This document shows, piece by piece, positions 1 through 64,000 of a stretch of DNA of 64,000 nt. How positions within the stretch are numbered: the stretch's first letter is position 1; every line of letters begins with the position of its first letter. Location: positions 16,581,680 through 16,645,679 of the forward strand of contig CM034536.1 in the NCBI GenBank assembly GCA_020002185.1, read 5' to 3'. The DNA is from Paraescarpia echinospica. Its lineage: Eukaryota; Annelida; Polychaeta; Sabellida; Siboglinidae. Made by a program: the position numbers and the translations under genes. Under the pieces are notes generated by a model. It worked only from the letters and a program-made list of their open reading frames with translations. It made no database searches and was not told the origin of the DNA.

Positions 1-1198
1 TAAGCATGACCTCGCTTTAAAAAACCCATGTTGAGATGGGTTTATCAAGTTATGTTTAACAAGAAAATCCACCATGTGATCTTTAATTAGTATTTCTAAT
101 AATTTGCAAATCACTGATGTTAAACTCACTGGTCTATAGTTCTCTGACTTGTTTCGCGAACCCTTTTTAAATAACGGTATAATGTTTGCCTCTTTCCATT
201 CTAAAGGAACCACACCCTCTTCTAATGACAAATTGAAAACTGTTGCAAGCGGTACGCTAATTTGTTCTACAATTTCCAATAGTAGATTGGGCGGAATCCC
301 ATCCACTCCAGGTGATTTATTATCCTTCATAGCCCTTATTTTCTTAGCTACCATTTCCGGGATTACATTTAATTGTCCTAAATAGTCTGAATCTGCTCCC
401 TTGAACTTAGCCTCTGGTACTGGCAGTGAACTAATATCTTCTCTTGTAAACACTGAACTAAAATACTCATTCAGGTCTTCTGCCATTAAGAATCCCTCTG
501 ATATTATATTTCCAGCACTATCTTCTAGTGGACCGACCTTATTTTGAACTTTCGGTTTGCTTCGAATATACGACCAGAAACTCTTGCTGTCATGTTTTAT
601 TTTACTAGCTAATTGTTGTTCATAGCTTCTCTTTGAATTTCTGATTTCAGCTGCAGTTTGGTTAAGTGCTTCTTTATAGATGTTGTAGTCTTCATCATTT
701 CCAGTACATCCATATGATTTTCACATAATTTGTTTATACTTAATTTTTCTAATGGCTTCTTTCGATAAGTGTTTCTTTTTGGACCGTTTCCCTCGTTTTT
801 TTAAGGGTACAAATTTATCGACTATGTACTTAATTTCACTCTTTAATATATTCAAACATTCTGTTGCTGTTTTATTTTTGAATATGTTATTCCAGTCTAT
901 TGTTGCTAAATATTTCCTCATGTCCTTATACCTTCCTTTGTGGAAATTTCTCCTATACTGCTTTTTACTTTTCCTATCTGGTTTTACTCACTATCTGGTT
1001 GTGATCACTACTTCCCAGTGGCTCACATAATTTGACATTGTCAAATAATTAATTATTTGAGAACAAAACTATGTCTAACACATTCTCACCCCTGGTTGGT
1101 TGTGGCACATGTTGAGAAAGTAAAGTATCTTGAACTAAAACTAAAAACTTGTGGTCCTCACTCCACATACTCTGTGGAGATTTCCATTGTATATGCCC
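1..1198 (-). mobile_element. CR1-type LINE fragment (endonuclease end to RT start), cut by window edge
   Basis: This stretch is a close copy of 31,729-32,937, the same part of the fuller CR1 element in this window. Read on the minus strand it runs from the last part of the endonuclease, through a lysine-rich linker (721-921, ending near KKHLSKEAIRKIKYKQ), into the start of the reverse transcriptase. It has stops and indels and is not functional. It enters from beyond base 1 and ends abruptly near 1,198, where a different LINE on the opposite strand begins. The copy keeps one base (near 775) that the fuller element has lost at about 32,495, so the two help date each other's damage. Confidence 0.85.
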
Positions 1199-3790
1199 GC
1201 CTACATAAAAAACATATGCCAACCAAATTAGTTACATTTAATAAATATATCATAAAACAAACATGCATTACTCACCGAATACTGAAATCAATTCGGTATC
1301 AAGACACTATAAAAACAATTAAAAGAAACAAACCCAAATTCGCTAAATTATGAAACTATTAACATTAATCTCAAAACGTATCATACGATATTAAAAAAAA
1401 CACAATCGTATATCTTGAACACAGTTTTAATCTATTCAGAAACGATATAAGAAACACTAGGAAAACTATTAATGAATTTATCTGAGAAAACCTACACCGC
1501 ATAAATTTCCACTAACTTTTAATGATAACGGTATCAAACTAATATATAAAAATATATTGCTAACAAATGTAATACATATTTTAATAAGATTTAACAAGAT
1601 TGCCGACCAGAGCTATAAGCTCCAGACGGCATGCGAAAAAGGAAGCCTTTGGCTTATCGAGAGTCCAAGAATTGTCCACCTACGTATAACCCACCCTCGC
1701 CAGATAGCTGTCAATTTTATTTTTGAACATGTTCACACCACTAGCATTAACACAATCATCAGATAATTTGTTCCAGTCATTTATTGTCCTCAGAGGTATG
1801 AGTACCTTCTTATATACAACCTACACTGTTCCTTGACTAATGCTGCACTGTACCGTCTGGTTATACTGCCTTCTTTCAGTTTGAAGAAAATATTTCTAGC
1901 AATATCTTCATAAGCATTCAATATCTTAAAACGTCTATTTGGTCTCCTCTTAGTCTCCTAGTCTCTAGTGATGTCAACCCACATTCTGATAGGTGTTTTT
2001 CATAACCAAGATCTTTCAGTTCAGGAATCAGCTAAGTTGCTCTTCGTTGCACTCTTTCTAGCTTATCTATGTCCTTCTTACAATAAGGCATCCATGCTTG
2101 TATACAATATTCTAAATGTGGCCTAACTATTGCTTTGTACAGCGGTACAACTGGCTGTTTCTCCTCATATATGATATTTCCCCTAATTAACCATAATATT
2201 TGGCTACCCTTTGAAGCAGCAATTCCACATTGCTTCGAAACTTTCATGTCAGAACTAACTGTTACTCCTAAGTCCTTTTCTTTTACACTTTTACCTAAAA
2301 TAGTATCCCCATTATGTATGCTTTGTTCACATTTCCAGGTCCTATGTGGATGCATTTACACATCCCAAAATTGTGGTATAATACATTAAATATGCAGGTA
2401 ACAACACCTACAATTTGTTTTCTAAAAAACAGATAAATTCTACTTTTACTTTTGTAAATGTAGATGAAGATACTATAAAGAAAGTCTTAAAAAGTATCCC
2501 CACTACAAACAGCTATGGAATTGATGGTATATCTTCAAAATTGTAAAAAAAATTAACTAATTATTATCAAATCATTAGCGATTCTAATAAACCAAATATT
2601 ACATACCAGAATGATCTCTGACAAACTCAAAATTGCTAAAGTTATACCAATATTTAAACAATTATTATCTGAAAATTATAGGTATATCTCTCTTCTTCCT
2701 ACTATATCAAAAGTACTTGAGAAGATAATTTTTACACAATTATAATCATACTTTAATGACTTAAAACTTCTTTTTGATAATCAGTATGGCTTTAGACCTA
2801 AAAATTTTACTGAATATGTGGCACTTGACCTAATTGATAGAATAGTAACTCAAATGGATACAAATGGCATGCCTATTATTATATTTCTCGACTTGTTTAA
2901 GGCATTTGGCACCATCGATCATAACATTCTACTAAATAAATAAAAATACCATGGCCTAAAAGTTTCAACACTACAATTATTTAAAAGTTATTTGCATAAT
3001 AGAACATAATATATTGAAATGGAAGAGATAAAGTCAGACATTTTATCAGAACCATTGACGTTCCTCAAGGTTCAAAATACTATTGTTTGTTATATATATA
3101 TTAACTATTTCTCACATGCCAGTCATAAATTTAATTATATATGCAGATGAAACTACAATATTTAGTACTTTAAACTGTTATAGTGACAACCCCGAAAATA
3201 AAAACATACAATCCTCAATAAATGAAAAACTCTCTAAAGTTATTGAATGGCTACAAATTAATAAATTTACGCTGAATAACAACACATCAAAGTGTATGAT
3301 TTTCAATATGCCAAATAAATGAATAACGACGGTTAAACCTAAAATATATGATATAAATATTGAAAAAATAGCTGAAATTAACTTCTTAATGTTGATTTTG
3401 GACTCAAATTCAATATATATCTCGTCACTATTATCTCACATTAATTATTGCATTATGGCATGAGGTTATCAAGGAAACAGAATTATGAAAATCCAAAAGA
3501 AAGCAATGCGAATAATAACTCACATACTCAACCACTTAAAAAAAAATTAACCTGTTAAAAGTAGAAGACATCTTAAAGCACAATAATTAAAATTTAATTC
3601 ACATATATTCACAAAAATATACCCGATTATTCATTAAAATGGCAAATTGTCCCAAAAGATAACATACACAACTACAACACTCGGAAAACACAAAATATAT
3701 ATACTTTCAGAACTAAGCAGGACTTTGCAACGAAATGCCACTCGCTACAAATAACACTCTCGATTTAATTAAATATACGATATACACCCA
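1199..3790 (+). mobile_element. Degenerate plus-strand LINE, interrupted by a CR1 tail
   Basis: Two pieces of one LINE ORF2 lie on the plus strand: 1,199-1,585 (the linker between endonuclease and RT) and 2,386-3,790 (RT). The second piece shows recognisable but damaged RT blocks: a motif like KSIPTTNSYGIDGISSKL near 2,490, FLDLFKAFGTIDH near 2,890, and YADETTIFSTL near 3,140, where the catalytic YADD has become YADE. There are many stops. It belongs to the same family as 44,746-47,524, whose linker and RT read similarly. A minus-strand CR1 3' fragment (1,586-2,385) sits exactly between the halves, so the CR1 piece inserted later. The clade was not resolved. Confidence 0.7.
1586..2385 (-). 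mobile_element. CR1-type LINE 3' fragment
   Basis: This segment aligns with 30,474-31,280, the 3' end of the fuller CR1 element. On the minus strand it encodes the region after the RT core (motifs GVTVSSDMKVSKQCGIAASKG and RPHLEYCIQAWMPYCKKD lie in 2,032-2,355), followed by 3' UTR. Its 3' terminus shows the family's short repeated tail (TTAAATCTTG type, seen as aagatttaacaagatt near 1,590). It is 5'-truncated and sits inside the plus-strand LINE of 1,199-3,790. Confidence 0.85.
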
Positions 3791-3899
3791 CAGTATGCGA
3801 GGTTTTTCAATATATGTGAACAAATATTCCTTACATTTATGACAGAACAACACAAACACATTCATATAAGCAATGTTTTATTATAAAACTTTGGCAAAT

Positions 3900-4100
3900 G
3901 GGACAGCCCGGCTGGATCTCTCTGGGGCAAGCTGTGACACCGAGCGGATTGGCTGCGAGGCCCGGATATGTTCACGTGACCGGACATGGTCCTGGGCCAG
4001 CTACTCGATCATGATCACGTGACTGCGGCCACGTGACCAGACAATCCTGGGGCCTGCATCCCTCTCGGTGTCAAGCCCTCCCAAGAGAGGTTGTTTATTA
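3900..4100. repeat. GC-rich inverted repeat with three CACGTG motifs
   Basis: A GC-rich island stands out in AT-rich surroundings. Its edges form an imperfect inverted repeat of about 26 bases: the strand from about 3,918 (starting ctctctggggcaagc) pairs with the strand ending about 4,089. Between them lie three CACGTG palindromes near 3,974, 4,016 and 4,030. Downstream on the minus strand of the YR1 recombinase, it could be part of the terminal or internal complementary region of that element, or a promoter-like sequence. Neither is proven. Confidence 0.5.
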
Positions 4101-5193
4101 ACCGAATGCCCCAAGATATTAGGACGGGGTGATGCTGGTTCATGCTGAGAATGCTTGACATTTCCCATGCAATTAAATCTCCTATTTATACACCCGCTGT
4201 GCCAATCTCACTGTGCAGAAATTATGTACAACTCGTGCAACCACGCACACTTGGAGATCAAGCTCCTGTACGTACATTCCCTACTTCATGCACATTACTA
4301 TACTAGCATACATAATACTTAACATATATAAGTGATCGTGCTGACAATAAGATATAATCACCTATTTGTAATACATATTGTGTACAGTAATGTCCTTTTC
4401 TTTCGAAAAGATCGATCACCACACATTGTCCACATATAACGTCATTTTCATCATACAAAAGCCTGACAGTCGAGACTCCTGCCCTCTGCAAGAGAGACTG
4501 CCTGGCTCTTGTGCCCTGTCGAATTACTTCTTGCATGACAACAGAATGACACCACACACAGTATATCCTGCATTATTCTAAATGCTGCATGCAGTACTGT
4601 GACTCTACGCACTCGACCTGTCAACAAGGCATTATATACATGTGCATAAGAGTAGTTATAATCCCCTGCTTTATGTATCCATTTCTAGCCTCGGTAAACA
4701 AGTCATGCTCAACAAGACATATTATGCAAGTAGGCAACAACATAGATTCAAGTATCAGATGTTTTATAATAAACGACCCGACCACCCGATGCCAGGCCTG
4801 TGACTAAGCCCTTGCTAGTCTCCTGCACATCAGGTGGTTAAACCTAATATCCTAAAAGTAAAACAAAGCTCTGGCTTTATTACTGCAATGTCAATCAATA
4901 TTATAACTGCATACCTACAAGTACTTGTTATTATCAAAGTCATACATCAACTAGCTATTTATGTAAAGCATGGCGCGCAGGCCATTAATACTGTAACATT
5001 CAATTTTAAAAGCCACATGGTTGACCAAGCTGTGGATACAATCAACAAGTCGTGCATCGTATATTGTCTTCTAAAGACATAAGTACAGAGACATCCGTAA
5101 GCAAAACACATGTCTGATTGTTTCCACTCAAGACATTTACAAGTGTCAGTCACGACTCCTGCCCCTGCAAAAGCCATTACCTGACCCTTGTGT
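4101..5193. other. Non-coding stretch, probable 3' region of YR1
   Basis: No gene is recognisable here. A weak direct repeat is visible: about 80 bases near 4,465 (cagtcgagactcctgcc) resemble the bases near 5,147 (cagtcacgactcctgcc). The stretch follows the YR1 recombinase on the minus strand, so it is probably the 3' non-coding part of that retrotransposon, which in YR elements carries the unusual terminal repeats needed for replication. That assignment is an inference. Confidence 0.35.
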
Positions 5194-6080
5194 TCATCTG
5201 AGATGCTCACACATAGCCTGTTGGGCCTGTTGTAGAGATTCATGTGATGTTCTGATATATCTGCAGTAGCAATCAGAATTCCATCTACCCAGGGTTCTGA
5301 TCATGTGATCTGGGATGTTAGCTGCTGCGGCCGTAGTAGCGGCCCCTATCCGGAAAGAGTGCCCACTATACAAGGCTGAATTGTAACCCATTTTTGATAG
5401 GAGGATCTTTAGTTTGCCAATGACGAAAGCCCTTATCAGAGGTGCACCTGCGAATGTGGTAAACAGGGGATCATGTGGCTGTGCTGACATAGCCAACCGT
5501 GTCTGCATGAGCGCTAACATAGGCTTGAGAGGGCATATGGATTGCTCTGTAGCAAAATAAGTAAGTGATACCCCCCTGCGGAATGGGTCTGTCTTTGAAA
5601 CTTTCAATTGTAGTGTAAAATAGTGGTCACATGTGTGCAACTGTATGTCTTGCAGACTTAAATCTGTGAGTGGGTCAAATGCGCTTGACTTACTAGTAAA
5701 CTCTCCACATCTCAAAAATCCGAAGAGAAAAAAAAGGCCAGACAAATAACAGTCTCAAGGACCAGGTCCTCATATGCACCTAGAAATCCTGACCTGAGTT
5801 TCTGACATAGTTGGTTTAAAATAGAAGCTGTGATTGGCAGACGAGGTTTAATAATGTTATCTTGTGACTTCTTCACTGCTTTAAGAATAGCTTGCAAACG
5901 TAAAAATGGCTGACCACTCGGAAAACAACATGGGTCCTGAAACCCTGCTTTAACGTATGCAAACCTAGTACCTGCTAGATATGTTTTAATGGTGGAATAT
6001 TTCAAGCGTAATGAGCTGACACAATATGCGACAAAATATATCAAAATGTCTTCAGATGTAACGGGATGAGTGTGGCTCAA
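5194..6080 (-). pseudogene. YR1 tyrosine recombinase, frameshifted
   Basis: Tyrosine recombinase of a DIRS-type retrotransposon, which would integrate the circular DNA copy without target duplication. The N-terminal core-binding part is read from 6,080 to 5,712. The catalytic part is in another frame from 5,745 to 5,194. Catalytic residues are visible: the first Arg in GFLRCGEFT, the H-x-x-R box in GHSFRIGAATTAA, and the nucleophile Tyr in GRWNSDCYCRYIR. The frame changes at a run of eight identical bases near 5,728, so a one-base loss there splits the gene. Its upstream end overlaps the RT stop codon by four bases (TTGA) with no ATG at that point, so it may be made by reinitiation or fusion to RT. 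Family assignment is firm; function is lost. Confidence 0.88.
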
Positions 6081-7201
6081 ATTTGTAGTTCTTTAACCGA
6101 GGCTGCCAAAGCCAGGAGGTAAGAGACAAAACTTCGACCTTGTCTTATCACCCTAGAAGCAAAATGTAAATGGCCCAACAAACTTAACAGAGCTCTCTTT
6201 GATACACTTTGCTTACTTTCAAATTTACATAACATTTCTCGAATTCTGGTGAGCTTGTCTAACGGTAATCTGGCTTCCATAGAGTCAGTGTCGAGGATTA
6301 TACCCAAGTACTGTAACTGGACAGTAGGTCCCACTGTCTTATTACGTGCTATTGGGATCCGTAGCCTATTGAAAATCATTGTAAGTATTGCCATTGTTCT
6401 CTCTGCTGTAGCACTGGGATGGTCTATTGTCAGGTAGTCATCTAAAAGATGGAGAATGAACTCAATCCCGTAATTATGTTTGGCTATCCAACACACAGCC
6501 TGTGAAAGCCAGTCAAATATTTTAGGGCTTGAGCGGCTGCCAAAAACTAGCCTGGTGTAGAAGAAGTATGACCCTTTCCACTTGACCCCATACAGATGCC
6601 ACAATGAAGGGTGGATAGGCACCAGCTTAAATGCATCAACAATATCAGTCTTGCATAACCACGATCCTCTGCCCCTTTCTAAAATCCCTCTAATAGCATC
6701 GTCTAATTTGACATAAGTTAACGAGTATTCCTCTTTGTTGATGAGTTCATTTAAACTAGCATGGTTATCATTGTTATCATGGTTATCATGGTTATCATTG
6801 TTATCATTGTTATCATGGTTATCATTGTTGTGGGGAGCAGATAAATCGACAATCAAACGTTTCTTTCCAGAGTAGGTGCCTTCAGCCACACCAAGTGGGC
6901 TCACCCTGTAGGTTGAGAAAGGGGGTGTTTCAAATGGACCTACCAAATATCCCTTCTGCACTTCATCATCAATTAATGTTGCAACTATTTCTGGCTGAAT
7001 GGTAGCTGACCTATTATTTGGGCATTCTAAGGTAATTGTCGGTGGTTCGCTAATACCGGTGAAAAAACGTTCTCTCAGACCACTGATTAGATTGAACACG
7101 AAATTTCTATCTGGGTGCTCGGCTAACTCTATCTCCAGTCTGTCAATGTCTATAGGGGTCGGGGTCACTGTCTGTCCATCTATCTGGTCTGTCGCTATCA
7201 T
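6077..7201 (-). CDS. YR1 reverse transcriptase, without RNase H
   Basis: An open 374-residue frame with ATG at 7,201, directly after the gag stop (TGA followed by ATG). RT blocks are clear: LIVDLSAPHN, LCKTDIVDAFKLVPIHP (catalytic Asp), FGSRSSPKIFDW, and the active-site LLDDYLTI followed by YLGIILDTDSMEARLP. Related elements, including YR2 here, continue into RNase H after the G-R-S/P-F linker. This ORF instead ends just past GRSFVSYLLALAASVKELQ, and the recombinase starts at once, so RNase H is absent. An in-frame Asn/Asp/His run sits after the first RT block, encoded by repeats of a 9-base unit at 6,762-6,829. The frame is open, but the element around it is broken. Confidence 0.88.
   Translation of the reverse strand: MIATDQIDGQTVTPTPIDIDRLEIELAEHPDRNFVFNLISGLRERFFTGISEPPTITLECPNNRSATIQPEIVATLIDDEVQKGYLVGPFETPPFSTYRVSPLGVAEGTYSGKKRLIVDLSAPHNNDNHDNNDNNDNHDNHDNNDNHASLNELINKEEYSLTYVKLDDAIRGILERGRGSWLCKTDIVDAFKLVPIHPSLWHLYGVKWKGSYFFYTRLVFGSRSSPKIFDWLSQAVCWIAKHNYGIEFILHLLDDYLTIDHPSATAERTMAILTMIFNRLRIPIARNKTVGPTVQLQYLGIILDTDSMEARLPLDKLTRIREMLCKFESKQSVSKRALLSLLGHLHFASRVIRQGRSFVSYLLALAASVKELQI
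6762..6829 (-). repeat. 9-bp in-frame minisatellite inside YR1 RT
   Basis: About eight copies of a 9-base unit (plus strand gttatcatt or gttatcatg) encode a run of Asn, Asp and His residues between the RT block LIVDLSAPHN and the next conserved helix (SLNELI). The unit is a multiple of three, so copy changes keep the frame. In other DIRS-type RTs this spot is a short loop. Confidence 0.85.
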
Positions 7202-8916
7202 TCATTGTGCAGTCGGTGGTCTGTTGTTCGTCCTAGTCTGCGGTTGAGGTGTCCTAACTCTGGATTTATTCGGACACGTGACACTAGCATGTGGCGCTCT
7301 ACAGAAAAGACATGAATGTAGGAATTTGCAATTCTGCCTCATGCAGCCCTGGTCTGAGTTAAAATTGTTGCAGAGTTCCCTCTGACCAACGCTTATTCTG
7401 GGTCGTCCCTGGATGTCGGTGGCAGCAAGGGCATGGCTGGGTTTACCCGTTAATGGACCCCGGGAGAAATTTGGACCTATAGATGGCGACTTGACATTCG
7501 CCAACATAGGGCAGAAACCACTCAAGTGTGCCACACTGCCGCACAACGAACACACGTTCGCGGTCTGACCCACGAATAGGGAACAAAACAAACCATTATC
7601 CCTGACCCCCCAGTCAACCTTCACATTGTGCTGCTGGATAAGGGCAGCGGATCGAGCAGCAAAAGCCTTGTGGTATTCGTAGAAGGCCGTCCCTTCGATC
7701 CTGGAAGCAATGCCTACCACCATTGCCTCGTAAGCATCGAGCTCCTTCCGCCTATCCCATACCTCACACATGATATTCCTATATTTGTTAAATGCTGCAA
7801 TGAACTCGGCTAAAGTTAGGTTGCGGTTTAGCCATGGGTCGGAGGACAGCGGACGGAGGAGGTGGGAAGAGCCGTCTCCTCCCGCATAGCGACTATACTC
7901 TCCCAGGTCGAAGTGTGGGATCAACAGGGTAGCCAGATTAACGTCTTTACCGTCAATGATGGCCGCCCTCAGTGTTGCCGACACCGTCTTGACCTCGGGA
8001 AGGCTCTCGGAGGCTACACCGGTCGTCGAGCTGCCGTGCCATCGATAGGCGTCGGCGGATGCGGGAGCGGCGCGTAACGACGCGCCGGTTGATTGCTCGA
8101 TCGCTTCCATGGCCGTCGTCAGGTTGAAGGCGATCGGTCGCGGCGGAGGGGGCGGCGTCATCGGCGGCGCGGAGAAGTGTATCGGCCGCTGCGAGGTGGC
8201 TGACGAGCCTACGGCCGTCGACGATCCGTCTGCGACGCGCTGTGAACGGATCACTTGGCCTAGTTGTTCGGTCATATCCATCATCGACCGCTGAAGGTTG
8301 CGTACGACGTCCGCCAGTGGCTCCATTTCGCTAGCGGCGTGGCTATCGTGAGCCCGAATTCCCGTCTCGTCGTAGCTCGGCATTTGCCCGCGGGCCCAGG
8401 CGATCGAATTTCCGGCGGCGGCTGTCGTCACGGCTGGTACAGGCTGATAACGTTGTCGTGCCCGGGAAGCCAAGCCATTTAGCTCGGCAGCGATTCCCCA
8501 ACGCGTCGTCGGCGATGTTGGAACGGGCCTCGTGCTATCGCGATCAGCGATGTCACTCATCGTCGTAGTCGGGGTAGGAGCGCACGCAACGACGCCAACA
8601 TCGGTTCCTGGCGGGTCGACCGTGGCGTCACCGTCGCCGAAATTGTCATGGTACATCCGCATCAATTGGGACTTTTTTTTATCCCCGTCGGTAGCTTGAT
8701 GCCACGCTCTTCGATTCGTAAACGTAGCGTCGCCACCGGCCAGTTGGCGGGTCGCCCATTGTCCCGCTGGCGAGTGACCCCCGTTTGCGCCTCGCCATCA
8801 TTCCGTTCTTCGTTAGTTGCAACATGCGGGGAAGATTGAGAGAACGTCACACGCCGACGTACTGCTGGATGATCACGACTATCACAGGCCGATCGTTTTG
8901 GGCGTCCTCGTGGCAT
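7202..8916 (-). pseudogene. YR1 gag-like protein with SAP-like N-terminus and CCCH/CCHC-type fingers, frameshifted
   Basis: The chosen start is ATG at 8,916 (MPRGRPKRSA), chosen because YR2 gag starts alike (MPPRKRKTPKR). The first 84 residues end at 8,662; the rest is in another frame to 7,202. The switch falls at a run of eight A (minus strand) near 8,680. The sequence across the break resembles a SAP DNA-binding helix pair, ending QLMRMYHDN in the second frame. The C-terminal part has Cys/His clusters: CSLCGSVAHLSGFC, then CNNFNSDQGCMRQNCKFLH, then CLFCRAPHASVTC. These would bind nucleic acid, as in other YR-element gag proteins. The giant inverted-repeat element lies immediately upstream, so the gene has been cut off from its promoter. 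Confidence 0.8.
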
Positions 8917-8919
8917 GGT

Positions 8920-8925
8920 GAAGTA
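8920..8925. repeat. Target-site duplication GAAGTA, left copy
   Basis: GAAGTA directly precedes the first base of the long inverted repeat. The same six bases in the same orientation follow its last base (37,600-37,605). Beyond them the flanks differ, as expected for a duplicated target. Confidence 0.75.
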
Positions 8926-8975
8926 TATGGAACGATATTAGGGCCATAATTCCACAATGCTACATTGTTGATTTC

Positions 8976-9176
8976 TGACTTTCGATTATCCTTTTACGCC
9001 GAGATTGTCGAATTATGACTTTCGATTATCCCTTTACGCTGTCATTGTGCAAGATTTTTGTCAAATAATTCATTAGAATGGCGTTTGGTCAAATATTTCT
9101 CTCTCCAAAAGATTTTCTCCAAAAAATGTTCTCCAAAATATTTTCTCGAAACGAAGTTCTCGAAACGAAGTTCTCC
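8976..9176 (+). repeat. Subterminal direct repeats of the giant element
   Basis: Two copies of TGACTTTCGATTATCC followed by a TTTACGC start at 8,976 and 9,016, 40 bases apart. From about 9,095 to 9,176 there follow about six short units of the form TTCTC(C/G)AAA spaced roughly 15 bases apart. Both arrays recur inverted in the right arm (about 37,370-37,550), the second with fewer units. Subterminal arrays of this kind commonly serve as transposase binding sites; here that is only inferred. Confidence 0.7.
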
Positions 9177-9239
9177 AAACGATTATCTGGCACAAATTGG
9201 ACTCAGTGACCTAAGCTAAGCTAAGATGTGCTGCCCCCT

Positions 9240-11400
9240 AGCGAACTACACCGACTTGCAAATACTGAAGTATCCCTTGCAAGTCAGGCCAAAGCAATTA
9301 TATAATTGCTTTGGTCAGGCCTTGCTGTCAGTCACCAACGTCACGTCGTAGTGTACAGAATACTTATATGAAGCATTTTTCACCCACATTATGACCTGTT
9401 ATATCAATGTTGGAGTTTAAAAGAACTCAAAGATGAACGGAAGAAACGAAGTGCCAAGCACTGAAGCAGTCTGCCAGAAAACGCGAATTGATTGTCAAGT
9501 AGGTTGGTACTGTTTGTGAGCGATCATTCATGATGTTTCGAAAACTGTCAATACTAATATTTATTCATACTATAACGTGTACAATTAATTGAATATTATT
9601 AACGATATAGCCGAGCATCGGAACCGTGTGCCTCAGCGTTAAAGATCCGAGCATTGAACGGGCATGCGCCAGTCATCACGTGTTTGCTCTCGCTTCCGCT
9701 AAATATGGCAATAGAGCATAGCGTAGTTTTATTTGGGATCAACGTTGGCGATACGGAACATCCTTTGAAAATCACATTTTATAAACTAATTATGACCAAT
9801 AATGTATTAAGTTGTGCAATTAATTAGTTTGGCTGACTAAAAAGTATTTTTATAATATTGAATGCTATTTGACATTTTAAAACCATGCCATGCTTGTCGT
9901 CATGCAAACTGATTATTAAGTCATTTTGAACTTCTTTTGATATAGACAGAATGTATTGAACATTAGATTAAAGTTGTATTCTGACAACGTTCATCTTTTA
10001 AATACAAATTTCCAGTGAATCGTCATGCCCCATACAATACATAATTTTCAACAACTCCATATAAATTTGTGTTCACACAATATGTAATTCTAAGATCCAA
10101 ATTAAAATTACGTATGCATGTCATGTTTCTTTTTGCAAAAGCGTAATTTATCAAATAACATCAAATGCTAAAGTGACATATACGGTAGCAAGTATACTCA
10201 AATAAGTATATATTGACATTATTGTTTAGGTTGTATATATACACCTTAAACATGGTTGTGTAACTCAGAATGCAACTTTAATCTATGACGAGTAGTTTTT
10301 AACATATGACTGATAATTAAAATATAACATTTCAAATGGAGCCTGTGACCTTAAGCCAGTGGCGTTTTAAAGGTTGAATTAATATTTTCATTTGATATTT
10401 TTGAATTATTTTATTGTTAATTAAGATAGCCTAAAGTAAATATTAGATAGTCCAATTACTATTTATATGTAACGTATTTACATATATTTAAACTGGCTAA
10501 TAGGTTTATAGTGTCAGTACTTAGACACTGATGCTATTCTGCAACTGTGATTGTATTTATAGCATTACTTGACATGTTCTTTCACATATCTGTATGCACT
10601 ATTTCAATAAAATCTTCTTCTGGTGTTTCTACTCTGCTGTTGTCATAACTCATCATAACTAGTATATCATTATATGTAGAACACGTAATAGAGGCGTACC
10701 CAGGATTGATATATTTGTGGGTTCCCAAATGGGTATCACAGTAACGGTGGATGTTGCCTGCCATCATTCACTGTACACTGCTGTATAGTGGGGGGATTTC
10801 TGGGCAACGAGAAAACTCCCCTAGGCACGCACCCGCATAATAACATGAACAATAATAATAATGACTTCTTTATTTACATACATACCTATTTTACAAAACT
10901 ACTATTGCCCACACATATAGGGCCTACATTAAAATAGTTCTGTATGTCCTTGCCAATACTTATGCTTTTCGTGTAATTATGATACCATAGTTTTATTCCG
11001 TTGATATTTTGTTGGCAATTATGTGCATGTATATGCTGTAATTAGACTACACTGCTTTGAGCAATTGCTTTTACAAATTACTATAGCTATAGGTGTACTA
11101 AAAGTATATTTTATTTATAATAATATGCTTTATTCGCAGACTCCACACAACAAACAAATGCATTATTGCGTTCTATAGTTGTGATATTGGCAATAGTTAC
11201 ATATAGCCAGTAAGTAAAATATTGCTGCTACTTGAACCATCAATAAAAATATAATTTAGAACTATAACCGGCATGTAAATCTATATGTCAAAAGTTCTAA
11301 TACCAGGAACACAATAAGCAAATTACTGTAAATAAACATTTCAGTAGCACTATAATATCTGTCAAATCCTAACACCATTTGGAACATATTGTTGTAAGAG
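9240..11400. other. Left arm interior without a recognisable gene
   Basis: AT-rich sequence with one GC-rich, CpG-containing patch at about 9,609-9,720 (gccgagcatcggaaccg and a gcatgcgcc box) that resembles a promoter. A related patch is tripled at 23,829-24,075. The 61-codon ORF at 10,582-10,767 is shared with the right arm but shows no sign of selection. I see no other coding signal. Confidence 0.5.
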
Positions 11401-11639
11401 ACACATTTTCTAATAGCATATATTTATGAAAATTCCATCATAAAATAGTAAACAAAGTTTTGTTTATATCATTTGAACACATAAATGTTCTTATAATCAT
11501 GTTGCGTCGTGCAAATGACTGGCGGCATTACCGAGATAATAATAGTATATATTCAATGTATATGTTCTACTTGTCTCCAGCGCTTGGCAATGTTCTATTA
11601 ACTGACTAGTCTGTATTATTGTGGTTACAATGTAATGGT

Positions 11640-11937
11640 CTTATGAGGTCTCATTCTTTATATGCTGGCACTGAGGGTGGTCACTACCAGGGTCCTTGTC
11701 GTCCTCAGTGGTTCTTTTACGTCCCAAATTGAGACGGGACCTACATTAATGTGATCACCGAGCCACGAGGGATACACAGTCCCCAATTTTGAGAGCCAGA
11801 TTTTTACACCAAATATCATGCCTGCTCGGTCCAGGTTTCGAACTCAGAGCACTGGCATGCCAGGCGGATGTGCTAACCACTACACTAGCCACACTCTCTG
11901 TATAATTTTTTCTGCTGTTGGGATAAATAAAATGCAT
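11640..11937 (-). mobile_element. tRNA-derived SINE, left-arm copy
   Basis: On the minus strand a tRNA-like head is visible: TAGTGTAGTGGTTAGCAC (A-box-like) and, about 35 bases on, GAGTTCGAAACC (B box), then a roughly 200-base unrelated body. The same element is in the right arm at 23,372-23,640. The pol III internal promoter boxes are the basis for the call; the body family was not identified. Confidence 0.75.
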
Positions 11938-12152
11938 CCTTACCTTACCTAAAGATGGGAGGGTGTGTTTCTATATTTCATAAAAACCTTGGAGTAACAT
12001 ACACTATCGAGAGGGATGCGGGGGTACCAGCCCAGCCTGATCACAGTCCTTTCTTCTATATCATGAGCAGTCTTACTCCAAAACCACTATACTTTATCTT
12101 AGTCACATATTGAACATAAGTTGGGATAATGTCATTGTTTTTCATTTTACAG

Positions 12153-12326
12153 GTTAATGAAGAGGAGCTCAGCATGAAACTGCCGTAGAATAACATGTAT
12201 AGGGATCAGGGACGTACATGGTGGTATGCACCAACTACCCAAATTTACACTGGGGAGTCTAGAGGAATACTTATCCCAGTACGGAAAGAAGCTGGAGGAA
12301 AAGGGGAGGTCTTTATACAAAGAAAG
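12153..12326 (+). pseudogene. Exon-like segment of the SWIM/YqaJ-type gene, left-arm copy
   Basis: A segment bounded by a good acceptor (cattttacag) and donor (AAAG|gtgagt). Its translation starts VNEEELSMK and ends LEEK-x-x-SLYKER. The left copy has a TAG stop and a seven-base insertion near 12,210. The right-arm copy (22,941-23,107) is open throughout. The TLGSLEEYLSQCGKKLEEK stretch resembles the SAP-like segment before the SWIM finger in multicopy SWIM/YqaJ proteins of invertebrates. That resemblance is from memory and moderately certain. Confidence 0.55.
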
Positions 12327-12464
12327 GTGAGTTATCTTAACATTAAACTAAAAGGACTGTAGGATTAAAGATATATATGCGATTAACCACATGAGCTTAG
12401 TAGTTTGTACGTCCCTGTCAAACATGATACTGCCTCGATGAAATAATAGTTTTCTTTGTCAATG

Positions 12465-12637
12465 GATACCAGCAGGCTTATTTGTAAATTTATGTCTTAA
12501 AATGTAAGAACAAACATTCGAAACATAACAATAAATTATTCAGGATCAGTATTCTGGAATACCCTGCCTCATAAACTTAGAATACTCCTGACCATTAACC
12601 AGTTTAAAAGAAACCTAACAGCTCCTTACTCGTGAAT
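12465..12637 (+). mobile_element. LINE 3' coding tail in left arm
   Basis: The plus strand reads SGSVFWNTLPHKLRILL then INQFKRNLTAPYS and a stop. This is the usual C-terminal WN-x-LP...FKR-x-L signature of LINE ORF2. The right arm has the same tail in a longer open form (22,622-22,806, minus). It is a relic only. Confidence 0.6.
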
Positions 12638-13223
12638 TATTATTGATATTACATTATATATGTGTCTGAGTAAATATATATAGGTGAAGCACAATACTGG
12701 GCCAAAAAAGAGGACTGGACAACAAAAACAAAAAGTCTTAGATGGTAACCAAGATACATCTATACATAAAATTAAAGAAGATAAGATATCTTTACTCACT
12801 GTTATGTGGCGCAATGCCAAGTGAAGTTGATGATCTAAAATATGAGAATGTGAAACCTTTCAGAAAAAAAAAATTGCTTGACTGATGTATGCTAGTACCT
12901 CATCAGAATCCAACCAAGACTTTTAAAATGTTAAGAATGATCAGAGCACTTTGGACGTGAAATGGTGGACACTGTAACTTACGAAATGCACCACATTGTC
13001 CACAACCACAATTTTTTTTAAACAACAATAAACCGGCAAGATGCGTTTTTTTGTGTCTCTTCTTTCTTCATAGGCCTAAGATACAGCACAAATGTTATCA
13101 ACAGGAACTGTCTGCAAAGAAGCTGGTTATGGAATAAATATAGCGTAACTTACATGACACCAATTTGGCCCGGTATTGTTCGACTCCACAATTTTTTTAT
13201 ATAATGTACATTGTTTTCTTCAG

Positions 13224-13484
13224 GTTATTGCAGTATATGCGTACCACCACAGACAACACACAAGGAAAGTGGTTTGTGTCAGCTGTTATGTGGGCAGAGA
13301 TGAGGCAGTCTACCTCATAAAGTAGATGTGTCCATGAACAATGATGCGGTGGTGTAAGAAGCACAATGTGAATGTGGTGCTGGGCAGGGCCCTACAGCTC
13401 ACTGCAAACATGTTGCAGCAATTCTGTTCAGCCTGACACTACTGTCAGACAGGAACTATCTTGACAGAAGTGACATGTACACAG
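13224..13484 (+). pseudogene. SWIM zinc-finger exon
   Basis: Bounded by acceptor ttcttcag and donor ACACAG|gtaaga. The middle reads CECGAGQGPTAHCKHV followed by AAILFSL, matching the SWIM pattern C-x-C-x(n)-C-x-H. Upstream, in shifted frames, GKWFVSAVMWAEMRQS fits the sheet that precedes SWIM in this family. The end (TEVTCTQ) is again in another frame, so there are at least two indels plus a stop just before the finger. It lies just inside the centre from the left arm. SWIM fingers bind DNA or protein partners; in this family they precede a YqaJ-type nuclease. Confidence 0.75.
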
Positions 13485-13716
13485 GTAAGACGTTTAAAAA
13501 ACACGTATTTTCTGCATTCAGTGTACCATGTACAAATATTGGGGCAACTGTCAATGCACACAAAAATGGCATTTAGTTTATCCCAATTTTATACAAATAA
13601 GCTGGGTAGTTTCAAGAATGTGACATGCTCTTGTCAACATATCAGCAACAATAAATAAATGAAAGGGTTAAAATGCATATAAAATTCATAAATGTACACT
13701 TTGACTTGACCTGCAG

Positions 13717-13926
13717 GTCCTCCAGACGTTCCATCATGCTATACCTTTTAAAGAAACTCCTATCAAGTCCAGCAGATTACATGCAATTCGTGGGAAGGAC
13801 AATGCGGACCTTATATATGATCCTTGATCAGAGCAACTGCAGAACAACGACTCTACTCCAGACAGGTTCACTCTATTTGACGAAACAAATCTTACACAGC
13901 TTGTATTCCTTTTACAGACCAATTGA
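13717..13926 (+). pseudogene. Exon following SWIM (SWIM/YqaJ-type gene)
   Basis: Acceptor ctgcag, then VLQTFHHAIPFKETPIKSS and HAIRGKDNADLIYDP, after which a stop appears. These words are the linker seen between SWIM and YqaJ domains in multicopy invertebrate proteins (recognised from memory). It joins in frame with the TEVTCTQ end of the preceding exon. No clean donor was found; the exon probably ends near 13,926. Confidence 0.6.
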
Positions 13927-14029
13927 AAAATAGTTACTTGTCAAAACATGGGCATTAGTGCAGTCTCTGGCTTTATGTATAAAGCAAATAATACAATGTT
14001 GCTTATATCTCTACATATACATATTTCAG

Positions 14030-14146
14030 GAAAGTCAACCAATGCCAGTGATGCAGCTGTTCCCTCCTGCCAATCCACATGCCCTTGCCAACGACCACAA
14101 CTACTTGAAGTTAACTCCACAAGATCAGTACTTGAAAGATGAAATG
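14030..14146 (+). pseudogene. Linker exon of the SWIM/YqaJ-type gene
   Basis: Bounded by atatttcag and ATG|gttagt and fully open: QLFPPANPHALANDHNYL and LTPQDQYLKDEM. It reads on from the previous exon in the order expected for the family, just before the nuclease domain. It is one of the best preserved pieces of the gene. Confidence 0.6.
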
Positions 14147-14239
14147 GTTAGTTATTTCCATGCTTTTCAATTCAATATACATACATGCATCTGTATTTAC
14201 ACAATGTGCTCCATTGAAACAATGCATACGGTTACAATA

Positions 14240-14535
14240 GAGTGCATTGGCTCAGTGACTAGAACGTTGGACTCTCAATCAAGAGAACCCGGGTTCGAAT
14301 TCAGTGCTGCTGTGTTGAACCTTGGGCAAGTTCGTTCACTCTACGTTGCTCCAGTTCACTCAGCCGTATGAATGAGTATCTGGCTATAGACAGTGGTGGA
14401 TATTTGTGTACAAATAGCCTTTGTGCATTAATTGCGGCATGTCTGAAAGCTTCCCAGAGAAGTTGAGATGGTGCTCGATCAAACAAGTCTGCTAGGGAGT
14501 AAAGTGCTTTGAGCAGTCATCAGGACTGGATACTG
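14240..14535 (+). mobile_element. tRNA-derived SINE, second family, full copy
   Basis: The head reads TGGCTCAGTGACTAGAACG and, about 30 bases on, GGGTTCGAATTC (B box), a tRNA-like pol III promoter. The tail ends around AGTAAAGTGCTTTGAGCAG then TCAGGACTGGATA. A 5'-truncated copy with the same tail lies at 20,050-20,235. It is unrelated to the SINE in the arms. Confidence 0.75.
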
Positions 14536-15234
14536 CGTTATTATATAAGAGATTACTTTTTATAAACATTACATCGTTGCAGCACAGAGTCCAACTTACA
14601 AACCATTGTGCAATGCAGCTCTGAGCATTTCATTTGAAACTAAAATAAAACAAAATTAAAACTTGAAACAAAGAGGGGGTTTGTTGTATTGCAATTAATA
14701 TCAGACTAACTGGTGATAATACAACTATATAGCTTTTTTAAAGCTGCAATATCAGTTCGATTTTTATGCTCCTCGTTTTTCTGACTAATTTCCCAAAAAT
14801 CAAAGCTATCAAGTATCCACTATAATATCCTAGTTCATTGGTGCACTTGTGCTACTTCGTTTTGTTGAAATTAATAAACAAACTGCGAACTATTTTGAAT
14901 TTGGTTTTGAGTTGAAGGAGTCGAAACTAGCAACACTTACTTGGACATGCATCTGGAAGTGGAAACTTCATATAATAATATCGTGTTCGCGAATTTGGGC
15001 GAGACTGACCTCTGACCCTCAAGATTGGTGCCTTGATCAAGCCGTTTTTGTTGATAGTACAGTGTTCGCAAGTGTTTATACAACACGTTCTTATTTTATG
15101 GCATTTACGCCGGCGATGGGATGTTCCCGGACATATGCCACCGACTCAGCAAAAAATTGCCAAATTACGCAGACAACGACAGACAGTCAGTATTCGCGTC
15201 AGATGGTTTATTTGGGAAAAAACAGTATGGATTT
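14536..15234. other. Centre of giant element, no firm gene
   Basis: No firm gene. The stretch 15,100-15,240 reads open in more than one frame (for example MFPDICHRLSKKLPNYAD). It continues past the hAT-like MITE at 16,463, so it may be an exon cut by that insertion. I could not assign it to a family. Confidence 0.3.
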
Positions 15235-15242
15235 GTGGAACA

Positions 15243-16454
15243 CAGACCTGGGGCCGAGTACATTTTTATGAGTACTAGTACGAGTACTTTGACGATGGAC
15301 GAGTACGAGTACATTGCTAAAAGCTGAGTACGAGTACATTCTCACGAGTACGAGTACAAGTACATTTTTGTAAATATAAATATTAAATAATAACGTATCG
15401 TAAAATCGACAATTTAGTGGATCTCTCTGCAATGTAGGCATGTGGTATCACTGTCATGATATATCTAGGGGCAATATTGAGTCACCGACCAACTAGGCAC
15501 ACGTAAACCAATCATAAAATACGATTGACATTTGAGAAAAAAACTTAGCCAATCAAGTTGATATCTGTCTTTAATGATCACAAATGAGTGGGTAAAAGAG
15601 ACTGACCAGTGGATACCCCCAGCCAATCATTTGAACTTTGCTGGTTGTCTCCAGGTTAAGCATGTAAAAGAAAGCAACCAACAGGAGGATTTGTTACCTG
15701 GCACTGGCTACATGTCTTTGTTTAGCATTTCTCTTATCTCTGCTCCCTCAGTGCATGTTCTCTCTGACCTAGACTATCATGTCACATGGCTTCACTGGTG
15801 TCACACTAAGTTGGCACCGGATTATATTAGTGTAGGGTGACTTCTGACTTGAGCCACCTTACTTCTACAGAGGAAGACTGGCAGTTCTTGTTCTTAGCAG
15901 TTAGCACTGTTGGCCAGTGCCAAGTGGCATGGTCTCCAGACTACATTAAATGCATTCCCTGTCTAACAGGTGGGTTAACTGCTACTAGTAGTTGGCTCTT
16001 TATGGACATCCTGGTGGCTTGATTAAACTGTTTTATGGCCTGAACTGATAGCCTACAATTATTGTTTGCTTAACAGGGTGTTTCTGACTGGGGAAAGATG
16101 CTGCCTGTTGCCATGTTAGGGTATCATAGTCATGGACTCATGGCTATCAGAGAATGAGGATGTACTATGTGTAGGGATGGCAAGGTGGCATTCTATGTGA
16201 AATAACAAAGTATTTAAAAAAATAGTTGAGCATTTCAATATTTCAGGAAAGTTTGATTTTATAACTGCAAATAAATTAATTGTTCCCAGTATATATTGAG
16301 AAAGTACTCAGATGTACTCGTAATGTACTCGTAAAATCTGAGTACAATGAGTATGAGTACGAGTACATGACCCATAAGTTTTATGAGTACGAGTACGAGT
16401 ACTTCAAAAATGTACTCGAGTACACGAGTACCGAGTACTTCCGCCCCAGGTCTG
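15243..16454. mobile_element. hAT-like non-autonomous element (MITE)
   Basis: The ends are inverted copies of CAGACCTGGGGC, flanked by a perfect 8-bp target duplication GTGGAACA (15,235-15,242 and 16,455-16,462). An 8-bp duplication and a CAG-starting end fit the hAT superfamily. Just inside each end is an array of GAGTAC/GTACTC units (15,256-15,362 and 16,304-16,440) that could pair. The interior shows no transposase. Part of it (15,806-16,075) recurs at about 18,500-18,760. Confidence 0.85.
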
Positions 16455-16462
16455 GTGGAACA

Positions 16463-17870
16463 ACATAACTCACAAAAGAAAGAGCTGGAGTAAGACTAAG
16501 AACAGATGCTGCGTTCGCAAAACTTCTTCTAGAGAAGTTAGTAATTTCAAAGTAGTCAGCTTGAGCCACGCATATTTATTCGTATGAATATAATATTATG
16601 TTGCTTATTATGTTCACAAAACCACCACCCCTCAATACTGTGAACATTTCCATAACAATAGCATGTAGGCCTTCGTAACATGTATCGATAGCTTGCGACT
16701 GATTTATGTGAGAGAGCAGAGAAGTACCGTTACAATACAAAGAATTGCAGCCCATGTTTTGTTAAGTTACAAATCCTCTTGTACATGTAAATTATAGAAG
16801 TTCTGTTTTAGTTGTTTTTTATTTTGGTCTTTCAATTTATCAATAACATGCATTTGGTAATTTATACGTCTACATTCATACCTTTTGTAGAAAAATGTTG
16901 TAAATGTTGTTTTCCGTTTCATTTAATTAATTCACTTCATCTCACTTTGCGCGATTCAATTTAAATACAGTCAGGGTTGACAGCTAAGTTTCTGACAGGA
17001 CAGTTTACAAATTGTTTGCACGTTGATGACACTTAAGCCACAGAGGCTTCGCTTCAAGTAACATACTTTCCCAGTCAGAAACCTATAGTTAATAACCACA
17101 GTTGCAAGTAGTTGAAAGGCCGTAATAATTTTTGTTTGTTAAATCAAGCCAGGAAATCCATAATATAATGCCTTTGTTGCTCTCATAAGAGACACGACGA
17201 ACTGCTGGAATCTTCTTCTAAAGACTTACAGTGACTCAGCCAGCCTTTAGACAAGTGTAGCCAGCTTCCAGTGGCACCTTGCAGTCCAGCTAAAGAACAA
17301 AGGGGATATTGATCATTGAACAATAACAGGTGGTAATCCACCCTCTGAGTAAACAGTAGAACTTTGTGGATACTGCCAGGGGTTCACCCACTGCCAGCCA
17401 AATGTCCTCCTAATTAATTAGCAGTGTTAGATTAATGACACATTGAGACCACAACTAAGGCATTGGGTATTTTGCATGGTTTACTATTGAATTCATAAAA
17501 CTTTGTTTCGTTGAACTGTCAGTGAAAAATTGCAAAACTTTTTATTTATTTTATATTTTTCGAATAAAATTAGTTTGACTTTATTTCCTGTAACCTTCTT
17601 TCCAGCCCATCTGTGTTCTACCTGTACTTAGTTAATAAGTTGACACTTGTAAATTGTCTAGTTGTTTGTTATGTACTACACTTTTACAATATATATACAA
17701 TAATAACTTTGCCACTCTCATATCATTGTAATTGTTTCACAACTGGGCAAATGACCTTTTCACTCGCGAGTGCTGGGCAAATGACATTTGGGCAACATAT
17801 GTTTACCTGTTAATGAAATAAAAAAGTTTACAAGTTACATACCACACACATATGTAATATTATATATATA
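16463..17870. other. Non-coding centre
   Basis: AT-rich, with no convincing coding or RNA gene. The stretch 17,200-17,430 has the texture of the MITE interior repeats, but I could not define ends. Confidence 0.4.
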
Positions 17871-17872
17871 TT

Positions 17873-19062
17873 GACGGGTAGTAGTGCTGTCCCGCATATT
17901 TTGTCACATCCTAGCCCGCTGCCCGCCCCACCCCACAGTAACTTGGCCCGCAACCCGCCCCGCAGTAATTAGTCAAAAGTCAGCCCGCACCTGCCCCGCA
18001 GCCCACAAAAGATGACATGGAATCATTAAAAATATATCATCTTTATTAATCATTGTTGTTTACAATATTAACAAATGCAAGGCGCTGGGTGACAACCATG
18101 TCATACTTGGAATTCCATCTCTAAGACAAATAGAACCATTGTCATTATAATGTAAATGCCCGAAGGTGATAAGCAGACCTGGGGCAAAGTAAAGGTACGA
18201 GTACAAATTTTAACGTATTTAAAAATTATTAATTAATCTAATTGATATAATTCAGCACAAGTGAATATGCGATGGCACACTGCTGGCATTCATTTCAGTG
18301 GCATCCTATGATCTTATAATCTATTTGCCATTGTACTGCATGAACATGAGTTGTTCAAAGGGTGAGTCTGGTGCACAAAGGCAGTGTTACAATTTGCCAT
18401 CTGCTGATATTAGAAGTTTGCAATTTATATTTTCTGATCGTAGACTACTGATTGTTGAGAGGATTTTTACATGTCCATATAACAGGCTCAAAATCCCCTC
18501 TGGACCAGACTACTGGCACCGGATAATACTAGTGTAGAAGGCAGTTTGACTTGAGCCATCTGACTTCTACAGAGGAAGACTGACAGTTCTTGTTCTTAGC
18601 AGTTAGCACTGTCAGCCAGTGCCAAGTGGCAGAGTCTCCTGTCTCCACATATCAAAGGCATTTCCTGTCTAATTAGTGGTGTAACTGCTCTTTATGGACA
18701 TCCTGGTGGCTTAATTACACAAACAGATTGATGGCCTGAAGTGATACTTCCATCTGGAAGAAGCCACTAATCACACCTGCCTGAAGCTGGCAAGGCAGGC
18801 CAGCACATGTTATCATAACACTGTTTAAACACAAACAAAAGGGCAATCTGGTAATCCCCTATTAACTAGCTCAAAGAATGTCCCACCTTTGAGTAACTGG
18901 TGACCATTAATGAGTTACAAAAATCAGCCCACAGTAGCCCACATGTAGAAATTACTAGCCAGCAGACCGCCCCGCCCAAATTGAAACTTAACCCGCACCG
19001 CACTGCAACAACAACAACAAATCCAGCCCACGGGCCAAAACCCGCCCCGCGCAGGGCTTTAA
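17873..19062. repeat. Possible non-autonomous element with CCCGC-rich ends
   Basis: Two CCCGC/GCCCG-rich islands, 17,880-18,012 and 18,925-19,062, bracket about 0.9 kb of normal composition. The outer edges (tagtgctgtcccgc and, inverted, taaagccctgcgc) resemble an imperfect terminal inverted repeat in AT-rich flanks. Inside, near 18,178, is another agacctggggc hAT-like end, and at 18,500-18,760 a copy of the MITE interior. This looks like an element with another inserted in it; ends and target duplication were not secured. Confidence 0.4.
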
Positions 19063-20049
19063 TATATATAAATCATAGCATAATAATTGGAAGATATGCA
19101 AACATATGTGATTGGGTTTAACAATTATGTTTTATTCTGACTAATCTTAGGGTACTTACACCATCTTTGGTTGATAAGGCTTTTGTGAAACTTTCAATTA
19201 CATTATACATTTAATTTGCAGTTAAATTTGTTAACATAATGGTCTATTTATTTAATTTGGAATATTTATGTTGCAAACATAAATTCGTATATACAGTGCA
19301 AGTATATTCCATTAGCACCCCCTCCCCCGTCTTCCGATATCACCACTCCAGCCAAGCGGCTGAAGTTATAGTTATGGCGGCTCAGTAGCGCCAAAATTTA
19401 GACTACACCATTTGGTTCGGCCAGGCTCAATTTCTGGATCCACCCCTGTATGTGAATGTGTTGTTTGTCTGCATGAGGATTTTGCAGTAATGGGTGTCCT
19501 CTTTTAAATTGCATATTGTTGTTAGAAATGCATGTGAATTAAAGTAAAGACAATGTAAAGTACAACCATTTTATTGAAACTATTTGATAAGATTGACTAC
19601 AAAATTATGAAAAGCACAATACAACTACAGGTACAATCACTGCACTTGATGTGTATAATGTAATAATTTTTAATATCACATACACATCACATGCACATAA
19701 TATGCAAAGCAACAATAGAAACAAAAATTAGGAAGAGGTTGAAAAAATGTCAGGTACATATAAAAAACAAACAGTTATTTTATCATGATTCTTTGTTGCA
19801 AAAAAACAACACTACCGCGTAGTTAGTACATGTGATATCAAATGCTAGTTGTAGTTTATACATGCCTTATATGTTTACAACTGACAAAACAAAATTAGTG
19901 ACTAAACAATGATGTGTATTTAAAAAAAAAATTAATACCCATAAAATGTAAACCAATGAGAAAAAATTACTTACAAAGATGTTTAGTTGAACTTAAAATA
20001 GTGACTAGACTAGACAGGGTCATCCCTATGTGACTGAGAATTACATATA
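19063..20049. other. Non-coding centre
   Basis: AT-rich sequence without a gene. The bases at 19,305-19,450 (runs of C, then ggatccacccctgta) look like the end of another small element. Confidence 0.35.
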
Positions 20050-20235
20050 CAATCACTACATGCTACATTGCTCCAGTTTACTCAGCTGTATGAAGAGTAC
20101 CTGCTACAGACAGTGGTGGATAGTCTTCGCATATTAATTTCAGCTTAATGCTTCCCAAGTCAAGATGGTGTTTTCGATTTAACAGGTCTGCCAGGGAGCC
20201 AGTAAAGTGCTTTGAGCAATCCTGAGGACTGGATA
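20050..20235 (+). mobile_element. tRNA-derived SINE, second family, 5'-truncated copy
   Basis: Shares the 3' body and tail of 14,340-14,535 (ACAGTGGTGGATA and GTAAAGTGCTTTGAGCA then GAGGACTGGATAG) but lacks the tRNA-like head. Confidence 0.65.
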
Positions 20236-20759
20236 GTATACAATATCAAAACTAACCTTACTCAAATGTTGTTTAATTATCATGAGAAATGAAAATGTAA
20301 TGTAAATTATTTGTGAAAACATAAAACAGTGATAAAAAAAGAATAATTTAGAAAGATGAGACATGGCATGAAAAATATATAACAGTCCTCATGATTCATA
20401 GATAATTTAAACAAGTAAAATGCTGCTGTCAGTGTATCAACAGACTGTTGCTGAAAAATGTAAAAAGGCTTTCAATACCATTACTTCATCACAAACTTGT
20501 GTTGTACATAACAAGTGCCTGGTGTATGTTGCAAGAACTCAGCTGGCTGCCACTGACTATCAGCAACACAAAGACAATGAAACCCTACCACTGTAACCAT
20601 ACTGGATAATTCATGTATTTTTTCATGGACACTGGTAAAAGTTATAGTTGAATTGAATAAAAATACCTTGTATTATTGACTTTTGATAAATGTGTCGTCA
20701 CATATAAAAATATCATACATGTCAGAGCCATGCTAATTGTCATTTTTTCTCCGGTATAG

Positions 20760-20870
20760 GTAGATGCAGATGTACAGCAAAAAGTCAGGAAGCTGGTATG
20801 CAGTACTATCAAAGATAACGATGTAGTTCACCGAAGAATGCTCGACACTGAACCTCTCTCACAGCGTTGA
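20760..20870 (+). pseudogene. Possible YqaJ-side exon of the SWIM gene
   Basis: After a pyrimidine-rich acceptor (ttctccggtatag) the frame reads VDADVQQKVRKLVCSTIKDN before a stop. In the related family this type of stretch follows the YLKDEM linker and leads into the YqaJ nuclease. A following stretch in another frame (SLHSYVEQPAFYIGF) could be nuclease remnant. The exon lies 6.6 kb from the preceding exon, a gap filled by small elements. Assignment is tentative. Confidence 0.4.
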
Positions 20871-22084
20871 AAGTTGTTGCCCGAAGACTCATGCCATAAC
20901 TGCCAGACCCTGGCACCCACCGTTCCATCACCAATTGCAGAGCTAATCAGGCGTCACTTCATTCTTATGTCGAGCAACCTGCATTCTACATTGGTTTCCA
21001 GTCAGTCAAGCTAACTGACTGATCTGGAAGCCAGTGTAACCCCTTGGCACTGGGGAATCTGTCATGGATGCAACTCACGACACAATTGGGATCACTCGGT
21101 GGACATTCACATGACAAACTGTTAATATGCAGCATATTGCATGGCTGTAGAATCTTGTCCGAGATCCTGGACATACAACTGCCCAGTATGCCATATTAAC
21201 TTGGAGAGCTAGTAGTACTAAGCACACTAGTTCAATCTCCTGTAAAGAAAAACATATATTCAGTAAACAAAAACAGGCATCATAGTAGTGTTGGGAGGAA
21301 ATAATTATGGAGTTGTTCATTGTCATAATCAGTAAATATAAAATCATGTTTCATGTATGATCTGCAGCATTTCACAAGAAAAAAGGCAGCAAGAAATGTT
21401 ATACTACAGCTGCATCTATACATGTTGATATCTTACTTCTTAGGAACAGTCAGTGTTTACCGGGTGGAGAAAGGGGGTGGGTTGATACAGCATGCAGATA
21501 TTAGTGGATTATGCTATTTTTCAAAACGGTGACAAATTTTAACTATTTTTCTTTACTACGTGTTCATTGTCATTACAGCAATTTTAAAGTGTTCAATTTC
21601 ATTACAATGACGCTTGATTTTAGTCAATATTATAGACTGATTTTTTAATTCTGCTAATCAGTAAAGTGCATTTATATATATATATATTTTTTCAGTATAT
21701 AAATTCATGTAACTGTCCGCCATGTGTAACTACTACACATATCCATGTTGTTTGACATTTTAAGCCTGAGGTTTAATGGTCATGGTGAATGTTGGAAATG
21801 ACAAAATGAGGTGTATTTTCTAACAGTGTATTTTCCTCGTCAAGTATTCAAAGGTTCATAATATGTATGTCTACCTTCTTCAAGAATGAATCATTTATTT
21901 TATAAATTTATTTTAGGGTCATCGCCATATGCTAAATACTTTTTAAAGGTGTATTAATATGTCTTTGTTGATACACTGGGTATAATATACAAGTGCAGAA
22001 GTCAACCTAGTTTTTCATGTCCAAGATGTTATTATTAAAATGTGTATGAAAACAAATGTATATTTAAATGTGCACATTAAAATA
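20871..22084. other. Non-coding or decayed coding stretch
   Basis: No clear gene. Decayed nuclease exons may be hidden here, but no YqaJ catalytic motif (a GTPDG-like or VEVK-like word) could be read on either strand. Confidence 0.35.
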
Positions 22085-22621
22085 TTGGTGTCCTGTAACT
22101 TACGCTATTATTTACTCCATAACAAGCTTCTTTGTGGACAGTTCCTGTTGATAACATTTGTGCTGTACCTTAGGCCCATGAAGAAAGAAGAGACACACAA
22201 AAAATGCATCCTGCCTGTTTACTGTTGTTTAAAAAAAGTGTGGTTGTGGACAATGTGGTGGATAACGTAAGTTACAGTGTCCACCATTTCACGTCCAGAG
22301 TGCTCTGATTATTCTTAACATTTTAAAAGTCTTGGTTTCTGATGAGGTACTAGCATACATCAGTCAAGCAAATTTTGATTTCTGAAGTGTTTCACATTCT
22401 CATAATTTCATACCATGTAACTTACATCATGAACTTCACTTGGCATTGCGCCACATAAAAGCGAGTAAAGATATCTTATTTTCTTTAATTTTAGGTGTAG
22501 ATGAATTTTGGTTACCGTCTAAGACATTGTTTTTGCTGTCCAGTCCTCTTTTGGCCCAGTATTGTGCTTCACCTATATATATTTACCCAGACACATATAT
22601 AATGTAATATAAATAATAATT

Positions 22622-22806
22622 CACGAGTAAGGAGCTGTTAGGTTTCTTTTAAACTGGTTAATGGTCAGGAGTATTCTAAGTTTATGAAGTAGGGTATTCC
22701 AGAATACTGGTCCTGAATAATTTATTGTTAGGTTTCGAATGTTTGTTCTTACATTTAACACATCTAAATTTGCCAAACCTCTTACAAATAAGCCTGCTGG
22801 TATCCA
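22622..22806 (-). mobile_element. LINE 3' coding tail in right arm
   Basis: Open on the minus strand: LFVRGLANLDVLNVRTNIRN then YSGPVFWNTLLHKLRIL and FKRNLTAPYS, the C-terminal signature of a LINE ORF2. The left-arm copy has lost part of it. Confidence 0.65.
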
Positions 22807-22940
22807 TTGACAAAGAAAACTATTATTTCATCAAGGCAGTATCATATTTGCCAGGGACGTACAAACTACTAAGCTCATATGGTTATTCGCATTTACCTTT
22901 AATCCTACAGTCCTTTTAGTTTAATGTTAAGATAACTCAC

Positions 22941-23107
22941 CTTTCTTTGTATAGAGACTTGCTCTTTTCCTCCAGCTTCTTTCCGCATTGGGATAAGTAT
23001 TCCTCTAGACTCCCCAGTGTAAATTTGGGTAGTTGGTGCATACCACCATGCACGTCCCTATACATGTTATACTGCGGCATTTTCATGCTGAGCTCCTCTT
23101 CATTAAC
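22941..23107 (-). CDS. Exon of the SWIM/YqaJ-type gene, right-arm copy
   Basis: Same exon as 12,153-12,326 but open from acceptor to donor (cattttacag before, gtgagt after). It encodes about 55 residues beginning VNEEELSMKMPQYNMYRD and including LPKFTLGSLEEYLSQCGKKL. The matching downstream exons are present only on the left side, so this copy has no partner. Confidence 0.5.
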
Positions 23108-23371
23108 CTGTAAAATGAAAAACAATGATATCAAGTTATGTTCAATATGTGACTAAGATAAAGTATAGTGGCTTTGGAGTAAGACTGCTCATGATATAGA
23201 AGAAAGCACTGTGATCAGGCTGGGCTGGTACCCCCGCATCCCTTTCGATAGTATATGTTACTCCAAGGGTTTGTGCTGGTTTTTATGAAATATAGAAACA
23301 CACCCTCCCATCTTTAGGTAAGGTAAGGATGCATTTTATTTATCCCAACAGCAGAAACAAATTATGCAGAG

Positions 23372-23640
23372 AGTGTGCCTAGTGTAGTGGTTAGCACATC
23401 CGCCTGGCATGCCAGTGCTCTGAGTTCGAAACCTGGACCGAGCAGGCATGATATTTGGTGTAAAAATCTGGCTCTCAAAATTGGGGATTGTGTATCCCTC
23501 GTGACTCGGTAATGTCGGTCCCGTCTCAATTTGGGACGTAAAAGAACCACTGAGGACGACAAGCACCCTGGTAGTAACCACCCTCAGTGCCAGCATATAA
23601 AGAATGGGACCTCATAAGACCATTACATTGTAACCACAAT
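23372..23640 (+). mobile_element. tRNA-derived SINE, right-arm copy
   Basis: A box-like TAGTGTAGTGGTTAGCAC and B box GAGTTCGAAACC are both visible, with the same body as the left-arm copy. Confidence 0.75.
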
Positions 23641-23828
23641 AATACAGACTAGTCAGTTAATAGAACATTGCCAAGCGCTGGAGACAACTAGAACTACAAA
23701 ATATGAAAACAAATACTAATATACAAATTTTACAATAACAATTTATATAATGTCAACAAAATATAAAACAAATCACTGTGTTTATTTATTATTATTTTTA
23801 AAGTTTAATAATAGGACATTGTTACGTA

Positions 23829-24075
23829 GCCGAGCATCAGAACCGTGTGTGCCAGTGATAAATGTCTGAGCACTAAACGCGCATGCGCCTATTGTGGCTT
23901 CTTTCCGGTGCACGGACGCGGAGCAACAAGCCGAGCATCGGAACAGCGTATGTCAATGATAAAGGTCCGAGCACTCAACACGCATACGTGTGCATGTTGT
24001 GGTGCTCGGACACAGCGCATCGGAACTGTGTTCATCGGTGTTATAGCTGGTCCGAGCACATTCCCGACCGCGCTG
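23829..24075 (+). promoter_or_regulatory. CpG-rich triplicated box, promoter-like
   Basis: Three degenerate copies of a unit (gccgagcatcagaaccg, then a gataaa, then gagcac) start near 23,829, 23,930 and 24,010. The first carries CGCGCATGCGCC, an NRF-1-like palindrome. A single related unit sits in the outer arm at 9,609-9,720 and inverted at 36,840-36,940. High CpG content in AT-rich surroundings suggests a transcription start region. The 445-base segment that contains it is missing from the left arm. Confidence 0.45.
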
Positions 24076-24634
24076 CGTTTCAGTTCTCCCTTTGTCTCGG
24101 ATTCATTACTTATCGTACAGCTTACTAAAATAGGTCTACTAACATATACATTGAATATATACTATAATTATCTAGGTAATGCTCCCAGTCATTTGCACGA
24201 CGCAACATGATTATAAGAACATTTATGTGTTCAAATGATATAAACAAAACTTTGTTTACTATTTTATGATGGAGTTTTCATAAATATATTTATGTGTGCC
24301 GACGCTGCTTGTTACAAGGATATGAATCGTGGCTAGTTTGCTGAATAACACAAGGCAGATATAAGTTTGTATAAGAGCTTTATATATAAAGCCACAATCA
24401 CTATACATGAATATATTATGCAGATTACATAATTAAAATGATCATTCATTACCTAGCCAACATGATTATAATCTAAATGAGAACAGCAAAGGTAGGGGAA
24501 CCAACCACATCCGGCCATTCGGTAATCAACGATTGCAGGATGGCTCCCCCACCCCACAAGATTCACATATCCCCTAAAACTGGATATAAATATCATCATA
24601 AACGCCAATAGTACACATTTGTTTCCACGTACCA

Positions 24635-25169
24635 CCCCACCTAAGTAGAAAGCATTGGTGGTGGAAACAACAAATATTGTGTATTAACACAACCCTGATT
24701 GCCAATATAAGAACACGAATAATGTTACTTATATAGCCCCATCTAAGTAGAAAACGTATCCAAGTAACACAATACCCGCGTGTAATTGATGGCTCGACAT
24801 TACTGTTGCAGGGCATATACATATGATGTCCCACCTAAGTAGAAAGCACAACTCTACCTTAAATCGGAACACTGCAAGCAGATAAGCATCAGCATAAAGG
24901 TTTTATACAACATAAATATTAAGTTTGTTTCCATTGAATGCCCAAGTAATAAGCATCCCTTGTGGCTAGTATTAACTCTGTGCATCTTATCACATGTAAA
25001 ACTATTGCCAAAAATTCAACACGCATCATGAAACCTAGATAGCCCCACCTAAGTAGAAAGCATATCTAAGTACCACTACAGTTTAGGTGTATTTCATGGC
25101 AAGCATTAATTACCCTAAGAATCCACTGATCAGAGCTAAAACCTAGGAAGCCCCACCTAAGTAGAAAGC
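24635..25169. repeat. Interspersed 18-bp repeat CCCACCTAAGTAGAAAGC
   Basis: Five good copies of CCCACCTAAGTAGAAAGC or one-to-two-base variants lie at about 24,635, 24,735, 24,829, 25,041 and 25,149, all in the same orientation. A weaker sixth is near 24,945. The spacing is irregular (about 94 to 212 bases). They lie directly 3' of the YR2 recombinase and end about 75 bases before its stop codon. They may belong to the element's terminal repeat or be a protein-binding array. Confidence 0.75.
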
Positions 25170-25244
25170 CTCCTGGTCACTAAAAATAACGAACTCGGAT
25201 ATCTAGTGTGTTTATTTACTGTCTTCTGACATTCTACGTGTTGG

Positions 25245-25985
25245 TCATTGTAGATGCAACATAGGGATCCGGATATATTTGCGAAAGGCTTGGGATCTCC
25301 AGCGTCCCATACGTTGGATTTCCTCATCCGACACCCCCTGCATTGCTGCTGTAGTGGCGGCACCGATGCGGAAACTATGACCTTTATAAGACATAGTTGA
25401 TAAACCTGCCCAAGTCAAGGATATTTTCAGCTGGTCATTGAAGAAAGATTTTGAAACAGGAGTACCTCCTGGAAAAATAAATACTGGTCCTGGTGACCTT
25501 CCCCTCACTGCCAAATACAATCTGACAGCCTTTACTGGACAAAAGATGGAATCCGGATGAGCTGGAATAGATAAAGACACTGGAGGGCCATGGTAATGCT
25601 TGTAAGTGTGAAAAACGACTGTACATTCAGAAGATGATAGTGCCAGCTGGCTCATCTGCAAAACACTACTAGATCGAGCTGGTGTTGCAGCAGCAATTTC
25701 CCCAATTCTTAAGAAAGCATGGAATGCCAAGAGATACATTGCTGAAGTCAAAAGGCTATTGTAATAACAAGGTGAAATATGTGGAGTAGAACTGACCAAT
25801 TGTTGTAGAACGGGTTTTGTAACTGGTGCCCTCTGATCACAGGATGGCTTCAGCTTGGCTGCCCCCTGTAAAAGTTTCCGAACGACAAACGTAGCAGTTG
25901 GATCGACAAGGTGATGCATTTTATGGACGTATGCAACAGCAGATAACGTACTGGCAATAGATGAAGGCGCATATATTATGTACAA
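25245..25985 (-). pseudogene. YR2 tyrosine recombinase, catalytic part
   Basis: An open frame with the complete catalytic domain. The first Arg is in LAFHAFLRIGEIA, the H-x-x-R box in GHSFRIGAATTAA, and the Tyr in MGRWRSQAFRKYIR. The N-terminal core-binding part is separated by an inserted LINE tail and continues at 26,655-26,800. The gene is thus split by an insertion rather than by point mutation. It is the integrase of a DIRS-type retrotransposon. Confidence 0.88.
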
Positions 25986-26650
25986 AGCTTACTACAGCTG
26001 TTTGCCATCAAATATTCAGTGTTTGTTTACTAGACGGGAAATAACATACTCAATGCGAGCTAATCATGACCTAGAACGACAGAGAGTCTGTTCTACCATG
26101 CGATCAATGTCTCTTTGTGTAAAGGGAGTGCAATTATGGAATTCTCTGTGATCATTTAAAAACTACTAATACTATTACTGAATTTAAGCGTAAATGCAAC
26201 AACCTTTTATTTGAGAAATATCTGGTTGTGGAAACCTAAATAAAATCAAACACAAATGTAATCATGCCATTGAGGAAATTACAATATGTGTAAAGATGTG
26301 TACTTATGGCATACTTAAAATTTTGAATATGCACATATTCCATTGCATGTTTTCAATTATTGTAGCTAGATGGTTAGATGAATAGCAAATTCTAATAATA
26401 TAATATTGATGTCTCAAAATACATGTATGTATGTATGTGAATATATGTATGTATATATGTGTGTATACATACATGTATATAATTATATATATAAATACAT
26501 GTCAGGGGTAAATTTACACAAAAGTCAATGACTTCGTATTTACCCCCTTCAAACATTGTATATTCTCACTTGTATTATAGTTAAACTTGTTTGGTTGTCT
26601 TGTCTTGTATATATTGTTATCAATGTTCTGAATAAACGTTCATTCATTCA
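25986..26650 (+). mobile_element. LINE 3' tail inserted in the YR2 recombinase
   Basis: The plus strand reads LCVKGVQLWNSL and, after a shift, TEFKRKCNNLLFEKY before a stop: the C-terminal signature of a LINE ORF2. A 3' UTR follows, with an ATGT/ATAC microsatellite (about 26,425-26,480), ending in repeated cattcattcat. Joining the sequence across it restores the recombinase frame. Short ATAT at both edges may be the target duplication. Confidence 0.65.
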
Positions 26651-26654
26651 TATC

Positions 26655-26800
26655 CTTTTTGAAAGGAAAATGCAATGAAAGAAACCACAGCTGATGTGTT
26701 CGATGGAAACCACTGAGTAATGTGGAGATGCGATTGACAGAAATCATGAAACATTGCGATACTCTTCTGGTATGATTTAATGGTGAGGTCTGTCAACAGT
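26655..26800 (-). pseudogene. YR2 recombinase N-terminal part
   Basis: The minus strand reads LQQLLTDLTIKSYQKSIAMF then ITQWFPSNTSAVVSFIAFSF, the helical core-binding domain of a YR recombinase. It runs on to the catalytic part at 25,985 once the LINE tail is ignored. Confidence 0.7.
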
Positions 26801-26807
26801 TGCTGGA

Positions 26808-27425
26808 TTACAGAGGCCAGGGCTGGAGATCCGGCGGGATGACCGACGGTACTGGCTCGAGGCCATACTGCCTGCGCAGGTCTGGCGTGTCCTGGAACCG
26901 AGACAGTGCGTCCGCAATTACATTATTTTTCCCGGGAACATGTTTTGCCCTAAGAATTACATTGTTCTGCATGAGTGACACAGTCATGGTACGGATGAGT
27001 GACATGAGTTTCTTGTCTTTGCTTGTCTGACTGTTTATTACGTAAACAACAGCTTCGTTGTCACACAATACAAGAAGTCGTCTGTCAGCTAGCACCAGGG
27101 GCCACAAGCGTAATGCCAGAACAATTGGAAATAACTCTTTTATAGCAATATTGTGATTCGCCCATGAAGGTGGCCACACCCCTTGAAACCAATGACCTTC
27201 AAGTAAGCCGGCAAACCCAAACCCTGAAGCATCCGTGAACAGCTCTAGCTTTACGGAGGAATTCCATAAATCATTAAGCAGAAGTGATGTCCCATTGTAA
27301 CTTTCCAAAAACAAAGCCCAAGCGGCCAAGTCTAGGCGTGCTGCTTGCCCTAGGCGAATATGGAAATGCGGTTTGTCAATTCCGATGGTTAGATCGATTA
27401 ATCGGCGGAGAAACGGGCGTCCCAT
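26808..27425 (-). CDS. YR2 RNase H domain
   Basis: A 205-residue frame. Acidic active-site residues are all visible: LFTDASGFGFAGLL (Asp), KELFPIVLAL (Glu), VLCDNEAVVYVI (Asp) and NVIADALSRF (Asp). It begins MGRPFLRRLIDL, the usual linker after RT, and in the ancestor was continuous with the RT; a shift just upstream (27,428-27,460) now separates them. RNase H would remove the RNA strand during replication. YR1 has no counterpart. Confidence 0.85.
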   Translation of the reverse strand: MGRPFLRRLIDLTIGIDKPHFHIRLGQAARLDLAAWALFLESYNGTSLLLNDLWNSSVKLELFTDASGFGFAGLLEGHWFQGVWPPSWANHNIAIKELFPIVLALRLWPLVLADRRLLVLCDNEAVVYVINSQTSKDKKLMSLIRTMTVSLMQNNVILRAKHVPGKNNVIADALSRFQDTPDLRRQYGLEPVPSVIPPDLQPWPL

Positions 27426-27430
27426 GATTA

Positions 27431-28330
27431 TTACTTTACATGCGAAGGAAAGCGTGCCAATAAGACTTGGATTTCCCTTAAAGTAACCTTTCGACGACGA
27501 CGATAGGCCCTTACTAACTGAATTGCAGCATCCAGTTTATCCTGTGGCAGCCTAGCCTGCATCCGCACAGTGTCTATTTCAATGCCATGAACAATGACAC
27601 ACGTGGACGGAACCACGGTTTTCCTCTGATTCACAGGAATAGACAACAATTGGGCCAACGAAAAAAACTGCTGTAGGTATACATTACAGACATGTTCAGA
27701 AGGCGACAGGAAAATAAAGTCATCCAATATGTGTGACATGTATGTCACATGGAATGAGGTTTGTAGAATCCATTGCAGTGCACAGCTAAACTGCTCGAAT
27801 ATTTTGCATGATATAGCACAACCCATTGGAAGACACTTATCGTAATAGTAGTGGCCGTCAAAAGTAAACCCCAGTAGATGATAGTCATAAGGATGTATCG
27901 GCATGATTCCAAAGGCAGATTCGATATCCGCTTTGGCAATAAAGCAGCCCTGTCCTACTGTTGTTAACAACGACACAAAAAATCATAATCTTCATAAGAG
28001 ACTGAACAGAAATCTTTTGGTATACCAGATTTTACAGAATCTCCTTTTGGAAATGACAGATCGTGAATAATTCTAAATTTTCCGGGCTCTTTCTTAGGGA
28101 TGAGTCCCAGTGGTGATACCACATAATCGTGTAAATGTACTGATGTGAAGGGGCCCGCTATACGACCCAAGCCTTTTTCCTTATGAATCATATCACTGGC
28201 CACTGCAGGATTTAATAAAAGAGATGGGTGATTACATGGTATTGACCTGTGACTTAGGTCCCCCTCAAAGGGGATACGGAAACCGTCTAGAAATCCATTG
28301 ACAAGTGTGTCTGTTGCTGTGGCATCGTAA
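27431..28330 (-). pseudogene. YR2 reverse transcriptase, frameshifted
   Basis: The N-terminal half is read to 27,964 (FRIIHDLSFPKGDSV near the end). The rest is in another frame from 27,976 to 27,431 (FIAKADIESAFGIMPIHP, PMGCAISCKIFEQFS and the catalytic ILDDFIFLSP). The break is at a run of six T on the minus strand near 27,975. The frame continues upstream to 28,596 over the gag finger ORF, a proline-rich overlap typical of this group, so the true start is uncertain. Confidence 0.85.
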
Positions 28331-28997
28331 CTACTTTCGTTTAGCAATCGTCGGAGCTGGGCGGCGCAGACCGGTGTTGGGAGCCGGAGGTCTGGGGAAG
28401 GCAGGGGTTCGGCGTTTGGCTGGGCATTGTGATGGGACGTGTGGGCCATTGCAGGTGGGGCATGTGTGCTTATAGGCACATGTTGGGTATTTGCAGATCC
28501 CAGTGGCACAGAAGGCAAAACAGTAGCCGGCAGGAAAGGACTGCCGACGGGGATCTGGCTGCTTTCGTATGGGAAAGAAGGTTGGTTTGAAGACACTGGT
28601 GGCCTTACGGGTCACCTGATGATAAATTTCCGGGTGGAGATGATACAAAGGCAGACGGGTAGAACTCCACGTCCTCACCTCCCTCTGTATGCACGGGGGA
28701 AAACAGTGTGGCTGTCTCCTCCATTGCTGCCGTCGCTGCTGAACCGGCGGCTGCCGATGCTACCGGCCTCGCTGCCGGTGTTGCGGAGGCCATAGTTGTG
28801 ATGACATCACCGATGGCCTGCATCTGTTGCTGCATCAGGTTGATTTGCTCCTGCAGTGCAGCGGTGGTGATGGGCATTGGGTCCTCAATAGCCGGAGCCA
28901 CAGCGCTGGTCCCCACATCCCTCGCTCGTCTGCGGACTGGCCCAACGGTTGCACCCCCTTCGTAGCGTTTTGGCGTTTTCCGCTTTCGTGGAGGCAT
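28331..28997 (-). pseudogene. YR2 gag-like protein, frameshifted
   Basis: Start at ATG 28,997 (MPPRKRKTPKR), chosen by likeness to YR1 gag. It is basic at the N-terminus, followed by an Ala-rich helical region with a likely coiled coil (ALQEQINLMQQQMQAIGDV). The frame shifts in the overlap 28,605-28,678 and then carries the finger cluster CFAFCATGICKYPTCAYKH with CPTCNGPHVPSQC. Its role is RNA packaging of the retrotransposon. Confidence 0.75.
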
Positions 28998-29063
28998 TCT
29001 GTAACTACAGACGGACGGATCGGCAGAAACTGGCCAAACAGCCATTACAGTATAATTAATCAC

Positions 29064-29419
29064 ATTAACATATATACGTGATCAGTGTTATGTACACAGC
29101 AATTTCTTAACGCGCTCACCATAATGGCAGCATATATGCATACAGGCGGAAATGTGTACCACTAATATGTCCAATTAAAATTATAATACAGTGTTTTTGT
29201 GCACTGAACACTTTAGCTAAAATCTTACATACCGCCGGAATATAGGAACACCCTGTGAGCAGTTGTAAATGCACAAAACACCCTGAAGACAACTAAAAAT
29301 ACAGTGAAAATGTCGGACAGATGTAATGGCTGACCCAACGGTCACCAGCAACTGACCCAACGGCCACCAGCTGGGCTAAGAAAGGGCTACCATTTGAGCC
29401 GATCATAAGGATCAAAAAG
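29064..29419. other. 5' non-coding region of YR2
   Basis: No gene. The last part (29,330-29,420) already contains degenerate versions of the 37-base repeat unit that follows. Confidence 0.45.
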
Positions 29420-29660
29420 ACGGCCACCAATTGGGCTAGTCTTAAGGACCTAATCAGAAGCCACCAATTGGGCTAATCTTAAGGACCTAAACAAATGCCA
29501 CCAGTTGGGCTAATCTTAAGGACCTAAATAAATGCCACCAGTTGGGCTAATCTTAAGGACCTAAATAAATGCCACCAGTTGGGCTAATCTTAAGGACCTA
29601 AATAAATGCCACCAGTTGGGCTAATCTTAAGGACCTAAAGTAATGGCCACGGGGGGGGGG
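29420..29660. repeat. 37-bp tandem repeat
   Basis: About six units of GCCACCAGTTGGGCTAATCT followed by TAAGGACCTAAATAAAT, 37 bases each. The middle three or four are nearly identical and the outer ones diverged. The array ends at a run of about twelve G near 29,650. It lies between the SGNH ORF and YR2 gag and may be part of the YR2 leader. Confidence 0.85.
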
Positions 29661-29884
29661 GCTAATATTAAGCAGCTCATGGCAAAAACAATACCAATGA
29701 CATAGAAGAGACAGCACATACATAAATGCATGTTAAGTAGTGAACGTATCAGACAGTAGAGCAGATTGTCACTTTATGATTAATGAAAACCTGTGAATGA
29801 CAGTTAAAGAAATAGTTTGTTATTTACAATTGAGTAAAAGTAGTAGGAGGACATCCGTTTGCATAGTCTTTAACGCCAATCAAT

Positions 29885-30460
29885 TCACAGCTTATTTGCT
29901 GATGCAATGATTGCACCCCGCACGCTGTTGTAGTACTTGCGGTTACCCTCCTGGTTGAAATGAACCCCATCTAGGAGGTAATCGGCCCAATTTTTCCAAA
30001 TTCCGCGGTGACACCAAAAATCGACTTGGTCGAGGGATTCGGAAGCTTCGCGCAAATAGTTATTATACACGACAACCTTGTCGTTGAAATTATTGCAGAT
30101 ATAGTATTTAGATTGGCATGCATTGCGGAAGAACATTTGCGAAATGACAACTTTTCGCACGTCGGCCATCACAATCAAGTATATGGCGTACGCCAAAACA
30201 CTGTCCGCCAACTCAACGGGACTGGCATCGTTAATGTCATTAGTGCCGACGTCAAGAAAAATTACATCTCGACTAGCTTGTAATATAGCGGGCGTCAAAG
30301 CATACAATTGATTGACTTTAAGCTCGCCTCGCGCAACAAAGGTAACGTGTAAACGCTCAGGATTCAAATCAAGATTCAGAGAGCGATGCTCCAATGAATA
30401 TCGGGCAAGCCGTGAGACAAAGGAATGCCCGACCAGAGCGATTTCGACGCACTCCATCAT
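29885..30460 (-). CDS. SGNH-hydrolase-like protein, intact ORF
   Basis: An uninterrupted 191-residue ORF with two ATG codons at its start (30,460). Visible SGNH blocks: VGHSFVSRLARYS (block I, with Ser in a GHS context), FLDVGTNDIND (block III, G-x-N-D-like), and DGVHFNQEGNRKYY (block V, Asp and His of the catalytic set). There is no signal peptide or membrane segment. Such hydrolases occur as extra ORFs in some YR retrotransposons (Ngaro group) and, in another form, in CR1 ORF1. This one does not resemble the CR1 esterase next door. It sits between YR2 gag and the CR1 3' end, on the same strand. It is the only undamaged mobile-element-type gene in the insertion apart from the RNase H frame. 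Confidence 0.75.
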   Translation of the reverse strand: MMECVEIALVGHSFVSRLARYSLEHRSLNLDLNPERLHVTFVARGELKVNQLYALTPAILQASRDVIFLDVGTNDINDASPVELADSVLAYAIYLIVMADVRKVVISQMFFRNACQSKYYICNNFNDKVVVYNNYLREASESLDQVDFWCHRGIWKNWADYLLDGVHFNQEGNRKYYNSVRGAIIASANKL

Positions 30461-30473
30461 AGCTTATCCCTCC

Positions 30474-33405
30474 TTAATTACAAGATTTAACAAGATTTAA
30501 CAAGATTGCCATCCAGAAAATTACTCTGGATGGCAGGTGGACAAGGAAGCCTTTTGGCTTATCGAGAGTCCAATACTTTTTATCTACATGTATCCCGCCT
30601 TTTTTTAGGTGTGTGTCGATTTTATTTTTAAACATATTCACGCTACTAGCATCAACACAATCAGGAGATAATCTGTTCCATTCATTTACAGTCCTTTGTG
30701 AGAATGAGAACTTTCTTATATCTAATCTACACTGCTCCTTTACTAATGTAGCTTCATGTCCTCTGGTCCTTCTATCTTTCTTAACTGAGAAAAAAATGTT
30801 TCTATCAATATTTTCATAACCATTCAATATTTTAAACACTTCTATGTGATCTCCTCTCAATCTCCTAGTCTCTAGTGTTGTTAAACCACATTCTTTTAGG
30901 CGTATTTCGTAACTAAGATCCCTCAGATTTGGTATCATTTTAGTCGCTCTCCTCTGTACTCTTTCTAGCATATCTATGTCCTTCTTGCGATATGGCCTCC
31001 ATGCTTGTATACAATATTCTAAATGAGGCCTCACTATTGTTTTGTACAGCGGTACTATTAATTCTTTTTTTCTTATACGCTATATTTCGCCTAATTAATC
31101 CAAGGATTTGATTTCCCTTTGACGCTGCAATTCCGCACTGCTCTGAAACCTTCATATCAGCACTAATGGTTAACCCCAAGTCCTTTTCTTTTACAGTAGT
31201 ACTTAGAACAGTACCCCCCATTTTATATTTTACCTCTTCCTTGCCTTGACCTGTGTGGAGGCATTTACATTTCCCAAAATTGAACAGCATTTGCCACTTT
31301 TCAGACCATTTGATCAACCTATCAAGATCATCTTATAAATGCTGTCTGTCTCCATCACTTTTAATCCTTCTAAACACTTTTGTATCATCCGCAAATTTTA
31401 ACACCTTGCTTGTTATATCATCGTCCAAATCGTTGATATATATTAAGAATAATATAGGTCCTAGTACTAATCCCTGTGGTACCCCACTCAATACCGATTT
31501 CCAGTTTGAAGCCTCCCCATCAACTACTACACGTTGTCTTCTGTCATTCAGCCATTTTTCTATCCAGTTTATTATACCATTTCCTATGCCATGGGCCTTT
31601 AGCTTAAGGAGTAATCTTTGATGTAGTACTTTGTCGAAAGCTTTTTGAAAATCTAAATAGATGATATCTACTGGTGATCCCTCATCTACCCACCTAGTGA
31701 TGTCTTCCAAAAAACATAACATATTTGTTAAGCATGACCTCGCTTTTAAAAACCCATGTTGAGATGGGTTTATCAAGTTATGTTTAACAAGAAAATCCAC
31801 CATGTCATCTTTAATTAGTCTTTTTAATAATTTGCAAATCACTGATGTTAAACTCACTGGTCTATAGTTCTCTGACTTGTTTCTCGAACCTTTTTTAAAT
31901 AACGGTATAATGTTTGCCTCTTTCCATTCTAAAGGAACCACTCCCTCTTCTAATGACAAATTGAAAACTGTTGCAAGCGGTACGCTAATTTGTTCTACAA
32001 TTTCCAATAGTAGTTTGGGCGGAATCCCGTCCACTCCAGGTGATTTATTATCCTTCATAGCCCTTATTTTCTTAGCTACCATTTCCGAGGTTACAACTAA
32101 CTGTCCTAAATAGTCTGAATCTGCCCCCTTGAACTTAGCCTCTGGTACTGGCAGTGAACTAATATCTTCCCTGGTAAACACTGAACTAAAATACTCATTC
32201 AGGTCTTCTGCCATTAAGAATCCCTCTGATATTGTATTTCCAGCACTATCTTCTAGAGGACCGACCTTATCCTGAACTTTCTGTTTGCTTCGAATATACG
32301 CATAAAAACTCTTACTGTCATGTTTTATATTACTAGCTAATTTTTTTTCATAGCTTCTCTTTGAATTTCTAATTTCAGCTGTAGCTTGATTAAGTGCTTC
32401 TTTATAAATGTTGTAGTCTTCATCATTTCCAGTACATCTATATGACTTCCACATCATTTGTTTATACTTAATTTTTCTAATGGCTTCTTTCGATAGTGTT
32501 TCTTTTTAGACCGTTTCCCTTGTTTTTTGAAAGGTACAAATTTATCGACTATGCACTTAATTTCACTATTTAAGATATTCCAGCATTCGGTTGCTGTCTT
32601 ATTCTTCAGTGTGTTATTCCAGTCTATCTTTGCTAAATATTTCCTCATGTCTTTATACCTTCCTTTGTGGAAATTTCTCCTATACTGCTTTTTACTATTC
32701 CTTTCTGATTTTACTTTGATGGTAAAGTGTATCTGGTTGTGATCACTACTCCCCAGTGGCTCACATATCTTGACATTGTCAACTAATTCTTTCTGTGAGG
32801 ACAAAACTAAGTCTAACACATTCTCTCCCCTGGTTGGTTCTAGCACATGTTGAGAAAGGAAACTATCTTGTACTAAAACTAAAAACTTGTGGTCCTCACT
32901 CCCCATACTCTGTAGAGATTTCCATTGTATATGCCCATGGTTAAAGTCCCCCATAATAATACAGTTCCGTTTGCTTACTTCCTTTATAGCGTTTTGTATT
33001 TTTTCATTCTCTTCTATGCTTATGTTTGGACTTCGATAAACTAACCCAACTGTTAACGTTGAGTTTCCTGTAACTATGTTACACCAAACAGCTTCTTCAC
33101 AATCTGCTTCTCTTTCTAATTTTATTTCATAAGCCTGGATAGATTCTTTAATATATAAAATAACTCCACCTCCCTTTCTTCCTATTCTATCTTTCCTAAA
33201 TATTACATATCCTGTTAGTCCCAATTCGGCATCTGATATATCAGTGGTGGCCCACGATTCAGTTATACCTATTATGTGAGGGTCAATATCTTCTACCATA
33301 ATGTTTAGTTCACTTCTTTTGTTTACTATGCTCCTTGCATTTAAACAAATGCATTTATATCCTGATTCAGAACAGTTTTCCAGGCTGTTCTTTGCCGATT
33401 ATTTC
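30474..33405 (-). pseudogene. CR1 ORF2: endonuclease and reverse transcriptase, broken
   Basis: The endonuclease is read from about 33,405 (CICLNARSIVNKR) to 32,454, with TESW, GDFNHGHIQW and SSDHNQIHF. The RT runs from 32,457 to 31,333, with NYRPVSLTSVICKLLKRLI, DFQKAFDKVLHQRL, SGVPQGLVLGP and the catalytic FADDTK. The C-terminal part is read from 31,317 to 30,474. Breaks: a one-base loss near 32,495 (the copy at 1-1,198 keeps the base), a TAA stop near 31,336, and a shift at a T run near 31,065. The 3' end carries the TTAAATCTTG-type tandem tail at 30,480-30,510. Confidence 0.9.
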
Positions 33406-33462
33406 TGCTGTCTTTATCTATGCCTCCAGTTTCAGGCTTCTCTGTGAATCCCCCCTGCGAAT

Positions 33463-34653
33463 CTAGTTTAAATAGATGCAGCCTGTCCCACTGTCAACAG
33501 ATTGCAGCAAGTTCTCTGAGAAAACTGCTGCCCCCTTTCCACTTAGATGTAGGCCATCTCTCATGTACATATCTTCCCTCCCAACAAAGTATCCCCATAA
33601 ATCTACGAATCCCACCCCCTCTTCTTTACACATCTGCTCAACTAGTGCGTTGATCGCCATCCTCTTGCAGTTTCTATATGTCGGCCCCCTTCCTCCCATT
33701 ACTGGCAAAATTCCTGAGAGGATAATCTGTTCTACTCTTGTCTTCTTTAACTTCTTCACTAACTGTCTGTACTTCTGAACTATCCCAGTTGTTCCCTCCC
33801 TCTCTGCGTTATTTGTCCCTACATGTACTAGTATAGACCCTCCCTTGCCATGCCCCAGTACCTTCTCTACCCTTTCAGTTACATGTTCTATCCTAGCCCC
33901 CGGTAGACAAACAACGACGTCCTCCCCCTCGCTTAGAGTCTTATCTGTCTTTCTCATAATCGAATCGCCCATAAACACCCTCTCTTTCCTCATTGCCCCC
34001 TCAATCACTGCCTCAGTGTAGCTCTTTCTACGGTTTGCATCTGTCTGGTTGTAATCTTGTTCCCCTGTCTTCTGCTCTCCCGTCACAATCTCGTCCGTTC
34101 CATTCTTTCCTCCTGTTTCTCCACCTTTCTTCCTGTCATCGTCCTGACTTCTCTTCTGTCACATGTACTCTTTCCTTTCTTCCCGTGCATTTCCTTCTCT
34201 CCTCTCCCGTCTCTTTTTCCCTCCTACCTCTTTCTCTACGGTCACTTTCTCTCCTGCCACCTTCACACCTGTCACATTTCCTGCCGTCGATCCTCCACTT
34301 TCTTCCCCTCCGATCACCTTCCCTCCTCTCAGTCTCCTTTCCTCGGTCTTGTTGCCACTACTCTGCTCCTTCAGTTTCACAGTATTCCCAACTTTATCCC
34401 TGTCGTCTCTCTCCATTCCATCTGTCTCCTTGCTGATTCTCATCTCCATCCCCTTCACAATATCTACCAACCTAGCTACCTCTTTCTCCAGACATTTCAC
34501 CTTCCAACACCCCACGCACTGAAAGGTGAATCCCTCTTCCTTGGTTTCTGTCCATGACTTCGTACAGCCGGACAAGGCAAAATCCACCCAACTGTGGCAG
34601 TCGTCGCACACCAAGTGTCTCTTTGCCTTGACTTGCCGCTTGCAAGGCGCCAT
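33463..34653 (-). pseudogene. CR1 ORF1: PHD-like finger and esterase, one stop codon
   Basis: One frame of 397 codons, ATG at 34,653, interrupted only by a TGA at 34,159-34,161. The N-terminus has a PHD-like Cys/His cluster (VCDDCHSWVDFALSGC, later FQCVGC), then a lysine/glutamate-rich linker. The C-terminus is an SGNH esterase: VFMGDSIMRK (nucleophile Ser), VHVGTNNAE, ILPVMGGRG, and DGLHLSGKG (catalytic Asp/His). This two-domain arrangement is known for CR1-like ORF1 proteins. The ORF would encode the RNA-binding chaperone of the retrotransposon. Confidence 0.88.
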
Positions 34654-35343
34654 ATCAGAATTTATTTAATAATAATAATCTAATTAGCTATTTAAAATAG
34701 TTTTGTCAACTGTGTTTACACTATTCACTGTCTATGTAGTCTTTAAGAAGACTGTTTTCTGTGCACAAATGTTACACTTTTCGTAAGATTGCGTACGCTA
34801 GACTGCCTTATTTATTTAGGTTATACAGCGCCCTAGCGAATAAGAGAGACACTAGCTACATAAACTTAGTTCGCCCGATTATCGCAAATGCTTAATTTTA
34901 ACAATAAAGCTACCTTATCAAAATGTCTAGCAGGTACTGACTTACACAGATATTATCTTATGTAGGTAGTTTATGGTTGTTACTTTATCACCTATATATT
35001 CTACCACATAACGAGATTTGTTAAATCTTGTTTACAAACTTATCGTAGCCGTAAGTTACGGTAAATAACGGTTAGAACAACCCACGAGGAACTAACGAAC
35101 CCTACTGGGAAAATGTTATAGCGTGTCAACGCGCCTCGTAAATGTTATAACCGAAACAAATATTTATATCCGTCACAGCATAAAAAAGATTACCTTTCTG
35201 AGTAACGCGCGAATGAAAAAGAGGCCCAGCTGTTGTGGCTGGAAGAACTTGTCCCATGGTTAGGTCGGTGTACCGTACATTTCAAATATAGGCTGCAGCA
35301 ACGCCCACATAAATACCATTTGAGCTTTGATCAAATGTTGGTT
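34654..35343. other. CR1 5' region and junction
   Basis: Presumed 5' UTR of CR1, ending where the right arm resumes. The stretch 35,205-35,343 reads open on the plus strand (EKEAQLLWLEELVPWLGRC) and continues into the arm, but I do not recognise it. Confidence 0.4.
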
Positions 35344-37599
35344 GCTATTAGAAAATGTGTCTCTTACAACAATATGTTCCAAATGGTGTTAGGATTTGAC
35401 AGATATTATAGTGCTACTGAAATGTTTATTTACAGTAATCTGCTTATTGTGTTCCTGGTATTAGAACTTTTGACATATAGATTTACATGCCGGTTATAGT
35501 TCTAAATTATATTTTTATTGATGGTTCAAATAGCAGCAATATTTTACTTACTGGCCATATGTAACTATTGCCAATATCGAACACTAATGCATTTGTATGT
35601 TGTGTGGAGTCTGCGAATAAAGCATATTATTATAAATAAAATATACTTTTAGTACACCTATAGCCATAGTAATTTGTAAAAGCAATTGCTCAAAGCAATG
35701 TAGTCTAATTACAGCATATACATGCACATAATTGCCAACAAAATATAAACGGAATAAAACTATGGTATCATAATTACACGAAAAGCATAAGTATTGGCAA
35801 GGACATACAGAACTATTTTAATGTAGGCCCTATATGTGTGGGCAATAGTAGTTTTGTAAAATATGTATGTATGTATGTAAATAAAGAAGTCATTATTATT
35901 ATTGTTCATGTTATTATGCGGGTGCGTGCCCAGGGGAGTTTTCTCGTTGCCCAGAAACCCCCCAAGAAATCCCACACTATACGGCAGTGTACAGTGAATG
36001 ATGGCATGCAACCTCCACCGTTACTGTGATACCCATTTGGGAACCCACAAATATATTTATCCTGGGTACGCCTCTGTTATGTGTTTTACATATAATGATA
36101 TACTAGTTATGATGAATTATGACAACAGCAGAGTAGAAACACCAGAAGACGATTTTATTGAAATAATGCATACAGATGTGTGAAAGAACATGTCAAGTAA
36201 TGCTATAAATACAATCACAGTTGCATAATAGCATCAGTGTCTAAGTACTGACACTATAAACCCATTAGCCAGTTTAAATATATGTAAATACATTACATAT
36301 AAATAGTAATAGGACTATCTAATATTTACTTTAGGCTATCTTAATTAACAATAAAATAATTATATAATATCAAATGAAAATATTAATTCAATCTTTAAAA
36401 CGCCACTGCCTTAAGGTCACAGGCTCCATTTGAAATGTTATATTTTAATTATCAGTCATATGTTAAAAACTACTCGTCATAGATTAAAGTTGCATTCTGA
36501 GTTACACAACCATGTTTAAGGTGTATGTACAACCTAAACAATAATGTCAATATATACTTATTTGAGTATACTTGCTTCCGTATATGTCACTTTGGCATTT
36601 GATGTTATTTGATAAATTACGCTTTTGCAAAAAATAAACATGACATGCATACGTAATTTTAATTTGGATCTTAGAATTACATATTGTGTGAACGAAAATT
36701 TATATGGAGTTGAAACTAATTAATTGCACAACTTAATATATTATTGGTCATAATTAGTTTATAAAATGTGATTTTCAAAGGATGTTCCGTATCGCCAACG
36801 TTGATCCCAAATAAAACTACGCCATGCTCAATTGCCATATTTAGGGGAAGCGAGAGCAAACACGTGATGACTGGCGCATGCCCGTTCAATGCTCTGATCT
36901 TTAACGCTGAGGCACACGGTTCCGATGCTCGGCTATATCGTTAATAATATTCAATTAATTGTACACGTTATAGTACGAATAAATATTAGTATTGACAGTT
37001 TTCGAAACATCATGAATTATCGTTCACAAACAGTACCAACCTACCTGACAATCAATTCGCGTTTTCTGTCAGACTGCTTCAGTGCTTGGCACTTCGTTTC
37101 TTCCGTTCATCTTTGAGTTCTTTTAAACTCCAACATTGATATAACAGGTCATAATGTGGGTGAAAAATGCTTCATATAAGTATTCTGTACACTACGACGT
37201 GACGTTGGTGACTGACAGCAAGGCCTGACCAAAACAATTATATAATTGCTTTGGCCTGACTTGCAAGGGATACTTCAGTATTTGCAAGTTGGTGTAGTTC
37301 GCTAGGGGGCAGCACATCTTAGCTTAGCTTAGGTCACTGAGTCCAATTTGTGCCAGATAATCGTTTGGAGAACTTCGTTTGGAGAAAATATTTTGGAGAA
37401 AACTTTTTGGAGAAAATCTTTTGGAGAAATTTTTGACCAAACGCCATTCTAGTGAATTATTTGACAAAAATCTTGCACAATGACAGCGTAAAGGGATAAT
37501 CGAAAGTCAGAATTCGACAATCTCGGCGTAAATGGATAATCGAAAGTCAGAAATCAACAATGTAGCATTGTGGAATTATGGCCCTAATATCGTTCCATA
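35344..37599 (-). repeat. Right long inverted-repeat arm, outer block
   Basis: Reverse complement of 8,926-11,418, ending in the element's terminus. It contains the same subterminal repeats, CpG patch (about 36,840-36,940) and 61-codon ORF as the left arm. I see no gene in it. Confidence 0.88.
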
Positions 37600-37605
37600 G
37601 AAGTA
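37600..37605. repeat. Target-site duplication GAAGTA, right copy
   Basis: Directly follows the terminal CGTTCCATA of the right arm and matches 8,920-8,925 in the same orientation. Confidence 0.75.
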
Positions 37606-37867
37606 CACCTCGAACGAAACCGGGAGAATGAACGATCTGCGTGTGTCTCTGCCGAGCGCTGAGACAAGAAAGGCCCGCTGCTGGGGTTCTGTTGGCGCCG
37701 TAGGAGGGCGCGTGGATGCTGATTGGTCCCCCTTTGTTCCCCTTTTACTATCTCGCGGGAAATGACCAGTCTGAACCGGTTTGGCTTGGCTATGAATGTT
37801 AATCAGTTTTTTTAAGCACTATGCTTAAAAAAACGATTATATGTGCACACTATCAAACTTTTATACA
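37606..37867 (-). mobile_element. Detached 5' region of YR1
   Basis: Joined to 8,925 across one GAAGTA, this CpG-rich stretch would lie directly upstream of the YR1 gag ATG on the minus strand, so it is inferred to be the YR1 leader and promoter. A perfect 13-base hairpin with a 3-base loop lies at 37,806-37,834 (stem GTTTTTTTAAGCA). The limits of the element beyond it are uncertain. Confidence 0.5.
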
Positions 37868-38045
37868 TGTCAGCAAAACATATTATAATAATAATACAAT
37901 TTATTTGTAGACTGTGTCTTTGCCATCCTGACACAGTCCGGCAGTCTGTTCCATATACTGGCTGCAGCTACAGCAAAACTGCGATCACCGTGAGTGACCG
38001 TCTGCGAAGCCGGTGTAGGACGCTCAAAACACTACCCCGGTGAAA
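37868..38045 (-). mobile_element. LINE 3' tail with (TTA)n end
   Basis: The minus strand reads VTHGDRSFAVAAASIWNRLP then DCVRMAK, the ORF2 C-terminal signature, followed by a TTA-rich tail at its 3' end (about 37,868-37,900). It is a short relic. Confidence 0.65.
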
Positions 38046-39150
38046 ACACTACGCATCGGATGATCCGTGCGCATCGGATGATCCGTACTCACGTAAAAGA
38101 CGCATTGATGAGTCATAATAAAAGTATTCCTCGCATAGACCTACAATAAGTTTTTAGGAAGTCATTGGTAGATTAAACGTTAGATGTTGCTTAGATTTGT
38201 CGAAATTAGTTAAATGTGTTGCTTTTATGTTATTTATAGTTTCCTTTGAATACAAAAGGAATTAATTGATAGTATAGTAAAATATTATTTTTTTACAGCC
38301 ATGCAAAATATTATTTATCTAGATATATATAAAAAAGAACAGAGTACAACTATGATGAAGTAAATATAATAAATACTATTCTTATATCATTATTTTTTGC
38401 TTTGAAAAGAACACATTTTCTGCAGATTTGTTTAATTATTAATTATACAATTAACATCAAATGAGGATAAAATTAATGTAAAGTATGATTGTAAATGCAA
38501 TTTGAAGACCGATGTGCATATTAAATACTTTTGCAGATGTGCAATTATTCATCTTGATCATTTATAATACTAATAAATAAAAAACAATTAAACATATTTA
38601 TTATATATCAAATGAGTTGCCCTATTAAAAAAAAATACTATTATATAATAGTCTTTTGGAGAGCAGATTTCAACAAAAATGTAACAACGTAAGTGAGAGG
38701 AGAATTGTTTGTTAACTCAGTAAGTCATTGAAGCTTTCGAACCTTTAAAGGAACTTTGTGTATTCCATTATCCAGAATCAACCAGGGGGTTAATAGCCAT
38801 TATAATTATCAGCAGGATCTGTGGTTTGTGTATGTGTGTGTGTGTTCGTGCATGTTCGTTCGTGTGCGTGCGTGCGTGCGCATGTGGGCGTGCGGGAGGG
38901 CGCGCGTACCGACGTACCTGGTACGTGCGTGTGTGTGTGCGTGTAAAGACGGTGTGAATCAAGCACATCAACGGTAGGAACGCGCGCTTCTGCAATAAAT
39001 GCCAATTACAGGCAGTAGCAACTGTTTATCAAATGATAACAGTTGTATTTATTTATTTTGTGGGCGGAAAATAAAAAATGCCAACCTACCACACTTAGCA
39101 CCATGAATCCGAGTCCTGGCAGACATTTAAAATGATGCATGTAACACAAT
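38046..39150. other. Non-coding stretch with GT microsatellite
   Basis: AT-rich, no gene. A 20-base unit (gcgcatcggatgatccgt core) is tandemly doubled at 38,048-38,088. An interrupted GT/GC microsatellite lies at about 38,818-38,945. Confidence 0.6.
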
Positions 39151-39168
39151 AGCACGTAACATGGTGAA

Positions 39169-40778
39169 TTGATGGACGTAGTATCATTCCAGTACATCCT
39201 GAACGCATGCCACGAAGGGACAGGGAACACAATCGAATCCAAGTCACTGGGTGGACATATCGGCCAAGACAAGACCTGCGCGAAGATCTTGGAGAGGGAC
39301 TGGTGGCCAGGTGTGAAAGAAGATGTGAAAACGTACACGAATACATGCGACCGTTGTCAATGAGCAAGCAGCAGTTTCAGCAAGGCAGCGCCTTCCCCGC
39401 ACAGTGTATCTGTTCCACCTGAGTCGTGGAGTCAGATAGGTGTTGACCTTTGTTGTATGCCGGAGACAACAGAAGGCTACAAGTACATGGCCGTTGCTGT
39501 CGATTACTACACCAAGTGGGTTGAGGCTGAACCCATAAAGTCTAAATCTGCCGACAGTGTGGCAAAGTTTTTGTTTGAATTGATTTGCCACAACGGCTGT
39601 ACTGACGTTCAGATAAATGACCAGGATCGTGAATTTGTAAACGCGGTGTCGAAGTGGCTCCACGAGTTAACTGGTGCCAAACAACGCATAACCAGCGCAT
39701 ATCATCCACAGGCGAACGAGTTGGCAGAACGTAGCAATCGGACGATTCAAAGCGCGTTGCTGAAGGTGCTGGAAGAGAAACCGGAAGAATGGCCAAAACA
39801 CTCCCGGGTGAGTAGTTTGCCTTCCGTACCAGCATGCAGAAGTCAACTGGTTACATCCCGTTCTTTCTAATGAATCTATGGAAAGCGCGACTGCTAACTG
39901 AGTGTCGAGACGCGCGATGAACATGACATTGTAGAAAGTTCTGAAGATGACATTGTTCAAGATGAAATCAAGGAACGTATAGCAGTTATGGAAAAATGCG
40001 GAAAGACATATCACATCGTGTAGTGACTAACATAATAAAAGCACATGACCGCCAGAAACGGGATTACCAGAAGCGCCATCGGGACCGAGGAGCATTCAAT
40101 AGAGGAGACTCCGTGCTTCTTTGGAATTTCCGACGAGCCGACAGGAAAGGCGGGAAGACGTGTGATCCGTGGATTGGCCCGTACACCATCCATGCTTTCA
40201 TGCAAAATGGCACCTACGATCTCATGAATGAAGATTGTATCATTCTGAAACAGAGGGCTCACGCTATCAACCTGAAACATTACTGTAAGCGACAGCATCT
40301 TGACTCGGTCACACCTACGGCACCAAAGGAGACGCATGACACCCTGCTTACATATTCAACAGCCACGGTGCCATCAGTCATCGACCCGCCCGCCAACATG
40401 CCGCCTAACTTCGACCCGACCGCTGACATGCCGCCAAAGTTCGACCTGACCGCCGACATGCCGCCAAACTTCGACCCGCCCGCCGACTTGCCGCCAAACT
40501 TCGACCCGCCCGCCGACATGCCATCAAACTTCGACCCGCCCGCCGACATGCCGTCGAACTTACACCCGCCCGCCGAGAAACCTAACACCGAGATGCCCGA
40601 TATAGTGCTGACAAAGATCACACCAAAACAGCAGTTCGCGTTCGTGCCAACTACATCAGCCTGGCGAAGATACCAAGCTGGACGCCTGAACCTTCCGTTA
40701 CCTAAAAAGATGACATATAAACAGAAAGTTGCTAATCGAACTGATCGAGCCAAAGCTGACGGACGCCACCACAAGTGA
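39169..40778 (+). pseudogene. Gypsy/Ginger-type DDE integrase (transposase), broken
   Basis: An N-terminal HHCC zinc domain (GHIGQDKTCAKIL, then TNTCDRCQ) ends with a TGA at 39,361. The core is 39,457-39,820: first Asp just upstream in IGVDLC, second in INDQDREFVN, Glu in NELAERSNRTIQ. A shift follows, then 39,996-40,778 with a GPY/F-like segment (DPWIGPYTIHAFM). A run of about seven 10-residue Pro-rich repeats is encoded by a 30-bp minisatellite (40,387-40,580). No RT, gag or LTRs are near. Together with the OTU domain downstream, this favours a Ginger1-type DNA transposon over a gypsy retrotransposon. Terminal inverted repeats were not found. Confidence 0.75.
40387..40580 (+). repeat. 30-bp coding minisatellite
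   Basis: About seven copies of a 30-base unit encode ADMPPNFDPP and close variants. It keeps the reading frame of the integrase C-terminal extension. Confidence 0.85.
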
Positions 40779-41067
40779 TGGCAACTGGTTTTTTCGAGCC
40801 ATGAGTCTCGAATTGAGCGGTACACTAGCGAACTACAAAATGGTGCGGGACCTGGTAATAGTATTTATCTGCGAACCAACTCATTGTCAAATGTTTAGCA
40901 GCTACAATAACGCAAACATTAATCAGTATGTTTCAATTAGCGGGTTGCCCAACAATGGAACATGGGCAACTGAGGTAGAGATTGTGGCTATGGCTACTCT
41001 ACTACAATCAACGATGTTTGCATGTGTATACAGATTACAATACCACAAAGAAGAGGCTTCCGTATAA
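40770..41067 (+). pseudogene. OTU-domain remnant with catalytic Cys replaced
   Basis: The frame reads DGNWFFRAMSLELSG where OTU cysteine proteases have D-G-N-C-F-F-R, so the catalytic Cys is Trp. Later blocks fit: RDLVIVFI, then NNGTWATEVEIVAMATLLQS. The catalytic His region (usually an H/N-x-Y near the end) is degraded. It directly follows the integrase, as in Ginger1-type transposases that carry an OTU domain (recalled, not checked). Protease activity is not expected. Confidence 0.7.
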
Positions 41068-41384
41068 ACCCCTTTGTCATGTACCGGGTGTGCTGAAATG
41101 GAAACAAAATGTATACCTAACGAACTTGCATGCTAATTTTGAAAGGGTTGTTGCGTGCTATTGAGTTAGATAGCACTAGCTCTTATATCTACTAAAATCG
41201 ATCGATAATCGATATGTACTATGAAGAAACTTTAATATACTACACCGGCACTGCATCCAGGCCAGTCGTGTGAAAACCAACAGCAACGTCATTGGTGACT
41301 CCCAACGGAGTCACACAAATGACAGAGTGTCATTGCTATATTTACGCAATTTCAGCTAGCCGTCTTGACTTTACCTGTAACGGC
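41068..41384. other. Non-coding spacer
   Basis: I see nothing recognisable. Confidence 0.5.
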
Positions 41385-42201
41385 CTAGAGGGCACGGATA
41401 TTGGCCAATCAGCAACGAGTATTTAGAAAATGCACGGATGTGATTAAAATGGCATCTCATTTAAAACTAGTTTTGCCTCAAAGATGACGACTGAGTCAGC
41501 TTCTGTTGTAGTCATCTATGCGTAGTCCCGTGACCGGAGGTAGCGCCTCCTGGCGGTTCGGGTGGATAGCGTACTGTATGTGCGCGTGAGGGGTACTGAA
41601 GGGTATGTAGGGGTAATATGATGGTAATTATAGGTAATGCAGCGTAGTTAAGGTGTAATAAGGGTAATTATGCATAGAAGCATCGTATAGATTCATATAC
41701 CGTCGAGTGTTTCGGGCCGAATAACAGACACATAGATAGACGGGAGTGGCAAAGTACACGTGTCGTATCGGGATGGCTTCTCGTGAGAGAAGGGAGATAC
41801 AGAGTGTATGCACCTTACCAGAAAACATTATCGGTAACGAGAAATTATGAATACGCAACCCCATCACATGCTTCTCCCAGACGTCGAAAAGATTAACAAG
41901 ATATATTGGTGGGCATCCAGTGGCGCGTTAGTCTAGTTGCAACATATGGTGAAACTGGATGTTAAACTGCACGTGTGTGCGTGTGTGTGTTGTGTGCGTA
42001 TGATGTGTGTGTGTGTAACGAGTATGTGTGTGTGAGTATGTGTTGTGTGTTTGAGTGTGATGTGTGTGAATGTGTTGTGTGTGCATGTGTTGTGTGGGTG
42101 TGTTTTGTGTATGTGTTAAGTGTACGTGTGTTGTGTGTGAGTATGCTGTGTGAGTGTGTTGAGTGTATGTTGCATGTGTGTTGTATGTGCTATATGTGTG
42201 T

Positions 42202-42248
<47 letters not shown>

Positions 42249-42326
42249 GTGTGTGTGTGTGAGTGTTTTATATATGTCTGTCTTTGTGTTTTGCGAGTGT
42301 TTAGTGTGTATGTGTGTGTGTGTGTT

Positions 42327-42357
<31 letters not shown>

Positions 42358-44114
42358 GTGTTGTGTGAGTGTGTTGTGTGTGTTAAGTGTGCTTGTGTTG
42401 TGTATTTTATATGTGTTTGTGTGTTGTGTCTGTGATGTATGTGTGTTGTGTGTGTAAGTGTGTTGTGAGCGTGTGTGTTGTGTTTCATATATGTGTATTG
42501 TGTGTGTTTGTTTGTGTGTGTGTGTTTGTGTAGTGTGTGTATGTTGTGTGTGTTGGGAGTCTGTGTGTTCTGTGGGTGTGTGTTGTGTTGTGCGTGTTGT
42601 GTTCTATATGTGTGTGTGTTGTGTGTATTTGTGTGTGTGTGTATGTGTGCGTTGTGTGTGTGTGTGATTCATGGGTGCATGTGTTTTATGTGCGCGTGTG
42701 TTTTAGGTGTGTTGCATATATGTTGTATGTGTGCTATAAATCTGTATTGTGTGTGTATTGTGTGTATTGTGTGTATTGTATGTGTTATATGTGTGTTGTT
42801 TGTTATGTGTGTTTTTGTTGTTGTGTGTGTGTTGTGTGTGCGTTGTGTGTGTGTTGTGTGTGTGTTGTATGTGTATGTTGTGTGTGTGTTGTGTGTGTGT
42901 TGTGCACGTGTATGTTGCATATGTATGTATTATGGTGTGGTGTGGTGTGTGTGTGTATATGTTTTGTGTGTTGTATGTGTTCTATGTTTTTTATACACTG
43001 TATGTTGTATGTGTCTTGTATGTGTTGCATATGTGTTGTTTGCGTGTTTTTGTGTGTGTGTGTGTGTGTGTTTTTTTTTTTGTGTGTGTTGTGTTTGTTG
43101 CATGTGTGTTGTATGTGTTATAGGTGTGATGTGTTTGTTCCTACAGAACACACATACAAACAGACACACAACACACATACACCATACATACACCGTATCC
43201 CCAGGCACACAACACACATATATAAAATACTACACACGCACACTCAGAACACACTGTTACACACAACACACATAACACATAAACACGCACAACACAACAG
43301 AAAACACACAACACACAACACACACACAACACACATACAACACACACCCACAACACGCACACTTAACACACACACACACATATACACACAACACACTACA
43401 CTTATACACAAAACACTCAAACTCACAACACATACTCACTCACACCCACACAACACACACATAGAGACACGCAACACGCACACCATACGCACACTACACA
43501 CATACACACACACGCACACACAAATACACACAAACACACACACATACAAGCACACACGTGCACACGTGCAATTTAACATCCATTTTCACCATATATTGCA
43601 ATTATCCTAACGCGCCACTGGACGTCCACAAACATATCTCGTTATGTTTTCGACGTCTGGGAGAAACATGAGATGGGGTTGGGTAGTCATCAGTTCTCGT
43701 TACCGGGAATGTTTTTTGATAAGGTGCATGCACTTTGGATTTCCCTCCTGTCACGAGCAGCCTTCCCGATACGACAAGTGCACGTTGCAACTCCCGTCTA
43801 TCGATGTGTCTGTTATTCTGCCCGGAGCACTCGACATTATATGCACCTTTACATTGCGTCTATGCATAATTACCCTTATTACACCTTAATTACCCTAAAT
43901 TACCTATAATTACTGTACGATACCCACCCGAACCGCCAGGAGGCGTTACCTCCGTTCACGTGATTACACTGATGACTACATCAGAAGCTGAGGCAGTCGT
44001 CATCTTTGAAGTAAACAATGTTTAAATCACCCGTCATTTTAAACACATCCGTACGTTTTCTAAATACTCGTCGCAGATTGGTCAATTTTACCGCAACGAC
44101 AGTGGCGCCTCTAG
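41385..44114. mobile_element. Fold-back element with TG/CA microsatellite core
   Basis: The left flank (41,385-41,985) and right flank (43,540-44,114) are inverted copies of each other: shared words include ACGAGTATTTAGAAAA, AAAGATGACGACTG and CTCCTGGCGG. Between them the left half is TG-rich (about 41,975-43,139) and the right half CA-rich (about 43,142-43,570), so the whole can fold on itself. No ORF within is credible; long frames there are only TG or CA repeats. It resembles Foldback or long-TIR MITE elements. The target duplication was not established. Confidence 0.75.
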
Positions 44115-44189
44115 ACAGAATAGTATTCGACTATACTAAAACAACTATAAAACCTGTTCATCTATAGCTATTAAGCATAAGCTAGCATT

Positions 44190-44745
44190 AACTCTGAACC
44201 CTTAATTACCTCTAAATTATCCTTTTTTAGCCCTACTTACCCATTAATTACGACTAATTTCCCCTAATTACCTCTTAATTACCCACAATTACCCTTAATT
44301 ACCCTTAATTACCCAATATTACTCCTTATTTTAATTACCCACAATTACACATTAATTACCCCTACGTACCTCTCTTAATTACCCTTAAATACCCTTAAAT
44401 ACCCTTAATGTTTCTTTATTTACCATTGATTACCCCTTAATTACCCCAAATTACCCCCTTATTTATAATTAATGTTATATAATTACCCACAATTACCACT
44501 TAATTACCCCTAATTACACCTTAGTTATCCATAAATACATTTACGTACCCCTCAATTACCAATCAATACCCTTAACTATCCTCAATTGCCATTAATTACC
44601 CGTAATTACCTCTTAATTACCCCTAATTACAACTTAATTACACCTTAATTAGCCCTTAGTTCCCTGACTTACCGTTTATTAGCCTTAATTGCCTCTTAAT
44701 TAACTTTACTTACCCATAATTATCCTTAACTAATTACCCCTAGAT
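44190..44745. repeat. AATTACCC satellite, first block
   Basis: Some fifty short units of the form (C/T)TTAATTACC(C/T), about 10 or 11 bases apart, with drift. The same words occur inside the fold-back arms (near 41,600-41,660 and 43,865-43,915) and resume at 47,525-47,590 and 47,695-47,760. Confidence 0.85.
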
Positions 44746-47524
44746 ATGTTTTTGGTGCTAGCATGGTTCCTACAATTACTAAACCAACACGTATCACCCA
44801 TACATCTGCAACCCTTATTGATAATATTTATGTAAGACATACCAATTCAATTGTCCATTCTGGTATACTTTATAACGACATATCGGATCACTTGCCTATA
44901 TTTTGTTTAATTTGTAAACGGAAATCACCCAAACCATTACACGAGCCGCTTATTTTCAAACATAAGTCAGTTTCCGAATCATCTATCTATCATATAACTT
45001 CCGCTCTTAGAAAAATGTATTGGACTCACTTACATCGGTTAGATATAAATAATGCATTTAAAGGATATGTATGACCCAACTCCATAATTTTGTTGATTCC
45101 TTTGCCCCAGATAAAATTATTAAGATCAAATAAAAATATGTAATCAGGAATGAATGGATGACAAAAGGTCTAATGAAATATTCTACAACACCAGTAAACT
45201 TTATAGAAAATGTATTGGTAAGTCAAAGACACATTCCACTTACGTTCATTATACTAAGTACAGAAACCTTTATAATAAACTAAAGCATATTGCTAAAATA
45301 AGTTATTATTCTAACCTATTACACGAATTCAAGAATGATTCTAAAAAGACATGGCAGATATTTCGAACAATAATCGGGAAACAAAATGATAAATCAAGTA
45401 TCCCTACACATTTCAAGCTTAACACTAACTTAATTAATGACCCTGATCAAATTTCGAATACATTTTGTAATTTCTTTGAAAACATTGGACCGAGTTACGC
45501 TAAAGCAATCCCTAAGCCCTAAACCAATTTTACCGCATACCTAAACAAAAGCCAAGGTAAAAGTATGAATAGTATGTTTATGAATCCCACTGATGCAAGT
45601 GAAGTCAGCCAAATAATAAAGTCTCTTCAACCCAAGAAAAGTTGTGGGTCTGACAATTTAAGTCTGTACTTTCTAAAATAAATTGGTGAAGGAGTGTTTC
45701 TACCAATAGCTCTTCTGATAAACAAGTCTTTATGTTGGGGAATTGTACCAGACGAATTGAAAATTGCTAACACTATACCAGTCTATAAATCAAAAAGCTA
45801 AAATTGAATTCTGCAACTATAGACCCATATCTTTATTTCCCGCTGTTTCAAATATATTAGGAAGGATTGTATATAAAAGGACCTATACTTTTTTAAACAA
45901 ATAACATCTTGAATAATAACAAGTATGGTTTCCGATCGAAACATTCCACCATTAATGTGGCATCTACGTTAGTTTCTGACTTTTTAAATGCGTTAGAAAA
46001 AAGATTCAGTCATCAGTGTATTTCTTGATTTAAGTAAGGCGTTCGATACCAGACCATCAGATTTTATTACGTTAGTTAGATTACTACGGAATAAGGAGTA
46101 CCCCTCTTAATTGGCTCAGGAGCTATCTTACAAATGGAACACAATATGTAACGTGTAGCAACAGTGCTTCGCATCCAAAAAATATCACATTCGGTGTGCA
46201 GCAGGACTCTATTCTTGATCCATTTTTATTTATCTTGTACATAAATTATCTCCCCTTTTGTCTGAAACAAAGTAAAGCAATATTATTTGCTGATGACACC
46301 AGGGTATATATGACATAAATGACATAAGTAAAAGACTCACAGAGTATTAGCCGACTGGTTTCATACTAATAAGCTCTCATTAAATGTATCCAAATCAAAA
46401 TATATGTTTTTTTCTTGATCACGACATCTACTCAGTGAACAAATAACATTAAAGATGTCAGATCAGATAATTCAGCCTACCCATTGTGTAAACTTCCTAG
46501 GCCTTCTTATTGATAATAAAGTTGACTGGCATGAACACATAAATGTCTGCACACAAAAAACCTATGTTATAAATAAAGTTAACGCTTTCTTCCTGTAGAA
46601 TCCCTAATGACGATTTACTATGCATTAGTATATCCATATTTGACATATGGAATAATCCTTTGGGGATCTACACATAAAAGCTACAGAAACAAATTATTCT
46701 TTATGCAAAAAAAATGTTCGTAGTATTCTTCGAACTGCATTCCATGACTATACTCATCCCCAGTTAACACGGTTAAATGTACTAAAATATTTAAGGATAT
46801 TTATGAAATAGAAATTGCGAAATTTATGTATAATTATTGTCATAACAATCTGCCAGTGTCGTTATCTAATACTTTTACTCTAACCTGTGATATTCACAAT
46901 CATGACACAAGGCAACTTAGACATATTCGTTCAATTAGCAGTTCTACCCTACGATCATCAAATAGTTTATTATGCAATGGGCCGCTAGTATGGAATAATA
47001 TTTCGCTTGATATTCAAACTAAACCAAATATTACCAGCTTTGTATCTTCTCTAAAGTCATGTGTCTTAAAACACTATGTCTATGAAGATGCTACACCATA
47101 TTAAATGTGTTATCTCTCTTGTGTTTATATTATTTGATTAGTCTTAAACTGTTTATAAAAATACTACTACATATTACATTGTTATTACTGGATTGTTCGT
47201 CTGCAAACTAGCACTAGTGTTGTATATATGTTAAAAGAAAAAAATATTGTTAATTTTTGGGTCTACCAACCACGTCACTACTGTTATTATTTATGGTAGT
47301 TATGTCTGCTTGTAGATATAAACAAAGCTTGTTGCTATTACAACAATGCTACATTACCGTTATCAGTGGTTGGCAGCTACCAGTGGTTCAAGTTATATTG
47401 TTTCCAGTTACAACATTGTATATCTACTGGTAACAGCCTTGGCTCTGCTGCCAACCAGGAATTGTAAAGTTTGTATACGCTTTGTGTTTCATTTATCTTC
47501 TGTATTATACAATTCCGAAATAAA
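44746..47524 (+). mobile_element. 5'-truncated LINE inserted in the satellite
   Basis: The plus strand begins inside the endonuclease (TKPTRITHTSATLIDNIYV, NDISDHLPIF at 44,763-45,074). It continues with the linker (45,154-45,522, KTWQIFRTIIGKQND) and a damaged RT (FLDLSKAFDTR near 46,020, LFADDTRVYM near 46,295). The C-terminus is intact at 46,826-47,104 (GPLVWNNISLDIQ, FVSSLKSCVLKHY). The 3' end has an AATAAA (near 47,519) and a CTACCTACC tail. Satellite lies on both sides, so it inserted there. It is the same family as 1,199-3,790. Confidence 0.8.
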
Positions 47525-47870
47525 CCTACCTACCTACCCTAATTTCCCATAATTACCCACAATTATCCCGTAATTATCCATAATGATTGTAATGAGAACG
47601 ACCCGTTCGTTCTTTCATACACGCGCATACATACACACGCACCCCTCTAATATGAGGTACCGATCATTCTCCCTCTTACGCCTGCACCCGCTAGGTGAAT
47701 CCCTCATTACCCCTAATTACTTCATTACTCTTTAATTACCACTACGCATACTTAATTCCCCCTCATATACGTGTCCCACCTTCCCGCAGGAGGCACTACC
47801 TCCAATACATTCCACCAGGAGGCACTATATCCAATACATTCCGCCAGGAGGCACTAAATCTGGACACCTG
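47525..47870. repeat. AATTACCC satellite, second block, and 29-bp triplication
   Basis: Satellite units resume at 47,525-47,590 and 47,695-47,760. At 47,784-47,862 a 29-base unit (caggaggcactacctcc then aatacattcc) is repeated three times. Its ggaggc..tacctcc core also occurs in both arms of the fold-back element (near 41,537 and 43,937). Confidence 0.75.
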
Positions 47871-48052
47871 ACCACAATGACAGCCACCATCTTGGAATTT
47901 CACCATGGGTACTCCTGCTCCCTCTTCAATGGCGTATTACAAAACCCGATATAACTACTTAGGTCAATTATCCCACTGAAGACAAGCAATCTCACAATCT
48001 GTGTACAGTTGCAACATTTAAGTAAAACCAGTACCCTTTTATTTATGACTTG

Positions 48053-48446
48053 TCAGCGATCTACAGTAACGTATTTATCAAATCTTACAATCTTATTTTC
48101 AATAAAATCATATTCAGCAATCTTGAGTATGCTTCCAATTAACTCATGCACGCCTATGTGTGGCAACAATGTAGTATTCTGCAGATGTACAGTTTCCATG
48201 TTCATGAACACTTTTGCTTGGTGTAAAGTCCTCAAAAGTGCGTAATATCTGAAAACCATACACACTTTCGTATACCAGGATCCCGGTAGTGAAATAGTGA
48301 TTTATTTCCAGTAGCCTATAGCTGAAATCCATCTTTGTCATAACTGTATTTTCTTTTATACAGAGGTATCCAATCAATAAGACTGCAGTTAAGCTAACAA
48401 CGCCGCACGAAAATGCATAGAAATATATTGTGATGCTAATGTTCAA
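48053..48446 (-). CDS. Hypothetical membrane-protein-like ORF, frameshifted
   Basis: Not recognised. The minus strand has a hydrophobic start (AFSCGVVSLTAVLLIGYLCI), then a mixed segment, then changes frame near 48,225 and continues to a stop at 48,053. It could be an exon of a small membrane protein or a relic. No start or splice site was confirmed. Confidence 0.25.
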
Positions 48447-48486
48447 GCAGCGTCAATCAATGTGTCTGCTCAACTCGCATTGAATT

Positions 48487-48840
48487 TTACGAGACAGACG
48501 TGCTTCGCTTCAGCTTCTTCAGTCCTTGTCGATGGCTGATGACGACGAAGGTTGAGAGCACGACGAACCAGACAGTGAGACCAAACTCCCATAACGGCTT
48601 TATGAAGTTCATCGAATTATCTGCCAAAAACGAAAACATACATGGTACGAGTAAAGAACTGGAATCGGAACCAGAATCAAATTTATTTGACACAAAATTA
48701 TACAACAACATATTGTTGAAGTAAGCAGTTTTAAAAATGCCTATATAACGTGTTCTAAATGTAAATGCATATGACACCAGTAAAACAAGAATGACACTAA
48801 CTATATCGTAATTGACGAACACAGAAAATCTACAATTTGC
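48487..48840 (-). CDS. Hypothetical two-pass membrane-protein-like ORF
   Basis: Not recognised. Two hydrophobic stretches (IVSVILVLLVSYAFTF and EFGLTVWFVVLSTFVVI) flank a polar loop, and a basic tail (RQGLKKLKRSTS) precedes the stop, the layout of a small two-pass protein. A possible acceptor (aattgtag) lies at about 48,841. It is downstream of the collagen exons on the same strand but looks unrelated to collagen. Confidence 0.3.
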   Translation of the reverse strand, partial: ANCRFSVFVNYDIVSVILVLLVSYAFTFRTRYIGIFKTAYFNNMLLYNFVSNKFDSGSDSSSLLVPCMFSFLADNSMNFIKPLWEFGLTVWFVVLSTFVVISHRQGLKKLKRSTSVS

Positions 48841-50355
48841 TAAGGGCGATTAACAAAAAAATTCTGCTTGCAAGACCAAAGTCCATTAGTACCTTTATAC
48901 ACAACTGCATACATTTTCAATCAAAGCTTAAGAAAGTATTATTTTTAGAGCAGACATTTAAATAAAACTACATTATGTATAATACATTACATGGTACAAA
49001 ACAATAAAACAATAGTTATGCAAGTAACATATAATGGAATGGCATTTATTAAAGTTGCATTCCAAGATCTTCCATCTTCTAAAGACACAATTCCAATGAA
49101 CCAATATTCCCCATACGTAATGGATATCACTTTCCTAAACTGCACTGCGTTGGTTTCACATAACATGCAATTTTAATATAGAACAGTACAAAAGATTATA
49201 AGTATTATATCCGCGTGCCATACGTTTATAATTTATTATTGCCGCACAGGGCGACCGATTGTCAAAACCATCATATATCGTATAAAATACCAAATGCCAA
49301 AGGACATATATGATACCAAGTACTATAAAATATGTAAATATTCTTCGTGTTGTGCATGCATGCAGTGTGCTGGTCAAATGTGGTCGTCACACTACTATGA
49401 CAAGACAAATTCAAGGGTTTATACAGTTGCCCTCCACGCAATGCCGCTTTAGACATGTTTTAACCATTTAAATGCCTTTCCTGTAACTCGAAAACAGACA
49501 AATACATACAAACTCTACAGGTCGCTATGGTACGATGACGGAATTGTGGAATTTTACAAGAAATTTGTGCCCGAAATTTATTCATGTTTCATTCATTTGA
49601 AATGGAAGCTCTAAATGCGCACGACGCAATGTTTTCTAGCAGAAAGTCTCACGGGTAGGCTAATACATGATATATAATGCACATTATAAACACCTGTGTT
49701 AAATTTGTATTATTAATACATTTCTGTAATGTTTGGTCTTTTATACTCTACATGGGTAGGGTAATGCATACGGTGTCGCGTATACTATCGTCAACTTGAA
49801 TTACAAATGCAACTCCGCTATATGTGGCCTTCTATTGTTTAAAAGTAATTAAAATGTTCCATCTAACCTAATTAAAAACATTACTTTCTTAATATGTGCT
49901 ACACAGTTCCGATTACAGTCACTTGTCAAAACTGCTAGTAATACTGACAGGTGTAATTCGTACGTTTTATATGTTTGAAGTCGTACAGTCTTTATTATAA
50001 ATCATGGCTTTGCGGTCCTCATTTTATTTGTATATTTTTAATACCAGAATAAATGTGGGAAGGTATAATTCACATCAAGCTGCGTTTAAAAAATCCGAAA
50101 CAAGTCTCGCAATCTGGACCATGAAATGTTTAAATCAGAAACCAAAAATAATTTGTTATACACATACTTTCTTGGCAATAATACCTTATGTTGGTATGTT
50201 AACAGCATGGCGTTTTAACGATTGGCGAGTTCGCGATGTTCCTACATTCAAGATAACTCACTCACCGAATATCCTACTAATAATCACCATGCCTGTAACA
50301 GTATTGCATATACCTTATTTTAACTAAACACTAAAATTCAACAAAAGTTATTTAC
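48841..50355. other. AT-rich, no firm gene
   Basis: One minus-strand hydrophobic ORF (49,156-49,377, TYFIVLGIIYVLWHLVFY) resembles the ORFs before it in character only. Otherwise I see nothing. If the collagen continues, its C-terminal exons should be here or beyond, and I could not find them. Confidence 0.35.
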
Positions 50356-50437
50356 CTGCAGGGCAGTCTTTCCCTGAAGGCCCCACGGGACCTGTAACTC
50401 CAACGGTTCCGTTTGCTCCCATCTGCCCAAAGGGGCC
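50356..50437 (-). CDS. Collagen exon (82 bp)
   Basis: Acceptor cag at 50,438-50,440 and donor |gtaaat below 50,356. It encodes Gly-X-Y triplets: GPFGQMGANGTVGVTGPV then GPSGKDCPA, ending in phase 1. The Cys near the end suggests the edge of a triple-helical block. It is the most 3' of the four exons seen and part of one minus-strand gene encoding an extracellular matrix protein. Confidence 0.85.
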
Positions 50438-50659
50438 CTGGTGAATGAAACATATTGCATTTAAATGAATAAATATATTGAATGTGGCTACAAATGCATG
50501 CACACGCACTGTTGAATAAAACGTGTTTTATTTAAATGAATGAATATATTGATTGTTCATACACTACCTTTTACGCAGAGCAGAGACGGTTGAGGAGACG
50601 ATCAGTTGTACGAATGTATTTCCATTTAAATGCTCATTCGTATTTGAATCCATGCATGG

Positions 50660-51172
<513 letters not shown>

Positions 51173-51266
51173 CCCAACAAAAGGCAATTGAAGCACTAGG
51201 CTACGCATGTACCTTGTTAGATCCTTTACCACATCTCATTCAGTCGATCTATGTTACACGACTCAC

Positions 51267-51323
51267 CGTAGCACCGATAGGCCCTTTATGATAACCCGTC
51301 GGCCCTGTTGCTCCCGTGGCGCC
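51267..51323 (-). CDS. Collagen exon (57 bp)
   Basis: Acceptor gtttcag and donor |gtgagt. It encodes GATGATGPTGYHKGPIGAT. The triplet pattern holds except at GYHK-GPI, a natural-looking interruption that shifts the repeat. Phase 0 at both ends. Confidence 0.85.
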
Positions 51324-52194
51324 CTGAAACCAAACGGAGCTATATGTCCATAGTTAACATCAACCTTGTGATTGTGTTGTTAGTTTTCTCTTAATTATCT
51401 TACAAAGCACACTGTATATTCCACTACAATGGTGCGTAATGTTGTACCGATAACTTCCAGCAACCAATGCCCCATTTTACATCAATGTGCCGAACAGCAT
51501 TCCATGCGAACTTCGCCGTCGCTACTATTTGTCAGTAAAAATTCAGTGACAATAAAATCCGACATGCCACACTGAACACATTTCCAGCAAGCAACACGGA
51601 ACATTTTATTGTGGGAGGAAGATTGGGAGATTGCCATTTGAAAAATGATGCGCTTCAAATGGAAACATCCTGATAACGTGGACTTACGTAATTTCGAATA
51701 TATTAAACCATAAATTCGAACGAACAAGTCATAGAGACAAAAGAGAAACCTTGTCTAACTTGGCTTAAACCATCAACTTCGACATATTACTAAGCTAACT
51801 CGAGAGGCACAAGTGTATTGTCTCCCAGGTGCCATGGTTCAGTAGCCTCCTTCTATATTAATTATCTACCTTGGAATATTGGAGTTTGATACGCCAACTG
51901 ACAAGAAGGTATTATATATTTGTATCAGTTGACAACTTGAGCGGTCTTGTTTTAGCCAGGTGGAGCCACATGATCAAAATAACGTAATCGTTATATGCAC
52001 TGCCCTTATTTTCGCTGCAGCTTGGCCCATAGTGATGGGTGGATGTATGCTAGGATATGCTTACCAGTGAATTAATAGCACATTGTGGAATGCTGAAAAC
52101 AACCCGCAATTCTGAATGAATTCTAGACGCTGCATTAGTTCTGCGTTGTCTATACCACGAACCCTTTGCGTGTGGTTCGTTGTACAACGAATGC
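51324..52194. other. Collagen intron, no other gene
   Basis: Non-coding; nothing recognisable before the CR1 fragment. Confidence 0.5.
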
Positions 52195-52818
52195 TACCAT
52201 CCATTAGTTCTGATATGAAGGTTTCAGAGCAGTGCGGAATTGAAGCTTCATGGGGTTATCAAATCTTTGGATCAATTAGGCGAAATGTAGCTTACAAGGA
52301 AAAGAACTAATAATACCGCAGTACAAAACAATAGTTAGGCCTCATTTAAAATATTGTACACAAGCGTGGATGCCATATCGCAAGAAGGACATATATATTC
52401 TAGAAAGTGTACAGAGGAGAGCGACTAAAATTATACTGACCGATCGTAGTGACGAAATACGCCTGAAATAATGTGGTTTAACAACACTAGAGACAAGGAG
52501 ACTGACAGGAGATTAGATACAAGTTTTTTTAAATGTTGAATGGTTATGAAATGATTTTTTTATCAGTTAAGAAATATAGAAGGACTAGAGGACATGAAGT
52601 TACATTAGTAAAGGAGCAGTACAGACAATATATAAGAAAGATCTCATTTTCACAAAGGACTGTAAATGAATGGAACGGATTATCTGCTGATTGTGTGGAT
52701 GTAGCGTTGATATATTTAAAAGTAAAATCGACACATATCTCAGAAGGGCGGGATACATATCAATAAAAAAGATAAACCAAAAGGCTTCCGTTGTTACGTG
52801 TTAAATTTTGTTAAATAT
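52195..52818 (+). mobile_element. CR1 3' fragment in collagen intron
   Basis: The plus strand matches the C-terminal ORF2 of the CR1 family (SDMKVSEQCGIEAS, then RTVNEWNGLSADCVD) with several shifts and stops. It ends in the family's GTTAAATTTTG-type tail at 52,799-52,818, only 23 bases from the next collagen exon's splice boundary. Confidence 0.85.
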
Positions 52819-52841
52819 GCGCCGTGCAATGCCGTACTTAC

Positions 52842-52886
52842 CGTTTCTCCTCTTGGCCCTGTGATTCCGGTTGGACCCGTGCTACC
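52842..52886 (-). CDS. Collagen exon (45 bp)
   Basis: Acceptor atag and donor |gtaagt. It encodes five triplets, GSTGPTGITGPRGET. Exons of 45 bases in phase 0 are classic for collagen triple helices. Confidence 0.87.
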
Positions 52887-53699
52887 CTATCATAACAGAC
52901 AGCAAATTATACATGTATTTGCTTCTCCTTATCTCATTATTTCAATGGGTGATTCGGCATACGTAGCACAAAATTTGTGTATTCCGATTTAGAGTATGGT
53001 GAACAAAATTCAATCTCAAACAGAATTGCCTTGTTGAATTTATAATTAATTTCAATGTCGATGAACGCTGAATATAAGATATCATTATATATATATATAT
53101 ATATATATATATCAGCGTTCGACATATACGCTGACCCGGTGGTCACTGATCACCTATTTTGCCGTCGGGTCAGTCACTTTTTTGAGTTACTGGTCAATGT
53201 GACCGGCTACTTTTCTGGGGAAACATTTAACAGCAGTAGGTTCCATATGTATACATCAACTTATAGTCAAAACTGACTCCGGAAAAGGTTATTTGCAACA
53301 AAAGAATGCTTACAAACAAGCACTTTACAATCAGTATTACCCAATATCCTTAATCGCGAAACGGGGCGCTCACAAAAACACACACACACACACACATTAT
53401 AGTGATTTTCATAGTCGAAAAAGCACATGAAACAAACGTACGGTAATCTACTAATCTGTAGCCGCCATCATCATTTTAAACGTACATTTTGAAAACAACA
53501 TGTATTAATACAACATGACACATCAGAAGGTCACAATCTGGTAGCTGAACAATACTGAAGAATGCTACCACAGGAACATCATTTTCTTTGATACGTCTGA
53601 TATGTTATTTCGTGACTCCATAGCCGTCCATTTGGGGACTTCTGCTGGGTGCTGGAATTGGATGTCAAGAAAGAACTAGTCGTAGAGTAGGCTTGTAGG
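52887..53699. other. Collagen intron with (AT)n
   Basis: Non-coding. An (AT)n tract lies at about 53,084-53,112, followed by a stretch (cagcgttcgac onward) related in inverted orientation to about 59,720-59,815. Confidence 0.5.
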
Positions 53700-54336
53700 A
53701 ATGACAAATCCTACAAATACGACATACAAATACGCTATTACTGCAGTTGAGCACAAGAAGGCTGCTAAATCATCAACGAAAAGGCATTATTCATCAGCCT
53801 GTTGTCGGGTGTGTCTGTTGATATATCTACCAGTGAGAACGACGTGGTTTATGTCAGAACATATGTACATGGTCAAATGTATGTCTATTTGCTGGCTATG
53901 ATTGCATTAAAGAAAGCTGATGTCGAGGTCATATTTCAGGGTATCATAAAACACCTCTCAATGTAGTAACGGTTGACTCTGAGTCTGGACTTGTCAAGGG
54001 CATCTTTCAGGGTATCATAAAAAATATCTCGATATAGTAACGGTTGACTCTGAGTCTGAGCTAATGCCGTACACACGAAGACATGTCCGATGATATCATT
54101 TCCGTGCTTTGCCTAGTGCACTGTTTGAAGTTGGCCTATAAGAAGACCATAAAGCATTTCACGTTCTTCGACCGAATGCGTGTCGGTGGACAATTTCTTC
54201 ACCTTCGACCGCAAAAATGCTTTGAACAGGAGAAACCAGATGGTTGTCTTATGACGCGTCTGGCACTGGACAAGGTGTGGAAGGTTTATGTTGTCTATCA
54301 GCCATTAATTCTGGTCAGCATTGGCAAGTTATAATG
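53700..54336 (+). pseudogene. hAT/ZNF862-like protein fragment
   Basis: Decayed plus-strand coding. A stretch like VDISTSENDVVYVRTYVHGQ (about 53,815) then ALKKADVEVIFQGI, and after a short direct repeat HCLKLAYKKTIKHFTFF and ALDKVWKVYVV (54,083-54,334). Order and wording recall the hAT-derived ZNF862/KIAA1586-like family. A segment of about 65 bases (gtatcataaaa, gtaacggttgactctgagtc) is tandemly doubled at 53,935-54,060. Confidence 0.4.
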
Positions 54337-54385
54337 TTATATTTTAATTATTATGCTTAGAGGTTAACGCATATCTGACACATAT

Positions 54386-54599
54386 ATAGTGACTGCAATT
54401 CGCGTAGCGTGTAACAAGTTTAATAGAGCAATAGACGAACGGTAACTTACGATAATTGTAGGTTTGTTGACTCCCTCTATCACGACAAACACTGTATGTT
54501 CATTTATATATTCTCTACATATAAACAAACACTGTATGTTCATTTCTATAGTCTCTACATATAAACAAACACTGTATGTTCATTTCTATAGTATCTACA
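54386..54599 (-). repeat. 3' LTR (214 bp)
   Basis: Contains three tandem units of about 42 bases (acaaacactgtatgttcatt core) where the 5' LTR has two. Otherwise the two LTRs are nearly identical. Confidence 0.88.
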
Positions 54600-54645
54600 T
54601 ATACCTCGCGCCAGCTACATTGGTAGCGGTTTACAAAGAATTTTT

Positions 54646-55867
54646 TTAGAGACGATTAGGTCGTCGCACAGTTCTTTTGGGTCGACTATTGAGAGTTGGC
54701 CACTCGTCGGGGTCAAGTCCTGCGTTGGGTTGCATCTCTGTCACGGCGTCTGGGGCTGACTGCTGACGGCTGTCGTCACGCTCGTCTTCATAGAAAGGAC
54801 ACAGTCTGTCTATCGACGCGGTATCGTTTCGATGCTCCGTTCGAACACGGAACACCTTGGCCCAGCGGCGAAGCACACGAAACGGACCGGTATACTTCGG
54901 CTCCAACGAAGGCTGATGTTTTGTCCGCTCGCACCAGTACCTGCCGCGTGGTCCACAACTCCTGCGGTACGTTGGCACGTGTCTTCTCCTTGCCATGCCA
55001 TGGGTTTTCCGTGAATCGCTGGGCTGACATAGCCGATGCCAACTCCCTTCCGTACACTGACGCGTCGTTGATGTTGGCGCGTTGTACTACCAGCTGTCCT
55101 GGTAGTGCCGGCTGCTAACCCGTTACAAGGATCGATGACGAGACACCTGTGTCCAGGCTTGACGACGCGCGCAGACCGAGCATTACCCAGGGTATCTCAG
55201 CCATCCAATTCGTCTTGCCCAGAAGATGCATGCGCTCGACCTTGCCGTTATGCTGGGGGTGATAGCTGGAAGTGTGGTCGCGTGTGATTTCCATAAGTTG
55301 ACAAATCTCACGCCAGTGATCCGAGACGAACTGCGAACAGCGATCAGACATTATGATGTCCGGTATTCCCCATCTGGCAATCCACTGACGCACTAGCATT
55401 GTCGCACAGGCTTTTGAATTTGCAGCGTCACCATACATCGTCATCGGGAAAGCTTCTGGCCAGCCAGTCCATCTGTCGATCACGGTTAGGAGAGTGTGTT
55501 TCCCTTCGCATGCTGGATTCAGCGGACCGACTAGATCTACGTGTACGTGACTGAAGCGCTTAGTTGGTGCAGGCAAGCGCACCAGATATGTCTTTGCGTG
55601 AGTGTGAACTTTAGCCTTCTGGCAGGCTTCGCACGATCTTGTTCATTTTGTAATGTCCTTCCCAATGCCATGCCACCAGTAGGTCCGCGTAATCAGCATC
55701 ATACCAGCCTTGACCCCTGGGTGTGATAAGCGGTGTAGACTGTCAAATACGGCGCGTTGTAAGGACGTAGGAACGAGAACACGCGTATGGTTGGCGGTGA
55801 TATCCGCCCACACTTGTTTCCCGTGTTCGCACTCCACCAATCGAGGCATGAACTTGGACAACGACAT
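54646..55867 (-). pseudogene. Gypsy integrase
   Basis: The zinc domain begins at 55,867 (RLSHPGVKAGMML). The core is 55,582-55,115: Asp in HVHVDLVGPL, Asp in IIMSDRCSQF (the usual Gly after DR is Cys), Glu in HNGKVERMHL. After a break, the C-terminal GPF segment reads KYTGPFRVLRRWAKVFRV (54,996-54,646). It is split into three frames. Confidence 0.85.
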
Positions 55868-56727
55868 TCTGTGGTGCTTGATCCACTTCTGTAAGACACA
55901 TCACGTTCCTGTTCATCGCGCATTTGTTGAGCTGTCGGTAACTGAGGGACGGTCGTCGGCTGCTGCGCGAAAATGGCGTTGCATGCGCAGACCGATGAAG
56001 CACTGCTGTCACTTGATGTGGCGGAAGAGATGGTCGGGTCATCCTTGACGGGATTCAAATCAGAACATGCTACCGAACTGTCTACCGTCGTCGGTGTCGT
56101 TGCCGGAACAAACGTCGGTGCGTTGAGTTGTCGTCGTATTAGGTCACATTGCTTATGGAGCAGGGACAAAAACGTATCGTCGACCAACACATCGTCAGCC
56201 AACGCTTGAGGTGACCCTTCGTCAGGCAGTGAATCCTCCAACAAATTGTTGTCTGAAGCGGTGTATATGTGATGTATAGCGACATCGTTATTCGGCTGTA
56301 ACGTGATGCGTGACAAGGTGTCAGCAACGACATTCCGCTCGCCCTTCAAGTAGTACAGCTGATCAACGAACTGCGCGATCTTGAGCAGATGTCGCCGTGG
56401 AATCGGGAGCGCCATATCTGCCTTCTTTGTCAGCGAGCCGACGAGAGGCAGGTGGTCGGACCGGACGACAATCGGCTGGCCTTCCAGATAGGACCGGAAC
56501 TTGTCCACTGCGTACGACACGGCTATGAGTTCTCGGTCGGTGGCTGAATAGCCGCACTGCGCTTTATTCAGCTGCTTGCTCCAGAAGCTCAGTGGCTTCC
56601 ACATGCCACGCTGGAATTGCATGAGAACAGCGCCGATTGCTGTGTTCGACGCGTCACACCAGATTTCAGTTGGAGCAGACGGCAACTGATGAACAAGTAG
56701 AGTTGCGTTCGCGACCGCGTCTTTCAT
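55699..56727 (-). pseudogene. Gypsy RNase H
   Basis: One frame with EIWCDASNTAIGAVLMQF (Asp), SATDRELIAVSYAV (Glu), IVVRSDHLPLVG (Asp) and VVADTLSRI (Asp), then a long Ser/Thr-rich linker to integrase. It is separated from RT by a stop near 56,926. Confidence 0.85.
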
Positions 56728-56925
56728 GGAAGCAAATGCTTGATCGTGTATCGGAAGCCAGGCCTCGTCGAACGCCTTTTGCCTCGATATGTTTTTGAGC
56801 TTGGCTAGCGGTGCGATCTTTCCTGACGCGTATCGTACAAAACGATGGAAGACAGCACAGATGCCCAGAAAACGCTCTAGGTCCTTGGGTGTCTTGGGTA
56901 CTGGGTATCTCTTGACGACTTCTAC

Positions 56926-57418
56926 TCAGTTTGCTGGGTTCGAAATTCCGCTGGAATCCACGAAGTGTCCGAGAAACGTGAGCGACGTCCGACCCAGTTG
57001 GCATTTCTTCTTGTTGAGAAGGAGACCCTTTTCCTTAATTCGCTGGAAGAGGCTGAGCAAGTCTCGAATGTGATCCTCCTTCCCATTGCTGCCAATGATG
57101 ATATCTTCCATGTAGATGAAACAAGCAAATGGAAGGTCGCGCAGAAGCTGGTGGACATTACGCTGACAACACTGAGCCGCATTTTTCAGTCCGTATGGCA
57201 TCCGCAAGAATTTAAATAGACCAATGGTTGTTATAATGGCCGTTTTCAGTTGGGACGCCTCGTCGACACGAACTTGCTGAAAGGCTTGGCGCAAGTCGAT
57301 TTTGCTGAAGATGTTGCAGCCTGCAAGCAGCTCAATGAAGCTCGCTAGCGCGGGAAGAGGATATCTGTCCAATTTCGTCATCGTGTTCAAACGACGAAAG
57401 TCACCGCATATGCGCCAT
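56926..57418 (-). pseudogene. Gypsy reverse transcriptase core, stop codons
   Basis: Blocks TKLDRYPLPALASFIELLAG, FSKIDLRQAFQQVRV, FLRMPYGLKNAAQ and FIYMEDIIIGS are visible. The active site YxDD is changed to YMED, which should abolish catalysis. A TAA at about 57,418 separates it from the protease frame and a TGA ends it at 56,926. Confidence 0.87.
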
Positions 57419-58182
57419 TAACCATCTGCTTTCTTTACCGCGTGTATCGGTGATGCCCAGTTTGAATCACAGCGTTCAATGACATTATCGGCCTCCCACT
57501 GCACGAGTTGAGCCTCCACCTGTAGCTTTTTCTCTCCATGTAGTTTGCGACATGGCGAGTATACCGCTGGACCCCCGGTGCTGATGTGCAGTGGCGTGGT
57601 CATGGTAACAACGCTGCACAAACTCGGGTCAACTACTTCCGGGAACTCAGACCATAGATGTTCATAGTCCTCATCGTCGATGGTGCGATCCAATGACGGG
57701 ATCACTGAGCAGACCGATGCGAAGGCGGTGTTTTTCCCGAATTCCTCACGAGTGATTCGGTCAGTGAGGCAACATCTCATGGGATCAATCAGAAAGCGTT
57801 TCCCCTCGCCATTCTGGAAGAAGTCCATACCCAAGATGGGATGCATCACGTCAGCCACTATCATGTCATGAGAGAACCGATGGCCTAGGAAGTTGAAGTT
57901 CGCCATGCGTTGCCCGAAAGTGCGGACACATTGTCCATTTGCTGAAACGAGACAGTGTCCGGTGGGTTTAGGGTGAGCTTTTTCAGTTGGAGTCGGCGGC
58001 AAAACTGACACCGCTGAGCCGCAGTCCACCAGGTACCCTTCAGCAAACAGGAGTCGCTTGTTGTGTTGTTTGGGCGAGTCATTCACGACGCCTATCACTG
58101 ACCGCCCTTGAAGTTTCCCGCCGACTTGCGCCCTTTCGGCAACTGAGGGCTGTATCGTGGGCACGGAGGACCACTGCAACAA
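57418..58182 (-). pseudogene. Gypsy aspartic protease and RT start
   Basis: Protease motif LVDCGSAVSVLP (family pattern LVDTGS, so DTG is DCG), flap-side ILGMDFFQNGE, then the RT N-terminal stretch up to WASPIHAVKKADG before a stop. Confidence 0.83.
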
Positions 58183-59170
58183 CGCGCCTCGTCACCAAAC
58201 TTTGCTTGGTACCAGCACTGTGGGCCCGCCTTGACTCTGCCGCCTGAAGCATTGCCGTACTTGGTGTTCTCGCGCTTCGAATCGCGTCTTTTCCCAGCAC
58301 GGTTGACGAGTAGGGCGTTGACGGCAGGAACGTCACCAGCGTAGACTGCTGCTGCTCGTTCATGTGGTACCTCATCGATGGCGGAAACCGTCGCAGAAGG
58401 TAGAGTGGCATACAGAGAATCAGCTTTGATAAGCAGTTCGTTCATCGAGAGTTGAGGGGTTTCTCGATTCCATTCTCCACTCGTGTGGCGAAACCGGGCC
58501 ATCCACTGAGACGGCTTCTCGTCTTCTCCTATGCCACCCATAGCTAGCGCGCGAGTGATTCTTTGATCAACCGTCAGTTGATAACGCTGCATGAACTTCC
58601 GCTTGGCCTCTGCAAAAACGTCACTCGGGCGCGCATCGCCTAGCATCGTCAGGTCGCGAACGACATACGCCTCCTCTTCAGTGAGAAGAGTGGTCAGGGC
58701 GGCGAATTTCGCGACTTACGAAACGATGCCTTGTGCTGCGAAAACGTCATCCAGCTGCATGAACCAGAGTCCACAATCATCATGTGTCATAGGCCGAAAG
58801 GTGATTTTACAGCCTTTCTGCGCCGTGGGCGTCGATGTTGCGTTCACCATGTTGATGAGAGGCGCCGCCAGTTGATGAGAGGCGCCGCCGCTTTTATGAC
58901 GTATTCTTCCGAGTCCACCAAGTAGTCAGCAGCAGTGCGCGCCGTTATGAGATGTCCCTCCTCTACAGAAGTGCTCAAAAGAAGTAAAAACTGCGCGTCC
59001 ACATCCGCGAACTTCTTCAGTGCCTCAGCCATGCCATCACGTAGTGTAATCACGGATTCGCGCGCATCCTCCACGTCTCTAACCGTGACGAATCGGTTTG
59101 TGATGCGCGTAATTCTTCCTTTCGCCGAAGAGCGTTGCGAGAACGACGTTTGTAGGCGCTCCGACATCAT
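58095..59170 (-). pseudogene. Gypsy gag
   Basis: Two frames: 59,170-58,844 (N-terminal, ends near a duplicated ggcgccgcc stretch at 58,860-58,890) and 58,646-58,095 with the gag core and the finger CWYQAKFGDEARCC then SGPPC. CsRn1-like gag has C-x-x-H in this place, so the His is Gln here. Confidence 0.8.
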
Positions 59171-59400
59171 AGATGTTCGCTTGCGGTGTCGACAGAATCT
59201 TGCTGGCTCGAACTGTTTGTTTGAATTACAGGCGCTTGAGCGAGAACTCTGGTCAACGTCATGACGTCATCACGTTGGTTATTTAAAAATAATTATAACG
59301 TTGCATATCGTTAAATATATATATTTATAAAGATATGCACTCAAACTCTTGTGGTTTGAATCGCGACTGGAGCGAGCGAATATACAGTCAACTGTTCTGA

Positions 59401-59421
59401 CACATCACGTCAGGATCACCA
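59401..59421 (-). other. Primer binding site
   Basis: On the minus strand TGGTGATCCTGACGTGATG, beginning with TGG to match the CCA end of a tRNA, three bases after the 5' LTR. Confidence 0.75.
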
Positions 59422-59424
59422 CTT

Positions 59425-59598
59425 ATAGTGACTGCAATTCGCGTAGCGTGTAACAAGTTTAATAGAGCAATAAACGAACGGTAACTTACGAGAATTGTAG
59501 GTTTGTTGACTCCCTCTATCACGACAAACACTGTATGTTCATTTCTATAGTCTCTACATATAAACAAACACTGTATGTTCATTGCTATAGTCTCTACA
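59425..59598 (-). repeat. 5' LTR (174 bp)
   Basis: Same as the 3' LTR but with two internal units instead of three. Confidence 0.88.
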
Positions 59599-59603
59599 CA
59601 TAT

Positions 59604-60435
59604 GACATATGTATTAAATTATTATCAGCTGGCAATGCAGCCGTACATTTTTCGATAATATTGCTTTTACAAGTCGTTTGCGCTCGCTCTTTGTGGCGTT
59701 ATGTTCGTGTAACTTGGCAAAATGCGGACCAATAACTTGCTGCCGTACCAGTAACTTTTTGAAGTTGCTGATCCCGCTGACCAGCACATTTTAGGGTAAA
59801 GGTCGAACGCGGATATATATATATATATACGTATATATATATATATATATATACATATACGTATATATATATATATATATACGTAAATGTATATATATAT
59901 ATTATCAGTGCATGGCGATATTTATATATATAATTATATATATATATATATAAACATATATGTATATATATATACATATATGTATATATATATATATATA
60001 TTTGTTTGCGTGTGTGCGTGCGTGTGTGTGTGTGTGTTTGTGCATGCGTGTGTGTGCGTGCGCGTGCGCGTGCGCGTGCGCATGTGAGTGTGTGTGTGTG
60101 TGCGTGTGTGTGTGTGTGAAGATAATTGTTTACAATTTAATAAAGAAATATATTTATCGTGGTTCACTGGATATAACACTAAATGTGTCACTGATTGTGA
60201 AACATAGTACGTTCCTTAATCTACGGACCCGTTGACCCGTTATTGCAACGATATTTTTGTTAAATCGGAATGGTTCAAATAATATGTTTCTTGGTCATTG
60301 TATAACGGGATTTTTTTATTTTCAAGATCTTGTATTGGATCGTAGCGTAGTTTATTTTTCCAAGAACAAGGTCAAAACAGTGTTTGTATTGTCATAAAAT
60401 CCTAGCTAAGAGCCTACGAATAAATATATACTTAC
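59604..60435. repeat. Intron with (AT)n and (GT)n microsatellites
   Basis: (TA)n with TACG variants at about 59,812-59,900 and 59,925-60,003, then GT/GC tracts at 60,004-60,118. No gene. Confidence 0.9.
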
Positions 60436-60498
60436 AACCCAGCCTCGACGACCAGTCATGCCAGTTGCGCCGCTGCCACCAGTACGACCTCGTGGGCC
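60436..60498 (-). CDS. Collagen exon (63 bp)
   Basis: Acceptor cgttttag and donor |gtaagt. It encodes seven triplets, GPRGRTGGSGATGMTGRR then GWV. It is the most 5' exon seen in the window; further upstream exons must lie beyond 64,000 or be unrecognised. Confidence 0.87.
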
Positions 60499-61489
60499 CT
60501 AAAACGTAAAACAGAAAGTGTAAAGTGCAAAGGAGAAATTATTAAGGTTGACCCCCCCAACCGCGTGCAAACGTTCGGACGCCCGCTTCCCCAAGTCTTT
60601 TAGTTTGTCAAAGCGGGGATGTGAGGTCATCTTGTGGATACTTATGCCCCTTGTGTCACCGAATATCCGTTTTGTCTATCTGTTGTGCGCTAGGGGTGTT
60701 CTTCACACGGTTTTTCATTGGACGTTTTTGAAAATATCAACTGACAAAGACTAGATATAAGTATCATTCTATGCAAACACTTCTATGCAAACAATTCGGG
60801 TTTTGCACGTTTAATTTAAAAGTGGATTGGTATATGTAGCACCATGCTGTGCAAAATTCAATTATATTTAAAGATAAGCCCTACTTGCAATGTTCTGAAA
60901 CGATGTACAACACTGTTTAATAAAACATTTAGGTGCACTCATATCTTGGTGATTTTGTGCGTGCGCTGTGTTGATTCGGGGCGTGTTTCATAAAATTACT
61001 TGGGGTCTAAAAGGTAAATAATACGACTATATTTCGTGTTGTTGGTATGATATCGAACTACGACTTCAGTTGTAGCACTAATATGCATTAATAGCATGCA
61101 CGGAATTCCTTCATGTTTACAAATAAGCACAAAATGACTCACAAACTAGAATTGAAGATCGAGTACACGTGTGGTATATGAAGAGAGGAAGACAACGCAA
61201 CCAAAAAGGCACGGAGGCTATCAGTGCAGGGCAAAGGCAGCAGAGGAGGATATGTACGTTGAAGGAGGGACTTGGTGAGGAGATAAGTGGAGGTGGCAGA
61301 GGTTGGGGAGAATGACACCACGGACGAAATAGACACACAATGATAGGCATCGTTAGAGGAATGGTGGTAACGAGCAGGGTTTGACCCCAGTGGCGGTTTG
61401 AAGAAGAATGAAGAACATATCGGACAGGTTGGCGTGGTGGATAAGGTGGTACCTCTCAATATGTAGGGAATACACTATTCAAAGACTTT
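60499..61489. other. Non-coding, intron or upstream of collagen
   Basis: No credible gene. A Ser/Pro-rich minus-strand frame (61,139-61,459) has no domain or codon signal that I trust. Confidence 0.45.
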
Positions 61490-62450
61490 GACTACTAGCG
61501 ACCAAGTATACAGATACTGATACTTACTTACTTATGATGACAACTAGAGAACGAGTAGAAAGGTATTGATACTAACTTACGATAACGCCTAGAGATCAAG
61601 TAAAAAGATACTGGCACTTTCGTACGATGATGACTAGAGATCAAGTAGAAATGTATTGTTACAAACATACAATGTTCGTTAGAGATCACGTAGACAGATA
61701 TTGCTACTTACGATTATGACCCTAGATCAAGTAAAAATATGTTATTACTTACTAACGACGATGATCAGAGATCATATAGAAATGTATTGATACATACATA
61801 CGATGTTGGTTAGAGATCAACTATAACATTATTATAACTTACGATGATGACTACATATCGAGTTGAAATATATTGTTACTTACTTACTTACCTACTTAAG
61901 ATGATGACTAGAATTCGAATAGAAAGATGTTGGTACTTATATAAGATGATGACTAGAGATCAAGTAGAAAGGTATTTTTACTCACTTACTAGAGTAGAAA
62001 TACATTAATACTTACTTACGATCATAACTAGATATCAACTAGAAATATAATGTTGCTTACTTACGGTGGCGACTGTAGATCAAGTAGAAAGATAATGATA
62101 CTTACTTACGATAATGTCTTTAGATCAAGTAGACATATGTTATTACTTACTTACGACGATGAGTAGAGATCAAGGAGAAAGGTATTATTACTTACGATGA
62201 TGACAAGAGATCGAGTAGAAGTGTATTGTTAGCTACATACGTGATGGTTAGAGATCAAGTCAAATATGTTGCAACTTACGATGATGAGGAGAGATCGAGT
62301 CGAAAGATTTTTTTACTTATGATATTGAGTAGTGATCAACTAGAACGATATTGTTACTTACATACGATGACGACTAGAAATCAAGTAGAAATGTATTATA
62401 ACTTACATAAGACGTTGGTTGCAGATCAAGTAGAAATGTATTAATAATAA
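61490..62450. repeat. Degenerate minisatellite of about 50-60 bp
   Basis: About seventeen diverged units built on gatgactagagatcaagtag, then aaatgtattgttacttac. The spacing varies from about 45 to 65 bases and all units share orientation. Confidence 0.85.
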
Positions 62451-62599
62451 CAATATACTTTCTTTATACACGCATATCCAGAGTAGAACTCTGTTCAAGT
62501 GTGTTGACAACAAATAGCTACAACAATGTATATAATAAAATTCAACGTATAAAAAGACTAGAACTGCATTAAATAAAAAATATACTAAACAGACCTAAA

Positions 62600-63770
62600 C
62601 AGGCTCTCTTCGCGGCGGAGGTCACGCTTCGCACTGGACAACTCTTCCGAGTGCCACGGTGGTCGCGATAGCGGTGTTGTAGCTGTCATTGAGTCCAACG
62701 GTGGTTCCGGAAATCACAGCGAATGCGTTGTAGATATCTGTAGCGAAAGCCCGCTTGTCGATCGACGCGAACTTTCGATAACATACGCGACGTTTCGGAT
62801 GTGCAGGTTTTAGCACGTTAATGTCACATTCGAGTACGTGGTGATCTGTAGGCAGAGTAGTCGGCCTTACAGGTGTCGAGGGTAGGGTAGATGCACGGGG
62901 AGTAACAAACAGATCAACAACTTGTCACGCGTTGTCACATATTGTACAAAATCGGCCTTGTCTATAAGAGTCTTAAGGTTTCATCGCGCTGGTTGAATGA
63001 GTGTTACCGTAGTGAACATTAAAATCGCCACATGTAATCGATTCGTGTCAGCTGAGCTAAGCATATCACATAGATCGTTCATAAAATCATGAGACAGAGA
63101 TGATGACGGTGGACGGTGTATGACGTATATGCGGACGTTGCTGCGTGTTTCCGGACATTGTAGAGTAACACTCGGACCTTCAAACGTATCGGTCGTTAAT
63201 GCAGTTTCGGAAATCATGTTAACGGTTGATTTGTATAAGACTCCGACCCCACCACCTCGGCGGTTCTTGCGTGGGAGATGACACAGGTTGTACCCACTTG
63301 CTGTCAGCGCGTTAAATTCAGCATTGTCGTCATGTGAGAGCCAGGTTTCAGTCAGTGCGATGATTTCTGGGTTCTGTTGAACAATGTAACCGTTTATGAA
63401 ATCTGCCTTATTTCTGACCGATCGGGTGTTCACCAAGACACATTTTATGTTCACGGATTTGCCTGTATGAGATTGTTCCTGTTGTTCCTTGGTGCGCTTA
63501 TTTGGAGTGAGTTGTTGCTGCGTGTTGACTCGATGAGCAGAAAAGTCCTCATCGTTGTTACAATGACTGGAATTGGCTTGAGCGTTCGCAATTTACACTG
63601 GCCGCCAGTGGTTCCTCTGTGAGTTGGTGCTGCATAAAAACTGCCCAATTGTTTCAGGTCATAGTACATTGCCCTGGTTACACGCAATAACGATTTCGTG
63701 GACCGCTGACACAGTTGGCGTAGTTGTTGGCATGTGTACGTGGTCACCATGGCGACGATCACAGTTCGTT
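62600..63770 (-). pseudogene. L2/CR1-like LINE endonuclease, 3'-truncated
   Basis: The minus strand has an N-terminal linker (63,762-63,451, CQRSTKSLLRVTRAMYYDL), then the endonuclease 63,454-62,981: NTRSVRNKADFI, IALTETWLS, KNRRGGGVGVL, IYVIHRPPSS. A shift follows and the C-terminal end continues at about 62,900-62,622 (PAHPKRRVCYRKFASID). RT is absent. The DHH-like end of the nuclease (TDHHVLECDI, about 62,835) can be read after the shift. Confidence 0.8.
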
Positions 63771-64000
63771 AACGATAGCACGGAATTAGAACACTGACAG
63801 TGTCACATAAAATTACTAAAATCCAAGCAGACAGACACTCCCAAGCTGTAACATTACTTTCGTCGTAATCCACATACCTTCACAGTCACCCACAATGTAA
63901 AATCAAAGTAGAGTATAATGTAAAAATGTAAGATAATGTCAACAATAGGGCGACACATTTACCCTGTGGTACACATCACTTGATTATTGCTTGCGATGAC
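63771..64000. other. Window end, nothing recognised
   Basis: Short AT-rich stretch without a gene. Confidence 0.5.

Follow-up and report, generated by a model that had tools for sequence, protein, structure and literature searches.

An inverted-arm DNA transposon of 17.6 kb, probably of IS3EU type, with exons of a nuclease gene in Paraescarpia echinospica

A segment of Paraescarpia echinospica contig CM034536.1 (assembly GCA_020002185.1) is enclosed by very long inverted arms, which raises the question of what class of mobile element it belongs to. The original prediction, made from the letters alone, was a possible new class of giant transposon. The segment was analysed within the window, i.e., the whole stretch of 64,000 nucleotides (positions 16,581,680 to 16,645,679 of the forward strand), to which all coordinates below refer. 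As predicted, GAAGTA is repeated at the two outer edges, at 8920-8925 and 37600-37605, forming a 6-bp target-site duplication; a random 6-mer would match at a fixed offset with a frequency of 1/4096. The ends read TATGG...CCATA directly inside the GAAGTA copies, with the terminus TATGGAACGATATTAGGGCC at 8926-8945 and its reverse complement at 37580-37599. When up to 5 mismatches were allowed, the terminal 20 bases were found within the window at the two ends only. The arm-versus-arm BLAST alignment starts at TATGG on both sides and has its inner border at 13164 and 22084, so that the predicted arms of about 4.2 kb with identical termini were located: the left arm is 4,239 bp (8926-13164), and the right arm runs from 37599 to 35343 and then from 24289 to 22084, split by an 11,053-bp insert. 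The element measures 28,674 bp with this later insert and 17,621 bp without it, in agreement with the size of about 17.6 kb that had been proposed for a large DNA transposon. Its main parts are as follows.

8920..8925, no strand: target-site duplication GAAGTA, left
8926..13164, plus strand: left terminal inverted-repeat arm, starting with TATGG
9831..10051, plus strand: 221 bp present in the left arm only
13165..22083, no strand: unique interior, without a transposase domain in six frames
22084..24289, minus strand: right arm, inner part
23695..24140, no strand: 446 bp present in the right arm only (a 449-column alignment gap)
24290..35342, minus strand: later right-arm insert of 11,053 bp, presumably a DIRS-like YR retroelement plus a CR1-like LINE
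35343..37599, minus strand: right arm, outer part, ending in CCATA
37600..37605, no strand: target-site duplication GAAGTA, right

The great length of the inverted repeat might point to an assembly or inverted-duplication artefact. However, the arms differ by 3.6% (142 mismatches in 3,955 gap-free in-arm columns), each has a private segment, the numbers of 14-bp units described below are unequal, the 11-kb insert lies in one arm only, and the whole is flanked by a target duplication; an artefact is thus hardly credible. Because of the 3.6% divergence and the private indels, each arm must have had its own evolutionary history, which makes an assembly duplication very unlikely as their source. 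The inverted-arm structure is real.

Subterminal repeat arrays had also been predicted, and they proved to be real, with 40-bp and 14-bp units at both ends.

8962..9183, plus strand: left subterminal arrays, 40-bp unit in 2.2 copies and 14-bp unit in 5.9 copies
37355..37561, minus strand: right subterminal arrays, 14-bp unit in 5.4 copies and 40-bp unit in 1.9 copies

The 40-bp unit is present in about two copies per side. The 14-bp unit has six copies on the left, the first of them a variant, and five on the right, which matches a 14-column gap in the arm alignment. A perfect palindrome, GCAATTATATAATTGC (9294-9309), lies some 370 bp inside the left end, within a longer imperfect hairpin, and its right-arm counterpart has one change. 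Other repeats lie farther inside the element: a SINE-like related pair at 14240-14532 and 20063-20235 (72% over 14341-14532 and 20063-20235) and a direct-repeat pair, 78% identical, at 15812-16050 and 18514-18746. The SINE-like copy at 14240-14532 has tRNA-box-like motifs by eye, with no tRNA from ARAGORN, which returned nothing in the window; Rfam at gathering thresholds likewise gave no match in the window.

Three open reading frames (ORFs) lie on the minus strand of the left flank. Two of them have matches under the Pfam cutoff, one weakly to a tyrosine recombinase (E 0.018) and the other, just under the cutoff, to a reverse transcriptase (E 9e-7); the third, of 531 residues, has no Pfam match. 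We take these ORFs to be a DIRS-like retroelement. Locus searches of viral_contigs gave no relative for the reverse-transcriptase ORF of this left element, nor for P0011. When the flanks are joined, the minus strand reads ACCATG right after the duplicated 6 bp, placing an ATG 3 bp from the duplication. The predicted retrotransposon flanks are borne out as far as an adjoining retroelement is concerned; the flanks may formerly have been one continuous retroelement leader, as was also proposed.

Within the insert of the right arm, one part has a recombinase-like ORF (E 4e-4, under the cutoff) together with reverse-transcriptase, RNase H, and GDSL-esterase matches and is presumably a second DIRS-like element; a further part has an endonuclease, a reverse transcriptase, and another esterase, and we take it to be a CR1-like LINE. 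The target duplication of the insert is 0 to 1 bp by comparison with the left arm, which has no interruption at 11418, and a duplication of at most 1 bp is expected for recombinase-mediated insertion. The GDSL-esterase ORFs lie at 29885-30463 and 33463-34158, one in the DIRS-like part and one in the CR1-like part, and the insert has a 37-bp tandem array (29423-29639, 5.9 copies, 96% matches). Two CR1-like LINE stretches of the window, 1-2373 and 30486-32936, are related, being 77 to 92% identical. Elsewhere, direct repeats at 54385-54563 and 59424-59602 (97% identical) surround integrase and reverse-transcriptase ORFs and are probably the short long terminal repeats of a Gypsy-like element, with 40-bp tandem units.

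The coding capacity of the element was assessed by Pfam six-frame scans of the interior and the left arm, the right arm being covered through its homology to the left arm. Neither of the two scanned regions showed a transposase, integrase, or hAT domain; hAT6 elements also make 6-bp duplications. The left-arm scan was empty. The interior gave a weak SWIM match (E 0.069) and, on its minus strand, sub-threshold matches to XPG_N (E 0.24) and YccF (E 0.99), and an ORF of the right-arm-only segment matched zf-IS66 (E 0.078); the XPG_N, YccF, and zf-IS66 matches were taken as chance. Pfam could have missed a transposase that is diverged and split by introns. No exact match to the terminal 20-mer was found in viral_contigs or in genome_contigs, and a search of the phages collection with the first 500 bases of the element gave no match.

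According to the available part of PMC10045372, TA..TA ends are invariable in complete IS3EU/GingerRoot families, which usually show 6-bp duplications as well, and the rust-fungus families described in the corresponding part of PMC12730594 combine TAYGG..CCRTA ends with 6-bp duplications and terminal inverted repeats (TIRs) of over 30 bp. The present element has GAAGTA at both edges, observed in one copy, and its TATGG..CCATA ends fit both TA..TA and TAYGG..CCRTA; by arithmetic, TAYGG occurs at a given end by chance with a frequency of 1/512. Since the length of the duplication and the form of the ends are published IS3EU marks (PMC12730594 and PMC10045372, each in part), the idea of a new class is not upheld. 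Because neither a transposase nor a Polinton domain was detected in the interior or left arm, the element is most likely a nonautonomous one that has decayed. A nonautonomous copy would be expected to show no transposase domain, so this result weighs neither way on membership in IS3EU. We conclude that it is probably a decayed, nonautonomous cut-and-paste DNA transposon of IS3EU type, with membership resting on the ends and duplication of one copy, that is, on structure rather than on an enzyme. Arms of 4.2 kb would be unusual for IS3EU, given the short TIRs in the available parts of the published reports (over 30 bp in rust fungi and 36 bp in Styx). In the proposed mechanism, a DDD/E transposase of IS3EU type, provided in trans, would recognise the ends, and perhaps the subterminal repeats, and would cut at TATGG/CCATA, and the element would then be joined at a 6-bp staggered cut beside the DIRS-like retroelement gene. 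Later, the arms would have diverged and the 11-kb retroelement composite would have entered the right arm.

The weak SWIM match led into a gene fragment that the original prediction did not mention. Its exons are as follows.

12153..12326, plus strand: exon A, left-arm copy, broken by a stop and with 7 bases more than the right copy
13222..13487, plus strand: exon B, SWIM zinc-finger motif, with an in-frame stop at 13355 and frame changes
13714..13869, plus strand: exon C, with one in-frame stop and an approximate 3' limit
14024..14152, plus strand: exon D, with an approximate 3' limit
22941..23107, minus strand: exon A, right-arm copy, an open reading frame with splice signals intact

A query made from the SWIM stretch, with X at stops, matched 13 of 1,133 candidate proteins at an E value of ≤0.01. 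Of these 13, 9 had a precomputed YqaJ domain and three were mollusc-named (Lottia, Gigantopelta, and Mercenaria); the closest named relative was Gigantopelta LOC121381032, with 70% identity in the SWIM part. By tblastn, exon A was located in each of the two arms, and exons B to D lay in the interior. The 13 proteins were combined with 113 more from the best 120 of 271 matches, and the resulting 126 relatives were used as tblastn queries with a limit of E 0.1. Exon B was matched by all 126 relatives, exon D by 118, exon C by 71, and exon A by 40 in its right copy and 23 in its left copy. GT/AG signals were present at the donors of A and B, at the acceptor of the right-arm A, and at the acceptors of B, C, and D. 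From 14153 to 22083, no match started with the 126 relatives at E ≤0.1; 19 alignments that start in exon D extend beyond 14160, the furthest to 14338. The YqaJ nuclease domain occupies residues 284 to 426 of the Gigantopelta protein, and neither this domain nor the SAP part was found in the element by tblastn. Matches outside the gene piece, at 33712-33999 (E 0.081) and 41196-41336 (E 0.015), and, at a looser limit, a 10-residue nuclease piece of the Gigantopelta protein at 43116-43145, outside the element (E 0.33), were taken as chance. By eye, the intron 3' of exon A contains a remnant at 12555-12632 in the left arm that resembles the C terminus of a LINE reverse transcriptase. What is new at this locus is the presence of exons of a SAP-SWIM-YqaJ nuclease gene inside the element with their introns retained. 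Since the introns were kept, the gene piece entered as genomic DNA and not as a processed copy. The fragment is dead, with stops in exons B and C and frame changes in B.

The position of exon A bears on how the arms arose. On the left side, the gene continues from the arm, where exon A lies, over the arm border into exons B to D; on the right side, exon A and part of its intron stand alone. Because exon A is continuous with B to D on the left only, and because the right arm ends in the same intron, the left arm would have served as the template for the right one as far as the intron, e.g., by template switching during gap repair. The 4.2-kb arms may thus have grown after or with the acquisition of the gene; most simply, the element already contained the gene piece when the left arm was copied to form the right one. 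With the unequal decay of the two copies of exon A, this suggests a sequence of gene piece, then arm copying, then decay. The presence of an exon in both arms also suggests, by analogy with Galileo, that internal sequence was copied to lengthen the arms. Identity is 97.4% in the outer arm part (to 11986; 73 mismatches in 2,800 columns) versus 94.0% in the inner part (11987-13164; 69 in 1,155), with a Fisher p of 7e-7, and the lower inner identity could reflect stepwise growth or partial later conversion. More tentatively, there may be a lineage of giant IS3EU transposons that collect genomic gene pieces and lengthen their arms by end-to-end copying, and this copy would have caught a nuclease-gene exon in the course of becoming a terminal inverted repeat.

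The captured gene allows another reading, in which an intact giant IS3EU-type element encodes the SAP-SWIM-YqaJ nuclease as an accessory protein and the present copy has arisen from such an element by internal deletion. As a variant of the IS3EU reading, this alternative has a probability that overlaps with that of the preferred explanation. A YqaJ-domain protein is the second ORF in most autonomous ISL2EU candidates, according to the available part of PMC4482050, and SWIM-YqaJ proteins occur in several molluscs, with more than one in Gigantopelta, Mercenaria, and Argopecten among the best 120 of 271 matches. However, no nuclease or SAP part was found in the element by tblastn, and ISL2EU itself has AT duplications and GG ends (PMC4482050, same part). 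The word YqaJ is absent from the IS3EU papers searched by word, the literature search found no paper joining YqaJ, SWIM, transposon, and terminal inverted repeats, and among the literature matches listed, no title or abstract start combined IS3EU with YqaJ. We consider an accessory nuclease doubtful. Less probable again is that the element is a DNA transposon from a superfamily not yet described, sharing 6-bp duplications and TATGG ends with IS3EU by coincidence. The lack of a transposase in the interior and left arm and the arms, which far exceed the IS3EU TIRs in the available published text, are compatible with this, but the five terminal bases fit TAYGG at 1/512 per end and the length of the duplication fits too. 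A Polinton/Maverick would account for the 6-bp duplication, the long arms, and the size, but it is highly improbable, since polymerase, integrase, ATPase, protease, and capsid domains were all absent from the Pfam six-frame scans of the interior and left arm (a gutted copy being possible) and the ends are TATGG, whereas Polinton/Maverick ends are AG..CT; on both the missing Polinton genes and the non-AG ends, the original prediction was correct.

Three further candidates were rejected. A composite of two inverted small elements was dismissed because no second TATGG end is present in the window, and ISL2EU was dismissed because it needs a 2-bp AT duplication and GG ends (PMC4482050, available part), here replaced by GAAGTA and TATGG. 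Dada was rejected in view of the long TIRs and the target beside a DIRS-like gene; in the part of PMC3706591 available, Dada-U6 and Dada-U1 lack terminal inverted repeats and Dada inserts into small RNA genes.

With the decayed IS3EU-type transposon as the preferred reading, the locus has several implications. If the assignment is true, IS3EU elements can be more than 17 kb long, have arms of 4.2 kb, and carry intron-containing gene pieces, and arm growth of the Galileo type extends to another superfamily. Among known systems, Pack-MULEs are similar to the present element in being nonautonomous and carrying an intron-containing gene fragment but differ in their 9-bp duplications and Mutator ends. 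The remaining comparisons are limited to the available parts of the papers cited. ISL2EU is also a DNA transposon associated with a YqaJ-domain protein; its TIRs are 6 to 259 bp, with the AT duplication and GG ends given above, and the gene fragment found here is without the YqaJ domain (PMC4482050). Styx, an IS3EU-related element of Zymoseptoria, shares the 6-bp duplication and is described as having acquired two additional coding sequences, and one of its copies, with a nonfunctional integrase, has been reported as the source of a new insertion, but it has a 36-bp TIR, is about 7.9 kb long, and resides in a fungal host (PMC10853768). The IS3EU/GingerRoot families share the 6-bp duplication, the TA..TA ends, and the TAYGG..CCRTA pattern, whereas here the arms reach 4.2 kb, against over 30 bp in rust fungi, and no transposase was seen in the interior and left arm (PMC10045372, PMC12730594). 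Galileo and Foldback-like elements differ in that Galileo belongs to the P superfamily, has 7-bp flanking sequences, and has TIRs of at most about 1.26 kb in Drosophila mojavensis (PMC3573991). Their long, internally repetitive TIRs nevertheless extend by recruiting internal sequence, have unequal numbers of tandem units between the two ends, and are longest in the nonautonomous copies, which lack a transposase (PMC3573991), and the parallel with the arm growth proposed here is close.
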